DNA of 64,000 nucleotides from Segetibacter koreensis DSM 18137. GTDB lineage: Bacteria > Bacteroidota > Bacteroidia > Chitinophagales > Chitinophagaceae. This document shows positions 1 to 64,000 of the stretch, in pieces. The stretch spans positions 1 through 64,000 of the forward strand of contig NZ_KB893381.1 in the NCBI RefSeq assembly GCF_000374045.1, in the 5' to 3' direction. The number at the start of each line of letters is the position of its first letter. The stretch's first letter is position 1. A program made the translations under genes and the position numbers. The notes under the pieces were generated by a model, which saw only the letters and a program-made list of their open reading frames with translations, made no database searches and was not told the origin of the DNA.

Positions 1-348
1 AACTGAAACAATTAGGCTATGAAGTACAACTGGCATCATAAGTACAAGGCCGATTCTTATTGGTGAAACAATCCCGTCGGTGAAATTGGTTTTGCCTGCT
101 TATAAGCACTTAACATTGTACAGCTATAGTACGGGGAAGAAAATTTTTAATCTTTAGCAGGCGCACTTATGATGCTTTATTAGTCAAACTCCAACCCTTA
201 CCCTTTCGCTTAACATCAATCCATTACTAAGGTGGCCTGGTGAAGAAAAAGTATTTGCATAACGTATTAAGAATTTTCGGAAGAAAAGAAAAATATCTTT
301 AAATTATTTAAATAAGATTGTGATCATTAAGCAAACCAACAGAACAAA
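1..348. other. No supported gene; decayed DNA at left edge
   Basis: I see no intact gene here. A short open frame enters from the left edge and stops at about base 42; its last residues read LKQLGYEVQLAS, which looks like the tail of a real protein, but I cannot assign it. The rest has stops in all frames. It adjoins broken mobilisation genes, so a decayed mobile element is the likely context. Confidence 0.4.
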
Positions 349-624
349 ATGAGTTCGCGTTGTCGAAGCCGGAAGAATATATGGAAATTCGAAAGGAATT
401 TAGCAATAACGTACGTGAAGATTAGTGATTATGCAAGGAGGATTATATTTAGATAAATCCCTAATGGCTAAATGGAGACATGAATATTTTGATGACTTTG
501 TGGCAGAACGATTAACCTAAGAGCCGAACTAAATAAAGGCGGAAATAACTTCCCAGAGGCAGTAAAAAAACTACATACACTACAGCAAATCCCAGAATGT
601 AGAAGCTGGATTATTACTTATTAA
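349..624 (+). pseudogene. Broken MobC-like plasmid mobilisation (relaxosome) protein
   Basis: Stitching frames together gives a recognisable Bacteroidota MobC-like accessory protein. One frame reads KPEEYMEIRKEF, a second continues with KISDYARRIIF, and a third gives LRAELNKGGNNFPEAVKK and LHTLQQIPE before a stop at 622. These match the family pattern, in which a SDYARR segment is followed by a LRxELNxxGNNxNQAVKKLH block. At least two frameshifts and several internal stops rule out a working product. In working elements such proteins sit just upstream of the relaxase and help it bind the origin of transfer; the same order is kept here, with the next fragment overlapping the end of this one. 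The family assignment comes from remembered motifs. Confidence 0.6.
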
Positions 625-1302
625 AACAGGCCATTCTATTCGCCGCATATTGAATTACAATGAAGGAAAGTTTGAGAAGGAGTCGCTTAATGTATAGCCA
701 CTGGTAATTATCCAAAAGATGTGGAAAATTTATCTTTAAATAACAAACTAAATAGGTTGATAAACCAAGCCGGACTCAATAAAAATGTTCGCCGAAACAG
801 CGCACATATTTCTCTCAATTTCGATCCTTCTGAAAACTCTTCAAGTGTGAAGTTAACAGACATGGCACAGACATACATGGATGAAATAGGCCTTGGAAAA
901 CAGCCTTATTTAGTCTACCAACGCCAGGATGCCGGGCATCCACATCTACTTATTGTCACGATTAAAGTAAGAGAGGATGGGCCCTGGATATATACGCCAA
1001 AACCTTGGTCGTAATTAGTCTGAAAAAGCCACAAAAATAATAGAACAATCATTTGGATTAAAGAGGGCTGAAAATAGCAAACAAGGACAAGTTTACCAAC
1101 TGAAACCAATTGATATACAATAATACAGTATGGAAAAACGGAAACCAAAAGGGCTATCGCTAACGTACTGAATGTTGTTTTGGATACCAACAAATACTCA
1201 TCGTTCCCTAAGCTAAATGCAGTTCTGCAACGATACAGTGTAATGGCAGACAGAGGCAATGAAACTTCAAGAGTATATCAGAAAATAATGACTTACAGTT
1301 GA
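619..1302 (+). pseudogene. Broken relaxase (mobilisation nuclease), Bacteroidota MobB/BfmA-like type
   Basis: The remnant starts with IKTGHSIRRILNYNEGK, typical of the relaxase N-terminus. After a frameshift near 690 it continues in a 97-codon open stretch (721-1014) with QPYLVYQRQDAGHPHLLIVT. In intact relaxases this block reads roughly YLVYQHxDAGHPHxHIVT and supplies the metal-binding histidines; here the second HxH pair is HPHLL, so a ligand is lost. Past a stop at 1018 the original frame resumes with SEKATKIIEQSFGLKRAE, and after another shift near 1140 with a segment ending VMADRGNETSRVYQ. At least three disabling lesions are present and the C-terminal part is missing. It was probably part of a mobilisable element together with the MobC-like remnant. 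Confidence 0.7.
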
Positions 1303-1415
1303 ATGTTTAACGTCTAGCCACAAATGAGCTCTTCATTTTTAAAAATATGCTTATGGGGCCTAACCGTCTTTTTTCAACTTTGTCCTTTGGGCTGCTACCT
1401 ATAAGGAGTATTAGT

Positions 1416-1512
1416 CTATTCATCTGCTTCAACCCCCTCGTAAAGCATTAATAGCAAACACTATGGCTTGCAGAATAACATCTTTAGGAAAATAACAACC
1501 TTTAAAAATCCA
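1416..1512 (-). pseudogene. Scrap resembling the N-terminus of an IS6-family transposase
   Basis: On the minus strand one frame reads IFKGCYFPKDVILQAI and then VFAINALRGG before a stop. The pattern F-K-G-x-x-F-P-K-D-V-I-L-Q-A is like the start of IS6-type DDE transposases. Nothing of the catalytic core follows. The rest of the interval 1303-1730 holds no supported gene. A short element, GGAGGTGCGACAAAAG, near 1545 could be an IS end but has no partner that I can find. A C-terminal scrap of the same type lies at 46.3 kb. Confidence 0.35.
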
Positions 1513-1730
1513 ACAAATTCACCCCTTTACCAAATACTGTAGGGAGGTGCGACAAAAGTGAACCATTTGTTGCAGCATTTAAGGCACACACATCCAACCT
1601 TGGCTATTTTTCACAATTATCCTTTCAGTAACCTTAAACAGAGCAGGCAGGATGAAGAACTTACGCAAAATAGAAAACATAGCAGCAAACTACTCGATAC
1701 CAAGCTGCTTGTAGCAACGGCAACCTCTGC

Positions 1731-4049
1731 TTAAGAAACCACTATTACTTCATGATCCAAAATAGATTTTATCTCAAATTGACACCATCCTTTTGACACG
1801 TTGGCTGAAATACTCTGAGCAGTTACTAAAGATCGAACCTTTCCACCACCCACTTTACCGGGAAGCTTAATTCTTACTTTCAATGGTCCTATAGCGATAA
1901 GTTCATCTAACGGTTGCCGCCACGTTGCCGCACTTGTTACATTTACAACATGCAGTATAAGTTTGTTTTGTTGACTGTACAAGTGGCAATCAACCAATCC
2001 TGCGCCTTCCACATCCAAAGGAATGTCTTCTTTTGCAGCCCAACGAACAATGTTTCTAAGTAAGTCTCCATGATCAGGAAGGTTGAAGCGACCAAATTGC
2101 CTGTCAATGTCAGCAGGTATAAAAATAATGCGGCTGCCATTAGTTCTGGTATTAATAATTACTCCGGGTATATCCGTTTTCGGCTCCCTCATGTACGCTT
2201 TTTCAGGTGGGTAAGTAGGAAATTGTGGAATAAAGGTCATGAGAACTTCAGCATCATTATCTATTTTCAGCGGTTCAAGTAAGCCACCGTACGGCAAGAT
2301 GTCTGTTTCCTCAAAGCCTTTAAAAATAGGATGACGTTTACCAGTAATGACCGGCTCGTTTAGTGTGTGAGGACCTTCCATCTGTCCTCTCAACTCTGGT
2401 GTAAGTCGCAGGTAAGTATGATAGGCTTCCCCTGCCATTTTCTCCATCCCGGCGCCTTTTTTCGAAGTTGGCGATGTGACCAGGTGAGCGCCAAATAAAT
2501 CGGCAAGTGCGTAATCACTGCGTGGATCTCCCCATTCATCAAATAAGCTGGTATCGCCGGTAGCAATGAGGCTGCCACCCCGATCAACAAAACGTCTTAC
2601 AGCAGCTAGCTGTTCGTCAGTCATCAATGCTAAATTAGGAAGCGCCAATACTGAAAATTGGGCGGCATCGCGATCAATATGATCTGCATGAACGACAAGA
2701 TGCGGTATTCGTGAACGTACCAATGCTTGTATCATGCCGCGCCATGGCAGATCTACCAATTCACCTACATCATCCCTGCCATAGAAATCAGTGTTTTGCT
2801 GCGACCATACTACTCCTATATTGGCAATGGGTTTACGGTTCAAAAGATAAGATTCATTAACATTATACCATTGAAGTACGGGTCCAGGAGTATGATACAT
2901 GCGCCGATCCTCATGGTAAGCAGATATCATATGCCACCAAGGCTGTATTCCTCCTGCGATACCATTGAGCATCCACATTCTCGCTTCAGCCTGTGGCTTG
3001 CTTGACAGCCTGAACCACGGTCTCTGATGCTGGTACATAGCCATGCTTTCCGGCGCAAGCTTTTCCCATCCTAACATTCCGTGAACCAGTTTCCCAATTT
3101 CACCGTTGTGTTGAAAGCCGGTGGCATCTGAACGGGATTGATCATCGAGCATGATAATGTCGGCTCTTCTGGCTATCTCTTTATAATCACGAAAGCTTCT
3201 GCTCTGCCCGCTTATGGAGCCGCTGTTCATACCTGACCAGATACAGTTAACACCACCCGCGGCTTTGGTAGTGCGGTTATTCAAATCCCAGATTTCAAGC
3301 CGACGATCATAATTCCATCTTATCCATTGTTTATAAACTTTGTCATCCCAGTTTTTCGAAGGGATGTTTTTTCCTGTTTTGTCACGGAAACTTCTTTTAC
3401 AGTTTTCGCAGTAGCAAATAGACTCACGACCAAGACCACTCCAACTGTTATCGGTAAAACCTTCCGGATGGTACATTGTAGCAATTTCAGTAAGTATTGA
3501 TGGAATATACTCCTCGTAATAAGGACTGTTGACGCAACTAATATAAAGATCAGCAGCTTTGTAAGGTTTGCCATTAGCATCAATAGAAAACCAATCGGGA
3601 TGTGCCTGGTAAAATTCTTCATGTGCCCTGTTTGAGTCCATCCTTGCAAACACCGCTATCCCATCTTCATGAGCAGCACGCGATAGTTCGCCAAACAAGT
3701 CACGCCCCTGCAGATATTCAGCTTTATGGTGAAGTGGGATGAGAGTGGGATAATAGGCAACAATACCTCCTGCATTCACAATTACACCCTCTGTATTTGT
3801 CTGCTTCCAGAACTTTCGCCACCAACCAATATCATATTGCCCGGGATCTTTTTCGGTAATATTAATTTGTCCCCAACGTGTAATCCTCTTATACCAGGGA
3901 ACTTTATCGGCACGCATTGCTGCGCTAGTAGTATTATTAGCCGCAAATGACACAAAATCTGTAGTAGCAAGCATTGCTGCGGTAACGGCTGTTTGCTTTA
4001 AAAACGACCGCCTGCCTTTATTTGAATTTTCGTGTTTGGGATTGTCCAT
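1731..4049 (-). CDS. Putative exported glycoside hydrolase (GHL6-like, with beta-galactosidase trimerisation-like domain)
   Basis: A 772-residue exported protein. The N-terminus has a Tat-like signal, GRRSFLKQTAVTAAML, before about residue 45. Residues about 55-420 resemble the hypothetical glycosyl hydrolase 6 (GHL6) TIM barrel: there is a putative active-site cleft with FARMDSNRAHEEFY, CVNSPYYEEY, and GFTDNSWSGLGRESICYCENC with a Cys pair. Residues about 430-660 resemble the class-I amidotransferase-like beta-galactosidase trimerisation domain (FVDRGGSLIATGDTSLFDEWG). The last 100 residues are a small beta domain. The substrate cannot be read from sequence. The gene stands alone on its strand; the nearest neighbours are a mobilisation pseudogene downstream and a divergent GH20 pseudogene upstream. 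It could equally be an uncharacterised alpha-L-fucosidase- or galactosidase-like enzyme. Confidence 0.75.
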   Translation of the reverse strand: MDNPKHENSNKGRRSFLKQTAVTAAMLATTDFVSFAANNTTSAAMRADKVPWYKRITRWGQINITEKDPGQYDIGWWRKFWKQTNTEGVIVNAGGIVAYYPTLIPLHHKAEYLQGRDLFGELSRAAHEDGIAVFARMDSNRAHEEFYQAHPDWFSIDANGKPYKAADLYISCVNSPYYEEYIPSILTEIATMYHPEGFTDNSWSGLGRESICYCENCKRSFRDKTGKNIPSKNWDDKVYKQWIRWNYDRRLEIWDLNNRTTKAAGGVNCIWSGMNSGSISGQSRSFRDYKEIARRADIIMLDDQSRSDATGFQHNGEIGKLVHGMLGWEKLAPESMAMYQHQRPWFRLSSKPQAEARMWMLNGIAGGIQPWWHMISAYHEDRRMYHTPGPVLQWYNVNESYLLNRKPIANIGVVWSQQNTDFYGRDDVGELVDLPWRGMIQALVRSRIPHLVVHADHIDRDAAQFSVLALPNLALMTDEQLAAVRRFVDRGGSLIATGDTSLFDEWGDPRSDYALADLFGAHLVTSPTSKKGAGMEKMAGEAYHTYLRLTPELRGQMEGPHTLNEPVITGKRHPIFKGFEETDILPYGGLLEPLKIDNDAEVLMTFIPQFPTYPPEKAYMREPKTDIPGVIINTRTNGSRIIFIPADIDRQFGRFNLPDHGDLLRNIVRWAAKEDIPLDVEGAGLVDCHLYSQQNKLILHVVNVTSAATWRQPLDELIAIGPLKVRIKLPGKVGGGKVRSLVTAQSISANVSKGWCQFEIKSILDHEVIVVS

Positions 4050-4088
4050 GCTTTTATCTATTTATTTATTGTTGAAACACCAACGCGC

Positions 4089-4400
4089 TTAAACACGAGA
4101 CTTGAAATTGGGTGAACAAGCTGATAAATATATACAAAAAGTACAGAATGCTTTTTCAACTGGATTTATAGTACGATTTGAAATTACCGTAAAGGCAAGT
4201 AAATTACGCGTCGTCACTCTTACACCTTCCTCCAATTTTTCTTTCAAATGCGGATCTATTGTTTGAAATGCTACAATTACATTCAAAAAACCAATTACAT
4301 TAGTTATTATTTGTGGTATCAGCGGAACCCGAGAGCTTTTCAAGTAAAGAAAGTCGAACACAAAATATATCACAGCAAGTAAAATAAATAAAAAATTCAT
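4089..4400 (-). CDS. Possible small membrane protein of unknown function
   Basis: A 103-codon frame filling most of the gap between the GHL6-like gene and the divergent GH20 remnant. It starts with ATG and begins MNFLFILLAVIYFVFDFLYL, a convincing membrane segment. A second hydrophobic stretch, IITNVIGFLNVIVAF, follows, then a charged DPHLKEKLEEGV segment. I do not recognise a family. The first 65 residues look protein-like, the tail less so, and the gene may be decayed or spurious. The alternative is that the interval is simply the promoter region of the two flanking genes. Confidence 0.3.
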   Translation of the reverse strand: MNFLFILLAVIYFVFDFLYLKSSRVPLIPQIITNVIGFLNVIVAFQTIDPHLKEKLEEGVRVTTRNLLAFTVISNRTINPVEKAFCTFCIYLSACSPNFKSRV

Positions 4401-4445
4401 TTGAAGACGTTCTTAAAATTAAGTGTTGCAAAAATCAAGATCAAC

Positions 4446-4909
4446 ATGTGTAGAGCAGTGGGAAAATTATTCAGCCCCTGTTTTTTGCTTTTCATTTTTC
4501 TTTATTCATTTTTCCCTGTTGAATGTAAAGCAACTGTTTTATCTGATTTAGGCTTGTATGTTATTCCTTATCCGCAAAAGGTTGTGGCAGATGGAGAAAA
4601 CTTTATTTTTAAAAATGCACTGAATATTGTTTTAGATAAAAATCCTTCTGCCGCTGATAGGTTTACTGCTGAAGAGTTGATGCATGATTTAAAAAATAAG
4701 TGGAATATACTCTTATAATTCATTAAAAGAGGCGAGCCAGTCGGGTGTATTCGATGGAATGATCAGAACATCTTGGGATGATGTCGTATTTCGCAAACAG
4801 AAGACCCGATATGACTTAGCTGATCTATGATGAACAAAAGCTAGACTTAGAAGGGTGGTTGGAAAAATTAAAAACTTATATGGAAAAGTATAAAAACAAT
4901 TCACTATAA
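4446..4909 (+). pseudogene. Internally deleted GH20 (beta-N-acetylhexosaminidase-type) pseudogene
   Basis: The 5' part encodes a signal-peptide-like start (ATG at 4446, CFLLFIFLYSFFPVECKA) followed by YVIPYPQKVVADGENF, LNIVLDKNPSAADRF and AEELMHDLKNKWNI. This is the non-catalytic zincin-like N-terminal domain of GH20 enzymes. The frame stops at 4716. Immediately after, in another frame, SLKEASQSGVFDGMIRT and SWDD are read, resembling the GH20 C-terminal end of the barrel. A third frame gives IYDEQKLDLEGWLEKL and a final stop at 4907-4909. The catalytic core that should lie between is missing, so a large internal deletion plus frameshifts is inferred. An upstream TTG at 4401 in the same frame is a less likely start. 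Confidence 0.6.
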
Positions 4910-5044
4910 AGTCAGTGAAAGAAATAGATTAAACTAAGTGAGTCATATTCTTCTAACTATTATGCTTTTTACTATTATTCATATTCATTCTATTATGAAA
5001 AGAAAGACTTTTAAAACACTAAGCGTTCAATTTTCTGTAGCTGC

Positions 5045-7447
5045 TTGCTGTTATTAATTTTTACAATAAATGGAAAAGCGAAAGGCGCTTATTTACCGAA
5101 AGCTGCGTTTACTGATGGCGATACAATTCGCCCTGGTCAATCAGATACGGTTAAAAGACGGGAAACGCTGAAAAAAATAGTAAGTCTTCTACCGCCTGAC
5201 AGGGTAAGCAACGGGCCTGTTTCATTTCAAGATAAAACATTTGCAGACTGGCTAAAGAGAACAGGAGAACTTCCTCCTGACTTCGATAAAATGCCCTCTA
5301 TCCCATTTTTACCTAATCCATTAATAATGGATGAAGGAGGGAAAAACATTCCTGTTACAACCATGTCTCAATGGAAAAATAAGCGGCAGTGGATAAAGAA
5401 ACAACTTGAATATTATATTACCGGTACATGTCCTCCCGCGCCAACTAATTTAACAGCAAAAATAATGAGCGAAAAGAAAGATGGCGATGTTGTTTTACGC
5501 GTGGTTGAATTGACATTTGGACCAGAACACCAGGCTAAAATGACCGTAGAATTAATGATTCCACCGGGAGCAGGGCCTTTTCCCGTATACATGACACAAT
5601 GGGATCATCGCAGCAGGGCACAAATTGCGGTAAGACGCGGATATGTCGGTTGTGTATATGCCGGATCTGATGATAAAGACGACACCGAAAAATATGGCGA
5701 AATATGGCCTAAATATGATTTTGACCGCCTGACAAGAAGAGCTTTCGGAGCATCGCGTGTTATTGACTATTTATTTACGCTACCCGAGATTGATAAAGGA
5801 AAGATTGGTTTATCAGGTCATTCAAGAAATGGCAAGCAATCGCTTATTGTTGCTGCATTTGATGAGCGCATTTCCGCTGTCATCCCAAGCAGCGGCGGCT
5901 CTGGTGCAGAAGTTCCATGGCGGTACAACAGCGTCAAATATGATGTAGAAGACATTGCTTTATTAACTTGTGCTCAGCCTTCATGGTTTCACCCTCGATT
6001 AAGATTTTTTGTCGGAAGAGAGAATAAACTACCTATTGATCAAAATTCATTTATGGCACTGGTAGCTCCGAGAGGTTTAATGTTGAGTACAGCAATTAAC
6101 GAAGATGCAAGCAATCCATGGGGTATCGAGCAAGTTTATGACTCGATGCGCACAGTATATGATTTTTTAGGTGCAGGCAATAACTTAGCGATCAGATTTA
6201 GAAAAGGACTTCATGGAACCAATGGAGGAGATATTGAAGATTACATTGATTTCTTTGATTATGTTTTTAAAAGAAGCACGAAAAAACCGGAGAACAGGTT
6301 ATTGTATAAGTATAGTTTCGAAAACTGGCGGAGGAAAAGTGGAGAGCATATAAATTCAAAAAATTTTCCTATACAGAATCGGAATAATTTATTAGCCACT
6401 GCGACAGGTGAACAGATACAATCAGTAAAAAGTTGGGAAAATAAGAAAACAGGCATTCAAAGATTGATTCGGTGGGGATTGGGCGACGAGCCTCCGGGAG
6501 TAACTGCCGTTGGTTCCAACAGCTTCAGCAACGGCGAAAGCGAAGCGTATTTTGGCAGCGTTATTGAACGACCTAAGACTACTTCAAAAATGGCAAGAAT
6601 AAACATTTCTCCTGCAGGTACCGGGTCTAATAATTATCCAAAAGGTTTTGCCGATTACCTGTATGGTTATTTGTACTACCCTCTAAACAAAGAGGAAAAG
6701 ATGAAAACCGGCAAAGAAAAATTGCCCGTTATTATTTATCTCCACGAATATGGATACTCAGAAGGTTTTACTTCTTCTAATCACCCGATTGATCCTTTCT
6801 TTGAGACCCTGGTAGATCAGGGTTATGCGGTTTTTTCATACGATATAATTGGATTTGGTAATAGGATAGAAGAAGGAACCAACTTTTATGACCGATATCC
6901 TCATTGGTCAAAGATGGGAAAATCAGTTGCGGACTTAAAAGGCGCTGTTGATGCATTAACACATCTTGATTTTGTGGATAGCGCTAAAGTTTATGTGGCT
7001 GGTTATTCCCTCGGTGCTATAGTTGGTCTGTATACTGCTGCGTTAGATAAAAGAATAGCGGGTGTTGTATCTGTATGCGGCTTTACACCCATGCGCACAG
7101 ATACGCCTGATAAGGGTACAGAAGGAATAAAAGCATATTCGCACCTAAATGGAATGCTTCCAAGATTAGGATTGTTCGTAGGCGATGAAGCGCGTATTCC
7201 TTATGATTTCAATGAAATATTAGCTTGCATCGCTCCAAGGCCGCTGCTTGTAATTGCCCCTAAGCTAGACAAAGATGCTACTTATAGCGATGTCCAACAC
7301 TGCATAAATGAAGATAAGAAAGTGTATCAACTGTATAATTCGTCTCAAAACATAGAATTTTTTTCACCTGATGATTATAATAGGTTTTCTGATGAAATGC
7401 GTAATAAAGTTTATGAATGGACAAAAAACAGGCTGAAAACTGATTAA
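5045..7447 (+). CDS. Exported two-domain alpha/beta-hydrolase (CE15/acetylxylan-esterase-like)
   Basis: An 800-residue protein with two alpha/beta-hydrolase domains in tandem. The first (about 90-400) has the nucleophile elbow GHSRNGKQ, the shape seen in CE15 glucuronoyl esterases (GxSRxGK). The second (about 500-790) has GYSLGA with downstream APRPLLVIAPKLDKDA and is like acetylxylan-esterase/dienelactone-hydrolase proteins. Both would release ester groups from hemicellulose-type glycans. The start is uncertain: the open frame begins at a TTG inside a hydrophobic leader (LLLLIFTI), while a good ATG at 4995 (MKRKTFKTLS) is in another frame. One base lost between them would restore a normal signal peptide, so this is either a sequencing error or a recent frameshift. 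There is no close downstream partner. Confidence 0.75.
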   Translation: MLLLIFTINGKAKGAYLPKAAFTDGDTIRPGQSDTVKRRETLKKIVSLLPPDRVSNGPVSFQDKTFADWLKRTGELPPDFDKMPSIPFLPNPLIMDEGGKNIPVTTMSQWKNKRQWIKKQLEYYITGTCPPAPTNLTAKIMSEKKDGDVVLRVVELTFGPEHQAKMTVELMIPPGAGPFPVYMTQWDHRSRAQIAVRRGYVGCVYAGSDDKDDTEKYGEIWPKYDFDRLTRRAFGASRVIDYLFTLPEIDKGKIGLSGHSRNGKQSLIVAAFDERISAVIPSSGGSGAEVPWRYNSVKYDVEDIALLTCAQPSWFHPRLRFFVGRENKLPIDQNSFMALVAPRGLMLSTAINEDASNPWGIEQVYDSMRTVYDFLGAGNNLAIRFRKGLHGTNGGDIEDYIDFFDYVFKRSTKKPENRLLYKYSFENWRRKSGEHINSKNFPIQNRNNLLATATGEQIQSVKSWENKKTGIQRLIRWGLGDEPPGVTAVGSNSFSNGESEAYFGSVIERPKTTSKMARINISPAGTGSNNYPKGFADYLYGYLYYPLNKEEKMKTGKEKLPVIIYLHEYGYSEGFTSSNHPIDPFFETLVDQGYAVFSYDIIGFGNRIEEGTNFYDRYPHWSKMGKSVADLKGAVDALTHLDFVDSAKVYVAGYSLGAIVGLYTAALDKRIAGVVSVCGFTPMRTDTPDKGTEGIKAYSHLNGMLPRLGLFVGDEARIPYDFNEILACIAPRPLLVIAPKLDKDATYSDVQHCINEDKKVYQLYNSSQNIEFFSPDDYNRFSDEMRNKVYEWTKNRLKTD

Positions 7448-7752
7448 GGCATAACTATTACGGTACAAATAGGGTTGGCAAACCAAATAGTATAAGTTTC
7501 TAAATAAAGCCAAGTATATCTTAAGGAAAAAAGCATTTTGGATTGGTTGAAGAAGAGGTCGTCTAATTCCCTTTGTAAGCTCATCCCGAATAAGTGCAAC
7601 GTAAGTAAGGAATAAATGTTGCCGTTAGTAGTGAGGATGTAGTAAAAGGTCTGCTTGAAATTCCAATAATTATCGCACTAACTCTTCTGCAAGAAATTTG
7701 GTCCTAATATAGAGCACAATCACTAAAGCAACTCCGGCTATTTTAGGAACTA
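7448..7752. other. Gene-free interval between convergent genes
   Basis: Lies between the esterase gene and the convergent AraC gene. No hairpin with a T-run stands out. A plus-strand frame reads VAVSSEDVVKGLLEIP and ends at 7714; it looks weakly protein-like and could be the tail of a lost gene, but I cannot assign it. Confidence 0.3.
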
Positions 7753-8640
7753 TTACAGGCCTGTTTCCAAAAATCGCCTCCTGTACTCCTTAGGAATAAC
7801 TCCGGTAATGCGTCGAAAATGCTTATAAAAATTTGAAAGGTTTTCAAAACCGCTCTCAAAAGATATTTGGGTGATATTTTGATCTTCGTTCATTAGCAAT
7901 TTACAAGCGTGGCTGATCCTCATTTCTGTTACATAATCAGAAAATGTTTTTCTGGTATGATGTTTAAAGAACCTTGAAAAAGAAGCCTTGCTCATGAACA
8001 GCTTCTCTGCTATTTCATGTACATATATTTCTCTGCGAAAATTATTTGTTATATAATCAAAAATGGTATTGATACGACTTATTTCCTGGTCTCCACCAGC
8101 TTCAGTGGACCCACCTTTGGGCAAGGTAGAAGACAGGACAGGATTAAGATCAGCCCTCTCGGAAATCTTTACCAAAATATCAAGAAGACTTACCAGTCTT
8201 TGCGCCGCACTTTCACCATTCATCCTGTGAAGCCTGTCTATAATATAAGGCTTGACGTCTCCCTGGATCTCCACCGCATACTGAGCGTTTTCGAGTAACT
8301 TCTGTACCAGTTTCATTTCCGGCAGATCAAAAAAATTCTTTCCCAGGAAATCTTCTGAAAAATGAATAAAAATCGAGCTCGCTTCAAGCCGGCCATTTCT
8401 TTTATAGTAGTTAACATTGTTACGAAAAAAATGAGGAATCCTTGGTGCTAAGAGCATGAGATCCCCCTCTTCAAAATCACTTACCTTTTCTCCTATAAAT
8501 TTAGTTCCCTTGCTTTTTTCAATCATTACCAATTCATATTCCTCGTGAAAATGCCATGGTTTATCAAAATAGTCACAATGCCAGTTCTTATATAAAAAAG
8601 AGCAGTCTTTTAAAGGCAGCTTATGCAATTGTGGTCTCAT
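7753..8640 (-). CDS. AraC-family transcriptional regulator with cupin sensor domain (paralog 1)
   Basis: A 295-residue regulator. The N-terminal cupin (about 25-110) has the WHFHEEYELV and FEEGDLMLLAPRIPHFFRN signatures of a sugar-sensing AraC protein. A linker carries FLGKNFFDLPEMK, a signature shared with the two other AraC proteins in this window. The C-terminal domain (about 195-290) has two helix-turn-helix units: IYVHEIAEKLFMSKASFSRF, and the second unit ISFESGFENLSNFYKHFRRI. The gene is divergent from the mutarotase/SDR/dehydratase operon, with a 304-bp intergenic region that contains a 43-nt operator candidate. It probably controls that operon and perhaps the convergent PUL. Confidence 0.9.
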   Translation of the reverse strand: MRPQLHKLPLKDCSFLYKNWHCDYFDKPWHFHEEYELVMIEKSKGTKFIGEKVSDFEEGDLMLLAPRIPHFFRNNVNYYKRNGRLEASSIFIHFSEDFLGKNFFDLPEMKLVQKLLENAQYAVEIQGDVKPYIIDRLHRMNGESAAQRLVSLLDILVKISERADLNPVLSSTLPKGGSTEAGGDQEISRINTIFDYITNNFRREIYVHEIAEKLFMSKASFSRFFKHHTRKTFSDYVTEMRISHACKLLMNEDQNITQISFESGFENLSNFYKHFRRITGVIPKEYRRRFLETGL

Positions 8641-8824
8641 AAGGGGAATCGAAAGCTTTGCGTTGACAATTTATATATTTTTTTCGCCTGCAGGAAGGCT
8701 TTTGAGAAAATCTTCTTCAAAAAAGATTAAAGAAAAGTTATGGAAAATTGATTAATAAAGGAAAATAATCAGTGTATTTGTTATTATCTAGCGGGGTAAA
8801 CGGGGAAGAAAAGATGTGCTTGCT

Positions 8825-8867
8825 AAAAAAACATAATTATTAGTTCAATAAGGCTATTTTTAGCTTT
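8825..8867 (+). promoter_or_regulatory. Candidate operator, copy A (shared with the SusC operon at 29.1 kb)
   Basis: This 43-nt segment matches the minus strand of 29094-29136 at 33 of 43 positions without gaps. The conserved blocks are AAAAAA, CATAATTATTAG, AATAAG and ATTTTTA, separated by identical spacings of 1, 3 and 3 variable bases. TTATT and AATAA within it form a small inverted repeat. It ends 77 nt before the start codon of the mutarotase-like gene and has the same orientation relative to its gene as copy B. The rest of 8641-8944 shows no gene. Binding by the adjacent AraC protein is inference. Confidence 0.6.
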
Positions 8868-8944
8868 CTCAAAAACCTGATTTTTGCTGCAAGAATAATA
8901 ATCTGAATATAACATATTGCTCATTTGTTTTTTAAGCGGAACTT

Positions 8945-9862
8945 ATGATCTCAAATAGCACTAAAGATGGTATCGAAATTTTGACAACGGAAAATGATCA
9001 GCTCTTCTGCTCGATTGCTCCATCTCTTGGCGGGAAAATAACCAGCTTATACAACAAAAGTATTGACAGAGAATTTTTATGGACAAATGAAAATCTTTCT
9101 CTGAAAATCCATTCCCTAGGCGCTGATTATGATTCTAATTTCTTTGGTGCAATTGATGAATTAATTCCAAATGATATTCCAGAAACTGTTGACTCCATAA
9201 CTTATCCAGACCATGGCGAATTGTGGACAACAGTTTTGCAATCTAAAGTAGAAGATGAAAAAATTACGGTCTTTGGTAGGCTTCCCCTCAGTGGACTTTT
9301 TTACAGTAAAACGGTTTACCTTGATTCAAACAAACCTATCCTCTACCTCGATTACAAAATAAGAAATGAGTCTGACGTAAAACGAAATTTTTTATGGAAA
9401 CTCCATGCAGCATTGAAAATCAAACCGGGTGACAAATTGGAAACGGGCGCTAAAAATGGTAAGGTAGTTGATCCTGAATATTCGCGTTTTACGCAATTTG
9501 ATGAATTTGCGTGGCCATTAATAGAAAATAAAGATGCTTCAATAATTCCGGCAAAAAGTAACACGATGGATTTCTTTTATCTCTATGGAATGCCAAAAGG
9601 TGAAATGCAATTATTGAGCAACGATGAGAAATACTTGTTTAGTTACAGCTACGATTTGAAAGTATTTCCCTATCAATGGTATTTTGCGTCTTATGGTGGT
9701 TTCTTTGATCATTACACTGCTATACTTGAGCCTTGTACAAATATGCCTATCAGCGTAAATGATGCGCTGGCAAAACATCAAAGCGCCGTTTTGGAACCAG
9801 GGGAAGAATTAACCACTACAGTACGAATTTATGCAGGAGAAAAAACTAATTATATTCCTTAA
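8945..9862 (+). CDS. Aldose 1-epimerase (mutarotase)-like protein
   Basis: A 305-residue protein without signal peptide, so cytoplasmic. It has the beta-sandwich pattern of galactose-mutarotase-like proteins: SIAPSLGGKITSLYNKS near the N-terminus, DELIPN and YPDHGELW about residues 78-100, a central KLHAAL histidine, and LEPCTNMPISVNDAL near the C-terminus in place of the usual catalytic glutamate region. Mutarotases speed up anomer exchange and feed dehydrogenases that accept one anomer. It is the first gene of a three-gene operon, and its stop is immediately followed by the start of the SDR gene. The precise sugar is not readable; it could also be a non-catalytic sugar-binding relative. Confidence 0.75.
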   Translation: MISNSTKDGIEILTTENDQLFCSIAPSLGGKITSLYNKSIDREFLWTNENLSLKIHSLGADYDSNFFGAIDELIPNDIPETVDSITYPDHGELWTTVLQSKVEDEKITVFGRLPLSGLFYSKTVYLDSNKPILYLDYKIRNESDVKRNFLWKLHAALKIKPGDKLETGAKNGKVVDPEYSRFTQFDEFAWPLIENKDASIIPAKSNTMDFFYLYGMPKGEMQLLSNDEKYLFSYSYDLKVFPYQWYFASYGGFFDHYTAILEPCTNMPISVNDALAKHQSAVLEPGEELTTTVRIYAGEKTNYIP

Positions 9863-10615
9863 ATGAATAGACCAAAAGTGTTAGTCACAGGAGCAGCTTC
9901 TGGCATAGGAAGAGCAACAGCTCTGCGGTTTGCGCATGAAGGTTACGATGTATGCGCAAATGATATTCAGCCCGCAAAACTTACTGCTTTACTTAGCGAA
10001 TTCCCCCCGGGGCATCATTTAATACTAAAGGGAAGCTATGCTGATAAAGAAATTATACAGGAAGGAGAAAAGCTTATCAGGGAAAGTTGGGGAAGTCTTA
10101 ATGCTTTGGTCAGTTGCGCGGGCATTTCTGAACAAACAGACCCGATAGCGATGGATATAGAAAGGTGGAGGGTGATATTTGATACAATGGTCAATGGCTG
10201 CATACTCATTTCTAAATTGGCCGCTCAATTTATGCCAAACGGTGGCAGAATAATTCATGTAACATCAATACATGGGACTCGTGCAGAATTTGGTGCCAGC
10301 AGCTACTCCATGGCAAAGTCTGCTATCAACCAATTTTGCAGGTCTTTAGCCGTTCAGCTTGCAGACCGAAACATTCTTGTCAATGCTGTTGCCCCGGGTT
10401 TCGTTGACACTGCTATGTCGAGAGTTAATGGTATGAATGAATTAGAGAGCGAATGGTTTAAAACAAATTATGTTCAGGGACATCATTTGCCCTTGCGAAG
10501 GGCAGCTACTGCAGATGAAATAGCGGGTGTTGCTTTTTTCCTTGCTGGCAAAGATGCTTCTTATATTACCGGCCAGGTAATTACTGTCGACGGAGGATTA
10601 ACAATAACTTTTTAA
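9863..10615 (+). CDS. Short-chain dehydrogenase/reductase (sugar dehydrogenase candidate)
   Basis: A 250-residue classical SDR. The cofactor motif TGAASGIG is at residues 10-17, the catalytic Ser near 135, and Tyr148 with Lys152 (YSMAK). The end has VAPGFVDT and ITGQVITVDGGL, typical of the family. Asp34 at the end of the second strand suggests preference for NAD over NADP. The start codon follows the stop of the mutarotase-like gene directly, and the dehydratase starts about 10 bases after this gene ends, so the three are almost certainly co-translated. In such a context the likely job is oxidising a sugar to its lactone, or a later 2-keto-3-deoxy acid step. The substrate is inferred from neighbours only. 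Confidence 0.9.
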   Translation: MNRPKVLVTGAASGIGRATALRFAHEGYDVCANDIQPAKLTALLSEFPPGHHLILKGSYADKEIIQEGEKLIRESWGSLNALVSCAGISEQTDPIAMDIERWRVIFDTMVNGCILISKLAAQFMPNGGRIIHVTSIHGTRAEFGASSYSMAKSAINQFCRSLAVQLADRNILVNAVAPGFVDTAMSRVNGMNELESEWFKTNYVQGHHLPLRRAATADEIAGVAFFLAGKDASYITGQVITVDGGLTITF

Positions 10616-10624
10616 ATATTATAA

Positions 10625-11800
10625 ATGAAAATTGAGTCAGTTGACTTCTTCTACCTCAGCATGCCTGAAGTACTCGATATTGGAGACGGTAGCCAGGATG
10701 CTTTACTGGTAAGAGTAAGAGCCGGAGGATATGAGGGCTGGGGTGAATGTGAAGCTTCTCCCCTCACCAGTATAGCCAGTTATGTTTGCCCGATGTCTCA
10801 TAGCGCTTGCAAGCCATTGAAATACTCTGTAGAAGGAAAAAGTATAGACGATGTATCAGACATTCGTCGCATTTCTACTTTAGTTCATGAAAACTCTCTT
10901 GATCTTTTACAGGCAGATCATACACTTTCCGGTATTGACATTGCTTTGTGGGACTTATTGGGTAAGAAGCTTAACGAGCCCGTTTATCATTTATTAGGCT
11001 ATAAAAGAGCTTTTCCCAAGTTGCCTTATGCTTCGCAATTGTTTGGTGACACACCAGAGGAAACTTACCAAAAAGCGAAGCAAACCAACGCAGCGGGATA
11101 CAAGGCCGTAAAGTTTGGCTGGGGTCCTTTTGGCAAAAATGGAATTGAAAAAGATATTGCGCATTTGAAGGCTGCGCGTGAAGGAATGGGTAACGATGCT
11201 TTTTTAATGATTGACGCAGGCACAGTCTGGGGAGAAGCGGTTACTGCTGCTCAGGAAAGACTAGCAGCGCTCAGAGAGGTAAATACGTTTTGGTTTGAAG
11301 AGCCTTTTATAAACGGCGCACTGAGCCCATATAAAGAACTTTCAAATTCAAACCCAAAAGTGCCGCTCGCCGGAGGAGAAGGGTGTAACAATTTTGTACA
11401 AGCACAAGCGATGATTGATTACTCTGGCGTTTCATATATCCAGATAGACGCAGGAAGAATCGGTGGAATTACCACGGCAAAAAGAGTAGCCGATTTGGCA
11501 ACTTCCAGAAATGTAACTTATGTTAATCATACCTTTACCTCCCACCTTGCACTAAGTGCATCACTTCAATCTTATGCAGGTATTGAAAAAGACTTTATCA
11601 GCGAATACCCTGTTGAATTAAAATCTTTAGCACAGGAAATCGGTAAAGAAAAAATTCTACCTGATAGCGATGGCTATATACACCTACCAGATAAACCTGG
11701 ACTAGGAATTGAAGTAGATAAGGAGGCTTGTAGAAACTATTTAGTAGATGTGGAAATAAAGGTGAAGGGAAAGGCATTGTATTATATGCCGGAGTTGTGA
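10625..11800 (+). CDS. Enolase-superfamily sugar-acid dehydratase (mandelate racemase/muconate lactonising type)
   Basis: A 391-residue protein with the capping domain (about 1-130) and the barrel of the mandelate-racemase group. Visible catalytic and metal positions are Lys160 and Lys163 in YKAVKFGWGPFG, Asp197 in MIDAGT, Glu225/226 in WFEEPF, Glu252 in AGGEGCNN, Asp275, and His302 in NHTFTSH. Family members dehydrate sugar acids such as galactonate, fuconate or rhamnonate to 2-keto-3-deoxy acids. It is the last gene of the mutarotase-SDR operon, which fits a non-phosphorylating pathway. Which acid it uses cannot be decided from sequence. A racemase or epimerase role is the main alternative. 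Confidence 0.85.
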   Translation: MKIESVDFFYLSMPEVLDIGDGSQDALLVRVRAGGYEGWGECEASPLTSIASYVCPMSHSACKPLKYSVEGKSIDDVSDIRRISTLVHENSLDLLQADHTLSGIDIALWDLLGKKLNEPVYHLLGYKRAFPKLPYASQLFGDTPEETYQKAKQTNAAGYKAVKFGWGPFGKNGIEKDIAHLKAAREGMGNDAFLMIDAGTVWGEAVTAAQERLAALREVNTFWFEEPFINGALSPYKELSNSNPKVPLAGGEGCNNFVQAQAMIDYSGVSYIQIDAGRIGGITTAKRVADLATSRNVTYVNHTFTSHLALSASLQSYAGIEKDFISEYPVELKSLAQEIGKEKILPDSDGYIHLPDKPGLGIEVDKEACRNYLVDVEIKVKGKALYYMPEL

Positions 11801-11873
11801 GGTAAGATGGCGAGAACCGAAGTCAACTTTGAAAAGTGGTTTTCAATATCCGGAAGCTTTGACGAATAAAGCT

Positions 11874-11924
11874 CTTTTTCAATGAAAGTTTTACATTCTT
11901 TATATTGGTAATGTATTGAAAAAG
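11874..11924. terminator. Long hairpin between convergent operons, possible bidirectional terminator
   Basis: CTTTTTCAA at 11874-11882 is the exact reverse complement of TTGAAAAAG at 11916-11924. Inside it TACATT (11892-11897) pairs with AATGTA (11910-11915), giving a two-part stem. It lies between the stops of the dehydratase gene and the GH2 gene, where a two-way terminator is expected. The stem is AT-rich and has no long T-run, so the role is uncertain. The rest of 11801-12057 shows no gene. Confidence 0.4.
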
Positions 11925-12057
11925 GCATATGAAGGAAACGCACGTTGTAAACGAAAAACGACAACTTTTTATGGACATTAAGATCAAAGTGTGGCTAGGG
12001 ATTTAAAATATTGAGGGAACCATAATTATTAACTTGAAAAACTACATCTATCATTCT

Positions 12058-13905
12058 CTACGCTTTAAACATTCTCGCCAACGCTTCAAGAGATTTTTTT
12101 GCTTTCCGGTCGACTGTCACAACCCCATATGGGCCGTACGCGGCGTACGTAATGAAATATTTCCTGTGAAAGTAATCAGCCCAACACCATAAGACTCCAC
12201 CGGCTACTCCCGGAACACTTTTTATTCCTTCCCATATTCGTTCTATATACGCCGACTGGAACTCTTCCGAATAAGAAACATCACCGTGAATATTTTTAAT
12301 ACCCTGCGTACCAAACTCAGTTATCACTATAGGTTTCGATAATTTCTTTCGATGTTCAGCAAGTTCTTTTACAAATGGCTCATAACCTAACTTGTCTATA
12401 TCAGAAATATGATCACAACTTTTTTCACTGAAAACTCCATTATATTTATTAATACAAACAATATCTGCGTTATCGTATGCAAGATGACCATCAGGACTAC
12501 CTGCCACCACAAATGTTACTAATCTTGTAGGATCAAGAGACTTTGCCTGAACCAATAAATCGCGCATAACTTTTATTCCAATATCGTTGTTCGTTTCAGA
12601 TTCATTTGCCATGCTCCAGAAAATGATCGATGGATGATTTTGATCCCTCGCAATCATCTTAGTAAGAGCAGGTTTGGCAAAATGGAGAATATCTAAACTT
12701 TGAATGGTGTCGCCATACCACTTTACTCCCCACCAGTTTAACGGAATTTCTTCCATCATCATAAATCCATATTCATCGTATAACGATAGCAAGCGTGAAG
12801 ACTGCGGATAGTGCATCCTGATAAAATTTATCCCAACACTTTTCATTAAAGCCAGTTCTTCCCTCAAAACTTTTTCGGGGACGACCGGCCCATATCTTCC
12901 ATATTCATCATACCGATTTACACCTTTTATATGTATCGGTTCACCATTTAAAAGTATTGACGTACCGCGAACGCTTACCTCCCTTATACCAAAACGATCA
13001 CTCACATCATCAATCACTTTGTCATCTTTTGTTAGGGCTGCTGTTGCTGTGTATAACACCGGTGTTTCAGGAGACCATAGCTGCGGATTAGTAATAACCA
13101 GGTCAACACTTATTGACGTTCTTTGGTTTGATTTAAGATTAACTTTTACTTTTTTACTGGAAATAATTTTATCTCTTAGAATAGAAATATCTAAATCAAG
13201 TGCCGGGGCACCATTACTTTCACTAAATATGTTTACAACACAATTAATCGTGGCTACTTCTTTTTTGTGAGTTGTTTTAATAATCATGTCTTCTACGAAA
13301 ACATGATCTGTACTTAGAAGCTCCACTGTGTCCAATATGCCACCATATTGTATCCATTCAATTTGCCTCGCGGCCGGCAGCCACTCTATTCTTGGTTTAT
13401 TATCCACTCTTACAACCAGCGTATTCTCAATTCCCTGTTTCAACTTATCGGAAATATTGAAATCGAAAGGAAGATAACCGCCGATATTCTCACCAATAAA
13501 CTCCCCATTGAGCCAGACTTTGCTATAAAACATTACTCTGTTAAACAGTATCAGAGTCCGCCTGCTCATATCAAAATCAACAGTATCTAACTTTGTCATA
13601 TACCATCCGATACCTTCATATTCCCAGAGAGCTGTCTCATAATAATCCCATGCTTGCGGCACTATAACTTTTCCCCAATCACTATGACTAAACTGTTTGG
13701 TAAACCACTGCTCACGCTCACCTATATCTTTAATATCTACCTGAAATTTCCAATTGTCAGAAAGAACAATGCTTTTTCTCTCTGATTTACTTTTTACATC
13801 TCCTTTTTGCTGCTCCTGGCTAACGTACGGTCCTGCTAAATCCCGGCTAATAACAGCTGTTCCCAGCAGTAATCCTAATTCAGTTAACGCTTCTCTCCTA
13901 TCCAT
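12058..13905 (-). CDS. Glycoside hydrolase family 2 (beta-glucuronidase/beta-galactosidase type)
   Basis: A 615-residue GH2 enzyme. Order: signal-like start (RREALTELGLLLGTAVIS), sugar-binding jelly roll (about 45-215, with VWLNGEFIGENIGGYLPF), Ig-like sandwich (about 216-310), TIM barrel (about 311-615). The acid/base is Glu435 in WSMANESE and the nucleophile Glu530 in VITEFGTQG. NWWGV, HYPQSS and the short length favour beta-glucuronidase-like members over large LacZ-type enzymes. It is the last gene of the long minus-strand operon, 14 bases after the transporter gene. It probably removes a terminal beta-linked uronic acid or galactose in the periplasm. Confidence 0.9.
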   Translation of the reverse strand: MDRREALTELGLLLGTAVISRDLAGPYVSQEQQKGDVKSKSERKSIVLSDNWKFQVDIKDIGEREQWFTKQFSHSDWGKVIVPQAWDYYETALWEYEGIGWYMTKLDTVDFDMSRRTLILFNRVMFYSKVWLNGEFIGENIGGYLPFDFNISDKLKQGIENTLVVRVDNKPRIEWLPAARQIEWIQYGGILDTVELLSTDHVFVEDMIIKTTHKKEVATINCVVNIFSESNGAPALDLDISILRDKIISSKKVKVNLKSNQRTSISVDLVITNPQLWSPETPVLYTATAALTKDDKVIDDVSDRFGIREVSVRGTSILLNGEPIHIKGVNRYDEYGRYGPVVPEKVLREELALMKSVGINFIRMHYPQSSRLLSLYDEYGFMMMEEIPLNWWGVKWYGDTIQSLDILHFAKPALTKMIARDQNHPSIIFWSMANESETNNDIGIKVMRDLLVQAKSLDPTRLVTFVVAGSPDGHLAYDNADIVCINKYNGVFSEKSCDHISDIDKLGYEPFVKELAEHRKKLSKPIVITEFGTQGIKNIHGDVSYSEEFQSAYIERIWEGIKSVPGVAGGVLWCWADYFHRKYFITYAAYGPYGVVTVDRKAKKSLEALARMFKA

Positions 13906-13919
13906 AATATTGATGTGAT

Positions 13920-15140
13920 TTATACTCTCTCCACATGCGTAACGACACTGAGTTTCTTTTCTGCACCCGCTCGCTTAGCGCAAAACAATCCGTAGATAAT
14001 AATTAAAACAACACAAAAACAAGGAATTAAGTAACACAACTGAACACCTCTTGAGTCCGCAATCATTCCCTGCAATGGCGGAAAAACTGCGCCACCTACT
14101 ACCGCGATGTTTATCAGTGCCGAACCTTTTTCAGTAAATGCTCCTGCGCCTTCAATTCCCAGGCTGAATATGCATGGAAACATTACAGATATGAAAGCGC
14201 CTAATCCTACCAGATAATAAGGATTTAATGATGAATTTGTAAAAGCGATAAGCAAATACAAAATCACCATACATGTGCCAAAAACAGCGACCAATTTGCC
14301 GGGAGATACAGATTGCAAAAGATAAATTCCGACTACGCAAAAAATAGTGGACGCTATATAGTAATAAGTAAGAAAAGTTGCAGCCTTTTCTGCTGAGAAG
14401 CCAGCAATGGAATTATCTCTAAGATAGTTAATAAAAAAACCGGCGGTGCCCGCTTCGGCGCCCATATAAAAAAACATTATGATCGCACCCCAAAACAATT
14501 GCGGATAATTTCTCGATTCCTTTATAATAGAAAATAGGGAAAAATCTTTAAGAACTTCCGGCTTAAGAGCAGGAAGAGCTGAAAACAGGATCAGGATCCC
14601 AAACAGAAATGTGCCGATACCTATTACGAGATAAGGAAGGTGAAACGAAATAGAGTTTCCGCTTCCATAAATTAAACTTGTACCTATAACCGGGGTGAAC
14701 GAATAGCCAATCCGACTAAAAAGTTGCACAATATTTACCCGGACATGTGAACCAGAAGGATCTCCTAATAAAGCGGCAAGCGGATTGGCTGCTACGTTAA
14801 TCATAGCAACGCCTGTCGAAACAATAAAGATGGCTACAAGAGCTAAAACATATGACAAAGCGTAGTACGCAGGAACAAAAAGCATACATCCACAGCCGCA
14901 AACGGAAAGGGCTGTCGCGACACTGATCTTGTAACCAAATCGCGAAATGTAGTAGGCGATAGGAATAGGAAAAATAAGATAAACAACGAAGAACGATTGC
15001 TGGATAAATGTTGCCTGGACGTATGAAAGGTGAAAAAGGTCTTTAAGTGATGGCAAAAGTATATCGTTCATGCATATCAATGAACCTGTAAACAGAAATA
15101 CACATGAGACAAGTAACAACGGTTTCCATTGATGCTTCAT
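13920..15140 (-). CDS. Sugar MFS transporter, FucP-like
   Basis: A 406-residue protein with about 12 hydrophobic segments. The start has the FucP-type arrangement MNDILLPSLKDLFHLS, followed by a second helix with QQSFFVVYLIFP and the cytoplasmic loop SRFGYKIS. VAANPLAALLG in helix 4-5 also fits the fucose/glucose/galactose:proton symporter group. It would bring monosaccharide freed in the periplasm across the inner membrane. It sits between an SDR gene and the GH2 gene in one operon, with gaps of 14 and 18 bases. A sugar such as L-fucose, D-galactose or D-arabinose is a reasonable guess; the sequence does not tell which. Confidence 0.85.
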   Translation of the reverse strand: MKHQWKPLLLVSCVFLFTGSLICMNDILLPSLKDLFHLSYVQATFIQQSFFVVYLIFPIPIAYYISRFGYKISVATALSVCGCGCMLFVPAYYALSYVLALVAIFIVSTGVAMINVAANPLAALLGDPSGSHVRVNIVQLFSRIGYSFTPVIGTSLIYGSGNSISFHLPYLVIGIGTFLFGILILFSALPALKPEVLKDFSLFSIIKESRNYPQLFWGAIIMFFYMGAEAGTAGFFINYLRDNSIAGFSAEKAATFLTYYYIASTIFCVVGIYLLQSVSPGKLVAVFGTCMVILYLLIAFTNSSLNPYYLVGLGAFISVMFPCIFSLGIEGAGAFTEKGSALINIAVVGGAVFPPLQGMIADSRGVQLCYLIPCFCVVLIIIYGLFCAKRAGAEKKLSVVTHVERV

Positions 15141-15158
15141 TTGCGCTTTTTAAAATGT

Positions 15159-15920
15159 TTAATAAGTGGCGCGACCGCCTGAAATGTCGTAAACAAAACC
15201 GGTAGAAAAGCTGTTTTCATCAGAAACTATATAACAAGACATGGCGGCCACTTCATCTATAGTCCCTAACCGATGCATCGGAATTTTCGCAGTCATATAG
15301 GCTAATTGTTCGGGAGCCGTATTTTCGTTCATTCTTGTTTTTATGACGGCTGGCGCCAGTCCATTAACGGTAATATCTGTATCTGCAAATTCCTTAGCCA
15401 CTCCTTTGACCAGGCCAATAACTCCGGCTTTAGTCGACGAATAACCCACCATTCCCGGGTTCCCTTCTTTACCTGCTATAGAGGCAATTAATAACAATCT
15501 GCCCTTTCCCGCCTTTTTCATCACTTTCAAAGTATATTTTGTAATGAGAAAAGTACCTCTGAGATTTATCTCGTAGATTTTATCAAAATCTGAAGTTGGA
15601 AAGTCAGTTATTTTGGTATTGGTAGGACCGACGATGCCTGCAGCATGTATCACAATATCTATTTTACTCCATAGCCGTTCTACTTCCAAAATTGCTTCTG
15701 ATACCTGGGATTCGCTGCTCACTTCTACGACAAATCCCTTTGCCTGTATACCCAGACCTTCAAATTCTCGAATAGTCGAATCTAACAACTCCCGGTTGAT
15801 ATCAAAAACTGCTAACACTGCTCCCTCTTTACCCAGCCTGCATGCCACTCCCTTACCTATTCCATCTGCGCCACCCGTGATAATGGCAACCTTATCTTTA
15901 AAACGCTCTTTTATTATCAT
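15159..15920 (-). CDS. Short-chain dehydrogenase/reductase
   Basis: A 253-residue classical SDR with TGGADGIG at residues 15-22, Asp40 for NAD preference, catalytic Ser147, Tyr160 and Lys164 (YSSTK). The C-terminal end reads FSTGFVYDISGGRATY, which differs from the usual ITGQxxxVDGG but keeps the fold pattern. In oxidative sugar pathways a second SDR often acts on the 2-keto-3-deoxy acid, so this and the plus-strand SDR may serve different steps. Its 18-base distance to the transporter gene supports one transcript. Protein sequence clearly differs from the other SDR in the window, so this is not a recent duplication. Confidence 0.9.
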   Translation of the reverse strand: MIIKERFKDKVAIITGGADGIGKGVACRLGKEGAVLAVFDINRELLDSTIREFEGLGIQAKGFVVEVSSESQVSEAILEVERLWSKIDIVIHAAGIVGPTNTKITDFPTSDFDKIYEINLRGTFLITKYTLKVMKKAGKGRLLLIASIAGKEGNPGMVGYSSTKAGVIGLVKGVAKEFADTDITVNGLAPAVIKTRMNENTAPEQLAYMTAKIPMHRLGTIDEVAAMSCYIVSDENSFSTGFVYDISGGRATY

Positions 15921-15940
15921 AGAAAATTTTTATAAATAAT

Positions 15941-16022
15941 CAATGAACGGTGAACAATGAACAGCGAACCATGTTCTCAATGCTCAACCATACTTTTTAC
16001 TTTTCAATTTTTCACTTTTCAC
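15941..16022. repeat. Seven-base tandem repeats, two types, in an intergenic gap
   Basis: The first array has period 7: CAATGAA, CGGTGAA, CAATGAA, CAGCGAA, then decaying units. After about 50 bases a second array on the same period follows: ACTTTTT, ACTTTTC, AATTTTT, CACTTTT. The second overlaps the stop codon of the GH97 gene. Similar TGAAC-rich and TTTTCA-rich heptamer blocks are common between genes in Chitinophagaceae, as I recall. They may fold, since the two arrays are partly complementary (GTGAA against TTCAC). Confidence 0.6.
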
Positions 16023-18016
16023 TCCTTATCTAACCTGATTAAAAATCCTCCCCCTGGTGCAATGTGTATTTTCATTTCATCATTCTTTTTAACTGTTACA
16101 TCCTTTTGAATAACATAATCTGCCGCATACCTGTCTGCATTGATTCCATCTTTGCAAATGGTGGCTTTATAATTTCCATCACTTAAAAAATCAAACTTTA
16201 CACTTACATCTCTTTCAGACCAGTTACTCATTCCACCAACAAACCAGTCATTTCCTTTTTTTCTTGCGGAAACAATAAATTCACCCACTTTTCCGTCTGT
16301 AACAACTGTTTCATCCCATGCCGTTGGAAGATTGCCAAGAAGAGACATAAACTCAGCCTCCCGCATTCCTTCCGACGGATTACCAGAAAATATCTGCATA
16401 GGACTGTCGTAAACAACAAACATAGCAAGTTGATGGCAGCGTGTGCCAGGGCTTGTTACTACTCCGGCAACGGGTCTTGTTCCCTTTTTTGTTGCATTAT
16501 TTAAAAGTCCCGGCTCGTAATCAAAGCCTCCTGCAAGCATTCTTGTAAAAGGTAATGTAACATCATGTTCGGGTGTCACCCGGTTACTCCATATATTAAA
16601 TTCTGAACCCATTACACCTTCCCTTGCTACAGCATTGGGATAAGTGCGGTTAAATCCTTTTGGAGGAAAAGCACCATGATACATGATCATGATCTTATGG
16701 TCTGCGCACGCTTTCGCTATCCGGTGATAAAAGTTAACCGTCTTCTGGTCATCACGATCTATAAAATCCGTCATAATAAAATCTACTCCCCATTTGTTGA
16801 ATTGATTTAGGGCACTGTCCAACTGCCTGTCAAGTGTTTTTGATAAAGTCCACATGCTTATCTTAATTCCCTTTTCTTTTGCATATGCCACCAAAGTGTC
16901 CATGCTAATAGTTGGTGTTATTTTAAACAAATCATTATTGTCACTCCAGCCGGCATCCATCATAATACGATCAAAACCGAATCGTTTTGCAAAATCAATA
17001 TAATACTTATAAGAGTTGGTATTAAGACCTGCTCTGAAAGGCACATTGAAAAGATTAATATCTATCGTCCATTCATCAGTAAGATTTCCCGGCTTTACCC
17101 ACGAAGCATCCCCAATTCTTGAAGGTGCCCCTAACCTGTACACGATATCATTTGACGGCAATTCTTTATCTTCAGCAGCAATCAGCAGTACCCGCCAGGG
17201 AAAGCTTCGCGTGCCGCGGGTTCTTGCAATATAAGGGGCGCGTTTGGTAACCTTCAGTTCTGAATACAACGCTTCTGTTGCCTGCTCTTCAAGCGGGTAA
17301 GGGGCAAATACACCTTTTAACATCGAAGAACCTGTGCCACCTAAAAACATTCCGGGATAATCTTCAAGATCAGACTCTGTGATGGCAATCTTAGGATTCA
17401 AATCGGGAGCGACAAGTATCGGTGAATAACTTATAACACCGTCAGCAAGAGTATCTATTCTTCTCAATGGATACTCCTCTTCAAAACTTGTATGAAAGAT
17501 ATCAGAATCTTCTCTTTTCTGCACTTTAGGAAAATAAGCTGATGGAGTGCCGGGGAAAGCAAACTCTGCGACTTCATTATTTACATATATAGAATCTTTA
17601 AACATAGTAGAGATGCGATAAGCTACCCCATCATCATAAACTCTGAACTCAACTTTATAGGGTTGTTTGAATGCAACAGATAAAACATTATATACATCTG
17701 GTATTACCTTTCTTTTCTCAGGAACCGGGGAAATGATCTGTTCCCTGACCTTTTTTACAGAAGACGATTTAATAGAATTATTTGAAGAAAGAGACCTGTT
17801 TTTGTCTAATAAAAAATCTATAGACGAAGGTGCGAGAATGACTTTGTTATCATACAAAATCTGATATTGCAACTGCTTACCCATCCATACCTTGACAGCA
17901 ATTTTACCTAAGGGTGAACTTACCTGTAAAGTATCTTTAGACCATCCCTTAAGACAAATTGCAATAGAAAATATAATAATTATAACATGTTTCATTTTGT
18001 TCTGACTGTCCTTCAT
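16019..18016 (-). CDS. Glycoside hydrolase family 97 (retaining, alpha-galactosidase-type)
   Basis: A 665-residue GH97 enzyme. It has a signal peptide (MKHVIIIIFSIAICLKG, probably starting at Met8), an N-terminal beta-sandwich (about 30-290), a TIM barrel (about 300-560) and a C-terminal beta domain. Asp417 in FIMTDFIDRDDQ sits where retaining GH97 enzymes carry their nucleophile. Inverting SusB-type alpha-glucosidases lack this residue. Glu466 in REGVMGSEFN is near the acid/base position. From established knowledge of the family, this points to alpha-galactosidase rather than alpha-glucosidase activity. It fits the GH36-like gene in the same operon. Confidence 0.88.
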   Translation of the reverse strand: MKDSQNKMKHVIIIIFSIAICLKGWSKDTLQVSSPLGKIAVKVWMGKQLQYQILYDNKVILAPSSIDFLLDKNRSLSSNNSIKSSSVKKVREQIISPVPEKRKVIPDVYNVLSVAFKQPYKVEFRVYDDGVAYRISTMFKDSIYVNNEVAEFAFPGTPSAYFPKVQKREDSDIFHTSFEEEYPLRRIDTLADGVISYSPILVAPDLNPKIAITESDLEDYPGMFLGGTGSSMLKGVFAPYPLEEQATEALYSELKVTKRAPYIARTRGTRSFPWRVLLIAAEDKELPSNDIVYRLGAPSRIGDASWVKPGNLTDEWTIDINLFNVPFRAGLNTNSYKYYIDFAKRFGFDRIMMDAGWSDNNDLFKITPTISMDTLVAYAKEKGIKISMWTLSKTLDRQLDSALNQFNKWGVDFIMTDFIDRDDQKTVNFYHRIAKACADHKIMIMYHGAFPPKGFNRTYPNAVAREGVMGSEFNIWSNRVTPEHDVTLPFTRMLAGGFDYEPGLLNNATKKGTRPVAGVVTSPGTRCHQLAMFVVYDSPMQIFSGNPSEGMREAEFMSLLGNLPTAWDETVVTDGKVGEFIVSARKKGNDWFVGGMSNWSERDVSVKFDFLSDGNYKATICKDGINADRYAADYVIQKDVTVKKNDEMKIHIAPGGGFLIRLDKE

Positions 18017-18074
18017 AAGTTTTTTCTCAAAGATTTTAATCTACCTGTTTAGCTGAACCCTGTTTTATTGTTGA

Positions 18075-21000
18075 TTAATAGACTACTGTTATTAGAGCAT
18101 GTTTTTCCGTTTGCGGAACTGTTATTAACTCCTTATCCGCGTCCCATTCTTTCCATGGTCGTCCATTGATCATAACTTTCTTTATCGGCCTTGCAAATGG
18201 TGAGCGCACAAAGAATAATATCTTCGGACACGGTTTGGGTGGCAATTGAAGATCCGCTTCAACTGTTTGCGGTAATCGTCCCTGGCGTAAGGAATAACTC
18301 ACTTCGCCATATTCGGTTTGAGCTTTTTTTAGTTCAATATTTTGTCCGGCTTCGAGCCATCGACGAGGTGTGCCCGCAGCTAATAATAATGTATCTTTTT
18401 TTTCAGCCACTAAAAGATCACAAACCTGGCTGATGAAACGCGCTTCATCAGGACACTTGTAAAACGGCCCGCTACCATGTCCCCATTCGTGGTACTCTTC
18501 TGTATGGGCATTAACATCAGGATATAAACAGGAAACAAAATTATCATAGAGCCCACGTAACGTGGCAGGTATCTCCTGCCTTATTAAATATATCCCGACA
18601 GGGTTCTGAAGATTCGCCTGGAATACCATTCCTCCCCGGCTAAACCAATATTCATCATCCACCTTGCCATGCACATTAAGGTTTAAGGAAGACGATAGGG
18701 TGAGGTTATCTTCCCAGTCATCCAGTACCCAGTCTGCCATCGGCTCATCTGGGTCAATCAGGCCAGCCTTAAGCAGAACAATAGGACCATATAACGCTTC
18801 ACGAATAGCAGATAAACGCATATTGGGAGATATGCCTTTCTGGTAACGATCATAATACTGTGCTTTCTTGGTTCCAAAATAACGGAACTGTTGGTAAGGC
18901 CGTGATGGCACGTAAGGAACATAGGTATTGTTTCTCAACCGAACAACCGGGCTAAGTTCACTCGAGGTCTTTACGCTTTCCCTGATGTCATCATGATACG
19001 CTTTCGCAGCCTTTTTAAAAGAATCGGCTTGCGGGAGACCGGCTTTTTCAAAAGCTTTTGCCATCGTCTCCATGCCTAAACATGCATACGCATTGGTAGC
19101 ATACCAAAATTGCCAGTCATGAACATCTTCTAAAACTCCTGCCGGCAACAAACCGTAGTGAGGCAATTTATTACCTTTTTCATCTAATTGTTTCGTTTGC
19201 TCACGTTGTTGAATAATCCAATTAGCAGCTCTTATCATATGTGGGGCTGCTTTTAGCAACCATTCCCGATCGCCTGAATACAAATAGTGACTGGCCAGAC
19301 CCCATAGTACCGTCCCATGATGCATGTTGTACCCGTTACCTTCTGTCCAATTATAAACGCTATCAATCTTTAACCCATAAAAAACATCTTTTTGATCGCC
19401 GGTGAAAGTCCCGGGTAACTTCACACTTCCTTGTAGCTGCAAAAATGTATTTAGGTATTCGGAAGTAGTTTTGAAATCTCCTAGACGATCGAGCAGCAGC
19501 GTCTGGAAAATTGCTTCATTAGGATATCCCCAGTATGATAGAGCGGCTGCAGGAACCATATAAAGGCCGCTTTTCGGTTCCTTGGTTACGCTCATACGAA
19601 TGTGTGGAATAATAGCTTTTGCCATCTCATTAAACTTCCGTTCCGGCACATTGAAAATAATTGACTTTTCCACCAGCTCTCTCCAATACGAAGTCACCCT
19701 GTTTTTTTGAACCTCGTAGTTCAATGACGCCAGTTCGTTCTTATTAGCAGCAGTAAGGTCACCAACAAAAGGAAAGTAGAAATACAACGTTTCCGAAGAA
19801 TTGGGTTGCAGGAAAAATTGACGGTGAATTGTTCTCATTACGCCTGTGCTGTCGGCCAACAATTCGCTTTTAATCTCGGTTTTGTTCGCCGAAGGCATAT
19901 AGCACCTCAAGTAATTTTTTTGGTCTACTTCATCCACTAGGAATTCTCCTTCTTTAGCAAGATTTTTAATAGCCTTGTTAGCAGCGAGCCACACGTGAGC
20001 GGTATCTGCATGAAGAGATGGATTAGATACGGTGAGTTTAACCAGCAGCACAGCCGGTGTTTGTTCATCTCTTTTAGGATCATTCGGCGCTAAAGGACCG
20101 CCTAGCAAAACGGTGAAAGCTTCTTCCCGATAATTCAATCCCTTGTGGTTCCACGAAGACTGCACTACCGGCAGGTAATCGTTCAACATCGACACCTGGC
20201 AATTGTCCCTGGTCCTTTTAAAAACCGGGTCGTTGCCCGTGCCTATATTCCATCTAAGATCGTTTCCGATCCAATTACATCTTAAAAGCTCTTTGCCCTG
20301 CGCCTTTGTTTCCTGTTTATCCAGTAAAATGTTACCTCCCCATTGCACCGCAAATTTTTGCCAGCTCGCGTCAGAAGCGAGCGGAAGATCAATTGGTCCA
20401 CCGTGTGATCTATTTGTAGGATCGAGTGGCGGAATTTCATTCCTCGCTCTATCATACGTTTGTTCCGGTTCTTCTAAAATTCTTTCCCGTATCGTTTTAC
20501 CCTTTTCTACCTTTGATTTGGAAAAAGAAACATTATCATTTGCTTTGGTAATATACACATTGACATATGGAATATAGACAGGACCTTTTTCAACGTCATT
20601 CATTGAGAAAGAAAAGGTGCCGGCAGAAGATCGGAAAGTGACTACTGTTTCATCATTGGAACCGGGAAGGCTTTGAGTGGATGATGATATATCAGCAATA
20701 ATGCCCTTCGGTTTGCCATTCCAGTTTAGGACAAAAGCGTTATCACCTGTTTTTTTATCTGTCCTATCCCAATTCAGGCCGGAAAAAGTCTTTAAGTGGC
20801 CATTAAATACATCAATACTGCCAGCTATTCTTGAGTTCTTCTTCTGATTGTCCAGCAACTGAATCCTTATACCGGTATTTTTTTCTTTTGACGTCGAAAA
20901 AAAACGGACGGATCTAATCGCCTCATGGTTTACCGGGTATAGTAACCGGAGCTTCAATGTTCTTCGATAAGCAATTTGTCCAGGCAGGTAAGCTGCATTA

Positions 21001-21494
21001 GGATTTTCGTTTGTCGTCAAAGGCTGGAAGGTATATGTAACTGTGTTCCCATCTGCTTTAATATTAGTGGCTGCGGTTATCCACTTACCTTGCCAGGGAT
21101 CATCTTCTAAATCCTCCGTAGAAGGCATTTTGGGAGGCGCTTCAGGCCACGTTTTATGCCAGTATTGAACAATAGGCAATCGAGCCGCGTCATTAGCAAC
21201 GTTTGCTTCGTGAACGACCTCTATTCTTTCAATATCTCTTGCATTCCACCAAAACTCTCCAACATCTGACGAGTCTGTGGTTGTGTTCAAATTAAATTCC
21301 TTTAAGCCAACTGTTTTTCCTAAAGGATCCTTCGTTTTGCTCCATGTTTTAAGGACGCCAAATGGAGTAATATCCAGGCTTGCGCTTCCTTTATCAACAG
21401 AGGTAACCAGCGAAGAGGCTGGTTGAGCTATAGAAGAGCCGCATACCAGTAGGTTAAATACCCAAAAGAACAACAATCGGTTATGTACAAGCAT
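18075..21494 (-). CDS. Large exported (alpha/alpha)6-barrel protein, putative glycosidase of unknown family
   Basis: A 1139-residue protein with signal peptide (LLFFWVFNLLVCGSSIAQ). The N-terminal third is beta-rich with PWQGKWITAATNIKADG, like the sugar-binding parts of GH78-type rhamnosidases. Residues about 640-1000 form a helical toroid: IRAANWIIQQREQ, NMHHGTVLWGLASHYLYSG, NAYACLGMETMAKAFEKAG. The end has EYHEWGHGSGPFYKCPDEA and a final beta domain with PRRWLEAGQNIEL, as in GH toroid enzymes. I cannot name a CAZy family; GH78, GH127 or an unclassified group are possible. Position inside the PUL operon between GH36-like and GH97 genes argues for glycan side-chain removal. Candidate general acid/base residues cannot be fixed from one sequence. 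Confidence 0.65.
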   Translation of the reverse strand: MLVHNRLLFFWVFNLLVCGSSIAQPASSLVTSVDKGSASLDITPFGVLKTWSKTKDPLGKTVGLKEFNLNTTTDSSDVGEFWWNARDIERIEVVHEANVANDAARLPIVQYWHKTWPEAPPKMPSTEDLEDDPWQGKWITAATNIKADGNTVTYTFQPLTTNENPNAAYLPGQIAYRRTLKLRLLYPVNHEAIRSVRFFSTSKEKNTGIRIQLLDNQKKNSRIAGSIDVFNGHLKTFSGLNWDRTDKKTGDNAFVLNWNGKPKGIIADISSSTQSLPGSNDETVVTFRSSAGTFSFSMNDVEKGPVYIPYVNVYITKANDNVSFSKSKVEKGKTIRERILEEPEQTYDRARNEIPPLDPTNRSHGGPIDLPLASDASWQKFAVQWGGNILLDKQETKAQGKELLRCNWIGNDLRWNIGTGNDPVFKRTRDNCQVSMLNDYLPVVQSSWNHKGLNYREEAFTVLLGGPLAPNDPKRDEQTPAVLLVKLTVSNPSLHADTAHVWLAANKAIKNLAKEGEFLVDEVDQKNYLRCYMPSANKTEIKSELLADSTGVMRTIHRQFFLQPNSSETLYFYFPFVGDLTAANKNELASLNYEVQKNRVTSYWRELVEKSIIFNVPERKFNEMAKAIIPHIRMSVTKEPKSGLYMVPAAALSYWGYPNEAIFQTLLLDRLGDFKTTSEYLNTFLQLQGSVKLPGTFTGDQKDVFYGLKIDSVYNWTEGNGYNMHHGTVLWGLASHYLYSGDREWLLKAAPHMIRAANWIIQQREQTKQLDEKGNKLPHYGLLPAGVLEDVHDWQFWYATNAYACLGMETMAKAFEKAGLPQADSFKKAAKAYHDDIRESVKTSSELSPVVRLRNNTYVPYVPSRPYQQFRYFGTKKAQYYDRYQKGISPNMRLSAIREALYGPIVLLKAGLIDPDEPMADWVLDDWEDNLTLSSSLNLNVHGKVDDEYWFSRGGMVFQANLQNPVGIYLIRQEIPATLRGLYDNFVSCLYPDVNAHTEEYHEWGHGSGPFYKCPDEARFISQVCDLLVAEKKDTLLLAAGTPRRWLEAGQNIELKKAQTEYGEVSYSLRQGRLPQTVEADLQLPPKPCPKILFFVRSPFARPIKKVMINGRPWKEWDADKELITVPQTEKHALITVVY

Positions 21495-21637
21495 ACAGGA
21501 TAATTCTATTCTTGAAATTATATATTATACTACTCCTTTTCATGATGTTACTAGCTTGAACCAAGCTTAAAAATATAGATACAGATATCATCAGCCTTAG
21601 TAAACTTTGCATGATATCAGCACCTTTTTTCGAAAAA

Positions 21638-23803
21638 TCATTTTTTTGCTCCAAAGAATATGATTTTCGCGCCACCTGTATCAAAAGTCATTTGTAAAAC
21701 AGCTCTTCCTTTTGCATCAAATGAAACCTCAACTCCTTCATTTTTCCAGGTATCTTTTGCTACTTTATTTTCTGAAACATAAGTGTACTTTCCCGGAATA
21801 GTTGCAAATACTACCATAACACCTTTGCCTGTTCTTTCATTAATTTTTTCATATATTTCAGGGCTCGTTCCTGTCTCACCTTGCCTCACGAGACTACTTT
21901 CGGTAATGTCATTTTTTACTTGTTTGTATACGCCCAGAACTTCATTAAAATATGCTATGCCTTTCGGCGATACTTTCATAAGCTCACCCCATAAACCGTT
22001 AGCACCGAGTATCAAAGAAGCGATATTGATGGTTTGCGAATTTCTTGGTTCATCGGACATATAAGGAGCAAAAAGTAAAATAGAAGGAATCCATTGATCA
22101 TAGTTTAAAACAGATCGGGCAAACCATCCCCTTGCCGGACCGGGATTGACAAATATATTAGTGTTGCCATTTTTCAACGGACTTTTGCCTTCGGCTGCCA
22201 GGTCGTAATTAGAATAGTAGGGCCCATTATTGATGAAGAAGAACTTTCCTGATGATAAAAACTGTAACCCTACAGTTCGCCCTTTTTCAGTTACATCGAA
22301 ATCAAAAATAGTGTGGGGGTAAGTTTTGCATACTTTATCTATTACTTTCGACATGTATATAGGAAGCTGAAATGCATAACTTCCAGCCCTTTCTTCTTCT
22401 GAATTATCAGTCGTACCGTGAAAATGGTGAGGATCATCACATCCATAAGAACCAACACCATCCCAATAAATATAAGTAATGCCTAATTTTTTTATCGTTT
22501 CAATTAATTTATCGGCATAGGCTTCCCAGTATTGACTTACTAAACAAAGATCAACACTTTCTTTTGTTTCCCATATTAGTTTCGGTTTGCTCTTTTCTCC
22601 CTTCCAGCTCATTACCGAAGAACGATTAGCTGTAAGCAATTTACTGTCAATAGCAGCGACTGTCGGGTTGAACCATAAGCCCAGCTTCATACCATAGTCG
22701 TCTAATTTTGCTTTCACTTGCTTAAGCGTGTCAGGAAAAAAAGAAGTGTTTACATCCCAGTCACCTGTTTTTGAAAACCATCCGGCATCAATTTCAAAAA
22801 TGTCTACGCCCATTTTTTTTGCAATATCTATTTCTTTAAGCGTAGTTGCCATGTTCATGCTACTTAAATAACTCCCGCTTACATCCCTATCACGCTCCTG
22901 CCTTCCCCATGAATTATAAAAAATATAAGGCTTACGACTTTCCAGGTTTTCTGTAATATAGCGAAGCATGAAGTTGCGGTAATGCTTTTGCAGGGCAGAC
23001 TGGTCGCCTTTTGCCCCACCTATCTCAAACCAAAGCGTTTCATATGCCTGTTGATGGTTTAATGGCTGATTATTTACGTAATTTGATTTCGCTGCCTGGA
23101 GCGATAAATCATGTGATGGATGAAATTGAAATTCGAGGAAACGGTCAGGCAATTGTGACCCGTGTTCATAAGCAAGTAGAAACTGTTCTTTGGGATCTGA
23201 AAAAACGATCATAGGCCCCATAGCTGAAAAATCGTCTTCAAAATAGCGGTTATCCAAAGCTTCTTCGTGCAGCAAATAAGCATGATATTTTTCATTAAAT
23301 TCTGAAAACCGTATTTCTTTAATACTATTGAACTTTTTTAAAGAAGTAGAACAATAAGTGAAATTATCTTTTCCACTTGTCTTTGTGAGCCGGTGATTAC
23401 CGGTGGTGTGCAACGCATATTGAAACCTGACAATGGGATTACCGGGAGAGACCCGAAAAAGTATACTAAGTTTTATGGAAGGATCAGAAACAATAGGCCC
23501 TTCAAATGTATATTCTTGAACTCCATTAGTAAGGTGAATATCCGGCTTTTTATCAAATACAGACACCTTTGCTGCAACTTTTCTGCCATCAATTTCAAAC
23601 ACCGGCACCTGCATACTCAACGTATTTTGTCCTTCGGCCAGCTGGTAAGTCCATAAGGTACTATTAGAATTATGCACAGCTATCTCGCATAAATTGTTTC
23701 CTATTTTACCTGCCTGACTTAGTCCCTCCGCCATTAACGCAACGGGATTACTTGCAGTAATTATAAATATAAAATATAGAAATATTCTTTTGTAGACTTT
23801 CAT
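21638..23803 (-). CDS. GH36-like alpha-galactosidase
   Basis: A 721-residue exported enzyme with signal peptide (RIFLYFIFIITASNPVALMA). The N-terminal beta-sandwich (about 30-290) is followed by a TIM barrel with PYIFYNSWGRQERD, FEIDAGWF, KLGLWFNPTVAA and Asp448 in YIYWDGVGSYGCDD, which lies where GH36/GH27 enzymes carry the nucleophile. The usual K-W-D motif is Y-W-D here, so this may be a divergent subgroup acting on other alpha-linked sugars. A C-terminal beta domain closes the protein. It is the first enzyme gene after SusD in the operon, separated from it by 190 bases containing a hairpin. Confidence 0.8.
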   Translation of the reverse strand: MKVYKRIFLYFIFIITASNPVALMAEGLSQAGKIGNNLCEIAVHNSNSTLWTYQLAEGQNTLSMQVPVFEIDGRKVAAKVSVFDKKPDIHLTNGVQEYTFEGPIVSDPSIKLSILFRVSPGNPIVRFQYALHTTGNHRLTKTSGKDNFTYCSTSLKKFNSIKEIRFSEFNEKYHAYLLHEEALDNRYFEDDFSAMGPMIVFSDPKEQFLLAYEHGSQLPDRFLEFQFHPSHDLSLQAAKSNYVNNQPLNHQQAYETLWFEIGGAKGDQSALQKHYRNFMLRYITENLESRKPYIFYNSWGRQERDRDVSGSYLSSMNMATTLKEIDIAKKMGVDIFEIDAGWFSKTGDWDVNTSFFPDTLKQVKAKLDDYGMKLGLWFNPTVAAIDSKLLTANRSSVMSWKGEKSKPKLIWETKESVDLCLVSQYWEAYADKLIETIKKLGITYIYWDGVGSYGCDDPHHFHGTTDNSEEERAGSYAFQLPIYMSKVIDKVCKTYPHTIFDFDVTEKGRTVGLQFLSSGKFFFINNGPYYSNYDLAAEGKSPLKNGNTNIFVNPGPARGWFARSVLNYDQWIPSILLFAPYMSDEPRNSQTINIASLILGANGLWGELMKVSPKGIAYFNEVLGVYKQVKNDITESSLVRQGETGTSPEIYEKINERTGKGVMVVFATIPGKYTYVSENKVAKDTWKNEGVEVSFDAKGRAVLQMTFDTGGAKIIFFGAKK

Positions 23804-23833
23804 TATGCGTAATGAATGCTTGTAGTAGATGCC

Positions 23834-23862
23834 CCTGAAGTTTCTTTACGTGCCTCTTCAGG
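23834..23862 (-). other. Hairpin between SusD and the GH36-like gene
   Basis: CCTGAAG (23834-23840) is the exact reverse complement of CTTCAGG (23856-23862), with a 15-base loop. It sits between the stop of SusD and the start of the first enzyme gene in the same operon. Such hairpins often lower transcription after SusCD or protect the SusCD mRNA from decay. There is no clear T-run, so a full terminator is unlikely. Confidence 0.4.
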
Positions 23863-23993
23863 TCACCACTTAAAATCTATTATGCACAAGCATATTATTT
23901 TTAACTCCTGATTATCAAAACAACTATTATTTCAATTAATGCGAAGAGTTCTGACGATGCAATGTGCCCAACTCTCCGTTAAAATCTTTACGA

Positions 23994-25829
23994 TTAATAT
24001 CCCGGATTTTGCACCAGTTGAGGTGCCCTGTTCATCTCGTCAACCGGAATAGGAACCCAATACATTTTTTTATCTGCAGGTCCCCGTTTCTGAACAACAA
24101 TCTGCCGCCATGTTGTAGTCACCGTATTATTATCCTTATTTCTTGTTTCAACAATATCAACTCCAGTCGCATCGGTAAGCGCCTGGCTTAAAATTTTCCA
24201 CCTCCTGATGTCATACCAACGAATATCTTCATATATAAACTCAATCCTTCTTTCATATCTTAATGCAGCGGTAATGTCACCAGTAAAATCAGGAAGACCT
24301 GCTCGGTTCCTTATGATATTGATGTATTTAGTTGCTTCGCCCGTCTCATTCAATGCCAAACTGGCCTCCGCATAGTTCATAAGAATTTCTGCATACCTAA
24401 ATTCAAACCAGGCATTCTCATTATTATTCGTTTCGGTGCCGTACACTTTATCGTCAAGGTATTTCTTAAAAGTGTATCCTGTGTAGGTTCCATCGTCGCC
24501 GTCAACAGGACCTTGCCGGGTGTCAATTCCAAATATTTTACTTACTTCCTGCCCATTCTGTATAGTGACACGAGTGCGTCTGTCATAAATTCCAAGAGGA
24601 TCTCTTCCGGCAAGATCAGCATAACGTTTTTGCCAAACTGCACTGTCGTATAATATCTCGGCATAAAACCTTGGCTCGCGGTTATAATACATATTCGGGC
24701 TCGTGTACCTGGTGGAGATATTTTTATAGAAACCGTTATTATCTACCTTGTAATGGTTTTTAAAATCTGATCCATCAGCCATTTGAAAAGCGTCTACGAG
24801 GTTTCCGGTAGGAGCATTACAACCATACATTACAAACCCGTTTGTGCCATTGATAAGGTTGATCTGGTTACGGCTTCCTACATCTTTCAAAAACATTTTC
24901 CCCCAGATAACCTCATTGCTTGACAGATCTTTTGCTTTGAAGAAATTAAAGTAACCTGCTGACACTGCTGCCTGGTCTGGAGCGCCAAAATCCTCGACCT
25001 TATATGTTCCCAGGTCCATTACCGCTTTTGCTGCGTTTTTTGCCGCTGTCCACAATGCAGTACGATCAGCGCTTTTATATCCTACAAATTCATTTTCAGC
25101 AGTACCGTCTGCGGTAAGATCACTTGCAGCATATAGTAAAAGTCTTGATTTCAGGGCAAGAGCGGCTCCTTTAGTTGCCCTTCCCATTTCCATGTCCGCC
25201 TTATCTCCCAGTAATGCAGCAGCGGAATCACATTGTCCTGAAATGAAATCAACTGTTTCTTTAAAACCTGATCGCTTGATGGAAAGATAATCTTCTCCTA
25301 TCTGAAAAGGTTGAGTAATAATGACCAGTCCACCATAATTACGGGCAAGTTGATGGTAACAAAAGGCCCTTAGAAACAGCGCCTCTCCTTTCATTCGTTC
25401 AGCTTGTGTTTTAATAGCCGCTTGTTGTGGTGCAGGGTAAGCGTCAGCAACTTTTTCTATGTTAGCCAGAAATATATTTAGTCTTTGAATATTCTTGTAC
25501 ATAACTCCCCAATTGGTATAATGGAAAGCCCAGTTGCCAAACGGACCGGTAGCGCTGGGTGAAATATTTCCTTGCAGGTAGTTTCCTGTTTCGAAACCAT
25601 GTGTATCGTGCGATTCATCTGAAATAGAAGCATAAGATAAATACCCAAAGCCGCCTTGTAAACTTTCATTATAAGTATTGAGCAGGTAGCGGTCGGCGAG
25701 GTTAATGTCTGAGAACACCAGGGCATCTGAAAATTTATCCTGGGGAGTTTTATCTAAAATCTTGCTACATGACGCAAGGAAAAAGATGGCGAGGGTTAAA
25801 AGTGGTATATATAGTTTAAAGAGTTTCAT
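23994..25829 (-). CDS. SusD/RagB-family outer-membrane glycan-binding lipoprotein (pair 1)
   Basis: A 611-residue SusD-type protein. The lipobox FLASCSKILDK gives Cys21 as the lipid anchor. ALFLRAFCYHQLARNYGGL in the TPR-like helical region and EFRYAEILMNYAEASLALNE, followed by RNRAGLPDF and YERRIEFIYEDIRWYDIRRW, are family hallmarks. It works as a surface lid on its SusC partner, holding oligosaccharide for import. It starts 48 bases after the SusC gene ends. Which glycan it binds is inferred from the alpha-galactosidase-type enzymes downstream. Confidence 0.95.
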   Translation of the reverse strand: MKLFKLYIPLLTLAIFFLASCSKILDKTPQDKFSDALVFSDINLADRYLLNTYNESLQGGFGYLSYASISDESHDTHGFETGNYLQGNISPSATGPFGNWAFHYTNWGVMYKNIQRLNIFLANIEKVADAYPAPQQAAIKTQAERMKGEALFLRAFCYHQLARNYGGLVIITQPFQIGEDYLSIKRSGFKETVDFISGQCDSAAALLGDKADMEMGRATKGAALALKSRLLLYAASDLTADGTAENEFVGYKSADRTALWTAAKNAAKAVMDLGTYKVEDFGAPDQAAVSAGYFNFFKAKDLSSNEVIWGKMFLKDVGSRNQINLINGTNGFVMYGCNAPTGNLVDAFQMADGSDFKNHYKVDNNGFYKNISTRYTSPNMYYNREPRFYAEILYDSAVWQKRYADLAGRDPLGIYDRRTRVTIQNGQEVSKIFGIDTRQGPVDGDDGTYTGYTFKKYLDDKVYGTETNNNENAWFEFRYAEILMNYAEASLALNETGEATKYINIIRNRAGLPDFTGDITAALRYERRIEFIYEDIRWYDIRRWKILSQALTDATGVDIVETRNKDNNTVTTTWRQIVVQKRGPADKKMYWVPIPVDEMNRAPQLVQNPGY

Positions 25830-25877
25830 ATCTATTTCTTATTTAATTCTAAATCTTAAAACTGATTTTAAAACTGA

Positions 25878-28800
25878 TTATAGGGAAATTCTTGCTCCGA
25901 CTGTAAACACTCGCATAATAGGATAACTATACACGCCAGGAGCAGGGTCGGTGGCAACGGTAGTGCGTATGCCGCCCACCTCCGGGTCAATCAGTTTGTT
26001 GCCAGAATACAGCAGGAAGAGATTTTGCCCGGACAAGTATATTTGCGCATCTTTAAGGCGTATCTTATTTTGTATACCTACTGGAATCGTATAAGCTAAT
26101 TGAAGATTTTTCAAACGTGCATAAGCTCCACTCTGATAGGAATAGTCCGTTACATAGTCATTCCTCCAATAAGCATCATTTCTATCAAAAGCTCTTGGCT
26201 TGTTAGCATTAATATTATCAGGGGTCCATCTGCCATCGGCATCATAAGCAAAATAATTACCGGCAAAACCCTGTAAGCCTACCAGTACCCTCCTGCTTGC
26301 ATTTGCCGCACCTTGCACAAGGCCATTCAGGCTCCAGTTCTTATAGGTTACGCTAAAAGAAACTCCATAAGTAATCTCAGGGTTAACAGTTTTAGTGTGC
26401 AATACCCGGTCATCAGAGTTGATCTGCCCGTCGTTATTATAATCCTGGATAATTATATCTCCGGGTATAGCTCCAGACACATGCGGAGTTTTAGTGATTT
26501 GCTCCTCATCTCTAAAGATACCTATAGAATGATAAACAAGTTCTGAACCCTGTGGTTTACCTGTTAACACCTGCCACGGAACGTTGCGTGCTGGTTCATC
26601 AAACTCTATCACTTTGTTTCGGGCAAATGCAATGTTCCCGTTGAGCGAGTAAATAAAATCTCTAACCTTGTTATTATATCCTAATGATATTTCAAAACCT
26701 CTGTTATCTACAATTCCAAAGTTTTCATCTGGCAATTGAATACCGGTAAAATCAGGCACAGATGCATTTCTTTTTACCAGGATGTTATTACGTCTCTGGT
26801 AGAAAAAGTCAGCATTCAGTGTAAAGTGGTTATGAAAGAACATCGACTCAAAGCCAGCGTTGTAAACATTTGCCACTTCCCAAGTAATATTTGGATTAGT
26901 AGCGCCTATTTGGCTAAGACCTGTTGAGTAACTTCTGCCGGATCCTAAAACATACCCGGTACTTAAAGAATATGCAGTCAGATATTGGAAGGGTGCAACC
27001 AAGTCATTACCCAATTGCCCCCACGACGCTCTCAACTTAAAGTAATCTATAAACCTGATATTATTTTTCCAGAAATTTTCGTTTGATATTCTCCAGCCTG
27101 CCAGTACGCTTGGAAAATTACCCCACCGCCCGTGTTCTTTTGAAAATCGTAGTGAACCATCCCTTCTCATCGAAAACTGGAATAAATACGTTTCCTTATA
27201 ATTATAGCTCAGTCTTCCAAAATAGTTGATACGCGAATCAAGCGACACGAACTCGTTGTTGTTCTTTTCCGCATCTCCCCCAGCGAACAGGTAAGGTAAT
27301 TGCGAACTAATGAAATACCTTCTATAAGCATCAATACCTTTACCATCATATTCAGAAGATTCGTAAGCAACAAAGGCACTTATATTATGCACTCCCTTAA
27401 TGGTAGCAGTGTAATCGGCTTTTATATTAAAGGTTTTCGTTCTGGCATCATCGTAAAAATCTCTTAGCCATGGTTCCGGCACTCCTTTTAATGTTCCTAC
27501 AAGGAAAGCAGAACCATCTTCCACTCCTGTGTTGCCCGCAGCCAGGTAAGCCGGTTCATCTAACTGGTAAAGTGTCCATGGTTTCTGAAATAATTTTCTT
27601 TGACCGAGATTAATATCATAAGCATAATAACTTGAAAGAGTTAAGCCTTTTACGCCCGGAATTTTAAGATTAGCACTAAAAATATTATTTGCCCTGTAAC
27701 GTTTAGAATTATCAAAACCCGTTTGATCTGTTACCGTTACTACAGGATTTTGACCATACGCAATGTCTGGTCCCGGCAGGCCGTTGGGATAAACTGCAGG
27801 AGAGGTTGGAAGGCTTTTAATTGCGCCATCGAGATTGAAGCCAGCATCTACGGAAGGATAATTCCTGTTTTCCTGCGAACCATTTATGTCAACTCCAAGT
27901 GTTAAATACTCGTTTACTTTAGCGTTAACTGTTGCTTTAAGATTATACCTGTTAAATGAAGTTGATGAATTTTTAAATATTCCATTTTCATATTCAGTAC
28001 CAAAAGAGACATAATAGTCTACCGCTTTATTTCCACCACTTAGTGCTACATTATGGTTCCGTGTCTGGCTGAATTTCCTGAAAGATGCATTTATCCAATC
28101 AGTATTAGGATGTGTCCATGGAAACTTTCCTGACTTATATTTTTCTATATCATCAAGTGAAAATTTCTTGTTTGCTTCGTCAACACCTCCATATGTTTGC
28201 ACCTCTCTAATCATTTGCGCATAAGAAACAGCATCGGCCATTTTTGGAAGTGCGGTTGGTGTAAGCAATCCCTGGTAAAAGCTATAATTAACAGTGAGAG
28301 GAGAGCCTTCTTTCCCGCGCTTAGTTGTAACAAGGATTACTCCGTTAGCAGCTCGTGCACCATAAATAGCAGCAGATGCATCTTTAAGAATGCTAATGCT
28401 TTCTACATCGCTTGGATTGATGGAATTTAAATCCCTTCCCAAAATACCATCTATTACAACAAGTGGTTCGTTGTTTCCCAGCGTGGCCATTCCACGAATT
28501 AAAATAGTTGCTCCGTTATTTCCCGGCTCTCCGTTTGACTGCTGTACGACAGCTCCGGGAAGGCGTCCGGCTAATGCGTTGGAGATATTTGGAACAGGCG
28601 AAGAGGACAGCTCTTTGCTTCCAACAGTTACGACAGATCCTATAACATTTACTTTCTTTTGTGTGCCATACCCCACCACCACAACATCATTTAATGTTTT
28701 ATTTTCTGCTTCAAGTCTTACATTAACCGTAGTCTGTGATCTTACAGCAATTTCCCTTGAACCGAACCCAACGTAAGAAAGGACGAGGGTACTGTTGTTA

Positions 28801-29033
28801 GCAGCAGGAATGGAAAATTTTCCATTGTCGTCAGAAGTTGTGGTCTTAGTGTTGCCTTTTACCGAAATACTTACTCCGGAAAGAGGCTCCCCTTTATCGT
28901 CGGTTACAACCCCTGTTATAACCCGGCCGCTTTGTGAAGTTTGTGAAAATGTGATAAAAGGAATAGAAAAAATGAAAATCACTATTAGAGTCATTTTAAT
29001 AAATGACCTAAAAAAAAGCCATTTTCTTTTCAT
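25878..29033 (-). CDS. SusC-family TonB-dependent outer-membrane transporter (pair 1)
   Basis: A 1051-residue SusC. After the signal peptide there is a CarboxypepD_reg-like domain (GVVTDDKGEPLSGVSISVKG, about 40-115), the plug (about 120-240) with DVVVVGYGTQKK as the TonB-box-like segment and IYGARAANGVILVTTK, and the 22-strand barrel ending in AQIYLSGQNLFLLYSG and VFTVGARISL. No STN domain is present, so control through an anti-sigma factor is unlikely; AraC control fits better. It heads the operon SusC-SusD-GH36-(1139 aa)-GH97-SDR-MFS-GH2. An operator candidate lies 60 bases upstream of the start codon. Confidence 0.95.
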   Translation of the reverse strand: MKRKWLFFRSFIKMTLIVIFIFSIPFITFSQTSQSGRVITGVVTDDKGEPLSGVSISVKGNTKTTTSDDNGKFSIPAANNSTLVLSYVGFGSREIAVRSQTTVNVRLEAENKTLNDVVVVGYGTQKKVNVIGSVVTVGSKELSSSPVPNISNALAGRLPGAVVQQSNGEPGNNGATILIRGMATLGNNEPLVVIDGILGRDLNSINPSDVESISILKDASAAIYGARAANGVILVTTKRGKEGSPLTVNYSFYQGLLTPTALPKMADAVSYAQMIREVQTYGGVDEANKKFSLDDIEKYKSGKFPWTHPNTDWINASFRKFSQTRNHNVALSGGNKAVDYYVSFGTEYENGIFKNSSTSFNRYNLKATVNAKVNEYLTLGVDINGSQENRNYPSVDAGFNLDGAIKSLPTSPAVYPNGLPGPDIAYGQNPVVTVTDQTGFDNSKRYRANNIFSANLKIPGVKGLTLSSYYAYDINLGQRKLFQKPWTLYQLDEPAYLAAGNTGVEDGSAFLVGTLKGVPEPWLRDFYDDARTKTFNIKADYTATIKGVHNISAFVAYESSEYDGKGIDAYRRYFISSQLPYLFAGGDAEKNNNEFVSLDSRINYFGRLSYNYKETYLFQFSMRRDGSLRFSKEHGRWGNFPSVLAGWRISNENFWKNNIRFIDYFKLRASWGQLGNDLVAPFQYLTAYSLSTGYVLGSGRSYSTGLSQIGATNPNITWEVANVYNAGFESMFFHNHFTLNADFFYQRRNNILVKRNASVPDFTGIQLPDENFGIVDNRGFEISLGYNNKVRDFIYSLNGNIAFARNKVIEFDEPARNVPWQVLTGKPQGSELVYHSIGIFRDEEQITKTPHVSGAIPGDIIIQDYNNDGQINSDDRVLHTKTVNPEITYGVSFSVTYKNWSLNGLVQGAANASRRVLVGLQGFAGNYFAYDADGRWTPDNINANKPRAFDRNDAYWRNDYVTDYSYQSGAYARLKNLQLAYTIPVGIQNKIRLKDAQIYLSGQNLFLLYSGNKLIDPEVGGIRTTVATDPAPGVYSYPIMRVFTVGARISL

Positions 29034-29093
29034 ATGGTAATGATTATAACCGTTAGAGTGTTAGCTTGGATAGATAAATGTAGAGGATTCTTT

Positions 29094-29136
29094 AAGCATA
29101 AAAATTCACTTATTTTGCTAATAATTATGCTTTTTT
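29094..29136 (-). promoter_or_regulatory. Candidate operator, copy B, upstream of SusC 1
   Basis: Reading the minus strand, this segment contains AAAAAAGCATAATTATTAG then AATAAG and ATTTTTA, and matches copy A at 8825-8867 in 33 of 43 positions. Its outer ends also form an inverted repeat, AAGCATAA (29094-29101) and TTATGCTT (29125-29132). It ends 60 bases before the SusC start codon. TACATTTA about 20 bases nearer the gene is a possible match to the Bacteroidota -7 element, which would place the operator over the -33 region. Confidence 0.6.
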
Positions 29137-29199
29137 AACGAGTTTAACTTCTTTAGACGCTTGTATTCATTTGCCTCCATTTTCAGCAAAATCAAGAAA

Positions 29200-29490
29200 G
29201 AAACCTGACATATTAATCTTACACATGGAAGTGGTAGGTAATGCGGCCATAAAAAAACAAATCACGCAGCCTTACCCAAACGTTCCGTACGGTAACGTGA
29301 GTGAGGATACGGAATAATTTAGGTAAAAGACTGACTAACTAGGAATGAACGGTAGAAGGGAAACTGCGAAAAGGTCATGTTCAATCATCCTGGGTAACGA
29401 CAATGACTAGCACAAATGTTCTCGTAGCTTGCGCCGTTAAAATGCCGCGGTAACAGGGTTAGCAATACTTTTTTAGAAACAGGCACGGGT
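29200..29490. other. Gene-free DNA with structured-RNA look, unassigned
   Basis: Part of the 929-base gap between SusC 1 and AraC 2. Base composition here is less AT-rich than in the flanks and stops occur in all frames. Fragments such as GAACGGTAGAAGGGAAACTG, GCGAAAAGGTCATGTTCAA and AATGCCGCGGTAACAGGGTT look like folded RNA rather than protein code. The style recalls domain I of group II introns, but I cannot show the domain V hairpin or a maturase, so this is a guess. No tRNA or rRNA gene was recognised. Confidence 0.25.
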
Positions 29491-29560
29491 GATAGGATTA
29501 ATACTAGTACTTAATGTAACAAAAAGACGAGCAGTATTAATAAATAGTTAACAATCAGCG

Positions 29561-29636
29561 GAAATCGAATCCAGTCTTGGGCACTTAATAACCCTTGTAT
29601 TTCTTTAATTACTATTGATTTACAAGGGTTTATTAT
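29561..29636 (+). other. tRNA-3'-end-like scrap followed by a hairpin, possible attachment-site scar
   Basis: AAATCGAATCCAGTCTTGGG and CAC resembles the T-arm and acceptor end of a tRNA but does not pair properly and has no tRNA body upstream. It is followed by AACCCTTGTA (29590-29599) and its exact complement TACAAGGGTT (29621-29630), the kind of terminator hairpin often found behind Bacteroidota tRNA genes. Integrating elements that use tRNA ends leave such duplicates. A 78-codon minus-strand frame across this DNA is not credible as a gene. Confidence 0.3.
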
Positions 29637-29962
29637 TTCCTGTGGGCCATTTTTAACCGCTTTTTTTCTCTTTCTACCTTCTTTTTTGACTAACTTTTGA
29701 CGAACCGGAAACCGACATTTTGAAACTAGCCTTACTGCTTTCAACAACTTTCTTAAGAAAGATCTATATCTGCTATTGATATTACTGAAAATTTGTGCGA
29801 AGGATTACGAGACTATTTGCTGAAAAAATATAATGGCGAAACTCCCGCCAACTAATTATGGGTTTTAAAAGGGTTTTAAAAGCCGGAAAAAAAGATGGAA
29901 ACAGATGTTTGCATTCTCTTTTAACGTTTCTAGACTTGCATCTGCAATTATTTAAATTTATT

Positions 29963-30847
29963 TTATGCAAATTCCATCGAGTTAACATTAACCCTTCTAC
30001 GATACTCGCTAGGGGTCATTTTTTTTATTTTTTTAAATTGCCTGTTGAAATTAGCTAGATTATTAAAACCACATTTGTAAGCAATCTCAACTATGCTTTC
30101 ATCGCGCTCGCTTAAAAACTTGCAAGCATGGCCAACTCTTACAATATTTAAATATTCAACGAACGTAACTCTATAATGCTCTTTGAAGAAGTTACAAAAA
30201 GTAGTGACGGCCATATTTGCTATGGACGAAATTTCTTTCAACGTTATGTCTTTATCAAAGTTTCTCATAATGTAGGCCGTAACCTTACTAAAGCGATTTG
30301 TACAGTTTAGCTGGCTATGTTTTAAATAACCCGGGCTTGCTAAAAGTTCGTAATCAGAACTAGTACAAAGAATATCGAATATGGTAAATAATGCTGCAAT
30401 TCTCTGTATACCATTCATGTGCAGCATTTGTTTCATTAGGACATTTATTCTTTCCCGGCTATTTCCTTTAATCACCATCCCATGCTTTGATAGAGTTAAA
30501 AAATTTTTTAAGGGCTTCATTTCAGGGAGGTCAAAAAAATTCTCTCCAAGAAAATCGTCAACAAAATGAATTACAATAGCTTCGGCTAAAGAATCAGCCT
30601 GGCCATTGATATACTCCGGATCATTTATCCAAAGGTGTGGTAATATAGGACCCATAAATACAAGGTCGCCTTCGGCGAAATAACCAACACTATCTCCAAC
30701 CATTCGGACACCGGTACTTTTAGTAACTAATACTAATTCATATTCAGGATGATAATGCCAGGGACATGGAAAAAACTTACCCTTTTCTTTAAATACAATG
30801 AAGGATTTGTCGAATTCCTGTGGCAGACGGTATTCTACAGCTTTCAT
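29963..30847 (-). CDS. AraC-family transcriptional regulator with cupin sensor domain (paralog 2)
   Basis: A 294-residue regulator. The cupin has PWHYHPEYELVLV and FAEGDLVFMGPILPHLWIN. The linker signature is FLGENFFDLPEMK, nearly identical to paralog 1. The C-terminal helix-turn-helix pair covers about 190-290: ITLKEISSIANMAVTTFCNF, and the second unit IAYKCGFNNLANFNRQFKKI. It lies on the same strand as SusC 1, about 930 bases upstream, and also just downstream of the SusC 2 operon end, so either could be its target. The signature shared with the other two AraC proteins shows a local family of PUL regulators. Confidence 0.9.
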   Translation of the reverse strand: MKAVEYRLPQEFDKSFIVFKEKGKFFPCPWHYHPEYELVLVTKSTGVRMVGDSVGYFAEGDLVFMGPILPHLWINDPEYINGQADSLAEAIVIHFVDDFLGENFFDLPEMKPLKNFLTLSKHGMVIKGNSRERINVLMKQMLHMNGIQRIAALFTIFDILCTSSDYELLASPGYLKHSQLNCTNRFSKVTAYIMRNFDKDITLKEISSIANMAVTTFCNFFKEHYRVTFVEYLNIVRVGHACKFLSERDESIVEIAYKCGFNNLANFNRQFKKIKKMTPSEYRRRVNVNSMEFA

Positions 30848-31167
30848 TAAATAAACAGTTAATTATTGGAAACAAAAAAGTAATTAGAATTTTTCACTTT
30901 GGCAAACTCTTTTCTCGTCAAACCAATATGCAATAAAATGAGTCTACACTTTATTTTTATAATCTCAATTATAATCCAACGTCGTCTCCTTAATATTACT
31001 ACTTCAAAGAAAACACAATAGCTTCAGTATCGTAAGGGACAAGGGTCCATTTTCAAAAAATGGAAAGACCATTTATTTTAGCATCAGACTGCTTCTTTAC
31101 TCCTCTTTACAATGGCAATCTTTAGCCGAAATCGACCCATAATCCTGTATCAAACATCGATAAAAAT
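30848..31167. other. Gene-free interval with an imperfect hairpin
   Basis: Contains the promoter region of AraC 2 and the end of the SusC 2 operon. GGTCCATTTT starting at 31044 and AAAATGG followed by GACC up to 31070 form an imperfect stem with a small bulge, a possible terminator for the DUF1080 gene. No copy of the 43-nt operator was found here. Confidence 0.35.
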
Positions 31168-31992
31168 CTATTTTATGTCTAATGGCGTAAGTGTTACCTG
31201 CCTGAAAAATATTTCTGCTCCCTCTGATTGTATTTGAATACGCCCCTTAGAAGGCCGAACATTTACAGCCTGGTTAACTAAAGTACCATTGAGCATTATT
31301 GATATTTTATCCCCTTCTGCAATACATTCCATATGGTTCCACTCTCCGGTAGGCTTTTCAATATCATTTTTACCCCGAAATCCTTTAATATCTTTCCAAT
31401 TTGGGTCACGAGCAAACCAGTTAATGCGGCCGCCGTGAATTGTTGCAAGAGAACCATTGGGCTGAAAAATGTAGGTGCCATTTTGTTTTTCCTGGGCCAC
31501 CGGGCTCGAGAGCGAAAAATTGGTGGTAGAATCGCCCACTACCAGTAAATCTCCTGTTCCGCCTTCAATAATCTGGCATTCTATGGAATGCATCCAGATA
31601 CCTGAATAGCCTCCATCCTCACCGTTTGAATGTATCAGCACACCATTATCCCGCGCATTTTCTATTCTGGGTGAATATGTATGTGTACCCCATTTAAATT
31701 CTACAACAAGTTTATAGTTTTCAAAGACATCATTAGTTATAATACTTCCATATTCCTCCCCCGAAACATGTATCAATCCATCATGAACAGTAAATACTTG
31801 TTTTGGATCATTATCACGGCCCCGGTACTGAACGAACTTGTACCAACCGTCTAAATTTTTACCATTAAATAAGTTCACTCGTTTTGAACCGGCAATATCC
31901 GTTGTATTCTGCGGGAACTTCGCAGTGGTGCAGCCCGCCATTACAAGCATAGACAAGAGGAAGTCAAACAGTACAGGAAATACTTTATTCAT
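31168..31992 (-). CDS. DUF1080 lipoprotein (3-keto-glycoside hydrolase/lyase-type)
   Basis: A 274-residue protein with a lipoprotein signal (LLSMLVMAGC, Cys21). The rest is one concanavalin-like sandwich with the DUF1080 hallmarks LFNGKNLDGWYKF near the start, DNGVLIHSNGEDGGYSGIWM, MHSIECQIIEGGTGD and GEWNHMECIAEGDKISIMLN. Some DUF1080 proteins are known to cleave glycosidic bonds of 3-keto sugars made by Gfo/Idh/MocA or flavin enzymes. It is the last gene of the SusC 2 operon, 28 bases after the heme-protein gene. It may instead be a carbohydrate-binding protein. Confidence 0.85.
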   Translation of the reverse strand: MNKVFPVLFDFLLSMLVMAGCTTAKFPQNTTDIAGSKRVNLFNGKNLDGWYKFVQYRGRDNDPKQVFTVHDGLIHVSGEEYGSIITNDVFENYKLVVEFKWGTHTYSPRIENARDNGVLIHSNGEDGGYSGIWMHSIECQIIEGGTGDLLVVGDSTTNFSLSSPVAQEKQNGTYIFQPNGSLATIHGGRINWFARDPNWKDIKGFRGKNDIEKPTGEWNHMECIAEGDKISIMLNGTLVNQAVNVRPSKGRIQIQSEGAEIFFRQVTLTPLDIK

Positions 31993-32020
31993 TTGTAAAT
32001 TGTTATTTTTATGTCAGCAA

Positions 32021-35000
32021 TCAGTGTTCATTTCCATGTCCCCCCATTCCATCAGGAAGAGAAGTAAGATAAGCTATTAGGTCTGATAATTCTTCGTTGC
32101 TTAGTTGTTTATCGAGTCCTGGTGGCATCATTGAAACACTTTGTGGTTCAATTGCTGTAATTTCTGAACGCTGAACGCGAACATTTTGCCCTGGTGCAAT
32201 TGATACAATAAGGGCTTCAGGTAATTGTTGCCTGATAATGCCAGTATAAGTGGAAGTTTTCGTAATCACTTTAGATGTTTCATGCTCCCTGGCAAAGCTG
32301 GCGCTGGGAAATAAAATCGCCTCCAATATATCATGTCTTGAGCGTATTTCTCCAATATTTGTTAAATCAGGAGCAAAATCTCCGCCTTGATTTCCCACAG
32401 AATGGCATGTAGAACAAATCGCTTTTCCAAAGAAAAGTTTTCGCCCCTGCGCGACATCGCCTCTTTTCAGATTGGCTTCTACCTGTTGTAATTGTGCGAG
32501 ACGGCCAGCATTGCGCTCACGCAATTTTGCCATTAATGGTTCGGCTGAAGCTTTTACATCCTTAGGATATTCACCAAATAATTTTTCGAGGTCCTGTTCA
32601 GAAAGATTATCCAAGCGGTTTGCTTTACTGCTTAGTGCCGCAATGAGCGCTTTGCCTACTTGTGGATCACTATTCCCCTGGAAAGCGTTTACCAGGTTTG
32701 GCAAAAGGAAAACATCGGTCTGCGAAACTTCTTCCTTAGCAAGTGTCAGAAGTTGCATATTACTTAATTTTGCGGAACCAAGTACACGTGCAGCCAATTG
32801 TCTTACCGGAGATTCATTTTTTGCATCAAGATAGTTCAATACCATTCGAAATTCTGTTTCAGAAAGTCTTGGATCAGATGAAAGCATAGAGCCGAGCGCT
32901 TTAAGGCGAAAATCGGCAGGGGTATTTGGATTTTGCACAATTAATTTTAATTGTTCATTCAAGGCCTTTATGTTCCTTGATTCAATAAGTGCCAGTACGA
33001 GTGATCGTAATTCAGGATCTCCCGACTGTAGAAGTTTGCTCAATTGCTGAACCCAAACACCGGGAATTTCCTTTACAGACGAATGATTAATAACATCTAT
33101 CATTAAAGCTTTTCTTGCAACAGGTGTCGCATCGTTGCCAAGTTGACCTCCAACAAAATTTTGTAATTGTTTGTTTTCAGCGAACGTAATCATCAGATCG
33201 CGTACAGGGGTTGCATCTGTAGTAGAAAGATTGGCATTATTTAAACGGTTGCGAAGGAAGTTTACAACTATATCTGCCCAATCTGTATGATGTGAAGCAA
33301 CCCAAATTCCTGTATTCCGTAATTGAGTGTTTTCGCTTGCAAGAAAAGGGACGACCGCTTCCTTCTGCAAAGGCGTCCCGTCCATTTGGTCAAGCGCGAT
33401 AACTGCTACCTTTCTTACATTTGGAGAAGAATGATGTAAAGCAGCAATCAGTGGAGCAGGCGTTTTGAGGTTAATAAGCGCATACGTTATTGCATGGTCT
33501 ACAAAACGATCAATGCTATCTGTTGCCCCATTTAACAGTGCAGTAACCGCACGACTGTCTCCAATTTGACCTAAAGCCGTAGCTGCCTGCCGGCGAACTG
33601 ATGGTTTGTCCTTCTGAACGATTTCCATAAGTTTATTAACCGCTTCTTTGTTTTTTCCTAATCCCAAAACACGTGCGGCGGCGGTCCTGACTATTGCCGA
33701 TGAATCATTCAAAGCTGCCCGCACTTCCTGCCATGCATTTAATGTATTGATCCTGGAAAGGGCGAAGACACCCGCAGCCCGAATCTCCTCGTCGTTGGAT
33801 GCAAGGATTGAATTTTTGATTGGAACAACAGAACGTTCTCCGATTTCAATAAGCTGCTCAATTGCATTGTCACGAACCGCATGACGTGGATCTTTCATAT
33901 ACGCTACGAGATTTTCGGGTGTAAGAGACTTAAATTGTATCTTATGCCCCCAGGGATCTTCCACATGCTCTGAACCTTTTTTCTTTATCCGGTATATGCC
34001 GCCATGTACATCTAATTTAGCTACCCTTGACAACGGGCATCCTGCAATAAACCATCCACCTGTATTAAGTACCAGCATACTTCCGTCGGCATCCTCTAAC
34101 ACATCGGTAAGATGTATATCAGAAACAGTTGAAGTGATAAAAGGCTCATCAACCGTTTTATAAGTAGCGCCGTCAGGAGTAATCTGGTGACGCATGATAC
34201 GGCCTGTATTGAACTCAGCACTAAAAAGGTTTCCCGTATATTCTTTTCCAAAACCCGCTCCCCTGTACCTCATTAAACCTGATGGCGCTACGCGGGCCGT
34301 CTTAGTCATCACGGGCATAAGGTCTCCTGTCAATTTAAAATGATCCTGCTCGATAACGGGATAAGGTTTGGGGTACACACCTCCCTCTACCCAATGCATA
34401 AGCGCATCTCTCATCCCGCCTTGTGGCTCGATAAAATAGGTCATAGTGCCAATTGTTTCGCCAGAAGGCATAAAGGATAGTTCAATTGCATTGTCATATC
34501 CCCCACCCGACATAGACTCCAGCCCTGTTCCATCAGGCCTGCATCTCCAGATGCGGGCACTTGTTCCTTTTAAATTTTTACCCTCTTTCGTAGTAATATC
34601 AAATCCCCTCCGGGCATCTGTTAGATACATCCAACCATCAGGGCCGAAGAAAGGCCCACCTAATAAGGCACCATTGTGATTTAGTACCCATCCCGTAAGG
34701 ATAACGTCACGTTTATCTGCTACACCATCTCCATCGGTATCAGTAAGGCGTAAAAGATCAGGTGAGGCAGTTACGTAAAGACTTCCCTTATAAAAGACCC
34801 CTCCTTTTGGAAAAGAAAGAGAGTCGGCAAAAATTTTGCTTTTATCAAAAATTCCGTCACCGTTTGTATCCTCAAGCAGCCGAATATGATAAGGAGGTTT
34901 TTTAAGCATATCTTCTGTTGATGGTGAGCTTCCATCAGACTCAAAAACAAAGAGCCGCCCCTGTCCATCGAAAGACGCAAACATTGGATAGGTAACCATA

Positions 35001-35194
35001 CCAGGTCCTGCAACACGCTCAATAGAAAAACCGGCAGGCACTTTTAACCCGTCAACCTCAGTTGTTTTATCACTTTTATCGTCAGAATGACCAGGTTTAC
35101 AAAAAACAAATAACGTCGATATTATTACCGGAATTATAAACAACTTGTACTTCGATGTTCCGGTATAGTTTGTAAAAAATGTAATTTTTTTCAT
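32021..35194 (-). CDS. PVC-type heme-binding protein: beta-propeller, HEAT repeats and cytochrome c
   Basis: A 1057-residue exported protein. After the leader (FIIPVIISTLFVFC, possibly a lipobox) come a beta-propeller dehydrogenase-like domain (about 45-410, VPAGFSIERVAGPGMVTYPM, with DTNGDGIFDKSKIF and DTDGDGVADKRDV calcium-type loops), HEAT repeats (about 430-800: AVRDNAIEQLIEIGERSVVP, VRRQAATALGQIGD) and a cytochrome c domain with CSTCH at 927-931 and a distal Met in MMPPGL. Such proteins are thought to oxidise sugars and pass electrons to heme. It follows SusD 2 by 57 bases in the same operon. The actual substrate is unknown. Confidence 0.88.
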   Translation of the reverse strand: MKKITFFTNYTGTSKYKLFIIPVIISTLFVFCKPGHSDDKSDKTTEVDGLKVPAGFSIERVAGPGMVTYPMFASFDGQGRLFVFESDGSSPSTEDMLKKPPYHIRLLEDTNGDGIFDKSKIFADSLSFPKGGVFYKGSLYVTASPDLLRLTDTDGDGVADKRDVILTGWVLNHNGALLGGPFFGPDGWMYLTDARRGFDITTKEGKNLKGTSARIWRCRPDGTGLESMSGGGYDNAIELSFMPSGETIGTMTYFIEPQGGMRDALMHWVEGGVYPKPYPVIEQDHFKLTGDLMPVMTKTARVAPSGLMRYRGAGFGKEYTGNLFSAEFNTGRIMRHQITPDGATYKTVDEPFITSTVSDIHLTDVLEDADGSMLVLNTGGWFIAGCPLSRVAKLDVHGGIYRIKKKGSEHVEDPWGHKIQFKSLTPENLVAYMKDPRHAVRDNAIEQLIEIGERSVVPIKNSILASNDEEIRAAGVFALSRINTLNAWQEVRAALNDSSAIVRTAAARVLGLGKNKEAVNKLMEIVQKDKPSVRRQAATALGQIGDSRAVTALLNGATDSIDRFVDHAITYALINLKTPAPLIAALHHSSPNVRKVAVIALDQMDGTPLQKEAVVPFLASENTQLRNTGIWVASHHTDWADIVVNFLRNRLNNANLSTTDATPVRDLMITFAENKQLQNFVGGQLGNDATPVARKALMIDVINHSSVKEIPGVWVQQLSKLLQSGDPELRSLVLALIESRNIKALNEQLKLIVQNPNTPADFRLKALGSMLSSDPRLSETEFRMVLNYLDAKNESPVRQLAARVLGSAKLSNMQLLTLAKEEVSQTDVFLLPNLVNAFQGNSDPQVGKALIAALSSKANRLDNLSEQDLEKLFGEYPKDVKASAEPLMAKLRERNAGRLAQLQQVEANLKRGDVAQGRKLFFGKAICSTCHSVGNQGGDFAPDLTNIGEIRSRHDILEAILFPSASFAREHETSKVITKTSTYTGIIRQQLPEALIVSIAPGQNVRVQRSEITAIEPQSVSMMPPGLDKQLSNEELSDLIAYLTSLPDGMGGHGNEH

Positions 35195-35251
35195 TAAATC
35201 ACTTTTATTGTTGAATTAAGTAATGCTCCATCAATCCTTTTGAAAATAAAT

Positions 35252-36823
35252 CTACCAACCCTCGTTCTGTTTTAAATCCCTGTTTAAATCAAGCTCTTTC
35301 TGCGGTATAGGCCATAGATAATCCCTTTTTTGAAAACTTCTCACAAATCCAGGTTGAACAACAGTTGTCAATTGTCCATTTTTTACATAAGTAATTCCGG
35401 CAACAGGAACAGTAAAAACCTGGTCTGCAATGCCCCATCGTCGTATGTCGAAGAATCGTTGTCCTTCAAACGCCAATTCAACCATGCGTTCGTGACGAAC
35501 CGTTTCCCTCAACTCTGCTTGTGTTTGGGCCTCGCTGATTGAAGGCATATTTACATCGGGACGTTGCCTCACTGCATTAATGGCATCGTAAACAGATCCA
35601 TCAATTTGGCCAAGTTCAATTTTTGCTTCAGCATACGTTAATAAAACTTCGGCATAACGCATCAATATGATATTAATTCCACAATTTCCCAGATCAGTAA
35701 TGTCTTCGCTATTGATATATTTTTTTACATAAAATCCTGTTACAGACACCTGATAGTTCGAACCTACGGCGTCAGCAGTACCACTGTTTGGCCGCGAATC
35801 AAAAATAGCCCCTGTAGGAAGGGTGTCACCCGGAACATATATTGAGTATTTGAGGCGTGGATCGCGGTTCTTATATGGATTATAAGGATCAAAGCCGCTG
35901 CCGGTTTCATTGATGCCCTTACCATTTGTCATCTGATAATTATCTGCAATCTTTTTAAGTGGTACTACGGTTACTCCATTTGATAATATTGAAAAAGGAG
36001 CAAAGAGTTCCATTACATTATTTGCATAAACATTTTTCAAAAACTCCTTATCTAAAACCACCTCACTATTATTCTCCGCAGCATACGAAAAAAGCTGTTT
36101 ATATGATGGATAGAGGCTATAAACGCCTAAATCAATAACGGCTTTCGCCAATTCAGCAGCTTTATCAAACCTCTTTGCATAAAGCATTGTTCGGGCATTC
36201 AATGCAAGAGCTGCTCCTTTCGTAATCCTTCCTTTTTCAGTCGCATTAACCGGCAATTCATTTGCAGCCTCGTTAAGTTCGTTATAAATAAAATCAACGA
36301 TTTCACTTGCAGGAGTTCGAACCACATTTTTTGCTTCATCAATCGAAAGGGATTTTGTAATAAGTGGTACGTCACCATAAATAAAAACGAGGTTTGTATA
36401 AAAGTATGCACGGAGAAAACGAACTTCTCCGGTCAAATGGGTAATAAGGCCAGTATCAATTGATGCGACCTTTCCAATATTTTCAAGAAAATAATTTGCA
36501 CCGTGAATGCCTTTGTAGTCATTCGTCCACTCTGCCTGAACTACCGGGCTAATAGCATTATAAGCGCCTGTTTCTATTGCTTTATAATCGCCATATTCGT
36601 TGTTTGTATGCGCAACATCGCTGAATACGTCCCTCTGCAACTGGTTGGTACCATCAAGAAAGGTGTAGAGTGCATTGCAAGCGGTAACTGCATCTTTTTC
36701 CTGAGTCCAGAATATGTCTGAAGTGATACGGTCGTTAGGAATTGTATTTAATAACTCCTTTTTACAACCTACACTCACCAAAACAATGAAAATGCTTATG
36801 TATATTTTTAATAGCGGTTTCAT
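35252..36823 (-). CDS. SusD/RagB-family lipoprotein (pair 2)
   Basis: A 523-residue SusD with lipobox VLVSVGCKKELLN (Cys20). Typical features are VRFLRAYFYTNLVFIYGDVP, PASEIVDFIYNELNEAANEL, ILMRYAEVLLTYAEAKIELG and the C-terminal RHERMVELAFEGQRFFDIRR plus LWPIPQKELDLN. It binds glycan at the cell surface together with SusC 2, whose gene ends 36 bases upstream. Protein sequence differs widely from SusD 1, so the target is probably another glycan. Confidence 0.95.
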   Translation of the reverse strand: MKPLLKIYISIFIVLVSVGCKKELLNTIPNDRITSDIFWTQEKDAVTACNALYTFLDGTNQLQRDVFSDVAHTNNEYGDYKAIETGAYNAISPVVQAEWTNDYKGIHGANYFLENIGKVASIDTGLITHLTGEVRFLRAYFYTNLVFIYGDVPLITKSLSIDEAKNVVRTPASEIVDFIYNELNEAANELPVNATEKGRITKGAALALNARTMLYAKRFDKAAELAKAVIDLGVYSLYPSYKQLFSYAAENNSEVVLDKEFLKNVYANNVMELFAPFSILSNGVTVVPLKKIADNYQMTNGKGINETGSGFDPYNPYKNRDPRLKYSIYVPGDTLPTGAIFDSRPNSGTADAVGSNYQVSVTGFYVKKYINSEDITDLGNCGINIILMRYAEVLLTYAEAKIELGQIDGSVYDAINAVRQRPDVNMPSISEAQTQAELRETVRHERMVELAFEGQRFFDIRRWGIADQVFTVPVAGITYVKNGQLTTVVQPGFVRSFQKRDYLWPIPQKELDLNRDLKQNEGW

Positions 36824-36859
36824 AATGAGTTTATTTATTCTTTATTGAAATGTTGGAGG

Positions 36860-39800
36860 TTAAAAGGTAAGGCTGACGCCAACTGTAGTTAAAGAAACTT
36901 GGGGGTATTGACGCATACTCGTGTTAAATTCCGGATCCATTCCCCATTTATTAACTTTGGAAATAGTGAATACATTCGACTTAGCAACGTAGAGCCTCAA
37001 TCTTTGTATGTTCGCTCTTTTTGTGAGAGAAGAAGGCAACGTATATCCCAGCTGAAAATTCTTCAGTTTTAAATAAGCCGCATTTACTATCCAAAAATCA
37101 GAATTTACCCAGTTTTTATCAGCAAAAGCCTCAGGACGAGGAAACTTTGCATTAGGGTTTTGTGGGGTCCAGTAATCTTTTTCAAAATCCATTACGAAAC
37201 TTTGCCACTCAATGTTGCCTGCCGCTTCCCCTATCATTGCCTCAGCTTTGCCGACTCCCTGAAAAAAAAGATTCATATCAAAGTTCTTATAGTCAAAATT
37301 CATATTCATTCCGAAAGTAAAATGTGGTATATCGGAACCAATGGGAACCATATCATCGGAGTTCAATATCCCGTCTTTGTTGACGTCTACATATTTCAGA
37401 TCTCCCGGCTTAGTTCCCGGGTATAAAGTTGGATAATCATCAACCTCCCGCTCACTTTGAAAAAAGCCCGCCGTCTTATATCCCATAAATGAATTAATAG
37501 GTAGTCCTTCTTTCTGAATAGTTGTCACCCAGAAATTGTTATATATGTAAGGACCCGAGCCAGCCAGATTTGTTATTTTGTTTGTAACGTTTGAAATATT
37601 AAATGCGAAATTGTAACGAAAGCTCTTTGCCGGCGACCTGTAGGAAACTCCCAGCTCCCATCCTTTATTTTCTACATTTCCCGCATTTTGCGGAGGTGCA
37701 TCCAACCCTAGCGATAGTGGAATAGGCAGGTAAAGAAGAATCCCTTCTGTTTTTTTCTTATAGTAGTCAAATGAAAGACCGAGCTTTCCACTAAGGAAAG
37801 ATGCATCCAAACCTATATTTGACTGCACGGTTGTTTCCCACGTAAGATCTTTATTGGCAAGTGTTGCCTGGTAAAGGCCTTGAACAGGGCTTCCACCAAA
37901 ATTATAATCTCTTGCCGATAGTGTTTCCAGGTAAGAATACAGCCCTACACTCTGGTTTCCGGTTTTACCCCATGATCCACGTATCTTAAATTCATCTGCT
38001 ATGTTCGATAAATTGTCCCAGAATTTCTCTTTAGAAATACGCCACGCACCCGATACGGAAGGGAAAAAACTGTACCTGTCCTTCCCTGTAAACCTGGACG
38101 AACCATCGTAACGCGCATTTAATTCAAAAAAATATTTTTCTGCATAATTGTAATTAAACCGACCAAAATAAGAGCGCAGCCCCCACGCAGATTCATATCC
38201 CGTATTGTCCCTTGAAGCAAGTGACCCCTGAGAAAGAGATTGAACATCATTATTATAAAAATCCTTGCGGCTGGCAGATAATAAATTATAGTTATAAGCG
38301 ACCTGCGAGTAACCTAACAAAGTATTGAACGAATGGCTTCCGGTTGATGTTTCATAAGTTAGAAGATTATTGAGTGTTGACTGCTCTGAGTAATCACGGG
38401 TTTCTGTAAGTGAGTTTGTTAATACCTGCTGCCTGATTATAGTCGGATCATAGTAATCGCGAATCGTATAAGCGTTTGAAAATATCTTCTGACTTAATCC
38501 ATGAAGTGTAAGGCCGTATTGTGTTTGAAATTTCAGTCCCTTCAATATCTCGATATTAGCTTTTAAATTAGCAAAGCCGAAATTATCTTTAAAGTGAGAT
38601 ATTCCCCGGAGATCCGACTGCACCAAAGGGCTGATGCCGTCGGAGCTTAAGCCGTAAGTTCCATCAGGATAACGTGGAACTGCAAAATTGGAACTGGCCC
38701 ACATATATTTGATCGCATTTTCCTCATAGGTCGGAGCCCTGTAATTTTTCAAACGATAATTGAAGTCGCCTGACAGAGTAATTTTGTCAGAAACTTTGAA
38801 ATCTGTATTTAAACGAATACTTGGTCTTTGGGAATGACTATTATGAATAATTCCATCCTGGTCGAAAAAATTTACCGCCAATAACGTTTTCATTCTATCC
38901 GTACCGCCGGATACTGATAGTGTGTGATTTTGCTGGGGAGCAGGGCTGAACATTACGTTAATCCAATCGTTTACCAATGGATATTTTATTCTGTCAGTGG
39001 AATTAACCCAGGTTGTAATGGTATCTTCAGGAAATGGGGCGGGCTTCCCTGCATTGACATAAGCCTCATTTTGCATATGCATGTAATCAGCCATCCCCAT
39101 CTGCTTTGGAAAGTAAACAGCTTTCTGTATCGCGTAATAGCTATTCAGATTTACCGACAACTTGCCTGACTTTGCTCTTTTGGTAGTTACCAGCACAACA
39201 CCGTTTGCAGCCCTGGATCCGTAAATTGCTGTAGACGCGGCGTCTTTAAGAACCGTAAGAGTTTCAATATCACTTGGATTGATATCATTCAGAGATTGTT
39301 CGATACCATCCACCATAATCAGCGGATCATTACCGCTTAATGTTGTTATACCTCTTACCCTAATAGAGACTTGTGATTGCCCAGGTCCACCACCTTGATC
39401 TGTTACCGTTACGCCTGGTGCGAGTCCCTGCAATGCCTGAGTAGCATCTGCCACCGAACGTTTGTTCAAATCTTCTCCTTTTATATCTGCTACAGCACTT
39501 GTAAGACTCGTCTTCTTTTGTGTTCCATAACCAACTACAGTTACTTCGTTTAGGGAGTTAGCTTGTGATACCAGTACAACATCAATGGAAGTCCGACCAT
39601 TAACATTAATTTCCTGTTTTAGATAACCGATGGAAGTAAAAACAAGAATTCCTTTGCTACGAAAATTAACTGCGTATTTTCCGTTTTGATCAGTAGTGCT
39701 CCCAATTGAAGTTTGTTTGAAATTTACACTAACACCAGAAAGCGGTTCGCCTTTTTCATTTTTAACCAGCCCTGAAATTTTCGTCTGACCAAAAGAGGAG

Positions 39801-39916
39801 AACCAAAGAACCTGTAGAAAAATGAAGATATATAACGTTCTTTTGTGAAGCGGATCCCTTTTAATTAAAGAGCATGAATCCACTTTTTTTTGCTCAACAG
39901 TAAAAATAAGGCTCAT
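36860..39916 (-). CDS. SusC-family TonB-dependent transporter (pair 2)
   Basis: A 1018-residue SusC. A leader of about 40 residues precedes the hydrophobic IFIFLQVLWFSSFGQ, so translation may start later at an internal site. The CarboxypepD_reg-like domain (ISGLVKNEKGEPLSGVSVNF) is followed by the plug with EVTVVGYGTQKKTSLTSAV and IYGSRAANGVVLVTTK, then the barrel, ending FTISKVNKWGMDPEF and a final strand TTVGVSLTF. No STN domain. It opens the operon SusC-SusD-heme protein-DUF1080. No copy of the 43-nt operator is visible upstream, unlike SusC 1. Confidence 0.95.
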   Translation of the reverse strand: MSLIFTVEQKKVDSCSLIKRDPLHKRTLYIFIFLQVLWFSSFGQTKISGLVKNEKGEPLSGVSVNFKQTSIGSTTDQNGKYAVNFRSKGILVFTSIGYLKQEINVNGRTSIDVVLVSQANSLNEVTVVGYGTQKKTSLTSAVADIKGEDLNKRSVADATQALQGLAPGVTVTDQGGGPGQSQVSIRVRGITTLSGNDPLIMVDGIEQSLNDINPSDIETLTVLKDAASTAIYGSRAANGVVLVTTKRAKSGKLSVNLNSYYAIQKAVYFPKQMGMADYMHMQNEAYVNAGKPAPFPEDTITTWVNSTDRIKYPLVNDWINVMFSPAPQQNHTLSVSGGTDRMKTLLAVNFFDQDGIIHNSHSQRPSIRLNTDFKVSDKITLSGDFNYRLKNYRAPTYEENAIKYMWASSNFAVPRYPDGTYGLSSDGISPLVQSDLRGISHFKDNFGFANLKANIEILKGLKFQTQYGLTLHGLSQKIFSNAYTIRDYYDPTIIRQQVLTNSLTETRDYSEQSTLNNLLTYETSTGSHSFNTLLGYSQVAYNYNLLSASRKDFYNNDVQSLSQGSLASRDNTGYESAWGLRSYFGRFNYNYAEKYFFELNARYDGSSRFTGKDRYSFFPSVSGAWRISKEKFWDNLSNIADEFKIRGSWGKTGNQSVGLYSYLETLSARDYNFGGSPVQGLYQATLANKDLTWETTVQSNIGLDASFLSGKLGLSFDYYKKKTEGILLYLPIPLSLGLDAPPQNAGNVENKGWELGVSYRSPAKSFRYNFAFNISNVTNKITNLAGSGPYIYNNFWVTTIQKEGLPINSFMGYKTAGFFQSEREVDDYPTLYPGTKPGDLKYVDVNKDGILNSDDMVPIGSDIPHFTFGMNMNFDYKNFDMNLFFQGVGKAEAMIGEAAGNIEWQSFVMDFEKDYWTPQNPNAKFPRPEAFADKNWVNSDFWIVNAAYLKLKNFQLGYTLPSSLTKRANIQRLRLYVAKSNVFTISKVNKWGMDPEFNTSMRQYPQVSLTTVGVSLTF

Positions 39917-40642
39917 ACGTTTTTGTTTAGGGTTTATGATTATTTATTGATCAGAAAGAAGATATAATTACAGTAGTTTTTCTTTGATGTTAAGATTGCT
40001 TTCTTTCAGCTTATCAACGACAGACAGGCGTGCTATGTAAGCCTACATGTTTGTCTTACCAGCATTAAATTTCTTAATCCATCTTCTAAAAGGTGTCTTC
40101 AAAAATAACTTTCATTTACAGATGAATTTGGTACTTTTATTTACATTAGTAATACTATTTTTCATAAAGTCCCTCACTTCATCACTTTCAATATCGCCAG
40201 GTTTTAGTACAACGTGTTTTTATTCGAAAGAACGGACAAGTCGATTGAGACTCACGAAAAAAATTTTAAGAATGCAATAAGAATTTAAGGAAATCGAGTT
40301 TAAAACCTTACCTTAAAAATTATAGTTCGTTTCTCCAGGTGCCTAAATAAATGGCACGAACTTATGGGCAGTTGTTATTTTTTGACAGAATATCAAAAGT
40401 ATCTTCAATTGCAAAACGGACGCGTTCATTTATAGAGCTTAAAAAAAAGACTCTATAATACGTTCACGTCATATTGATGGATATAATAGGCAATTGTGAC
40501 GGCTCCGTAAACCTTCAGATATTTGCGACGAGCAAATTCAGGTCGTTTAGTTAAGGAATCTTTTGCTTGCTTGTTTTTGGGATCTTAGTTATGGAATCGA
40601 TTTTATTTTTATTCTATAACTCTGCCCTGCCGGTTTTTTTAA
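39917..40642. other. Gene-free interval with protein-like scraps
   Basis: Holds the upstream region of SusC 2 and decayed DNA. On the minus strand a 35-codon stretch with PEFARRKYLKVYGAVTIAYY ends near 40458, and another with INERVRFAIEDTFDILSKNN lies near 40370-40440. Both look like ends of lost proteins, but I cannot name them. No hairpin, promoter or mobile-element end is clear. Confidence 0.3.
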
Positions 40643-41313
40643 TCACCCTGCAGAAAGGTTCACCTCAGCTAAATTCCACTGATCCATGAAAATATAGATG
40701 TTCGGTTTTGATATTATTCGAAGTAAGAAAAGGTGGTTCAGGCAATTCATCTCAACATCTGTAAAAAATAGTCTACCACATTTTCCCTTCAGTGTTTTTA
40801 TATTGTGATAATAAAAAACCTTTCTGGCTATCTTTATCGTAAGTTCCCAACCTATATTTGCATCAAGGCTTTTCGTTGACTTTATTAGGGCTTGATGACA
40901 AACCACGCTAATAATTTGTTTAGGTAACAATTTGCCGTTGGCCTTCTCCTTTCAAAAACCCAGCAAACAACTTTCTACACAGGTAAATTCAAAATTGTAA
41001 TATTCTTTTTCGTCTTCGAGAGAACAAAAAATTCAAAGCAACTGTCTTTATATACACGCTCGTTAGGACTAGAGTATATGGCTTTAGCAAATTTTTCACT
41101 TGCGTAATACTTTAGGCATAAGCAGCCGTCACTGTATTCAATTGCAAAAAAACTTGAAGTTTTTAGGTGTATGATAGCCAGGGGCATCACGTCAAGACTA
41201 TTTCTTATAATGACATCAAGTGTCAGAGAAGGATTGTTAATAGGTACATGATTATCTACAGATAAAAATGGAACACGATTTCCTATATTATTTAAATCGT
41301 AGTAAGTATCAAA
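40643..41313 (-). pseudogene. Broken carbohydrate-binding family 9-like gene
   Basis: Joining frames gives a CBM9-like protein. One frame covers PFLSVDNHVPINNPSLTL through SSFFAIEYSDGCLCLKYYAS to RVYKDSCFEFFVLSKT, where intact proteins read VYKDSCVEFFI. A shift near 41000 opens the next frame with DEKEYYNFEFTCVESCLLGF, then a stop. Reading through it gives the rest, including RKVFYYHNIKTLKGKCGRLF and a last part with EMNCLNHLFLLRI, where intact relatives have a proline-rich PxPHFL. At least one frameshift and two stops are present, and no good start codon exists. It sits at the end of the third PUL, 19 bases after the 3HCDH-like gene, where an intact copy would have been co-transcribed. Confidence 0.65.
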
Positions 41314-41331
41314 CTTCGTTAAGTTAATATT

Positions 41332-42330
41332 TTATATTATAACTTCTTCTTCTTTTTCTTTCAGTTTTCTTTTAACAACATCAGCAGGATATTTCAATGC
41401 CAGGTTTCGTATTTCATAACTGAAAGCGGTAAATGTCTCTTCCCATAGTTTCGCCTCTTCTGGAGTATAAGAGTAAAATCCGTGGGCATTGGCAACACCT
41501 TTGCCTCCTGCCTTAACAATATCATCTATCAATTTTGGCATTTCTGTACTATTGCAGAGAGTGGGGAACAACTCTTTTATTACATTATGATAAGCAGGAA
41601 CGCCGGTTAAATCCATCCAGCGAAAGACACCTACTAACGTCATCCAGTAACCGGCATTATTACGGCAGGCCCTGTCTACATCTTCAACAGTAGCATAGCC
41701 ATTCTCAACAAGATAAAATGCTTCCCTGTACATTGCATACATCAGCCTGTTGGTGATAAATCCACGGATATCCTTTCTTACCAGTGTAGGCTCCTTCCCC
41801 CAGAAATGAGAAAGTTCATACAGGTACTCACCCTTTTTTACGTCACTCAGTTCTCCGCAGATCACTTCAAGAAAACGGGTAGTATGCGAAGGCTCAGCCC
41901 AGTGCAAACCGAAAAATCTTTCCGGTCTATTTGTAAGTTTTTGCAGCAAACTTATTGGGATGGCTGAGGTATTGCTGGTCATAAGCGCATCATCAGCAAT
42001 TACAGATTCAACTTTTGAGTATACTGACTTCTTTATAGCCTCGTTCTCAATGGTGCATTCTATTACCAGCTTACAATTCTTCAGCAATGAATAATCTTCG
42101 GTGATCGTTAAATGCTTCATGTAATATTCTGGCACTTCATTTACCAGCCCCTGTTCGCGCGACTTTAAAAGATGATTACGAACGCGTGACTCGGCATGTT
42201 TCAAATCATCACTGATGGGTGCAACTGCTACCACCGGGTGCCCAGCCATAAGCAGGCAAGTTGTGATACTACATCCCATGAGGCCGAGACCAACAACACC
42301 AACCCCAATTTCTTTGGTTCTAATTGACAT
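41332..42330 (-). CDS. 3-hydroxyacyl-CoA-dehydrogenase-fold enzyme (L-gulonate 3-dehydrogenase-like)
   Basis: A 332-residue soluble protein. The Rossmann motif is VVGLGLMGCS (residues about 12-21). MTSNTSAIPISLLQ, the catalytic His in FFGLHWAEPSHTTRF with the partner Glu in FLEVICGE, and DIRGFITNRLMYAMYREAF are typical of the 3-hydroxyacyl-CoA dehydrogenase group. That group also includes L-gulonate 3-dehydrogenase and carnitine dehydrogenase, which oxidise a C3 hydroxyl without CoA. In a PUL rich in sugar oxidoreductases a sugar or sugar-acid substrate is more likely than acyl-CoA. It is 65 bases downstream of a Gfo/Idh/MocA gene. The sugar substrate is inference only. Confidence 0.8.
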   Translation of the reverse strand: MSIRTKEIGVGVVGLGLMGCSITTCLLMAGHPVVAVAPISDDLKHAESRVRNHLLKSREQGLVNEVPEYYMKHLTITEDYSLLKNCKLVIECTIENEAIKKSVYSKVESVIADDALMTSNTSAIPISLLQKLTNRPERFFGLHWAEPSHTTRFLEVICGELSDVKKGEYLYELSHFWGKEPTLVRKDIRGFITNRLMYAMYREAFYLVENGYATVEDVDRACRNNAGYWMTLVGVFRWMDLTGVPAYHNVIKELFPTLCNSTEMPKLIDDIVKAGGKGVANAHGFYSYTPEEAKLWEETFTAFSYEIRNLALKYPADVVKRKLKEKEEEVII

Positions 42331-42395
42331 AATATAACTGCTATTATTGCATTAATCATTTAGGTTTCCCACCCTTTTACATCACAGCCTTTACG

Positions 42396-43481
42396 TTACA
42401 CTAATGACACCACCTTTCCGGTTCTTACAGATTCATCACAGGCAAAGGCGATCCGCAGGCTGTTTACTGCATCTTCTGCATGGGCAGAAAGGTCCAGATC
42501 TTCTACTATTGCTTTCATAAAATAGCGTTGTTCCCTGTTGCACAGTTCCTGGTGATCTGGTTCATCCTGCAGATTGATCCACGTATCTTCTTTAGCAAAT
42601 TTTTCATTTTCATCCAAGTCAGCATGATGAAACCGGAGCGCTTCTGTTTTTGTATGCGCTTCAATGGAAGAAGATTTTCCCGAGCCGCCGGCGTCTTTTG
42701 CCACTATCGATACCGAACCTTTAGGACCGAACACATCTTTTACAAAAAATGCTGTTTCACTTACCATAGGTCCCCAGCCAGCTTCATACCATCCAACAGA
42801 CCCGTCTTCAAAACGTATTTGTAGCTGACCATAATTATAATTGCCTGCAGGGATTTCTTCCGTCAATCTTGCCCCAATTGCATATACCTGTACCGGCTTT
42901 GATCGTGTCATCTGGCACATTACGTCAATATAGTGTACACCGCAATCGACAATAGGACTTAAGCTGTTCATCAGGTTGCGATGAAGGGTCCACATGCTAC
43001 CATCACTTTGTTGATTCAGGTTCATTCGCATTACCAGCGGTTTGCCAAGTTCGTGTGACAATTCAACAAATCGTTCCCACGAAGGATGATGACGTAATAT
43101 ATAGCCTACCACCAGTTTCTTACCTGCTTTTTTTGAAGCTTCCACTACCCTTTCCGCGCCTGCAACAGTATCCGCTAATGGCTTTTCAATAAATACATGA
43201 CATCCACTCTCAAATGCTTTTATGGCAAATTTTTCATGTGTGTCAGGATAAGTTGAAATACAAACCGCATCAGGATGTGTAGCTTTCATTGCTTCATCCA
43301 TATCATCAAATAATGCATACTTGTTTCCAAGCTTTGCATTCAAGACCTCTTTGGAATTACCTTTAGAAACAAGTCCACAAATTTCAAAGCCTTCATTGGT
43401 ATGGTAAGCCATGGCATGAGATGATCCCATATTTCCACAACCCACTACAAGTACCCTCAAAGCTTTTTTATTATTTTGCAT
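42396..43481 (-). CDS. Gfo/Idh/MocA-family oxidoreductase (cytoplasmic)
   Basis: A 361-residue enzyme without signal peptide. The nucleotide motif is VVGCGNMGSSHAMAY (residues about 13-27), followed by AVCISTYPDTHEKFA and HVFIEKPLADTV with the catalytic Lys. The C-terminal domain has PIVDCGVHYIDVMCQMTRSK, where Asp and His form the usual active-site pair. It oxidises or reduces a ring hydroxyl of a sugar or inositol with NAD(P). It starts 27 bases after the DUF1080 gene, and the pair suggests a keto-sugar step. The substrate is unknown. Confidence 0.9.
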   Translation of the reverse strand: MQNNKKALRVLVVGCGNMGSSHAMAYHTNEGFEICGLVSKGNSKEVLNAKLGNKYALFDDMDEAMKATHPDAVCISTYPDTHEKFAIKAFESGCHVFIEKPLADTVAGAERVVEASKKAGKKLVVGYILRHHPSWERFVELSHELGKPLVMRMNLNQQSDGSMWTLHRNLMNSLSPIVDCGVHYIDVMCQMTRSKPVQVYAIGARLTEEIPAGNYNYGQLQIRFEDGSVGWYEAGWGPMVSETAFFVKDVFGPKGSVSIVAKDAGGSGKSSSIEAHTKTEALRFHHADLDENEKFAKEDTWINLQDEPDHQELCNREQRYFMKAIVEDLDLSAHAEDAVNSLRIAFACDESVRTGKVVSLV

Positions 43482-43508
43482 AGGCTAAATATGAATTATA
43501 TTAAAAAA

Positions 43509-44111
43509 TTACTTTAATTCTTTAATCCGGATATTTTTAGATCGTATTTTAATGCCGCCCCCTGAATGGATCTGCAAAGCAATAACCCCTTCTCCTTTTC
43601 CGATCAGCTCATCTTTCAGATGTACCATTTTTTTTCCATTAAGCCAGCTTGTTACCTCGTCATTTTTTACCTCGATTTTCATATGGTTCCAGTCTCCGAA
43701 TTTCAATACCTTTTCGTCCTCCGGCTTAGGTTGTATCAGCCACTCTCTTCCATATGATTCGTATATACCCCCGGTATGCTGGCCAGGAGGAGCTATCTCT
43801 ACCTGCCAGCCGCTGATCTTTGTTCCTTCGACTGCCGAGCGGATGAAAACACCACTATTTCCATTAGCGTCCTGTTTAAAATCAAGAGATAAAATAAAAT
43901 TTTTGTAAGGCTTTTCTGTCGTGAGGTATCCATATCCTTTATCGGGACCACTCTCTGCAACAATTTCTCCATTTTGCACGTACCATTTTTCAGTACCGTT
44001 TATCTTCCATCCTGAAAGATCCACGTTGTTAAAGAGTGGTGTACTGCGCTGCGAGTATGAGAGATTAGCTAAAACAAAAAAACAACTTAAAAAAAATAAC
44101 TGCTTGCTCAT
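43509..44111 (-). CDS. DUF1080 exported protein (3-keto-glycoside hydrolase/lyase-type)
   Basis: A 200-residue single-domain DUF1080 protein with signal peptide (LFFLSCFFVLANLSYSQR). Hallmarks: LFNNVDLSGWKINGTEKWYV, ESGPDKGYGYLTTEKPYKNF, SGVFIRSAVEGTKISGWQVE, FGDWNHMKIEVKNDEVTSWL and the end LQIHSGGGIKIRSKNIRIKE. It is shorter than the DUF1080 lipoprotein at 31.2 kb and has no lipobox, so it is probably soluble in the periplasm. The upstream gap of 592 bases suggests its own promoter. It is followed closely by a cytoplasmic Gfo/Idh/MocA gene. Catalytic role on 3-keto sugars is known for some members only. Confidence 0.85.
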   Translation of the reverse strand: MSKQLFFLSCFFVLANLSYSQRSTPLFNNVDLSGWKINGTEKWYVQNGEIVAESGPDKGYGYLTTEKPYKNFILSLDFKQDANGNSGVFIRSAVEGTKISGWQVEIAPPGQHTGGIYESYGREWLIQPKPEDEKVLKFGDWNHMKIEVKNDEVTSWLNGKKMVHLKDELIGKGEGVIALQIHSGGGIKIRSKNIRIKELK

Positions 44112-44703
44112 ATTTCTAATAATTACGTGCTCAAAACTAACTCCCTGCTTTTTATCAATCTAATACTTTTGTTTAGATTCATAATACTATTTTTCTCAAA
44201 AAAGCTAAACTTCAATTCATATTATATTTGTTTACTTTCCAACGTTTCCAAAACCACTAACTTGCCTTCAATGTATGATAAACAGTTCCCTTAGCGTAAG
44301 CTTTAATAACTTAAAAGTTCTTACTATTTCAATACATTCAATAATAAAGAGGTTAGTTCAAAAGTATTCTGGCTATAGTGTTACGTCATTTTTTTTGGCG
44401 TACCTTAAGGTAATTTGTCTCCAAGCATTTAGTCTCACTCACCTTCTATTTCAGGCTAGGAAAGTATTCAAAATCTATTTTTTAGCCCTCAATTTTTAAT
44501 GCTGGTTTTACCAATTGCGTGTGAAAGCAAAAGTTTTTAATATCCACCAACAATTGATAGCTGAGAACAAAATTGCATCAAGGCTGACAATTGTAATTCT
44601 TCTAAATCTCGATATTTCACGTTCTTATTTTTATCAACTTTCAAATCCTCTTGCCGATAAGCCTTTTCATTACAAAGACCTCATCACCAAAAAGAACCAC
44701 CAA
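44112..44703. other. Gene-free interval upstream of the DUF1080 gene
   Basis: No gene is supported. A plus-strand frame from 44515 with ISRSYFYQLSNPLADKPFHY looks protein-like, but it runs into the antisense of the GH109-like gene and matches nothing I know. CTAATAATTACG near 44117 resembles one block of the operator seen at 8.8 and 29.1 kb, but the other blocks are missing. Confidence 0.3.
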
Positions 44704-46122
44704 TCATATTTTAACCGTTGTTGTTCCACCCCGTTCGAGCAATATATCAACCGGCATATTTTGCTTCCATGCTCCTTTTGTAAAATCGGGTATATCAACA
44801 GACGTCGAGCGATTAGCTACAGATTTTTCGCTCAAAGGTGCAATAGCACTCCATAGGGCGGCATCATACACATCCTGATCAAGAGGTAAACCATTACGAA
44901 GGCAATCAATCAGCCGCCAATCCATAAGAAAATCCATTCCTCCATGGCCACCTACCTGTTTCGCCATTTCCCCTACCTTTTTCACAATTGCAGGTTGGTA
45001 TTTTTCCTCCATCGATTTCATTTCCTCCTCAGAAAGCCATTTCTCGTGTCCCATAGCTATTTTACCAGGTAAGGGATATTTTAACGCAGACCCCTTAGTT
45101 CCGCTGATCTTGTGTATCCTTGAGTAAACATTGGGAGATGTTACATCATGTTGAATCATGATGGTTCTGCCTTTATTGGTACGTATAACAGTAGTATTCA
45201 TATTACCCCTATACGGTTTATTTACATATGCCTTGTAAAAATCATCTTTGGCAGCAAGCTCTTTTGCTTTTTCTCCCATCATAAAATCGTTGCCCGACAT
45301 TGACACCAGATAATCAAGTTTATCACCCCTGTTAATATTCATCACCTGACAAACGGGACCAAGACCATGCGTTGGATAGAGATTTCCATTTCTTCCAATA
45401 TTTTCTTTAAGGCGCCACATATCCCAATATGCGTTTTTATCAAAGTTTTCATCAAGAAGGTAATGAATATATGCTCCCTCAGCGTGAACTATATCTCCAA
45501 AAAAACCTTGTCTGGCCATGTTAAGAGTCATTAGCTCAAAGAAATCATAGCAGCAGTTTTCAAGCATCATACAGTGTTTTTTTGTACGCTCAGATGTTTT
45601 AACTAACTGCCAGCATTCATCCATTGTTTTTGCTGCAGGAACTTCAATTGCTACATGCTTTCCTTGCTCCATTGCGTATACAGCCATAGGAACGTGCAGA
45701 GCCCAGGGTGTAGCAATATATATAAGGTCAACATCTTTACGATCGCACAGCTTTTTCCATGCATCTTTGTTGCCAGAGTAGAGAGTGGGTTTATGCGCTG
45801 AATTGTCAACCTGCTTCTGAGCTTTAAGCACATGGTCTTCGCGAAGGTCACACAATCCCACAATTGATACCCCGCCTAGTTTTGTCATATTATTTAAATG
45901 ACTTGGCCCTCGTTGACCGAGACCGATAAATCCTACCCTTACCGTATCTATTTTAGGAGCAGCATACCCACACATGTTGAACTGCTGATCACCAAATTTC
46001 TCATATTCCGACAGAACCGGGTATTTTTCCGTTTCGTTAGCAAAACCATTCATAATACCACTCGCGACGCCAAGACCGGCAAGACCTGTCAACTTTAAAA
46101 AATCTCTTCGATTATCTTTCAT
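44704..46122 (-). CDS. GH109-like Gfo/Idh/MocA protein (alpha-N-acetylgalactosaminidase-type)
   Basis: A 472-residue protein. I chose the ATG at 46122 because it opens a Tat-type leader (MKDNRRDFLKLTGLAGLG); the open frame runs 34 codons further upstream without a signal. The NAD motif is VGFIGLGQRGPSHLNNM. HVAIEVPAAKTMDECW, NLYPTHGLGPVCQVMNINRG and GGHGGMDFLMDWRLIDCLRN are strong GH109 signatures. GH109 enzymes cleave alpha-GalNAc by an NAD-dependent oxidation-elimination-addition-reduction cycle at C3, chemically close to the 3-keto route. Alternatively it acts as a simple dehydrogenase. It follows the PhyH-type gene, with a transposase scrap in the gap. Confidence 0.85.
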   Translation of the reverse strand: MKDNRRDFLKLTGLAGLGVASGIMNGFANETEKYPVLSEYEKFGDQQFNMCGYAAPKIDTVRVGFIGLGQRGPSHLNNMTKLGGVSIVGLCDLREDHVLKAQKQVDNSAHKPTLYSGNKDAWKKLCDRKDVDLIYIATPWALHVPMAVYAMEQGKHVAIEVPAAKTMDECWQLVKTSERTKKHCMMLENCCYDFFELMTLNMARQGFFGDIVHAEGAYIHYLLDENFDKNAYWDMWRLKENIGRNGNLYPTHGLGPVCQVMNINRGDKLDYLVSMSGNDFMMGEKAKELAAKDDFYKAYVNKPYRGNMNTTVIRTNKGRTIMIQHDVTSPNVYSRIHKISGTKGSALKYPLPGKIAMGHEKWLSEEEMKSMEEKYQPAIVKKVGEMAKQVGGHGGMDFLMDWRLIDCLRNGLPLDQDVYDAALWSAIAPLSEKSVANRSTSVDIPDFTKGAWKQNMPVDILLERGGTTTVKI

Positions 46123-46290
46123 ATGTATAGTTATTTTTAACTTTAAGAATAATGTGTCTGTTTTTGACTTACCTTTTTTAGCCGCTTCAATATAAACCCA
46201 ACATTTATCAGACAAGATAACCACTTTTAGCGCTTTTGGATAAATCTTATTATTAATTGCCTTATCAACTTCAATTCTTTAAATTAAGCA

Positions 46291-46401
46291 TCAACAGGAT
46301 GTTTTGAAATAAATAATTTCAGGAAAAGTAAGTTGTCCCTTCTTAATCATCCTTACTATTTCTATTCCTTTCAAGATTTTTGATGCTGATTCAAAAACTT
46401 T
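46291..46401 (-). pseudogene. C-terminal scrap of an IS6-family-type transposase
   Basis: A minus-strand frame reads KVFESASKILKGIEIVRMIK, then KGQLTFPE and a stop at 46291. The pattern F-x-S-A-S-x-x-x-x-G-I-E-x-x-x-M-I-K-K-G-Q is characteristic of the C-terminus of IS6 (IS26-like) transposases. Nothing of the DDE core precedes it: the scrap begins exactly where the dioxygenase gene ends. No inverted repeat was found. It shows that an insertion sequence once sat here, inside the third PUL. Confidence 0.5.
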
Positions 46402-47309
46402 TAAATTTTCGCATGTTCTGAAAAGGGTTGAAAAAGTAAAGGAAAGAACTGTCCTTCCATTTTTTCTCCTTTGTCCACCACTGGCACTCCTTGCAGAAGT
46501 TCATTATTTGTATCAGACAAAGTACCATCAGCAAATACATTCAAAACAAAAGCGCGGCGGGAGCGATTTGATTTGTTTTCATATGACCCATGTACCATAA
46601 GAGGGTGATGAAAGGTTGCATATCCTTTTTTCAACTCTATAGGTACAGGTTTAAATTTCGCCTTTTGCTCTTCGGTCAAATAATCCAACAAACCTTCCAT
46701 ATTACCGGCCAGTTCAGGCTTATCTAGCAACCCCCATTGGTGGCTTTTAGGTACATAGTACAGGCAGCCATTCTCGGTGCTGGCGTCATCCAATGCTGTC
46801 CAGCAGGTAAGGTGTTGCATTGGGGTGGTGCGTGTCCAATAAGAGTAATCCTGGTGCCATGCTACTACACCTCCATGATGTGCCGGTTTGCAGAAAAGCT
46901 GGTCGTGCCAAAAACGAACGCCCTTATCTCCCAATAATTGGCTTGCCGCCATCACAAATGCAGGATTCCATAACACATCGTGAAAACCTTCTGTAACCCG
47001 CCATGCTCCCAAGGCATGAAAGAGGGTGGTATTGGTATCAGCAGATTCATTGGAATGAAATTCATAGAATAGGTGATTGCCAGCGTGTTCGGGGTCTGTA
47101 ATGGCAGCAAGTTCATCGTTCAGTTTATCTACCTGCCATTCTTCCAGCATTTTGATATTAGACAAATATCCGTTTTCATGAAAAAAATTTACCTGCTCAT
47201 CGGTGAGCTTATATTGTTCCCATTCTTGGGGGCTAGAGGGTTGCTTAAAGAAATTGGAGATCGGCTTATGATATCCGGATAAATCTTTAGCTTTTTCCGT
47301 TGTTAACAT
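46401..47309 (-). CDS. Phytanoyl-CoA dioxygenase (PhyH)-family Fe(II)/2-oxoglutarate enzyme
   Basis: A 302-residue cytoplasmic protein. The iron ligands are readable: His152 and Asp154 in VVAWHQDYSYW, and His240 in HHPLMVHGSYENKS; Arg251/252 in NRSRRAFVLNVF would hold 2-oxoglutarate. GCLYYVPKSHQWGL is also typical. Family members hydroxylate lipids, small molecules or sugar-like compounds. In this operon it lies between a TIM-barrel isomerase and a GH109-like gene, with 170 bases upstream. A role on a methylated or otherwise modified sugar is possible (oxidative demethylation would fit), but that is inference. Confidence 0.88.
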   Translation of the reverse strand: MLTTEKAKDLSGYHKPISNFFKQPSSPQEWEQYKLTDEQVNFFHENGYLSNIKMLEEWQVDKLNDELAAITDPEHAGNHLFYEFHSNESADTNTTLFHALGAWRVTEGFHDVLWNPAFVMAASQLLGDKGVRFWHDQLFCKPAHHGGVVAWHQDYSYWTRTTPMQHLTCWTALDDASTENGCLYYVPKSHQWGLLDKPELAGNMEGLLDYLTEEQKAKFKPVPIELKKGYATFHHPLMVHGSYENKSNRSRRAFVLNVFADGTLSDTNNELLQGVPVVDKGEKMEGQFFPLLFQPFSEHAKI

Positions 47310-47478
47310 AGTATAATGTTTTATTAATTATTAAACTGATTGTGGAGGCATCATTTGTTGAAGTTGAGTACTAAAAATACTTTGAAAAATATTTACCTGG
47401 CTACTTTCTTCCCGCACCTCTCCCACTAGTTATAAAGAGCTTTATGGCTATCAATTCCACTATTGCAAAGGAGTTAAA

Positions 47479-48399
47479 TCATGCAGAAATTAGCTTTTCC
47501 AAGTACCTTTTTGTGTTTACAATGTAGTCTTTATTGTCTCCGGAAAGTTCACATTCAATTGTAATATTTCCTTTAAAATTCATCTTTTTCAAAAAGGAAA
47601 TGATGGCCGGGAAATTAACTTCTCCTTTTGGTATAAGCACTTCCTTTCCCAGTTCATTGGGATTCGTAGGATATAATCCATCTTTTGCATGAAAAGATCT
47701 TACATACTTGCCTAGCACTTTCAGTCCATCTAGTGGATTTGCTTTTCCATATAGTACAAGATTAGCCGTATCATAATTTACAAACAGGTTACCGGTACCG
47801 ATGTCTTCCAAAGCTCGAAGAAGGGTGACAGGTGTTTCCTGCCCTGTTTCAAAGTACACATCTATGCCTTTTTTTAAAGCATACTCGCATATAGGCTTCA
47901 TAATACCTATAAACTCAGTATAAAGTGCATCTTTAGGGTTTTCCGGAATAAAACCAAAATGGGCATGAACAGCAGGAATACCAGCGGCTTTACAAAAATC
48001 AATTCCCTGTTTTAACCTTTCTATACGAGGTACCCTTGTTTCTCGCGGAATAAGACCAATGGTTGAAGGGCCATCCACTAAGTCCCAGGTGTAAGTACCA
48101 GGCCCCATGCAAATCAATGTAGTGGCTGAAAGCTTATAATTTTCAAGCGTAGCTGTTAAACGTTTTGCTAATTCAGGGGAATAATCCTTAATATTTAACT
48201 GGCAAGTTGGGAAGCCTAAGTCTCTTACCACCTTCAATTCTTCTTCCGGGTTATTGGCTCCTGATATCACACCAAGCGAAATATTTTTCAAAGCCTGCTC
48301 ATCTCTTTTTTCTGCGGTATTTGCGAGACCTTTTAATATTGGTAAACCTGAAGCTAATGCTGTAGAAAGAAGAAAGCTCCTGCGGTTTGTCGCTGTCAT
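47479..48399 (-). CDS. Sugar phosphate isomerase/epimerase-type TIM-barrel protein (exported)
   Basis: A 306-residue protein with a Tat-like leader (NRRSFLLSTALASGLPIL). The xylose-isomerase-like barrel shows the usual metal ligands in order: Glu in VYFETGQETP, Asp in FVNYDTANLVLYG, His in RSFHAKDGLYP, Glu in ITIECELSG. Export is unusual for a sugar phosphate enzyme and suggests action on free or keto sugars in the periplasm. Some relatives hydrate or dehydrate 3-keto sugars. It follows an exported Gfo/Idh/MocA gene by 59 bases, so the two probably share a substrate. Confidence 0.88.
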   Translation of the reverse strand: MTATNRRSFLLSTALASGLPILKGLANTAEKRDEQALKNISLGVISGANNPEEELKVVRDLGFPTCQLNIKDYSPELAKRLTATLENYKLSATTLICMGPGTYTWDLVDGPSTIGLIPRETRVPRIERLKQGIDFCKAAGIPAVHAHFGFIPENPKDALYTEFIGIMKPICEYALKKGIDVYFETGQETPVTLLRALEDIGTGNLFVNYDTANLVLYGKANPLDGLKVLGKYVRSFHAKDGLYPTNPNELGKEVLIPKGEVNFPAIISFLKKMNFKGNITIECELSGDNKDYIVNTKRYLEKLISA

Positions 48400-48457
48400 T
48401 TTTTATTTATAATTTTTGCTTATGTGACTAAAATAATTTTTGTTTACATCTAATGAG

Positions 48458-49723
48458 CTATTTTTTATCGAATTGCGATAGACTCAACTTCGGATCTATT
48501 TTTTGATTTGATGAACGCATTTCATCCCATGTAATCTTTTTATGTGTCTGAGCAGCATTTCTTCCTAAAATTGCCGTAAGTGTTGATTCAGATCCTTGTT
48601 GAGTTTCATTTAAGTGATTTCCTGTTTCAATACTTTTGATAAAAGATTTCACTTTGTTGTCATCTGCATCATGTAGTGATGACAAAAAAGCGCCTGTAGC
48701 AACTTGTTCAGGGGTAGCTTCACCTTTTACTACACCCGAATCCCATTTATTTTCACCGGTTATATATACTCCCCTGTTATAATGAGCCTCGGCAATTCCT
48801 TTTGTTCCTATAAACCGGGCACAAACATCGCCAAAAGCAGGTCCTACCTGTGTCGAATGAATGCTCATATTTACGTCATTAGGATATTTATACAACGCCT
48901 GGTAGTTGGTCCATGCATTGCCAAACTCAAGTGAGCCTTTTATTCCCCCTGTACCCATTGCTTCAACAGGATGAGCTTTAAGGGCCCAGTTTGAAATATC
49001 CAGCATATGAATTCCCTGGTCAACTAATATTCCTCCGGATAATTCGTAAAAATGGAAGTGATTTCTAATACGGGCTTCATCGTTTGGTACCCCTTTATAA
49101 GGCTTAAGAGGAACTGCAGATGAGAAATAGTATAAATCGGCACTTATTATATCTCCTATATCCCCATTGTGGATTCTGTTGATCATTTCGACATAAGGGG
49201 TAGCATACCTAATTTCAAATCCAATTGCCACACTTAATTTTCCATTTAAACTTTTACCCAACTGTTCAACTTGCCTGCATCCATCGACGTCCATTGCAAC
49301 CGGCTTTTCACAATAAACATGCTTTCCGGCTGCAAGAGCTGCTTTCATAAATTCGGGATGAGTATAGCAGGGTGACGATATTAATACCGCATCTACGTCT
49401 TTATTCTCCAGTAATTTCAGGTAAGCTTTTGAACCCTGGTACATGTTAGATGTTTGTATTTCGGGAAGTCCTTTGGCTTTATTCAGATCATTATATTTAA
49501 CCAGGCCGCTTTGCAACTGGTAATCAAAAAGATCCGCCATTGCAATAATGTTGATGTTAGTATTTTTCGACATTGTTGAAATAACAGACGTTCCCCGGCC
49601 TCCACACCCGATAATACCCATTCGAATTGCAGAATTAGCTTTTGTTCCAAAAACAATTCGTGGTTTTAAAATTGTTGCCGCCGATATTACACTTGCATTT
49701 TTTACAAACATTCTTCTTTTCAT
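48458..49723 (-). CDS. Gfo/Idh/MocA-family oxidoreductase (exported, Tat-type)
   Basis: A 421-residue enzyme. The ATG at 49723 gives a normal leader (MKRRMFVKNASVISAATIL) and avoids overlap with SusD 3; an ATG further upstream would overlap it. The nucleotide motif is MGIIGCGGRGTSVIST, then HVYCEKPVAMDVDGCRQVEQ with the catalytic Lys. GGILVDQGIHMLDISNWALK carries the Asp/His pair. The bound NAD would be exported with the folded protein. It directly follows SusD 3 by 26 bases. A 3-keto-sugar-forming role is a fair inference but not proven. Confidence 0.9.
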   Translation of the reverse strand: MKRRMFVKNASVISAATILKPRIVFGTKANSAIRMGIIGCGGRGTSVISTMSKNTNINIIAMADLFDYQLQSGLVKYNDLNKAKGLPEIQTSNMYQGSKAYLKLLENKDVDAVLISSPCYTHPEFMKAALAAGKHVYCEKPVAMDVDGCRQVEQLGKSLNGKLSVAIGFEIRYATPYVEMINRIHNGDIGDIISADLYYFSSAVPLKPYKGVPNDEARIRNHFHFYELSGGILVDQGIHMLDISNWALKAHPVEAMGTGGIKGSLEFGNAWTNYQALYKYPNDVNMSIHSTQVGPAFGDVCARFIGTKGIAEAHYNRGVYITGENKWDSGVVKGEATPEQVATGAFLSSLHDADDNKVKSFIKSIETGNHLNETQQGSESTLTAILGRNAAQTHKKITWDEMRSSNQKIDPKLSLSQFDKK

Positions 49724-49749
49724 GTTGTTATTATTTACCATTTTAAAAA

Positions 49750-51279
49750 TTACCACCCTGGATTCTGTTCTAAATTTGGATTTGCCGCACGTTCATTGTC
49801 GGGAATAGGTAATAAGTTATCCTTCTCCTTATATCCTCCCGGAAACTTTGTCTCTATCAAACTTGCATCTGCGGCATGTACCTCAACAGGATAAATAGCA
49901 GGGCCAATATTCCAGCGCTTGATATCAGCCCAGTTAATTCCTTCTCCAAAAAATTCTATCCTACGCTCGTGCCTGAGTTTTTCACGCGCTACAACCTGAG
50001 ATAACCCTGTAGGGAGAAGAGTAATTCTGACATCTTTTCGCTCGGTTCTAATTCTGTTTATAAGTGAAATAGCTTCATCAATATTTTGATTTGTTTCAAT
50101 GAGCGCTTCTGCCTTAGCTAATAAAACATCAGCATAACGCAAAACAATAAAATTGAGCGGAGACATGCGTGCAGTTGTGATAGGCACATTTTCTCCTACA
50201 TTTTTCCGTAAGCCAAAACCGACCCTTTGACCTGTATGATTTTTAATTTCAGTAGGATACACTTTTCCTTCGAATAGTGCACCTGGACGCAAAATTGTAA
50301 AATCCAGACGAGGATCACGTCCCTGGTAAGGATTGCTTGGATCAACAGCAGATCCATCAACCATTTCATAAGCATCAACAATATGTTGAGTGGGGGCAGG
50401 ATCACTTGCTCCCGATGAACTGTTTTGAGGCAATGCAAGCCACGCAAAAAAGTTTCCCTGTTGTAACTGACCACCAATGTATTGTATATCAAACATCACC
50501 TCCTGGCTATTTTCATTTTCAAGTTGAAAAAGACCATTATAACTTGGAAAAAGTGAATACTTATTTAAAGCCTCTATTTCGTTGATCACATTTAAAACTT
50601 CTGCATACTTGTTTTGATATAGATATGCTCTCATTTTTAAACCTAACGCTGCTCCTTTTGTAGCTCTGCCTACCTCGGGAGCATCCACTTGAAGACTTGC
50701 AATTGCAGTGTCATAATCTGCAATAGCCTGATTCCACGTTTCCTCCCGTGTAGATCGTGTAACTTTTCTGGCTTCATCTACCCCAATAACTGAGTTAATA
50801 ATAGGAACTCCACCGTATGTTTCCGCCAGAAGAGCGTATGCAATTCCACGTAAAAAATGAACTTCTCCTGAAAAAGTTGCTTTTGCGTCATTACTGAGGC
50901 TACTCACCTTTCCATAATTAGCGAGAAAATAATTTGACCGGCTGATAATTTGATAACAACTCGTCCATCGGTCAATTATTAATCCATCGTCTCCCGGAGT
51001 AATAGAACCGTTTCCAATCTGTTTTTCCTTACCATTCCAATGCGCCCATTGATACGCGTCCGGGGTGCACGCATCGAGGGTGGGGCCGGAACCATAAACA
51101 CCCCGCTGTCTTAAGATACTATATATACCATTTAAAGCCAGGTTTACATCATTTTCAGTTTCCCAAAAGGTAGCTGTAGTTATCCGGTCTTCAGGAAGAA
51201 CATTCAAATATTCCTTACTGCAACCAAAGGATGTTAGCAGTGATAAAGCAATTAAACTGTATATTAGATTTTTTTTCAT
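49750..51279 (-). CDS. SusD/RagB-family lipoprotein (pair 3)
   Basis: A 509-residue SusD. I chose the ATG at 51279 because it opens the lipoprotein signal MKKNLIYSLIALSLLTSFGC; the open frame extends 33 codons upstream into the SusC gene without a signal. Hallmarks: EVHFLRGIAYALLAETYGGV, ETWNQAIADYDTAIASL, FIVLRYADVLLAKAEALIET and RHERRIEFFGEGINWADIKR with LLPIPDNERAANP. It starts 10 bases after SusC 3 ends. Its target glycan is likely different from those of pairs 1 and 2. Confidence 0.95.
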   Translation of the reverse strand: MKKNLIYSLIALSLLTSFGCSKEYLNVLPEDRITTATFWETENDVNLALNGIYSILRQRGVYGSGPTLDACTPDAYQWAHWNGKEKQIGNGSITPGDDGLIIDRWTSCYQIISRSNYFLANYGKVSSLSNDAKATFSGEVHFLRGIAYALLAETYGGVPIINSVIGVDEARKVTRSTREETWNQAIADYDTAIASLQVDAPEVGRATKGAALGLKMRAYLYQNKYAEVLNVINEIEALNKYSLFPSYNGLFQLENENSQEVMFDIQYIGGQLQQGNFFAWLALPQNSSSGASDPAPTQHIVDAYEMVDGSAVDPSNPYQGRDPRLDFTILRPGALFEGKVYPTEIKNHTGQRVGFGLRKNVGENVPITTARMSPLNFIVLRYADVLLAKAEALIETNQNIDEAISLINRIRTERKDVRITLLPTGLSQVVAREKLRHERRIEFFGEGINWADIKRWNIGPAIYPVEVHAADASLIETKFPGGYKEKDNLLPIPDNERAANPNLEQNPGW

Positions 51280-51289
51280 TTTGATAATA

Positions 51290-54200
51290 TTATAAATTGA
51301 GATTAACTCCGAAAGAAAATATTTTCGGAATTGGATAAAAATTTTCTCCTGAATCGAAAGTATTTCTTTCGGGGTCAAAACCTTCGTAACCCTTATTTAC
51401 TAGAGAGCCCACATTCTGCGCGTTTAAATAGATATAAAGTTTGGGTACTCCTATTTTTTTAATAACACTGGTAGGAAGATTATATCCTAACTGTATGTTT
51501 TTTAATTTAACAAATGAAATATCAGAAACCCAAAAAGAAGAAGCCTGACCGTTCCAGGTGTCATTAATTTTTATACTGGGAATATCAGCTTGCGTATTTG
51601 TCGTCGTCCAGGCATTTTTCCATCTTTTTGTTACTGTTCCTCCAGAGATACCAAACGGCTGAGTCCAGGCATTTTGTGTGTAAACACTAGCACCGGCTAT
51701 ACCCTGTAATAGAATAGCCAGATCAAATCCCTTGTAAGATAAATTTGTATTGAAACCAAAAGTGAATTTCGGTATAGTATTTCCTAAACTTGATTTATCT
51801 TCAAATCCTATTTTTCCATCCTTATTTACGTCCTCAAATTTAATATCGCCTGCGTGTGGTATGTAGCCATTTGCAAACAAATGGTCCTTCGCCTCCTTGT
51901 CAGACTGATAAATTCCTACTGCCTTTAATCCATATAATTCCCTGTAAGAATATCCCTCACGAATCAGATACAATTGATCAGGAGAGTTTTTTCTAAACTT
52001 TGTTACCTCATTCACAATATAAGTCAGGTTACCTCCCACGTTAAACCCAAACTTATTCCTGTCCTTGACAGTATTTGAGTAATTAATGGAGAATTCCATA
52101 CCGTTATTGGTCATCTCACCAACATTTTCAAGCGGAGCCTCCATTCCTCCTAAAACCAGGGGAATTGGTAACTGTACAATAATCCCCTTCGTTGTTTTTC
52201 TAAAATAGTCAGCTTCTACTGATAATTTATCATTTAAAACTCCGAATTCGACACCTATATCGGAAGTTACTGCCGTTTCCCAGCTAATTCGGTCTTCGAC
52301 CAAACTGGTTACTGCAGCTCCCGGGGCAAATGTTCCTCCGTAATTATAGCTTAAAGCATTGGTTTGATTAACGACAGTTAAGTAGGGCCAGTATTGATTG
52401 ATATTCTGGTTTCCTAACTTTCCCCATGAAGCACGGAGTTTCATATTCGAGAAGACATTCAAATCCTTAATAAACCTCTCTTCACCAAGTCTCCAGCCAG
52501 CGGAAAAAGCAGGAAAATATCCCCATCGGTAACCTTGCTTAAAACGGGATGATCCATCTGCACGAAAATTTACTTCGAATAAATATTTATTAGACAGAGT
52601 ATAGTTAGCACGGCCAAAATAAGAGATGCCACGCAAGGCGTTCATATTACCAGCTGCCACAATACCTGAGGTCCCGGCATCTACCTGCGTCAATCCTTCT
52701 TTTGGAGGATCTGTCTTTTGTGAAAGAGAATTTTTGATTATTGAGTTTTCCACCTGCATACCTGCAACTGCGGATACGTCATGTACATGTCCCAGCTTTT
52801 TATTGAAATTGAGCGTGGAATATAAAACGTTATAAGTACTTTGAACATTAGTTCTTATTGCCTGTAGCTGAGTTTGGTAATCAAGATTTTTACCTTCGAC
52901 ACCGGCATCAGTAAATCCTGATATTAATTGATTATATCTATCCCCTAAATTGTTATTGTACTGAGTAGAAAAACTGGTTTTCAAAGTCAAAAAATCTGCA
53001 AACCTAACGTCTGCAAATGCATTCATTTTTAAAAAATTATTCTCCGCCTGCCTTTTTCCATTTGCCGTCTCAATTAACGGATTTCTGTTTCCAACAATAA
53101 TATCCCCATTACTATTAATGGCCTGCACTGAACCATAACGACCATCGCGGGTATATGGTGCTGTAAACGGATAAGCTCCATTAGCAAAAATGTATAATAT
53201 GCGACCAAAATCAAAAGGCTCTTCTGAAAACTTTTTTATGCCATTTATCCGGCCTCCAATAGTGAGCCAGTCTTTGACTTTAGAATCCACGTTAACCGTT
53301 AAGCCATATCGTTGTGAACTTGTGTTCTGCATAATACCATCCTGGTTCAAATAGTTAAACGACATGAAGTACCTCGTTTTTTCCGAACCACCTCTTAAAG
53401 ATAGATTGTGACCAGTAATGGGAGCGGTCTTGAATACTTCTTTAAAAAAGTTTGTATTGGGATATTTATATGGATCGTTATTGTTCTTAAAATTATTTAT
53501 CACATCGTCGGGGAACAATTTACTTCCTCCCTGGTTTACAAGCGCCTGGTTCCATAAATTCATGTATTCAACACTGTTGTCAATAATGTCATATCTTCTT
53601 CCAAGTGATTGCACCCCTACATAACTTGATAGGTTTACTTGCGTTGCCCCATTGAATCTTCCTGATTTAAGGGTTATCAGTACAACACCATTTGCTGCCT
53701 TTGATCCATAGATGGCAGAACTTGCCGCATCTTTTAAAACTGTTATGTTTTGAATATCATTAGGGTTTATTTCATTCATTGAACCTTCAACACCATCGAT
53801 AAGTACTAATGGATTTGCGTTATTAAGGGTACCCCAACCTCTTACCATTATTTGAGCAGCATCACTTCCCGGAGAGCCGGAGTTCTGGCTGACCCAGATA
53901 CCGGGAACTGCACCACCAAGAGCCTGAGATGCATTTGTAATCGGACGGTTTTCTAAAGCTCCCTCGAATTTAACGGTTGATACTGCACCGGTCAGGTTAA
54001 CTTTTTTCTGCGTTCCATAACCGACTACAACCACTTCATCTAATCCGGCAGCTACCTTTTCTAAAGTAATACTGATTTCAGTTTTCTTGCCGACATTCAC
54101 TGTTTTCTTTTGAAATCCTACAATAGAAACGTCGAGAACTATATTTTCTGCATTGGAAACATTTAATGCAAATCGCCCGTCATTATCGGTGATAGTTCCT

Positions 54201-54436
54201 TTTTTAGTGCCAGCTATTAATACAGACACTCCTTGCAGTGGCTCACCTTTCTCATTGGTTACTTTTCCGCCTATTGCGGCTGGAGGTAATGCCTTAGCAC
54301 TTGCATTAACACAAATAGCGCATAAAAGAATAATTGTAAAATTGACAAGCGAAAGTGCTTTTAATAAATCCCTTCGCGACCGCCAGGTTAAGTAAATTTT
54401 AGATAATCTCATAGACATGTTTTTTGGTTTAAACAA
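51290..54436 (-). CDS. SusC-family TonB-dependent transporter (pair 3)
   Basis: A 1048-residue SusC. The leader is long (LVNFTIILLCAICVNASA, after about 30 residues), and Met7 at 54418 is an alternative start. The CarboxypepD_reg-like domain (IGGKVTNEKGEPLQGVSVLI) precedes the plug with DEVVVVGYGTQKKVNLTGAV and IYGSKAANGVVLITLK; the barrel ends with PKLYIYLNAQNVGSLVNKG and a final strand FSFGVNLNL. No STN domain. It heads the largest oxidoreductase PUL of the window, and an AraC gene is divergent across 433 bases. Confidence 0.95.
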   Translation of the reverse strand: MFKPKNMSMRLSKIYLTWRSRRDLLKALSLVNFTIILLCAICVNASAKALPPAAIGGKVTNEKGEPLQGVSVLIAGTKKGTITDNDGRFALNVSNAENIVLDVSIVGFQKKTVNVGKKTEISITLEKVAAGLDEVVVVGYGTQKKVNLTGAVSTVKFEGALENRPITNASQALGGAVPGIWVSQNSGSPGSDAAQIMVRGWGTLNNANPLVLIDGVEGSMNEINPNDIQNITVLKDAASSAIYGSKAANGVVLITLKSGRFNGATQVNLSSYVGVQSLGRRYDIIDNSVEYMNLWNQALVNQGGSKLFPDDVINNFKNNNDPYKYPNTNFFKEVFKTAPITGHNLSLRGGSEKTRYFMSFNYLNQDGIMQNTSSQRYGLTVNVDSKVKDWLTIGGRINGIKKFSEEPFDFGRILYIFANGAYPFTAPYTRDGRYGSVQAINSNGDIIVGNRNPLIETANGKRQAENNFLKMNAFADVRFADFLTLKTSFSTQYNNNLGDRYNQLISGFTDAGVEGKNLDYQTQLQAIRTNVQSTYNVLYSTLNFNKKLGHVHDVSAVAGMQVENSIIKNSLSQKTDPPKEGLTQVDAGTSGIVAAGNMNALRGISYFGRANYTLSNKYLFEVNFRADGSSRFKQGYRWGYFPAFSAGWRLGEERFIKDLNVFSNMKLRASWGKLGNQNINQYWPYLTVVNQTNALSYNYGGTFAPGAAVTSLVEDRISWETAVTSDIGVEFGVLNDKLSVEADYFRKTTKGIIVQLPIPLVLGGMEAPLENVGEMTNNGMEFSINYSNTVKDRNKFGFNVGGNLTYIVNEVTKFRKNSPDQLYLIREGYSYRELYGLKAVGIYQSDKEAKDHLFANGYIPHAGDIKFEDVNKDGKIGFEDKSSLGNTIPKFTFGFNTNLSYKGFDLAILLQGIAGASVYTQNAWTQPFGISGGTVTKRWKNAWTTTNTQADIPSIKINDTWNGQASSFWVSDISFVKLKNIQLGYNLPTSVIKKIGVPKLYIYLNAQNVGSLVNKGYEGFDPERNTFDSGENFYPIPKIFSFGVNLNL

Positions 54437-54869
54437 TAGATAAATTGACTCTACATTAGTTTGACATTGATTCCCAAAAGGCAGGAAGTGTTTCCGCTGT
54501 TCTTTTTTTCTTTTATATTAGACCTAATTGTTCTTTTTGTTATTTAATACTGCTAGTCATAAGGACAAAATTGGGGGGTACAATTATTTTTTCCCTGCGT
54601 TCAAGCGACACTGATTGGTGGCTGGGAGTTTCTAATTGTAGTAAGGCTAGTATTCAGTGGAATTTTTGCATAAAAAGAGCTTACTAATTCTTTTTATCCG
54701 AGATTGAACACATCATTTTGCTAACTAATAACGAAGTGATGGTCTTTCATTGAAGCAAAAATATTCGCAAAACAAATTGATTTAAACCTCTAATTTGCAA
54801 ATACTTCTACTCTATTGAAATAATAATATCGTTAATTTAAATTTTTGTTCAAAAAGAAGAATTTAGTAA
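54437..54869. promoter_or_regulatory. Divergent control region between SusC 3 and AraC 3
   Basis: No gene lies here, so both promoters must. GCATAAAAA (54668-54676), a TTACTAATTC just after it, and ATTTTGCTAA (54715-54724) each match blocks of the 43-nt operator at 29.1 kb (GCATAAAAA, CTTATT, ATTTTGCTAA), but with different spacing. This could be a diverged operator for AraC 3 or chance in AT-rich DNA. I could not fix a -33/-7 promoter pair with confidence. Confidence 0.35.
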
Positions 54870-55733
54870 ATGAAAGTTCATTTCGAAAAGCTTATTGCTC
54901 TGCCCGGAGAGCCTCTTCTTGTCAGTGAGGTAAAAGCGAAAAAATTTTCTGCTCCACTTCACTTTCATCCTGAACTTGAGCTTACATTGATTTTAGAAAG
55001 CTCAGGAAAAAGATTTATCGGAGATAGTATTGAAAATTTTGAAGCTGGAGATTTGGTTTTGGTGGGAGAAAACCTCCCCCATTTTTGGAGCAATGGGAAT
55101 AACATTTCTAATAACAGCTATTCTCATGCTATTGTTGTACAATTTGAAAGATATTTTCTTGGTGAAAATTTTTTCGAAACAATAGGAGCAGCTCATATAA
55201 ACAATTTACTAAGCAACAGTAACAGGGGAATTTGTATAAAGAACCCGACGAGGGAATTGGTAAAGGAAAAATTAATAAGAATACTGTCGCTGAAAACGTT
55301 TGAAAAAACCTTGCTTTTACTTGCAATACTTGACATCATTGCAAACTCTAGAGACTGTTATTACCTTTCCAGTAGCGACTTTAAACAGTATTCTAACAAA
55401 GAAGATTGCACAAGAATGAATAAGATTTATAATTATGTTTACAATAACATCAGTGATCCTTTAGATATAGCAGAAATAGCGGCCCTATTGCACATGAGCG
55501 CAAGCGCTTTTTGCCATTATTTTAAAAAGAGAACTCAAAAAACATTTACACAATTTGTAAATGAAATCAGAATTGGCAAAGCCAAACAATTACTGGTAGA
55601 AACTGACAAGTCTGTAGCTGAAATCGGTTACAAGTGCGGCTACAACAGTTTGTCTAATTTCAACAAACAGTTTTGTTCCTTAACAAAATCATCCCCAAAA
55701 AGTTTTAGGAAAAATTACACGGTTACATACTGA
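54870..55733 (+). CDS. AraC-family transcriptional regulator with cupin sensor domain (paralog 3)
   Basis: A 287-residue regulator, divergent from SusC 3. The cupin has APLHFHPELELTLILESSG and FEAGDLVLVGENLPHFWSN. The linker signature FLGENFFETIG is a shortened form of the FLGENFFDLPEMK seen in paralogs 1 and 2. The C-terminal helix-turn-helix units are LDIAEIAALLHMSASAFCHY and IGYKCGYNSLSNFNKQF. Position argues that it controls the SusC 3 operon. Probably each PUL here has its own copy from an older duplication. Confidence 0.9.
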   Translation: MKVHFEKLIALPGEPLLVSEVKAKKFSAPLHFHPELELTLILESSGKRFIGDSIENFEAGDLVLVGENLPHFWSNGNNISNNSYSHAIVVQFERYFLGENFFETIGAAHINNLLSNSNRGICIKNPTRELVKEKLIRILSLKTFEKTLLLLAILDIIANSRDCYYLSSSDFKQYSNKEDCTRMNKIYNYVYNNISDPLDIAEIAALLHMSASAFCHYFKKRTQKTFTQFVNEIRIGKAKQLLVETDKSVAEIGYKCGYNSLSNFNKQFCSLTKSSPKSFRKNYTVTY

Positions 55734-55950
55734 AAAAAGATGCCCAAAAAAAATGCACTTAAATGTTTGATAATGTTCTTATTAAACGTTGTCTACAACA
55801 GTCAAGCAAAGAAAAAAAGAACGGAAAATGACTATAAAAAAAAGGATAGGTAATAATCTTAAAATCATATGTTTCTTATTGTCAGGGAAATATTAGCATG
55901 AATAAAGGATTTTGCATACTAATACCGGTATTTAAACCTTCGCCCAAAAC

Positions 55951-57003
55951 TTAAATAAAATCTTTCAGCTTTTTTTCAGCTTGTTTTGCCGCATTCGTCC
56001 AAATACCTTGCATGTTCGCAACGGCTCCGTTTGTTCGCTTACTTTCGTCTGCAGCTTCCATAAAAGCGTATATTTCCACGGTATCTTCCGGTCTTACCGG
56101 AGCTCTGCCTGTTTTAAAAAACTCAACAATTTGAACTAGTAAAGCATCATAATCTTTAAAGGGTCCGAGGCAGATATTCCCTTTGGCTCCGTAGACGGTG
56201 CCGCCATAATCGTGGGTGCCAGTACGAGTTCCCCTGAATGTACCCACTCTACCGTCATTCCAGGTTCCCGCAACTATGTCTGTGTCATTAGTACTTACAC
56301 GCCTCACTTCTTTACAACCTGGCCCCATTACTGAAAATAATATTTCAATACCATGAATGCCATACCAGAAAAAATCAGGGTGAGTCTTTTCGATCGTAGC
56401 CGGACTAAAGGTATCAGCTCCTAATACAGTTCCAACTTTTCCTTTGACCACGTCCTGCACGCTTTCCATATATCTAAGAGAGGAAGAAGAAAATATCGGA
56501 ACATTGTGTTGTTTTGCTGCATCATAAATTGAAATCACATCGGTCAAAGATGCGGCTACAGGTTTATCAATAAACATAGGCTTACCGGCTTTTATCACCT
56601 TCATGGCCTGTTCCAAATGAGGGCGTCCATCATTCGTTTCCAATAGAACAAAATCTACTTTTTTCAGCAATTCTTCCACAGAGCCTACAATCTCTACACC
56701 CAGCTTTTTTACTTCTTCAATGTATCCCGGAATTCTCTTAACAGACGATTCTATATCGTTGCTGCCTTTAGGATATGCTGCCACTACTTTATAGCCCTTA
56801 AATTCGGGTGCTGCTTCCGTACCGTTTAAGGATTTTGTAAAAGCAACACTGTGAGACGTGTCAAGCCCAATAATTCCAACTCTTCCTTCATTTCGAGCAT
56901 TATTTTTTGCATACAGTTTAGGAAAGCTTTCTAAAAGAGCAGCTCCAATTCCTGCAGCAGTTGCAGTGCGGATAAATTGACGACGAGGTAAGTTTTTTTT
57001 CAT
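55951..57003 (-). CDS. Gfo/Idh/MocA-family oxidoreductase (exported, Tat-type)
   Basis: A 350-residue protein with a Tat-like leader (PRRQFIRTATAAGIGAALL). The Rossmann part is unusual: VGIIGLDTSHSVAFTKSLNG replaces the normal G-x-G-x-x-G with G-L-D-T-S-H, so NAD binding may be changed. The catalytic Lys is in GKPMFIDKPVAASLTD. The C-terminal domain has FFWYGIHGIEILFSVMGPGC with the His. It follows the heme-protein gene by 124 bases on the same strand. Function is open: an oxidoreductase with altered cofactor contact, or a binding protein. Confidence 0.85.
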   Translation of the reverse strand: MKKNLPRRQFIRTATAAGIGAALLESFPKLYAKNNARNEGRVGIIGLDTSHSVAFTKSLNGTEAAPEFKGYKVVAAYPKGSNDIESSVKRIPGYIEEVKKLGVEIVGSVEELLKKVDFVLLETNDGRPHLEQAMKVIKAGKPMFIDKPVAASLTDVISIYDAAKQHNVPIFSSSSLRYMESVQDVVKGKVGTVLGADTFSPATIEKTHPDFFWYGIHGIEILFSVMGPGCKEVRRVSTNDTDIVAGTWNDGRVGTFRGTRTGTHDYGGTVYGAKGNICLGPFKDYDALLVQIVEFFKTGRAPVRPEDTVEIYAFMEAADESKRTNGAVANMQGIWTNAAKQAEKKLKDFI

Positions 57004-57127
57004 ATTTTTTCAAATTAGATAAACCATTGTTTACAATAAAATTTCAACGATTAAAATCAATAAAATTATCAAGGTGGATATCCTTCAAGAAAACTCTAAA
57101 ACCTTTGACATTACTGGGTAGAATTGC

Positions 57128-59455
57128 TTAATTTTTTAAATCGGCCATTTCAAGCAAATCCTTTTCCTTCAAAATACCTGATTTATTATTTCTAAGATTT
57201 TTTATTTCTTCTGCTTTAACGGGTTTGCGGCCAAAGGAAAGCTTGGGGCTGGCAGCAACAAATGAATTGTGTAAATAATCAATAATACCTGCTATTTCTT
57301 CATCTGTGAAATTGTTTCCGAAGTTAGGCATGGCACCGTTGAACTTATAAAGTTGCCCATTTACATGAAGGGGACCTTCTAAACCATTCAAAATAATCAT
57401 TCCTAATCTATCTGTACTTCCAGCCACAAATTCAGAGCCATTCAGCGGCGGAGCAACATACTTAATGCCCTCTCCATCTGCGCCATGGCAACCGGCACAG
57501 GTGTTACGAAAAATCACAAGGCCTTTTTGAAGTCCCGGCATGGGGATTTTTTTCTGTACGAAAATTGAATTCTTCTTCCCCTCCTGCTTATTCTTAATGG
57601 CTTCATTCAACAACTTATTTATTACTTCATCTGATCCTTTATTGTCTTTTGACTTAAGAGTTAGTGCTTGAAAATCCTCTTCGAGTCCCTTTAAACTACT
57701 TATGACCGCTTCCTGAAAAACAGCATTCGCTGGATAAGTGTTAGATAATTTTACAAGTATTGGTAAAAACATGTCGCGTGAAGTATCAGCCCAGGGACCT
57801 AAAGAAATCGCCAGATAAAGGTTGACAGTGGTATCATTCCCCGACATTAAATGAGTGGCCAATTCCTGCATTGGCTTCACATGATTACTCGTATTATACT
57901 TTTGCAACAGCACCAGGGCATGCGCCGAAAGCATTGAGGAACCATTAGCCGCTATTTTTTTAAGAAATTCAAAAGACAGTGCGTTTAGTCCCTCCAATGT
58001 ATGCAAAGCATGTATCGCAGGAACTGCATCTTTACTATCTTGTACCAATTTTTCTAATTCAGGAATTACTACTCTCTGTTGCTTATAAATCAATAATTGT
58101 TGTGCCCTGTCTCTAACCCAGCCATTATTGCTTTTTAACATTGAAACCAAATCAGTAGCTGATGCATTAATCAGATCTGGAATTTTTCCAAGCTCTTTAT
58201 CTTTATTTTTTATTCTTAATATTCGTCCGGCACTTAAAAGGGTATCGAGTTTTTTGTGGGCTATCCCATTACGATAATATGGCGTTGCAGATACCCTGTG
58301 TTGCATAGTACCGCGATGCATGTCTACTACATACATGGCGCCATCTGGTGCATTCCGTAAATTTACAGGACGAAAGCCTTCATCTGTTGAAGCAATAAAT
58401 TCCCGGTCATTCCAGGCTTGAGTGGCTGTCGTTTTAAGGCTTTCAAAAGTAAGTATATCACGTTTGATTAGATTTCCTTCCGGATCACAAACAAAAGCGT
58501 TTTGACTGTAATTATTGGGAAATTGGTCTCCGGAATAAATTAAAGGTCCACAGGCTGCAGTAAAGTTAACAAGCACACTGTCTTTATTAAGTATTCCTTC
58601 TACATAACCGCGATTTACCGTTGTAGGATGTAAAGGGTACACCCTTTGGTTCTCTGTCAATAATTTATTGATTGCTTCTTTTGGTTTGTAATATGGATTA
58701 CTTATAACGGTATTTGGCAAAACATAATCACCCGCGATTTGTATCTCGTTGTAATTGTAATAAAGCCGGCCGAAATTATCTTTTGTGATACCATATTGCC
58801 CCCGAAAGGAAGTAGGCTCCTTCATCCACTTCCCATCTTTAAGCTGATAACGGGATGTTGAATATGCACTATATATCCAATTATCAATACCCATAAGCAG
58901 GCCGTTAGCTTGATTTTCCGGATTTGAATATTCGTCCGTATATATCGAATCAACAAGGGTCCTTTTACCCGGTTTGTCATTATTTATTTCGACAAACCAC
59001 AAGTTGGGAGGTGCTGCGTACAACACGCCGCCATAAGCAAGTGCTATCGCCCGGGGGAGCACTAAACTATCCAAAAACACCTTAGCATGCTCGGCTCTTC
59101 CATCTTTATCTAACCGATCAAGAATACTAATCCTCCCGTTTGGCTGATCTTCCCCTGTTCCAGCAAGATTAGGCATAAATCCTCTCATTTCAACTACCCA
59201 CATTCTACCCTTATTGTCGAAATCCATAGCTACAGGAGCTTCAATCAGTGGTTCAGAAGCGGCTAACTGTATTTCAAAACCATCTGCAATTTTGTATTTA
59301 TCAAAAGAAATAGCAGGGCTTTTATTAGCCCCGCTTTGGCAACTGGTAATTAATACAATTACTAAAAAAAATAATACAAACGAATTTTTAGTATTCAAAA
59401 CAATGTTTTTAAGATGATAAAAAAATACATAATTCCAATCTTTTGCTTTATTCAA
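57128..59455 (-). CDS. Exported beta-propeller/cytochrome c protein (PVC-type heme protein, short form)
   Basis: A 775-residue lipoprotein (FLVIVLITSCQSG). The N-terminal beta-propeller (about 50-420) begins YKIADGFEIQLAASEPLIEA and AMDFDNKGRMWVVEMRG, like PVC-type dehydrogenase domains. A HEAT-like helical part (about 440-600) follows, then a cytochrome c domain with CAGCH at 653-657 and a likely distal Met in AMPNFGNNFT. Compared with the 1057-residue heme protein at 32 kb, the HEAT part is shorter and the cytochrome differs in type. A sugar-oxidising role with electron transfer to the respiratory chain is plausible. It sits between NagB-like and Gfo/Idh/MocA genes. Confidence 0.87.
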   Translation of the reverse strand: MNKAKDWNYVFFYHLKNIVLNTKNSFVLFFLVIVLITSCQSGANKSPAISFDKYKIADGFEIQLAASEPLIEAPVAMDFDNKGRMWVVEMRGFMPNLAGTGEDQPNGRISILDRLDKDGRAEHAKVFLDSLVLPRAIALAYGGVLYAAPPNLWFVEINNDKPGKRTLVDSIYTDEYSNPENQANGLLMGIDNWIYSAYSTSRYQLKDGKWMKEPTSFRGQYGITKDNFGRLYYNYNEIQIAGDYVLPNTVISNPYYKPKEAINKLLTENQRVYPLHPTTVNRGYVEGILNKDSVLVNFTAACGPLIYSGDQFPNNYSQNAFVCDPEGNLIKRDILTFESLKTTATQAWNDREFIASTDEGFRPVNLRNAPDGAMYVVDMHRGTMQHRVSATPYYRNGIAHKKLDTLLSAGRILRIKNKDKELGKIPDLINASATDLVSMLKSNNGWVRDRAQQLLIYKQQRVVIPELEKLVQDSKDAVPAIHALHTLEGLNALSFEFLKKIAANGSSMLSAHALVLLQKYNTSNHVKPMQELATHLMSGNDTTVNLYLAISLGPWADTSRDMFLPILVKLSNTYPANAVFQEAVISSLKGLEEDFQALTLKSKDNKGSDEVINKLLNEAIKNKQEGKKNSIFVQKKIPMPGLQKGLVIFRNTCAGCHGADGEGIKYVAPPLNGSEFVAGSTDRLGMIILNGLEGPLHVNGQLYKFNGAMPNFGNNFTDEEIAGIIDYLHNSFVAASPKLSFGRKPVKAEEIKNLRNNKSGILKEKDLLEMADLKN

Positions 59456-59607
59456 TTTAAACTGCTTTTATAACACTCTTTAAAATATTACAGGTATATC
59501 TATTTGGTTGCCGCCTTTTCCAATACCTGAGCAATCTGAAAAGTCGTTTGAGCGCATAAAAATCGACATTGTTCGTGACCTGATGCAGTTGAATAAATTT
59601 TTAATCT

Positions 59608-60375
59608 CTATAAATTTTTGGCACTATCTTGATCCAAATAAAGTGTAGCATTACTATGTTTTCGAAGTACTGTTGAGGGATAATGCGCCTTCACCTCACT
59701 ATTCAGGGTATGATAAACTGCATCTGCCTTTTTATTTCCAGGTACTATACAATAAATACTTTCTGCGCTAAATAATGCAGGAACAGTCAGTGTGATTGCA
59801 GAAGTTGGTACATCTTCAATTGTTGCAAAACACCCATCATGTACCTGTTGCTCACGCGAAACCGTGTCGAGGGTAACCTCTTTTACTACAAGCGGATCAT
59901 TAAAATCGGCAGTATGAGGATCATTGAATGCAATGTGAGTATTCTCACCAATACCTATGCAGACAATGTCTGCAGGATATTGTTTTAATAAATTCGAATA
60001 CCGCCGACATTCCATGCCAGTATCATCTGCACTTCCATTTATATAATGCACTTCATTAAAAGACACTTTACTAAATATTTTTTCTTTTAAAAATCGAGCG
60101 AATCTTTGTGGAGCATTTCTTTCTAAACCCACATATTCATCCATATGAAAAGCATTTACCCTACTCCAATCTACACCTTCCTCTTGTGCCAGAGAAGCTA
60201 GAAATTCATTTTGAGAAGGAGCAGCAGCAAAAATGATATTAACAAATCCCTGCTTCAATAATAATTCTTTTATTTTTTTGCATGCGTCTTTAGCCGCATC
60301 AGCCCCCATTTGTAACCTCGTTTCATAAATTCTAACTTTCAATTTATTTGCTGTTAATTCTTTTATCGGGCTCAT
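59608..60375 (-). CDS. Glucosamine-6-phosphate deaminase-like protein (NagB family)
   Basis: A 255-residue cytoplasmic protein with the NagB/6-phosphogluconolactonase fold. NAFHMDEYVGL carries Asp79, matching the proton-abstracting Asp of NagB, and GIGENTHIAFNDP carries His147. The usual motif is N-D-G-H or T-N-G-H; here it is E-N-T-H, with Thr in place of Gly beside the catalytic His, and Asp152 replaces the Glu that usually follows. So activity on glucosamine-6-phosphate is likely but not certain. It lies 50 bases downstream of a cytoplasmic Gfo/Idh/MocA gene and may act on a keto-sugar or amino-sugar product. Confidence 0.8.
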   Translation of the reverse strand: MSPIKELTANKLKVRIYETRLQMGADAAKDACKKIKELLLKQGFVNIIFAAAPSQNEFLASLAQEEGVDWSRVNAFHMDEYVGLERNAPQRFARFLKEKIFSKVSFNEVHYINGSADDTGMECRRYSNLLKQYPADIVCIGIGENTHIAFNDPHTADFNDPLVVKEVTLDTVSREQQVHDGCFATIEDVPTSAITLTVPALFSAESIYCIVPGNKKADAVYHTLNSEVKAHYPSTVLRKHSNATLYLDQDSAKNL

Positions 60376-60425
60376 TACCTGAAATTGTAATTTAATATAT
60401 TTGATAAAAACTGATTTATTTTGAA

Positions 60426-61487
60426 CTATTTAAATGTTGGCAGTCTAACCATCTTTCCGGTACGGGCGCTTTCATAAATGGCCAGTACAATTTCAACTGA
60501 TTTACGACCCTCAATTCCATCTACTAAAGGCTTGTCTCCTGTTTTAAGAGAATGCAGCATATCTTCTATTTGTCTTTGATGGCCTGTAAAGCTGATGTCT
60601 GCAGGATTGGAAACACCGCCATGTGAAATACTTGCTCCTAACATTGAATTCATTATCATTTCATCTTCGCTGGTCTTTTTTTCAAATTGCCATTTTGTTA
60701 AACCACTTTCCTCCAGGATGGCTGTTCCTGCGGTGCCCATTATTTCAATACGTTTTAACGCGCCTGGAAAAACAGCTGTAGAACATTCAATTGTCCCTAA
60801 TGCTCCATTAGTGAATTTTAAAGTAGACACTACTGTATCTTCAACTTCAATTTCTTTGTGTCGGATATTGGCAGTAACAGATTGAACCGATTCAACAGAG
60901 CCCATATACCATTGTAATAAGTCAACCGAATGAATACCCTGGTTCATCAGCGCACCGCCACCATCGAATTCCCATGTACCCCGCCATGCAGACGATTTAT
61001 AATATTCGGGACTTCTGTGCCACTTTACATAAGCATCGCCTAATACCAAATCGCCGAATCTTTTTTCATCTATAGATTTTTTTATCTGTTTACTCGCTTC
61101 ATAAAAACGGGAAGGGAAAATAACGCCAATTTTTACGCCTGCTTTATAAGCGGCATCAATTATTCTATCGCATTTCTCAAGAGTCACCTCTAATGGTTTT
61201 TCAATAAGACAATGCTTTCCGGCTTCAATACATTTAATTGCCGGCTCAAGATGTATACCTGATGGAGTACAAATACAAACGATATCTATTTCAGAAACAT
61301 TCAGCATTTCATCCAAAGTATTATAAGCAGTGCAATTATTTTTATCTGCAAACGCATTCGATTTGCTTTTATTAATACTATACACCCCAATCAACCTTGC
61401 ATTGTCTATTGCACTGATAGCCATAGCATGAATGTTTGAAATTACCCCGGCTCCTATTATCCCAAAACCAAACTGCTTTTCTTTCAT
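60426..61487 (-). CDS. Gfo/Idh/MocA-family oxidoreductase (cytoplasmic)
   Basis: A 353-residue enzyme. I chose the ATG at 61487 because it starts just before the nucleotide motif (FGIIGAGVISNIHAMAISA); the open frame continues 17 codons upstream without meaning. HCLIEKPLEVTLEKCDRIID gives the catalytic Lys, WHRSPEYYKSSAWRGTWEFD and GGGALMNQGIHSVDLLQWYM give the Asp/His region. No signal peptide. Together with the NagB-like gene downstream and the symporter upstream it looks like an import-and-oxidise module. Confidence 0.9.
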   Translation of the reverse strand: MKEKQFGFGIIGAGVISNIHAMAISAIDNARLIGVYSINKSKSNAFADKNNCTAYNTLDEMLNVSEIDIVCICTPSGIHLEPAIKCIEAGKHCLIEKPLEVTLEKCDRIIDAAYKAGVKIGVIFPSRFYEASKQIKKSIDEKRFGDLVLGDAYVKWHRSPEYYKSSAWRGTWEFDGGGALMNQGIHSVDLLQWYMGSVESVQSVTANIRHKEIEVEDTVVSTLKFTNGALGTIECSTAVFPGALKRIEIMGTAGTAILEESGLTKWQFEKKTSEDEMIMNSMLGASISHGGVSNPADISFTGHQRQIEDMLHSLKTGDKPLVDGIEGRKSVEIVLAIYESARTGKMVRLPTFK

Positions 61488-61657
61488 AGTTAAAATTTCT
61501 TTTGTTTCACGATCATTTCTCAAAAACAATCTTTCCATTCTTAATTACTGTGTCAACTTGTATCTCCTTGCTATTTAATTGAAATATTACCTTATCATTT
61601 TTATTATTAAAGGTTCATCAATTTAAATAACATTTCAGCTTGCATAAGGATTTGCTT

Positions 61658-63124
61658 TTATGCTCGCTGTTTAAGAGCAACAATGAGATTTTTTACTTTA
61701 ACAGGTACTGTTTCTGCAGTCAACCCTAATCCTATAAAAACAATTGCTGACACAATTGTAGGCAAACCCACTTCCAGCGCCAGGCTACTTACATGCATGT
61801 CTTTTGTTATGACGAAAGTGATCACCCCCCCAATAATCGAAGAGATAGCTGCTTTTGGACCACAGGACTTAAACACGGGAAGCAAACCTAATAATAACGG
61901 CAGGGCTGTAGGGCCCAATAAAGCCGCAAACCAGTTAACAATAAGTCCCAGTACTCCACCAAAGCGTTCGTAATTTAGCGCTATAGCAAGTGTTGCAAGC
62001 GTAAAGATAAAAGTTGTGATACGGGCAGTGCGAAGTGAATGTTTATCATTGCGAAATTTGTCTGAAACAACAGGGAGTATATCCCTGGTGATGACGGCAG
62101 CGATGGTATTGACATCTGAAGAGGTCATGCCCATCGTAGCGGCAAATAAGGACGCGATCACCAGTCCTATCATTCCCTGAGGCAATATTTTTACCATTAA
62201 CCATCCATAAGATTCACTAGGGTTTTCCAAATTTGGCAAAATAATGGGAGCAGCCCACATCGGAAAAAATAATATTAAAGGCCAGACTAAGTACAATATC
62301 CCGGAAAGCTGCGCTGCTTTTGATGCTTCTTTTTCATTTGGTGATGAAATATATCTTGTCGCCAGGCTCCAGATGCCTCCATTATAACTTAGGAAGTAAA
62401 CAAAAAACATGACGCCTACAAAACCTGCTGTATAAGGATCATTAAATAAATCACTATGACCAGGAGGCAGACGGCTCCACATTCTTGTAACAGATCCTAC
62501 TCCACCAAGCTGCTTGACAACCAGCACAAACATAACAATACCACCAAGTATCTGAACAATAAATTGAATTAAGTCAGTTATAATTACACCCCACAATCCT
62601 CCGAACGTCACGTAAATTAAAGTAACAACACCTGAAACAAGGATACCAGGTGTCATTGGAACGCCGGCAACTACATTTAGTAAAATACCAATAGCGGCCC
62701 ATTTGGCTCCCACATCAAAAATTTTCAGTAATACACCTGACCAAGCTATGATCTGTTGTGTTAATACATTATATCTTACATGTAAGTATTCAAGCGGAGA
62801 TTGTATAAGCAGTTCCTTTCGTAAACGAACCCAATAAACAGGAAATATTTTTGCAGTAGTGATTACGACAATAGCAACAGGGAAAGCCCACCACATATAC
62901 ATAGTAAAGCCATGAGTATAGGCAACTGCAGCATATGCAACAAATACAGCTCCACTATGTCCTGAAACATGATGAGAAATACCTGCTAACCACCAAGGTA
63001 GTTTTCCTCCCGCAACAAAATAGTCTTCAGAGTTCTTACTTTTAAAATAAGAAATTACACCTATTATAATCATGCTTGAAAAGAAAAGAATAATAACAAC
63101 TAAATCTAGTGTATTGAAAGTCAT
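61658..63124 (-). CDS. Sodium:solute symporter (SSS family), sugar-type
   Basis: A 488-residue membrane protein with about 13 helices. KNSEDYFVAGGKLPWWLAGI near the N-terminus is the family mark, with SHHVSGHSGAVFVAYAAVAY next, and FAATMGMTSSDVNTIAAVIT as the sodium-site helix. It imports a small solute with sodium; sugar, sialic acid or inositol-type substrates are usual among relatives in this context. It precedes the Gfo/Idh/MocA gene by 170 bases on the same strand and is likely the first gene of that unit. Confidence 0.9.
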   Translation of the reverse strand: MTFNTLDLVVIILFFSSMIIIGVISYFKSKNSEDYFVAGGKLPWWLAGISHHVSGHSGAVFVAYAAVAYTHGFTMYMWWAFPVAIVVITTAKIFPVYWVRLRKELLIQSPLEYLHVRYNVLTQQIIAWSGVLLKIFDVGAKWAAIGILLNVVAGVPMTPGILVSGVVTLIYVTFGGLWGVIITDLIQFIVQILGGIVMFVLVVKQLGGVGSVTRMWSRLPPGHSDLFNDPYTAGFVGVMFFVYFLSYNGGIWSLATRYISSPNEKEASKAAQLSGILYLVWPLILFFPMWAAPIILPNLENPSESYGWLMVKILPQGMIGLVIASLFAATMGMTSSDVNTIAAVITRDILPVVSDKFRNDKHSLRTARITTFIFTLATLAIALNYERFGGVLGLIVNWFAALLGPTALPLLLGLLPVFKSCGPKAAISSIIGGVITFVITKDMHVSSLALEVGLPTIVSAIVFIGLGLTAETVPVKVKNLIVALKQRA

Positions 63125-63225
63125 TTATTTGTTTTAATGATTTGTAAATTCAAAATGTTCGATTAATAATGTCAAGAAAAATAATAAAAGTGTATGTGTA
63201 TACTAATCCTTAACCCAAGCCCATT

Positions 63226-63417
63226 TCATTCAGTTAACAAATAAGACAGAAGAAAAAAGTTTGCGAACGGTTCATTTCCTTTGATGACCATACTTCGTTG
63301 CTGGCCGTATGTCCCTTCAAGACGTCCATTATACCAGCCACCCATTACCCACATTTTGTTTTTAAAAACAACCGACATCGCCAGGTCGCTATGAATCCGC
63401 GGTGCGGATAAAGTGTT
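63226..63417 (-). pseudogene. Kelch-repeat protein fragment
   Basis: One minus-strand frame reads NTLSAPRIHSDLAMSVVFKN then KMWVMGGWYNGRLEG, a typical kelch blade. From the GGA codon a second frame continues as GHTASNEVWSSKE, the expected next blade part, so a frameshift lies between them. No start codon or signal precedes it, and the remaining blades are absent. It fills the 341-base gap between the symporter gene and the partial gene at the right edge. It is a decayed remnant, perhaps of a mutarotase-like or sugar-binding kelch protein. Confidence 0.5.
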
Positions 63418-63465
63418 CCTGGTTGTAATTATTCATAGAGTAGTTTCCAACACACATTATTAAAA

Positions 63466-64000
63466 TCATTTTACAGGCACAAGTACTATCCGGCGCAAAT
63501 CGAGCATTGCACCTTTTGCCGAATCTGAATTTGATCTAAATACCATTTTATGAGGACCTGCCGGTAATTGAATTGTACCTATTTTCTCTTTTTTGTACGT
63601 AAACCATGACCCTGTTTTGCCTATCTTGCCTTTTAGTTTTTTGTCGCCTCCTTCAAAAACAAATGACTTACCTGCTTCAGCATCAGATACTGCCCAGTCG
63701 AGATAAACATTATATTTACCTTTTTTTCCTACTTCCACATCCCATTCCGTTTTATCGTCAGTGGTAAACCAGCCAAATGCTTTCCATTCCGGCATGTACT
63801 TGATATTAGATCCGATTGCCTCTGCCATCGCAGCGTCAAGGTAAAGCGTTCCATCAGTTCCGGCTTTTACAAGTTTTCGATCATTAACAGTGTCTCTCTC
63901 TTCTTTGAAAGATGCAGGCATGAGATCATGAACGGATTTCACAATAATATCTTCAACTTCCAAAGCAAAAGGTGACGGTTTATCGTAATAATACATACTT
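63466..64000 (-). CDS. C-terminal part of a larger protein with a beta-sandwich domain (runs off the right edge)
   Basis: The frame is open to the window edge, so only about 178 C-terminal residues are seen. The Met near the edge (MYYYDKPSPFALEVEDIIVK) is probably internal. KAFGWFTTDDKTEWDVEVGK, KYNVYLDWAVSDAEAGKSFV, GSWFTYKKEKIGTIQLPAGP and HKMVFRSNSDSAKGAMLDLR look like a carbohydrate-binding beta-sandwich of the kind fused to exported sugar-oxidising or heme proteins. I cannot name the main domain. A kelch fragment and a symporter gene follow on the same strand. Confidence 0.6.
   Translation of the reverse strand, partial: SMYYYDKPSPFALEVEDIIVKSVHDLMPASFKEERDTVNDRKLVKAGTDGTLYLDAAMAEAIGSNIKYMPEWKAFGWFTTDDKTEWDVEVGKKGKYNVYLDWAVSDAEAGKSFVFEGGDKKLKGKIGKTGSWFTYKKEKIGTIQLPAGPHKMVFRSNSDSAKGAMLDLRRIVLVPVK

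Follow-up and report, generated by a model that had tools for sequence, protein, structure and literature searches.

Two copies of a composite DNA element found in a 64,000-nucleotide stretch of the Segetibacter koreensis DSM 18137 genome (hereafter, the window) are, in our reading of the sequence, very probably the operator-promoters of a small, local regulon of two operons, both activated by the AraC-family protein AraC1. Copy 1 (8820-8887, plus strand), a predicted AraC1 operator and promoter, lies ahead of operon 1 (8945-11800, plus), whose three genes encode a mutarotase-like protein (8945-9862, so named from the first-pass annotation and a sub-threshold DUF5107 match), the SDR protein SDR1 (9863-10615) and an enolase-superfamily, galactonate/arabinonate-dehydratase-like protein (10625-11800). 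Copy 2 (29074-29141, minus strand), predicted to have the same role, precedes operon 2 (12058-29033, minus), which runs from SusC (25878-29033) through SusD, a GH36-like protein, an unknown protein of 1139 aa, GH97, SDR2 and a FucP-like MFS transporter to GH2 (12058-13905) and, since its genes share a strand and are separated by no more than 190 nt, is presumably one transcript. Its SusC/SusD pair with accompanying glycoside hydrolases is that of a polysaccharide utilization locus, but the NCBIfam matches shown for enzymes and transporter all lie under their cut-offs and the substrate assignment is therefore loose. The order SusC-SusD-GH36-like-GH97-GH2 is kept in Ilyomonas limi (G073), and the mutarotase-like, SDR1 and dehydratase genes are adjacent in G212 as well.

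Architecture of the composite element

The first-pass annotation had paired 8825-8867 (plus) with 29136-29094 (minus), and at these positions 33 of 43 letters are indeed identical without gaps. The distances to the ATG (77 nt for copy 1 and 60 nt for copy 2) agree with the range it gave, the common orientation of the copies relative to their own genes holds as well, and its shared blocks, joined as one pattern with up to three mismatches, occur twice in the window and in none of 100 shuffles. When the 200 nt ahead of 32 of the 38 window ORFs were compared (the two inner genes of operon 1 were excluded, as were four ORFs that overlap others or sit at the end of the window), the best 43-mer match was that between copy 1 and copy 2, with 34 identities in the best register. 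Shuffled sets put the chance level for such AT-rich upstream regions at 27-31 of 43 matches; 58 of them gave at most 31 identities, and 33 was reached by none. No similarity is evident between the inspected flanks of the two copies.

Each copy is composed of two half-sites 21 bp apart, followed by the Bacteroidota -7 box TAnnTTT; in both copies this box begins exactly 56 nt after the start of the TTAAAAAAG block. In copy 1 (plus strand) the half-sites occupy 8825-8835 and 8846-8856, followed by ATTTTT at 8856-8861 and the -7-like box GATTTTTG at 8879-8886, one letter off TAnnTTT; in copy 2 (minus strand) they occupy 29136-29126 and 29115-29105, with ATTTTT at 29105-29100 and the -7 box TACATTTA at 29082-29075. 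Measured against the longer form TAnnTTTG, both TACATTTA and GATTTTTG are one letter off. The -33 element of Bacteroidota sigma-A is TTTG/TTG; at this position the window copies read ATTTTT, with A invariant in column 37 of alignments A1 and A3 and the consensus G absent. In having a direct repeat with a period of about 21 bp at a fixed position just upstream of promoter boxes, the element resembles AraC-type tandem operators, and the repeat itself is weak in the window copies (6-7 of 11 positions). A shift of 21 is the best internal repeat period in an 8-site set (0.56) and a 17-site set (0.47), both modest values, and a set of two further sites has its best internal shift at 15.

The spacing of the -7 box recurs beyond the window. 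Over the 186 kb around clade members, which are the loci where the spacing was first noticed, GTTAAAAAAGTA has 25 matches with up to one mismatch, taken without selection, and 17 of them carry TAnnTTT at +56, every other offset being found at most once. In five new loci a like pattern matches 10 times, 7 of these with the box at +56. Among 27 aligned sites, 17 of which had been chosen for having TAnnTTT at +56, the box is exact there in 20 and within one mismatch in 26. Alignment A1 omitted one locus-edge site and three TTAAAAAAG-type sites between genes that lack TAnnTTT at +56, so that the -7 box in A1 is partly due to selection; further one-mismatch rows were likewise not carried into the site alignment. 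The stretches from G073 and G212 yielded no +56 match among four matches of the GTTAAAAAAGTA pattern, because the sites there read GCATA or have diverged. Five of the non-clade AraC loci scanned, including control locus G116, also show TAnnTTT at +56 from a like block (counted without shuffle control), and the general plan is thus not specific to AraC1.

Distribution within and across genomes

Both copies stand clear of the genome-wide background, a check that the first-pass annotation had proposed, when searched with the pattern CATAATTATTAGNNNAATAAG and with model R2 (trained on both copies), as does copy 2 with model R1. In the whole 6.1-Mb genome (G000), CATAATTATTAGNNNAATAAG has two perfect matches, copies 1 and 2; next come five with two mismatches, and the 41 matches found up to three mismatches compare with 46 for the reversed control, so that the weaker matches, taken together, do not rise above background. 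R1 was trained on 17 sites beside AraC1 homologues of 50-60% identity in ten other genomes, with none from G000, G073 or G212, and its top match in each of these three is the SusC site (E-values of 4.6e-4, 0.0028 and 0.008), while among the 150 candidates scored in full per genome no other does better than 0.085. Copy 2 is accordingly the best match genome-wide to this independent model, with an E-value of 4.8e-6 in the window. Copy 1 fits R1 poorly (3.9 bits, E 6.5 in the window); it scores 22.5 with a matrix built from the three SusC sites only, for which 500 shuffles reach a maximum of 12.1, and 1.6e-11 with R2, which finds just two strong places in the genome. Two of the next R2 matches in G000 were examined, and both were rejected as further regulon members: C5:18564 is a partial match inside a 352-aa ORF, and C73:101550 is spaced differently and is followed by no ORF of 100 aa.

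Matches to R1 at E ≤ 0.01 were found in 13 of 13 clade genomes, 10 of which had supplied training sites, versus 14 of 281 others; in these 14, inspected at one best locus per genome (a second G082 match was left out), 8 loci lie inside ORFs of at least 120 aa. Five further genomes carry an AraC1 homologue, assigned by identity (50-57%), and in four of them R1 sites occur within the surrounding 20 kb (8 matches, E 1e-12 to 2e-8); G608, the most divergent of the five, has none within 20 kb of its homologue. Around AraC genes of 37-40% identity, used as controls, R1 sites were found in none of five loci (best 0.33).

The composite also precedes the orthologous SusC (72-73% identical) in G073 and G212, which belong to two other genera. 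In G073, the MFS and GH36 units have sites scoring above 500 shuffles. Weaker sites lie at the 439-aa/mutarotase unit of G073 (scored 8.2 by the SusC matrix, where shuffles of its region reach up to 18.2) and at the mutarotase operon of G212, whose score is reached by 12 of 500 shuffles with the SusC matrix and by 0 of 500 with the combined one. Conservation before orthologous operons, the other check proposed at first pass, is thus found for SusC in two other genera and, more weakly, for the mutarotase operon in one, and these conserved sites support the joining of uptake and catabolic operons into one regulon. The motif was not found in nine other genomes of the window's own genus, eight of which have no AraC1 homologue at E ≤ 1e-85 (G007 is absent from the rows shown), and conservation therefore rests on other genera. 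A 31-nt pattern, searched over the genus (10 genomes) and the family (294), was found only in G000 and G212, with one three-mismatch match in G255, and the exact seed pattern has no match in the Ilyomonas locus L033, where the matrix found diverged sites. A loose gapped pattern (two mismatches) matches 168 of 294 genomes at rates that, by eye, are much like those of control columns, with four places in G000 versus five for the control; among the matches listed eight are exact, and four clade genomes account for all of these.

Of the two weaker partial copies reported at first pass, that near 4940-4975 stands as a half-operator match (4944-4970, minus strand, 22 of 27 positions, a value reached by 0 of 200 first-order Markov simulations), which points away from the CE15-like gene at 5045 and has no -7 box at +56, while that at 54666-54724 scores at background.

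The candidate regulator and alternative readings

The annotation had also ascribed the element, as probable, to an AraC protein of the locus. This is the best candidate class, and orthologue distribution makes AraC1 (7753-8640, minus strand, divergent from operon 1) the likely one and AraC2 (29963-30847, minus strand) not. AraC1 has a C-terminal HTH_18 double helix-turn-helix (PF12833, E 1.2e-24) and an N-terminal AraC_binding/cupin domain (PF02311, E 1.6e-5; 25.1 bits with a cut-off of 21.1), and its orthologues, at 74% and 73% identity, occur in both genomes where the SusC site is conserved, with a clade support of 1.000. No sensor or histidine kinase domains were found in AraC1, AraC2 or AraC3 (287-295 aa), which places them outside the hybrid two-component class.

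In the proposed mechanism, the cupin domain of AraC1 would sense a sugar released by the locus, and the double helix-turn-helix would occupy, along a single face of the DNA, the two half-sites of the direct repeat, which read roughly AAAAAAGYATA and AATAAGTAA and are spaced by 21 bp. The second of these would run into the -33 element position, from where AraC1 could recruit the housekeeping sigma factor to the -7 box TAnnTTTG, so that the polymer would be taken up and cut (through copy 2) and its sugar oxidized (through copy 1) in response to one switch. What the sequences show are the sites, their conservation and spacing and their occurrence together with AraC1; we infer from these that AraC1 binds, that it activates and does not repress, what induces it and where transcription starts. 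In Escherichia coli, AraC binds araI1-I2 at two half-sites spaced by about 21 bp, of which the one further downstream touches the upstream box of the promoter; the AraC1 element shares this spacing and the predicted contact but differs in its sigma-factor boxes and its sequence.

That AraC1 is instead a repressor here, or works together with another regulator, is unlikely: operator position alone cannot fix the sign and the window holds two further AraC genes, but tandem half-sites that touch the -33 position and are phased to -7 are the layout of an AraC-type activator, as at araI1-I2. The Bacteroides AraC-family protein RhaR, moreover, is called a positive regulator in the passages of PMC3870299. 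We consider it quite improbable that the element is a generic strong promoter, with an A-tract or UP-like stretch and -33 and -7 boxes but no dedicated regulator. Its high AT content, the fixed spacing of its -7 box and the similar plan that non-clade AraC loci can have would suit such a promoter; the scarcity of strong R2 places in the genome (the two on which R2 was trained), the presence of R1 sites in every clade genome but few others and the location inside ORFs of most non-clade loci inspected argue against it.

A reading of the sites by AraC2, which also belongs to the AraC family and is encoded upstream of SusC by a gene ending 929 nt from it, appears highly improbable. Among 13 genomes searched, AraC2 orthologues (63-64%) were found only in G037 and G282, which carry R1-type sites beside their AraC1 homologue, and not in G073 (best 36%, and none in the 3 kb ahead of its SusC) or G212 (best 39%, this match being its AraC1; the genome is 79% complete), where the SusC site is kept; AraC2 was rejected as the regulator on these grounds. 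As for the possibility that the copies match by chance, or that one promoter was recently duplicated, the background of matches among AT-rich regions speaks for the former, but the absence of 33 identities from shuffled sets, the dissimilar flanks, the conservation before SusC between genera and the recovery of copy 2 by R1 make either almost inconceivable. Activation by AraC1 is thus the reading we retain.

Relation to known systems

The kind of system is familiar, while the motif and the regulon are new: no paper with TTAAAAAAGTATA was found in a search of the open-access literature, nor any dedicated to AraC regulons of Chitinophagaceae among its titles. The passages of PMC3870299 describe AraC-family regulators of L-rhamnose utilization in Bacteroides, Bacillales and Enterococcus that control local regulons of one to several operons through 21-bp direct repeats. 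AraC1 shares with them the stand-alone AraC-family protein, the local regulon and the 21-bp direct-repeat motif, but differs in substrate genes and lineage; the likeness drawn here is one of motif architecture, and those passages describe no fixed -7 spacing of the type seen with the AraC1 element. In Bacteroides thetaiotaomicron, AraC-type HTCS controlling SusC/SusD loci have direct repeats with an average of 21 bp between sites, according to the part of PMC3878776 considered here. They are like AraC1 in their AraC-type DNA-binding domain, repeats of about 21 bp and control of SusC/SusD, whereas AraC1 lacks a sensor-kinase part and carries a cupin-type domain at its N-terminus; here too the likeness is one of motif architecture. 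By its sequence, the predicted +56 box is like the housekeeping -7 box of Bacteroidota, given as TAnnTTTG at -12 to -5 in the passages of PMC9723704.

The locus thus offers a galactoside-type polysaccharide system with a candidate operator, promoter and regulator open to experiment, in which uptake genes are joined to an apparently oxidative pathway of sugar use. With the rigid 56-nt spacing as a simple rule, targets of related AraC proteins could be sought. Whether it reaches further is, in our estimation, evenly balanced: the window site may be one instance of an operator-promoter grammar shared by a large AraC-family branch in Chitinophagaceae, with a TTAAAAAAGTATA-like distal half-site exactly 56 nt before the -7 box and letters that drift as regulators diverge. 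If this is true, sequence alone could suffice to read the regulons of many AraC proteins that are as yet uncharacterised.

Two copies of one element in the window

The first-pass annotation had described a 43-nt operator candidate shared by the upstream regions of two operons. The ungapped match between copy 1 (8825-8867, plus strand) and copy 2 (29136-29094, minus strand), with 33 of 43 positions identical, was reproduced, as were the positions of the ATG codons, 77 and 60 nt downstream, respectively. Combined as one pattern, the shared blocks have two matches in the window, against none in any of 100 shuffles, and the two copies form the top-scoring pair among the upstream regions compared (covering 32 of the 38 larger ORFs of the window), reaching 34 in the best register versus at most 31 for the best pair in shuffled upstream sets (n = 58). 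A genome-wide motif scan, as the annotation had proposed, found perfect matches to CATAATTATTAGNNNAATAAG at the two copies only; the weaker matches are noise as a group, since 41 are found at up to three mismatches versus 46 for the reversed control pattern. R2, a model trained on eight window-type sites, copies 1 and 2 among them, likewise returned both copies as its top two matches in the genome (1e-11 to 1e-12; next match 0.0018), and located SusC-upstream sites in two genomes absent from its training (G038 and G036). Leave-one-out scores for the eight sites are 15.5-48.5 each, and the best non-site of the window scores 7.9.

In domain searches, the copy-1 operon encodes a mutarotase-like protein, an SDR and an enolase-superfamily dehydratase, with AraC1 (7753-8640, minus strand) divergent from it, and the copy-2 operon SusC, SusD, a GH36-like protein, an 1139-aa protein, GH97, a second SDR, a FucP-like MFS protein and GH2, with the gene for a second AraC protein, AraC2 (29963-30847, minus strand), upstream of SusC. 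A perfect tandem 11-nt duplication, GGGTTTTAAAA, lies at 29860-29881. The 1139-aa protein (18075-21494, minus strand) is without a Pfam or NCBIfam match, and at E 1e-20 it has no match to any ORF in stretches L068 and L069 of G073, a genome of another genus. Because all the best NCBIfam names (retaining alpha-galactosidase, gluconate/galactonate dehydratase, beta-glucuronidase, L-fucose permease) fall below curated cut-offs, we can only infer that the substrate is a galactose-like sugar, oxidised without phosphorylation.

Of the weaker partial copies also suggested, the one at 4944-4970 (minus strand) held up as a 22/27 half-operator match, which none of 200 simulations equalled under a first-order model that may understate AT-rich intergenic DNA; it lies ahead of a CE15-like gene in reversed orientation and has no -7 box at +56. 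The other, at 54666-54724, scores as background and was rejected. At 4401-4820 (plus strand) we observed a GH20-type gene remnant: an N-terminal piece of 90 aa, weakly matching Glyco_hydro_20b (E 0.0019; 19.4 bits versus a cut-off of 26.1), and after it, by eye, an apparent C-terminal piece in another frame. The stretch 31168-60375 holds a separate set of loci with 3-keto-disaccharide hydrolases, DUF7133-type HEAT/cytochrome c proteins, GFO/IDH/MocA oxidoreductases and two more SusC/SusD pairs with a third AraC gene, AraC3.

Composite structure of the element

Intergenic sites near ten AraC1 homologues of lower identity (50-60%) have the sequence TGTTAAAAAAGTATA, with a TAnnTTT box that begins at a distance of exactly 56 nt from the initial T of TTAAAAAAG. 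An unselected count of GTTAAAAAAGTA in the same loci, allowing one mismatch, gave 25 matches in 186 kb, 17 of them with TAnnTTT at +56 and every other offset having it at most once; the reversed control gave four matches, none with the box at +56. For a like pattern, 7 of 10 matches in five later-fetched loci have the box at +56; five control loci gave three matches, one of them with the box there. At this position copy 2 reads TACATTTA and copy 1 GATTTTTG; for the housekeeping sigma factor of Bacteroidota the reported -7 box is TAnnTTTG (PMC9723704). In both main site sets the element matches itself best at a shift of 21 bp, the periodicity that has been reported for Bacteroides AraC-type motifs (PMC3878776, PMC3870299), and an ATTTTT block closes the second half-site, where a -33 element would be expected. 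With its spacing to the -7 box constant and that to the start codon variable, the element looks like an operator-promoter unit.

Conservation and the candidate regulator

None of the other nine genomes in the genus has the motif, and a search with results listed for eight of them (the ninth being G007) shows no AraC1 homologue at E<=1e-85. Within the family, AraC1 orthologues at 73-74% occur in G073 (Chitinophagaceae) and G212, both of which have SusC at 72-73% identity, and footprinting in these related genomes, another proposal of the annotation, found the element upstream of the orthologous SusC in each. G073 retains the order SusC-SusD-GH36like-GH97-GH2; in G212, the mutarotase-like, SDR, dehydratase and AraC1 genes are contiguous. 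A matrix from the three SusC sites gives copy 1 a score of 22.5 (maximum 12.1 over 500 shuffles), and in G073 its MFS and GH36 sites exceed all 500 shuffles, with 8.2 for the site of a 439-aa protein; the G212 mutarotase site exceeds 500 shuffles with a combined matrix only, not with the SusC-site matrix.

R1, a model from 17 sites beside distant AraC1 homologues in ten genomes, with S. koreensis, G073 and G212 kept out, has copy 2 as its best match in the window (E 4.8e-6), copy 1 reaching 3.9 bits only. Over the whole of these three genomes, with 150 first-look candidates per genome scored in full, the SusC site ranks first in each. Matches at E<=0.01 occur in 27 of 294 family genomes, namely in all 13 with an AraC1-clade protein (10 of them sources of the training sites) and in 14 of the 281 others, where 8 of 14 inspected loci fall inside ORFs; an intergenic match in G032 (E 6.7e-6), followed by a 501-codon open frame, may be a genuine site. 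Five later-found AraC1 homologues (50-57%) are a clean test of R1: it gave 8 matches across four of their loci and none at the fifth (G608), and at five control loci, whose AraC genes have 37-40% identity, the best value was 0.33. In G571 a site, divergent from the AraC1 homologue, stands immediately ahead of a 37% SusC homologue.

The element is real and conserved, a predicted operator-promoter that occurs twice in the window and would couple uptake to catabolism. The annotation had tentatively assigned this single regulon to an AraC protein of the locus; the conserved sites support the regulon, and on sequence grounds the predicted operator-promoter most likely belongs to AraC1. AraC2 fares less well: in the two other genomes that keep the SusC site no orthologue of it was found, neither in G073, including the 3 kb ahead of SusC, nor in G212 (79% complete). 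The AraC1 clade (13 genomes, support 1.000) has SN(F/Y)Y(K/R)HF as its second recognition helix in 13/13, the Y of which occurs in 0/20 other aligned AraC proteins (SNFNRQF in 11/20), in keeping with the clade reading its own operator. Homologues of at least 50% all lie within Chitinophagaceae, among the sampled 348 genomes of the order. The site plan may be older and wider than the clade, since five non-clade AraC loci (L056, L057, L060, L062, L064) have a TTTGCTAAAAAAGTATA-like site with TAnnTTT at +56, placed divergently 45-53 nt ahead of the AraC gene, as counted without a shuffle control; at L056 and L062 a SusC homologue follows. Operator-promoter and regulon fit an already known type of system.

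Elsewhere in the clade, at L073 (10865-18578), a site heads an operon for creatininase-family, 3-hydroxyacyl-CoA-dehydrogenase-like, MR_MLE, DHDPS, RraA and FAH proteins, which may make up an undescribed acid-sugar pathway; the order is similar in L074, L075, L079, L080 and L082, domains having been checked mainly in L073.
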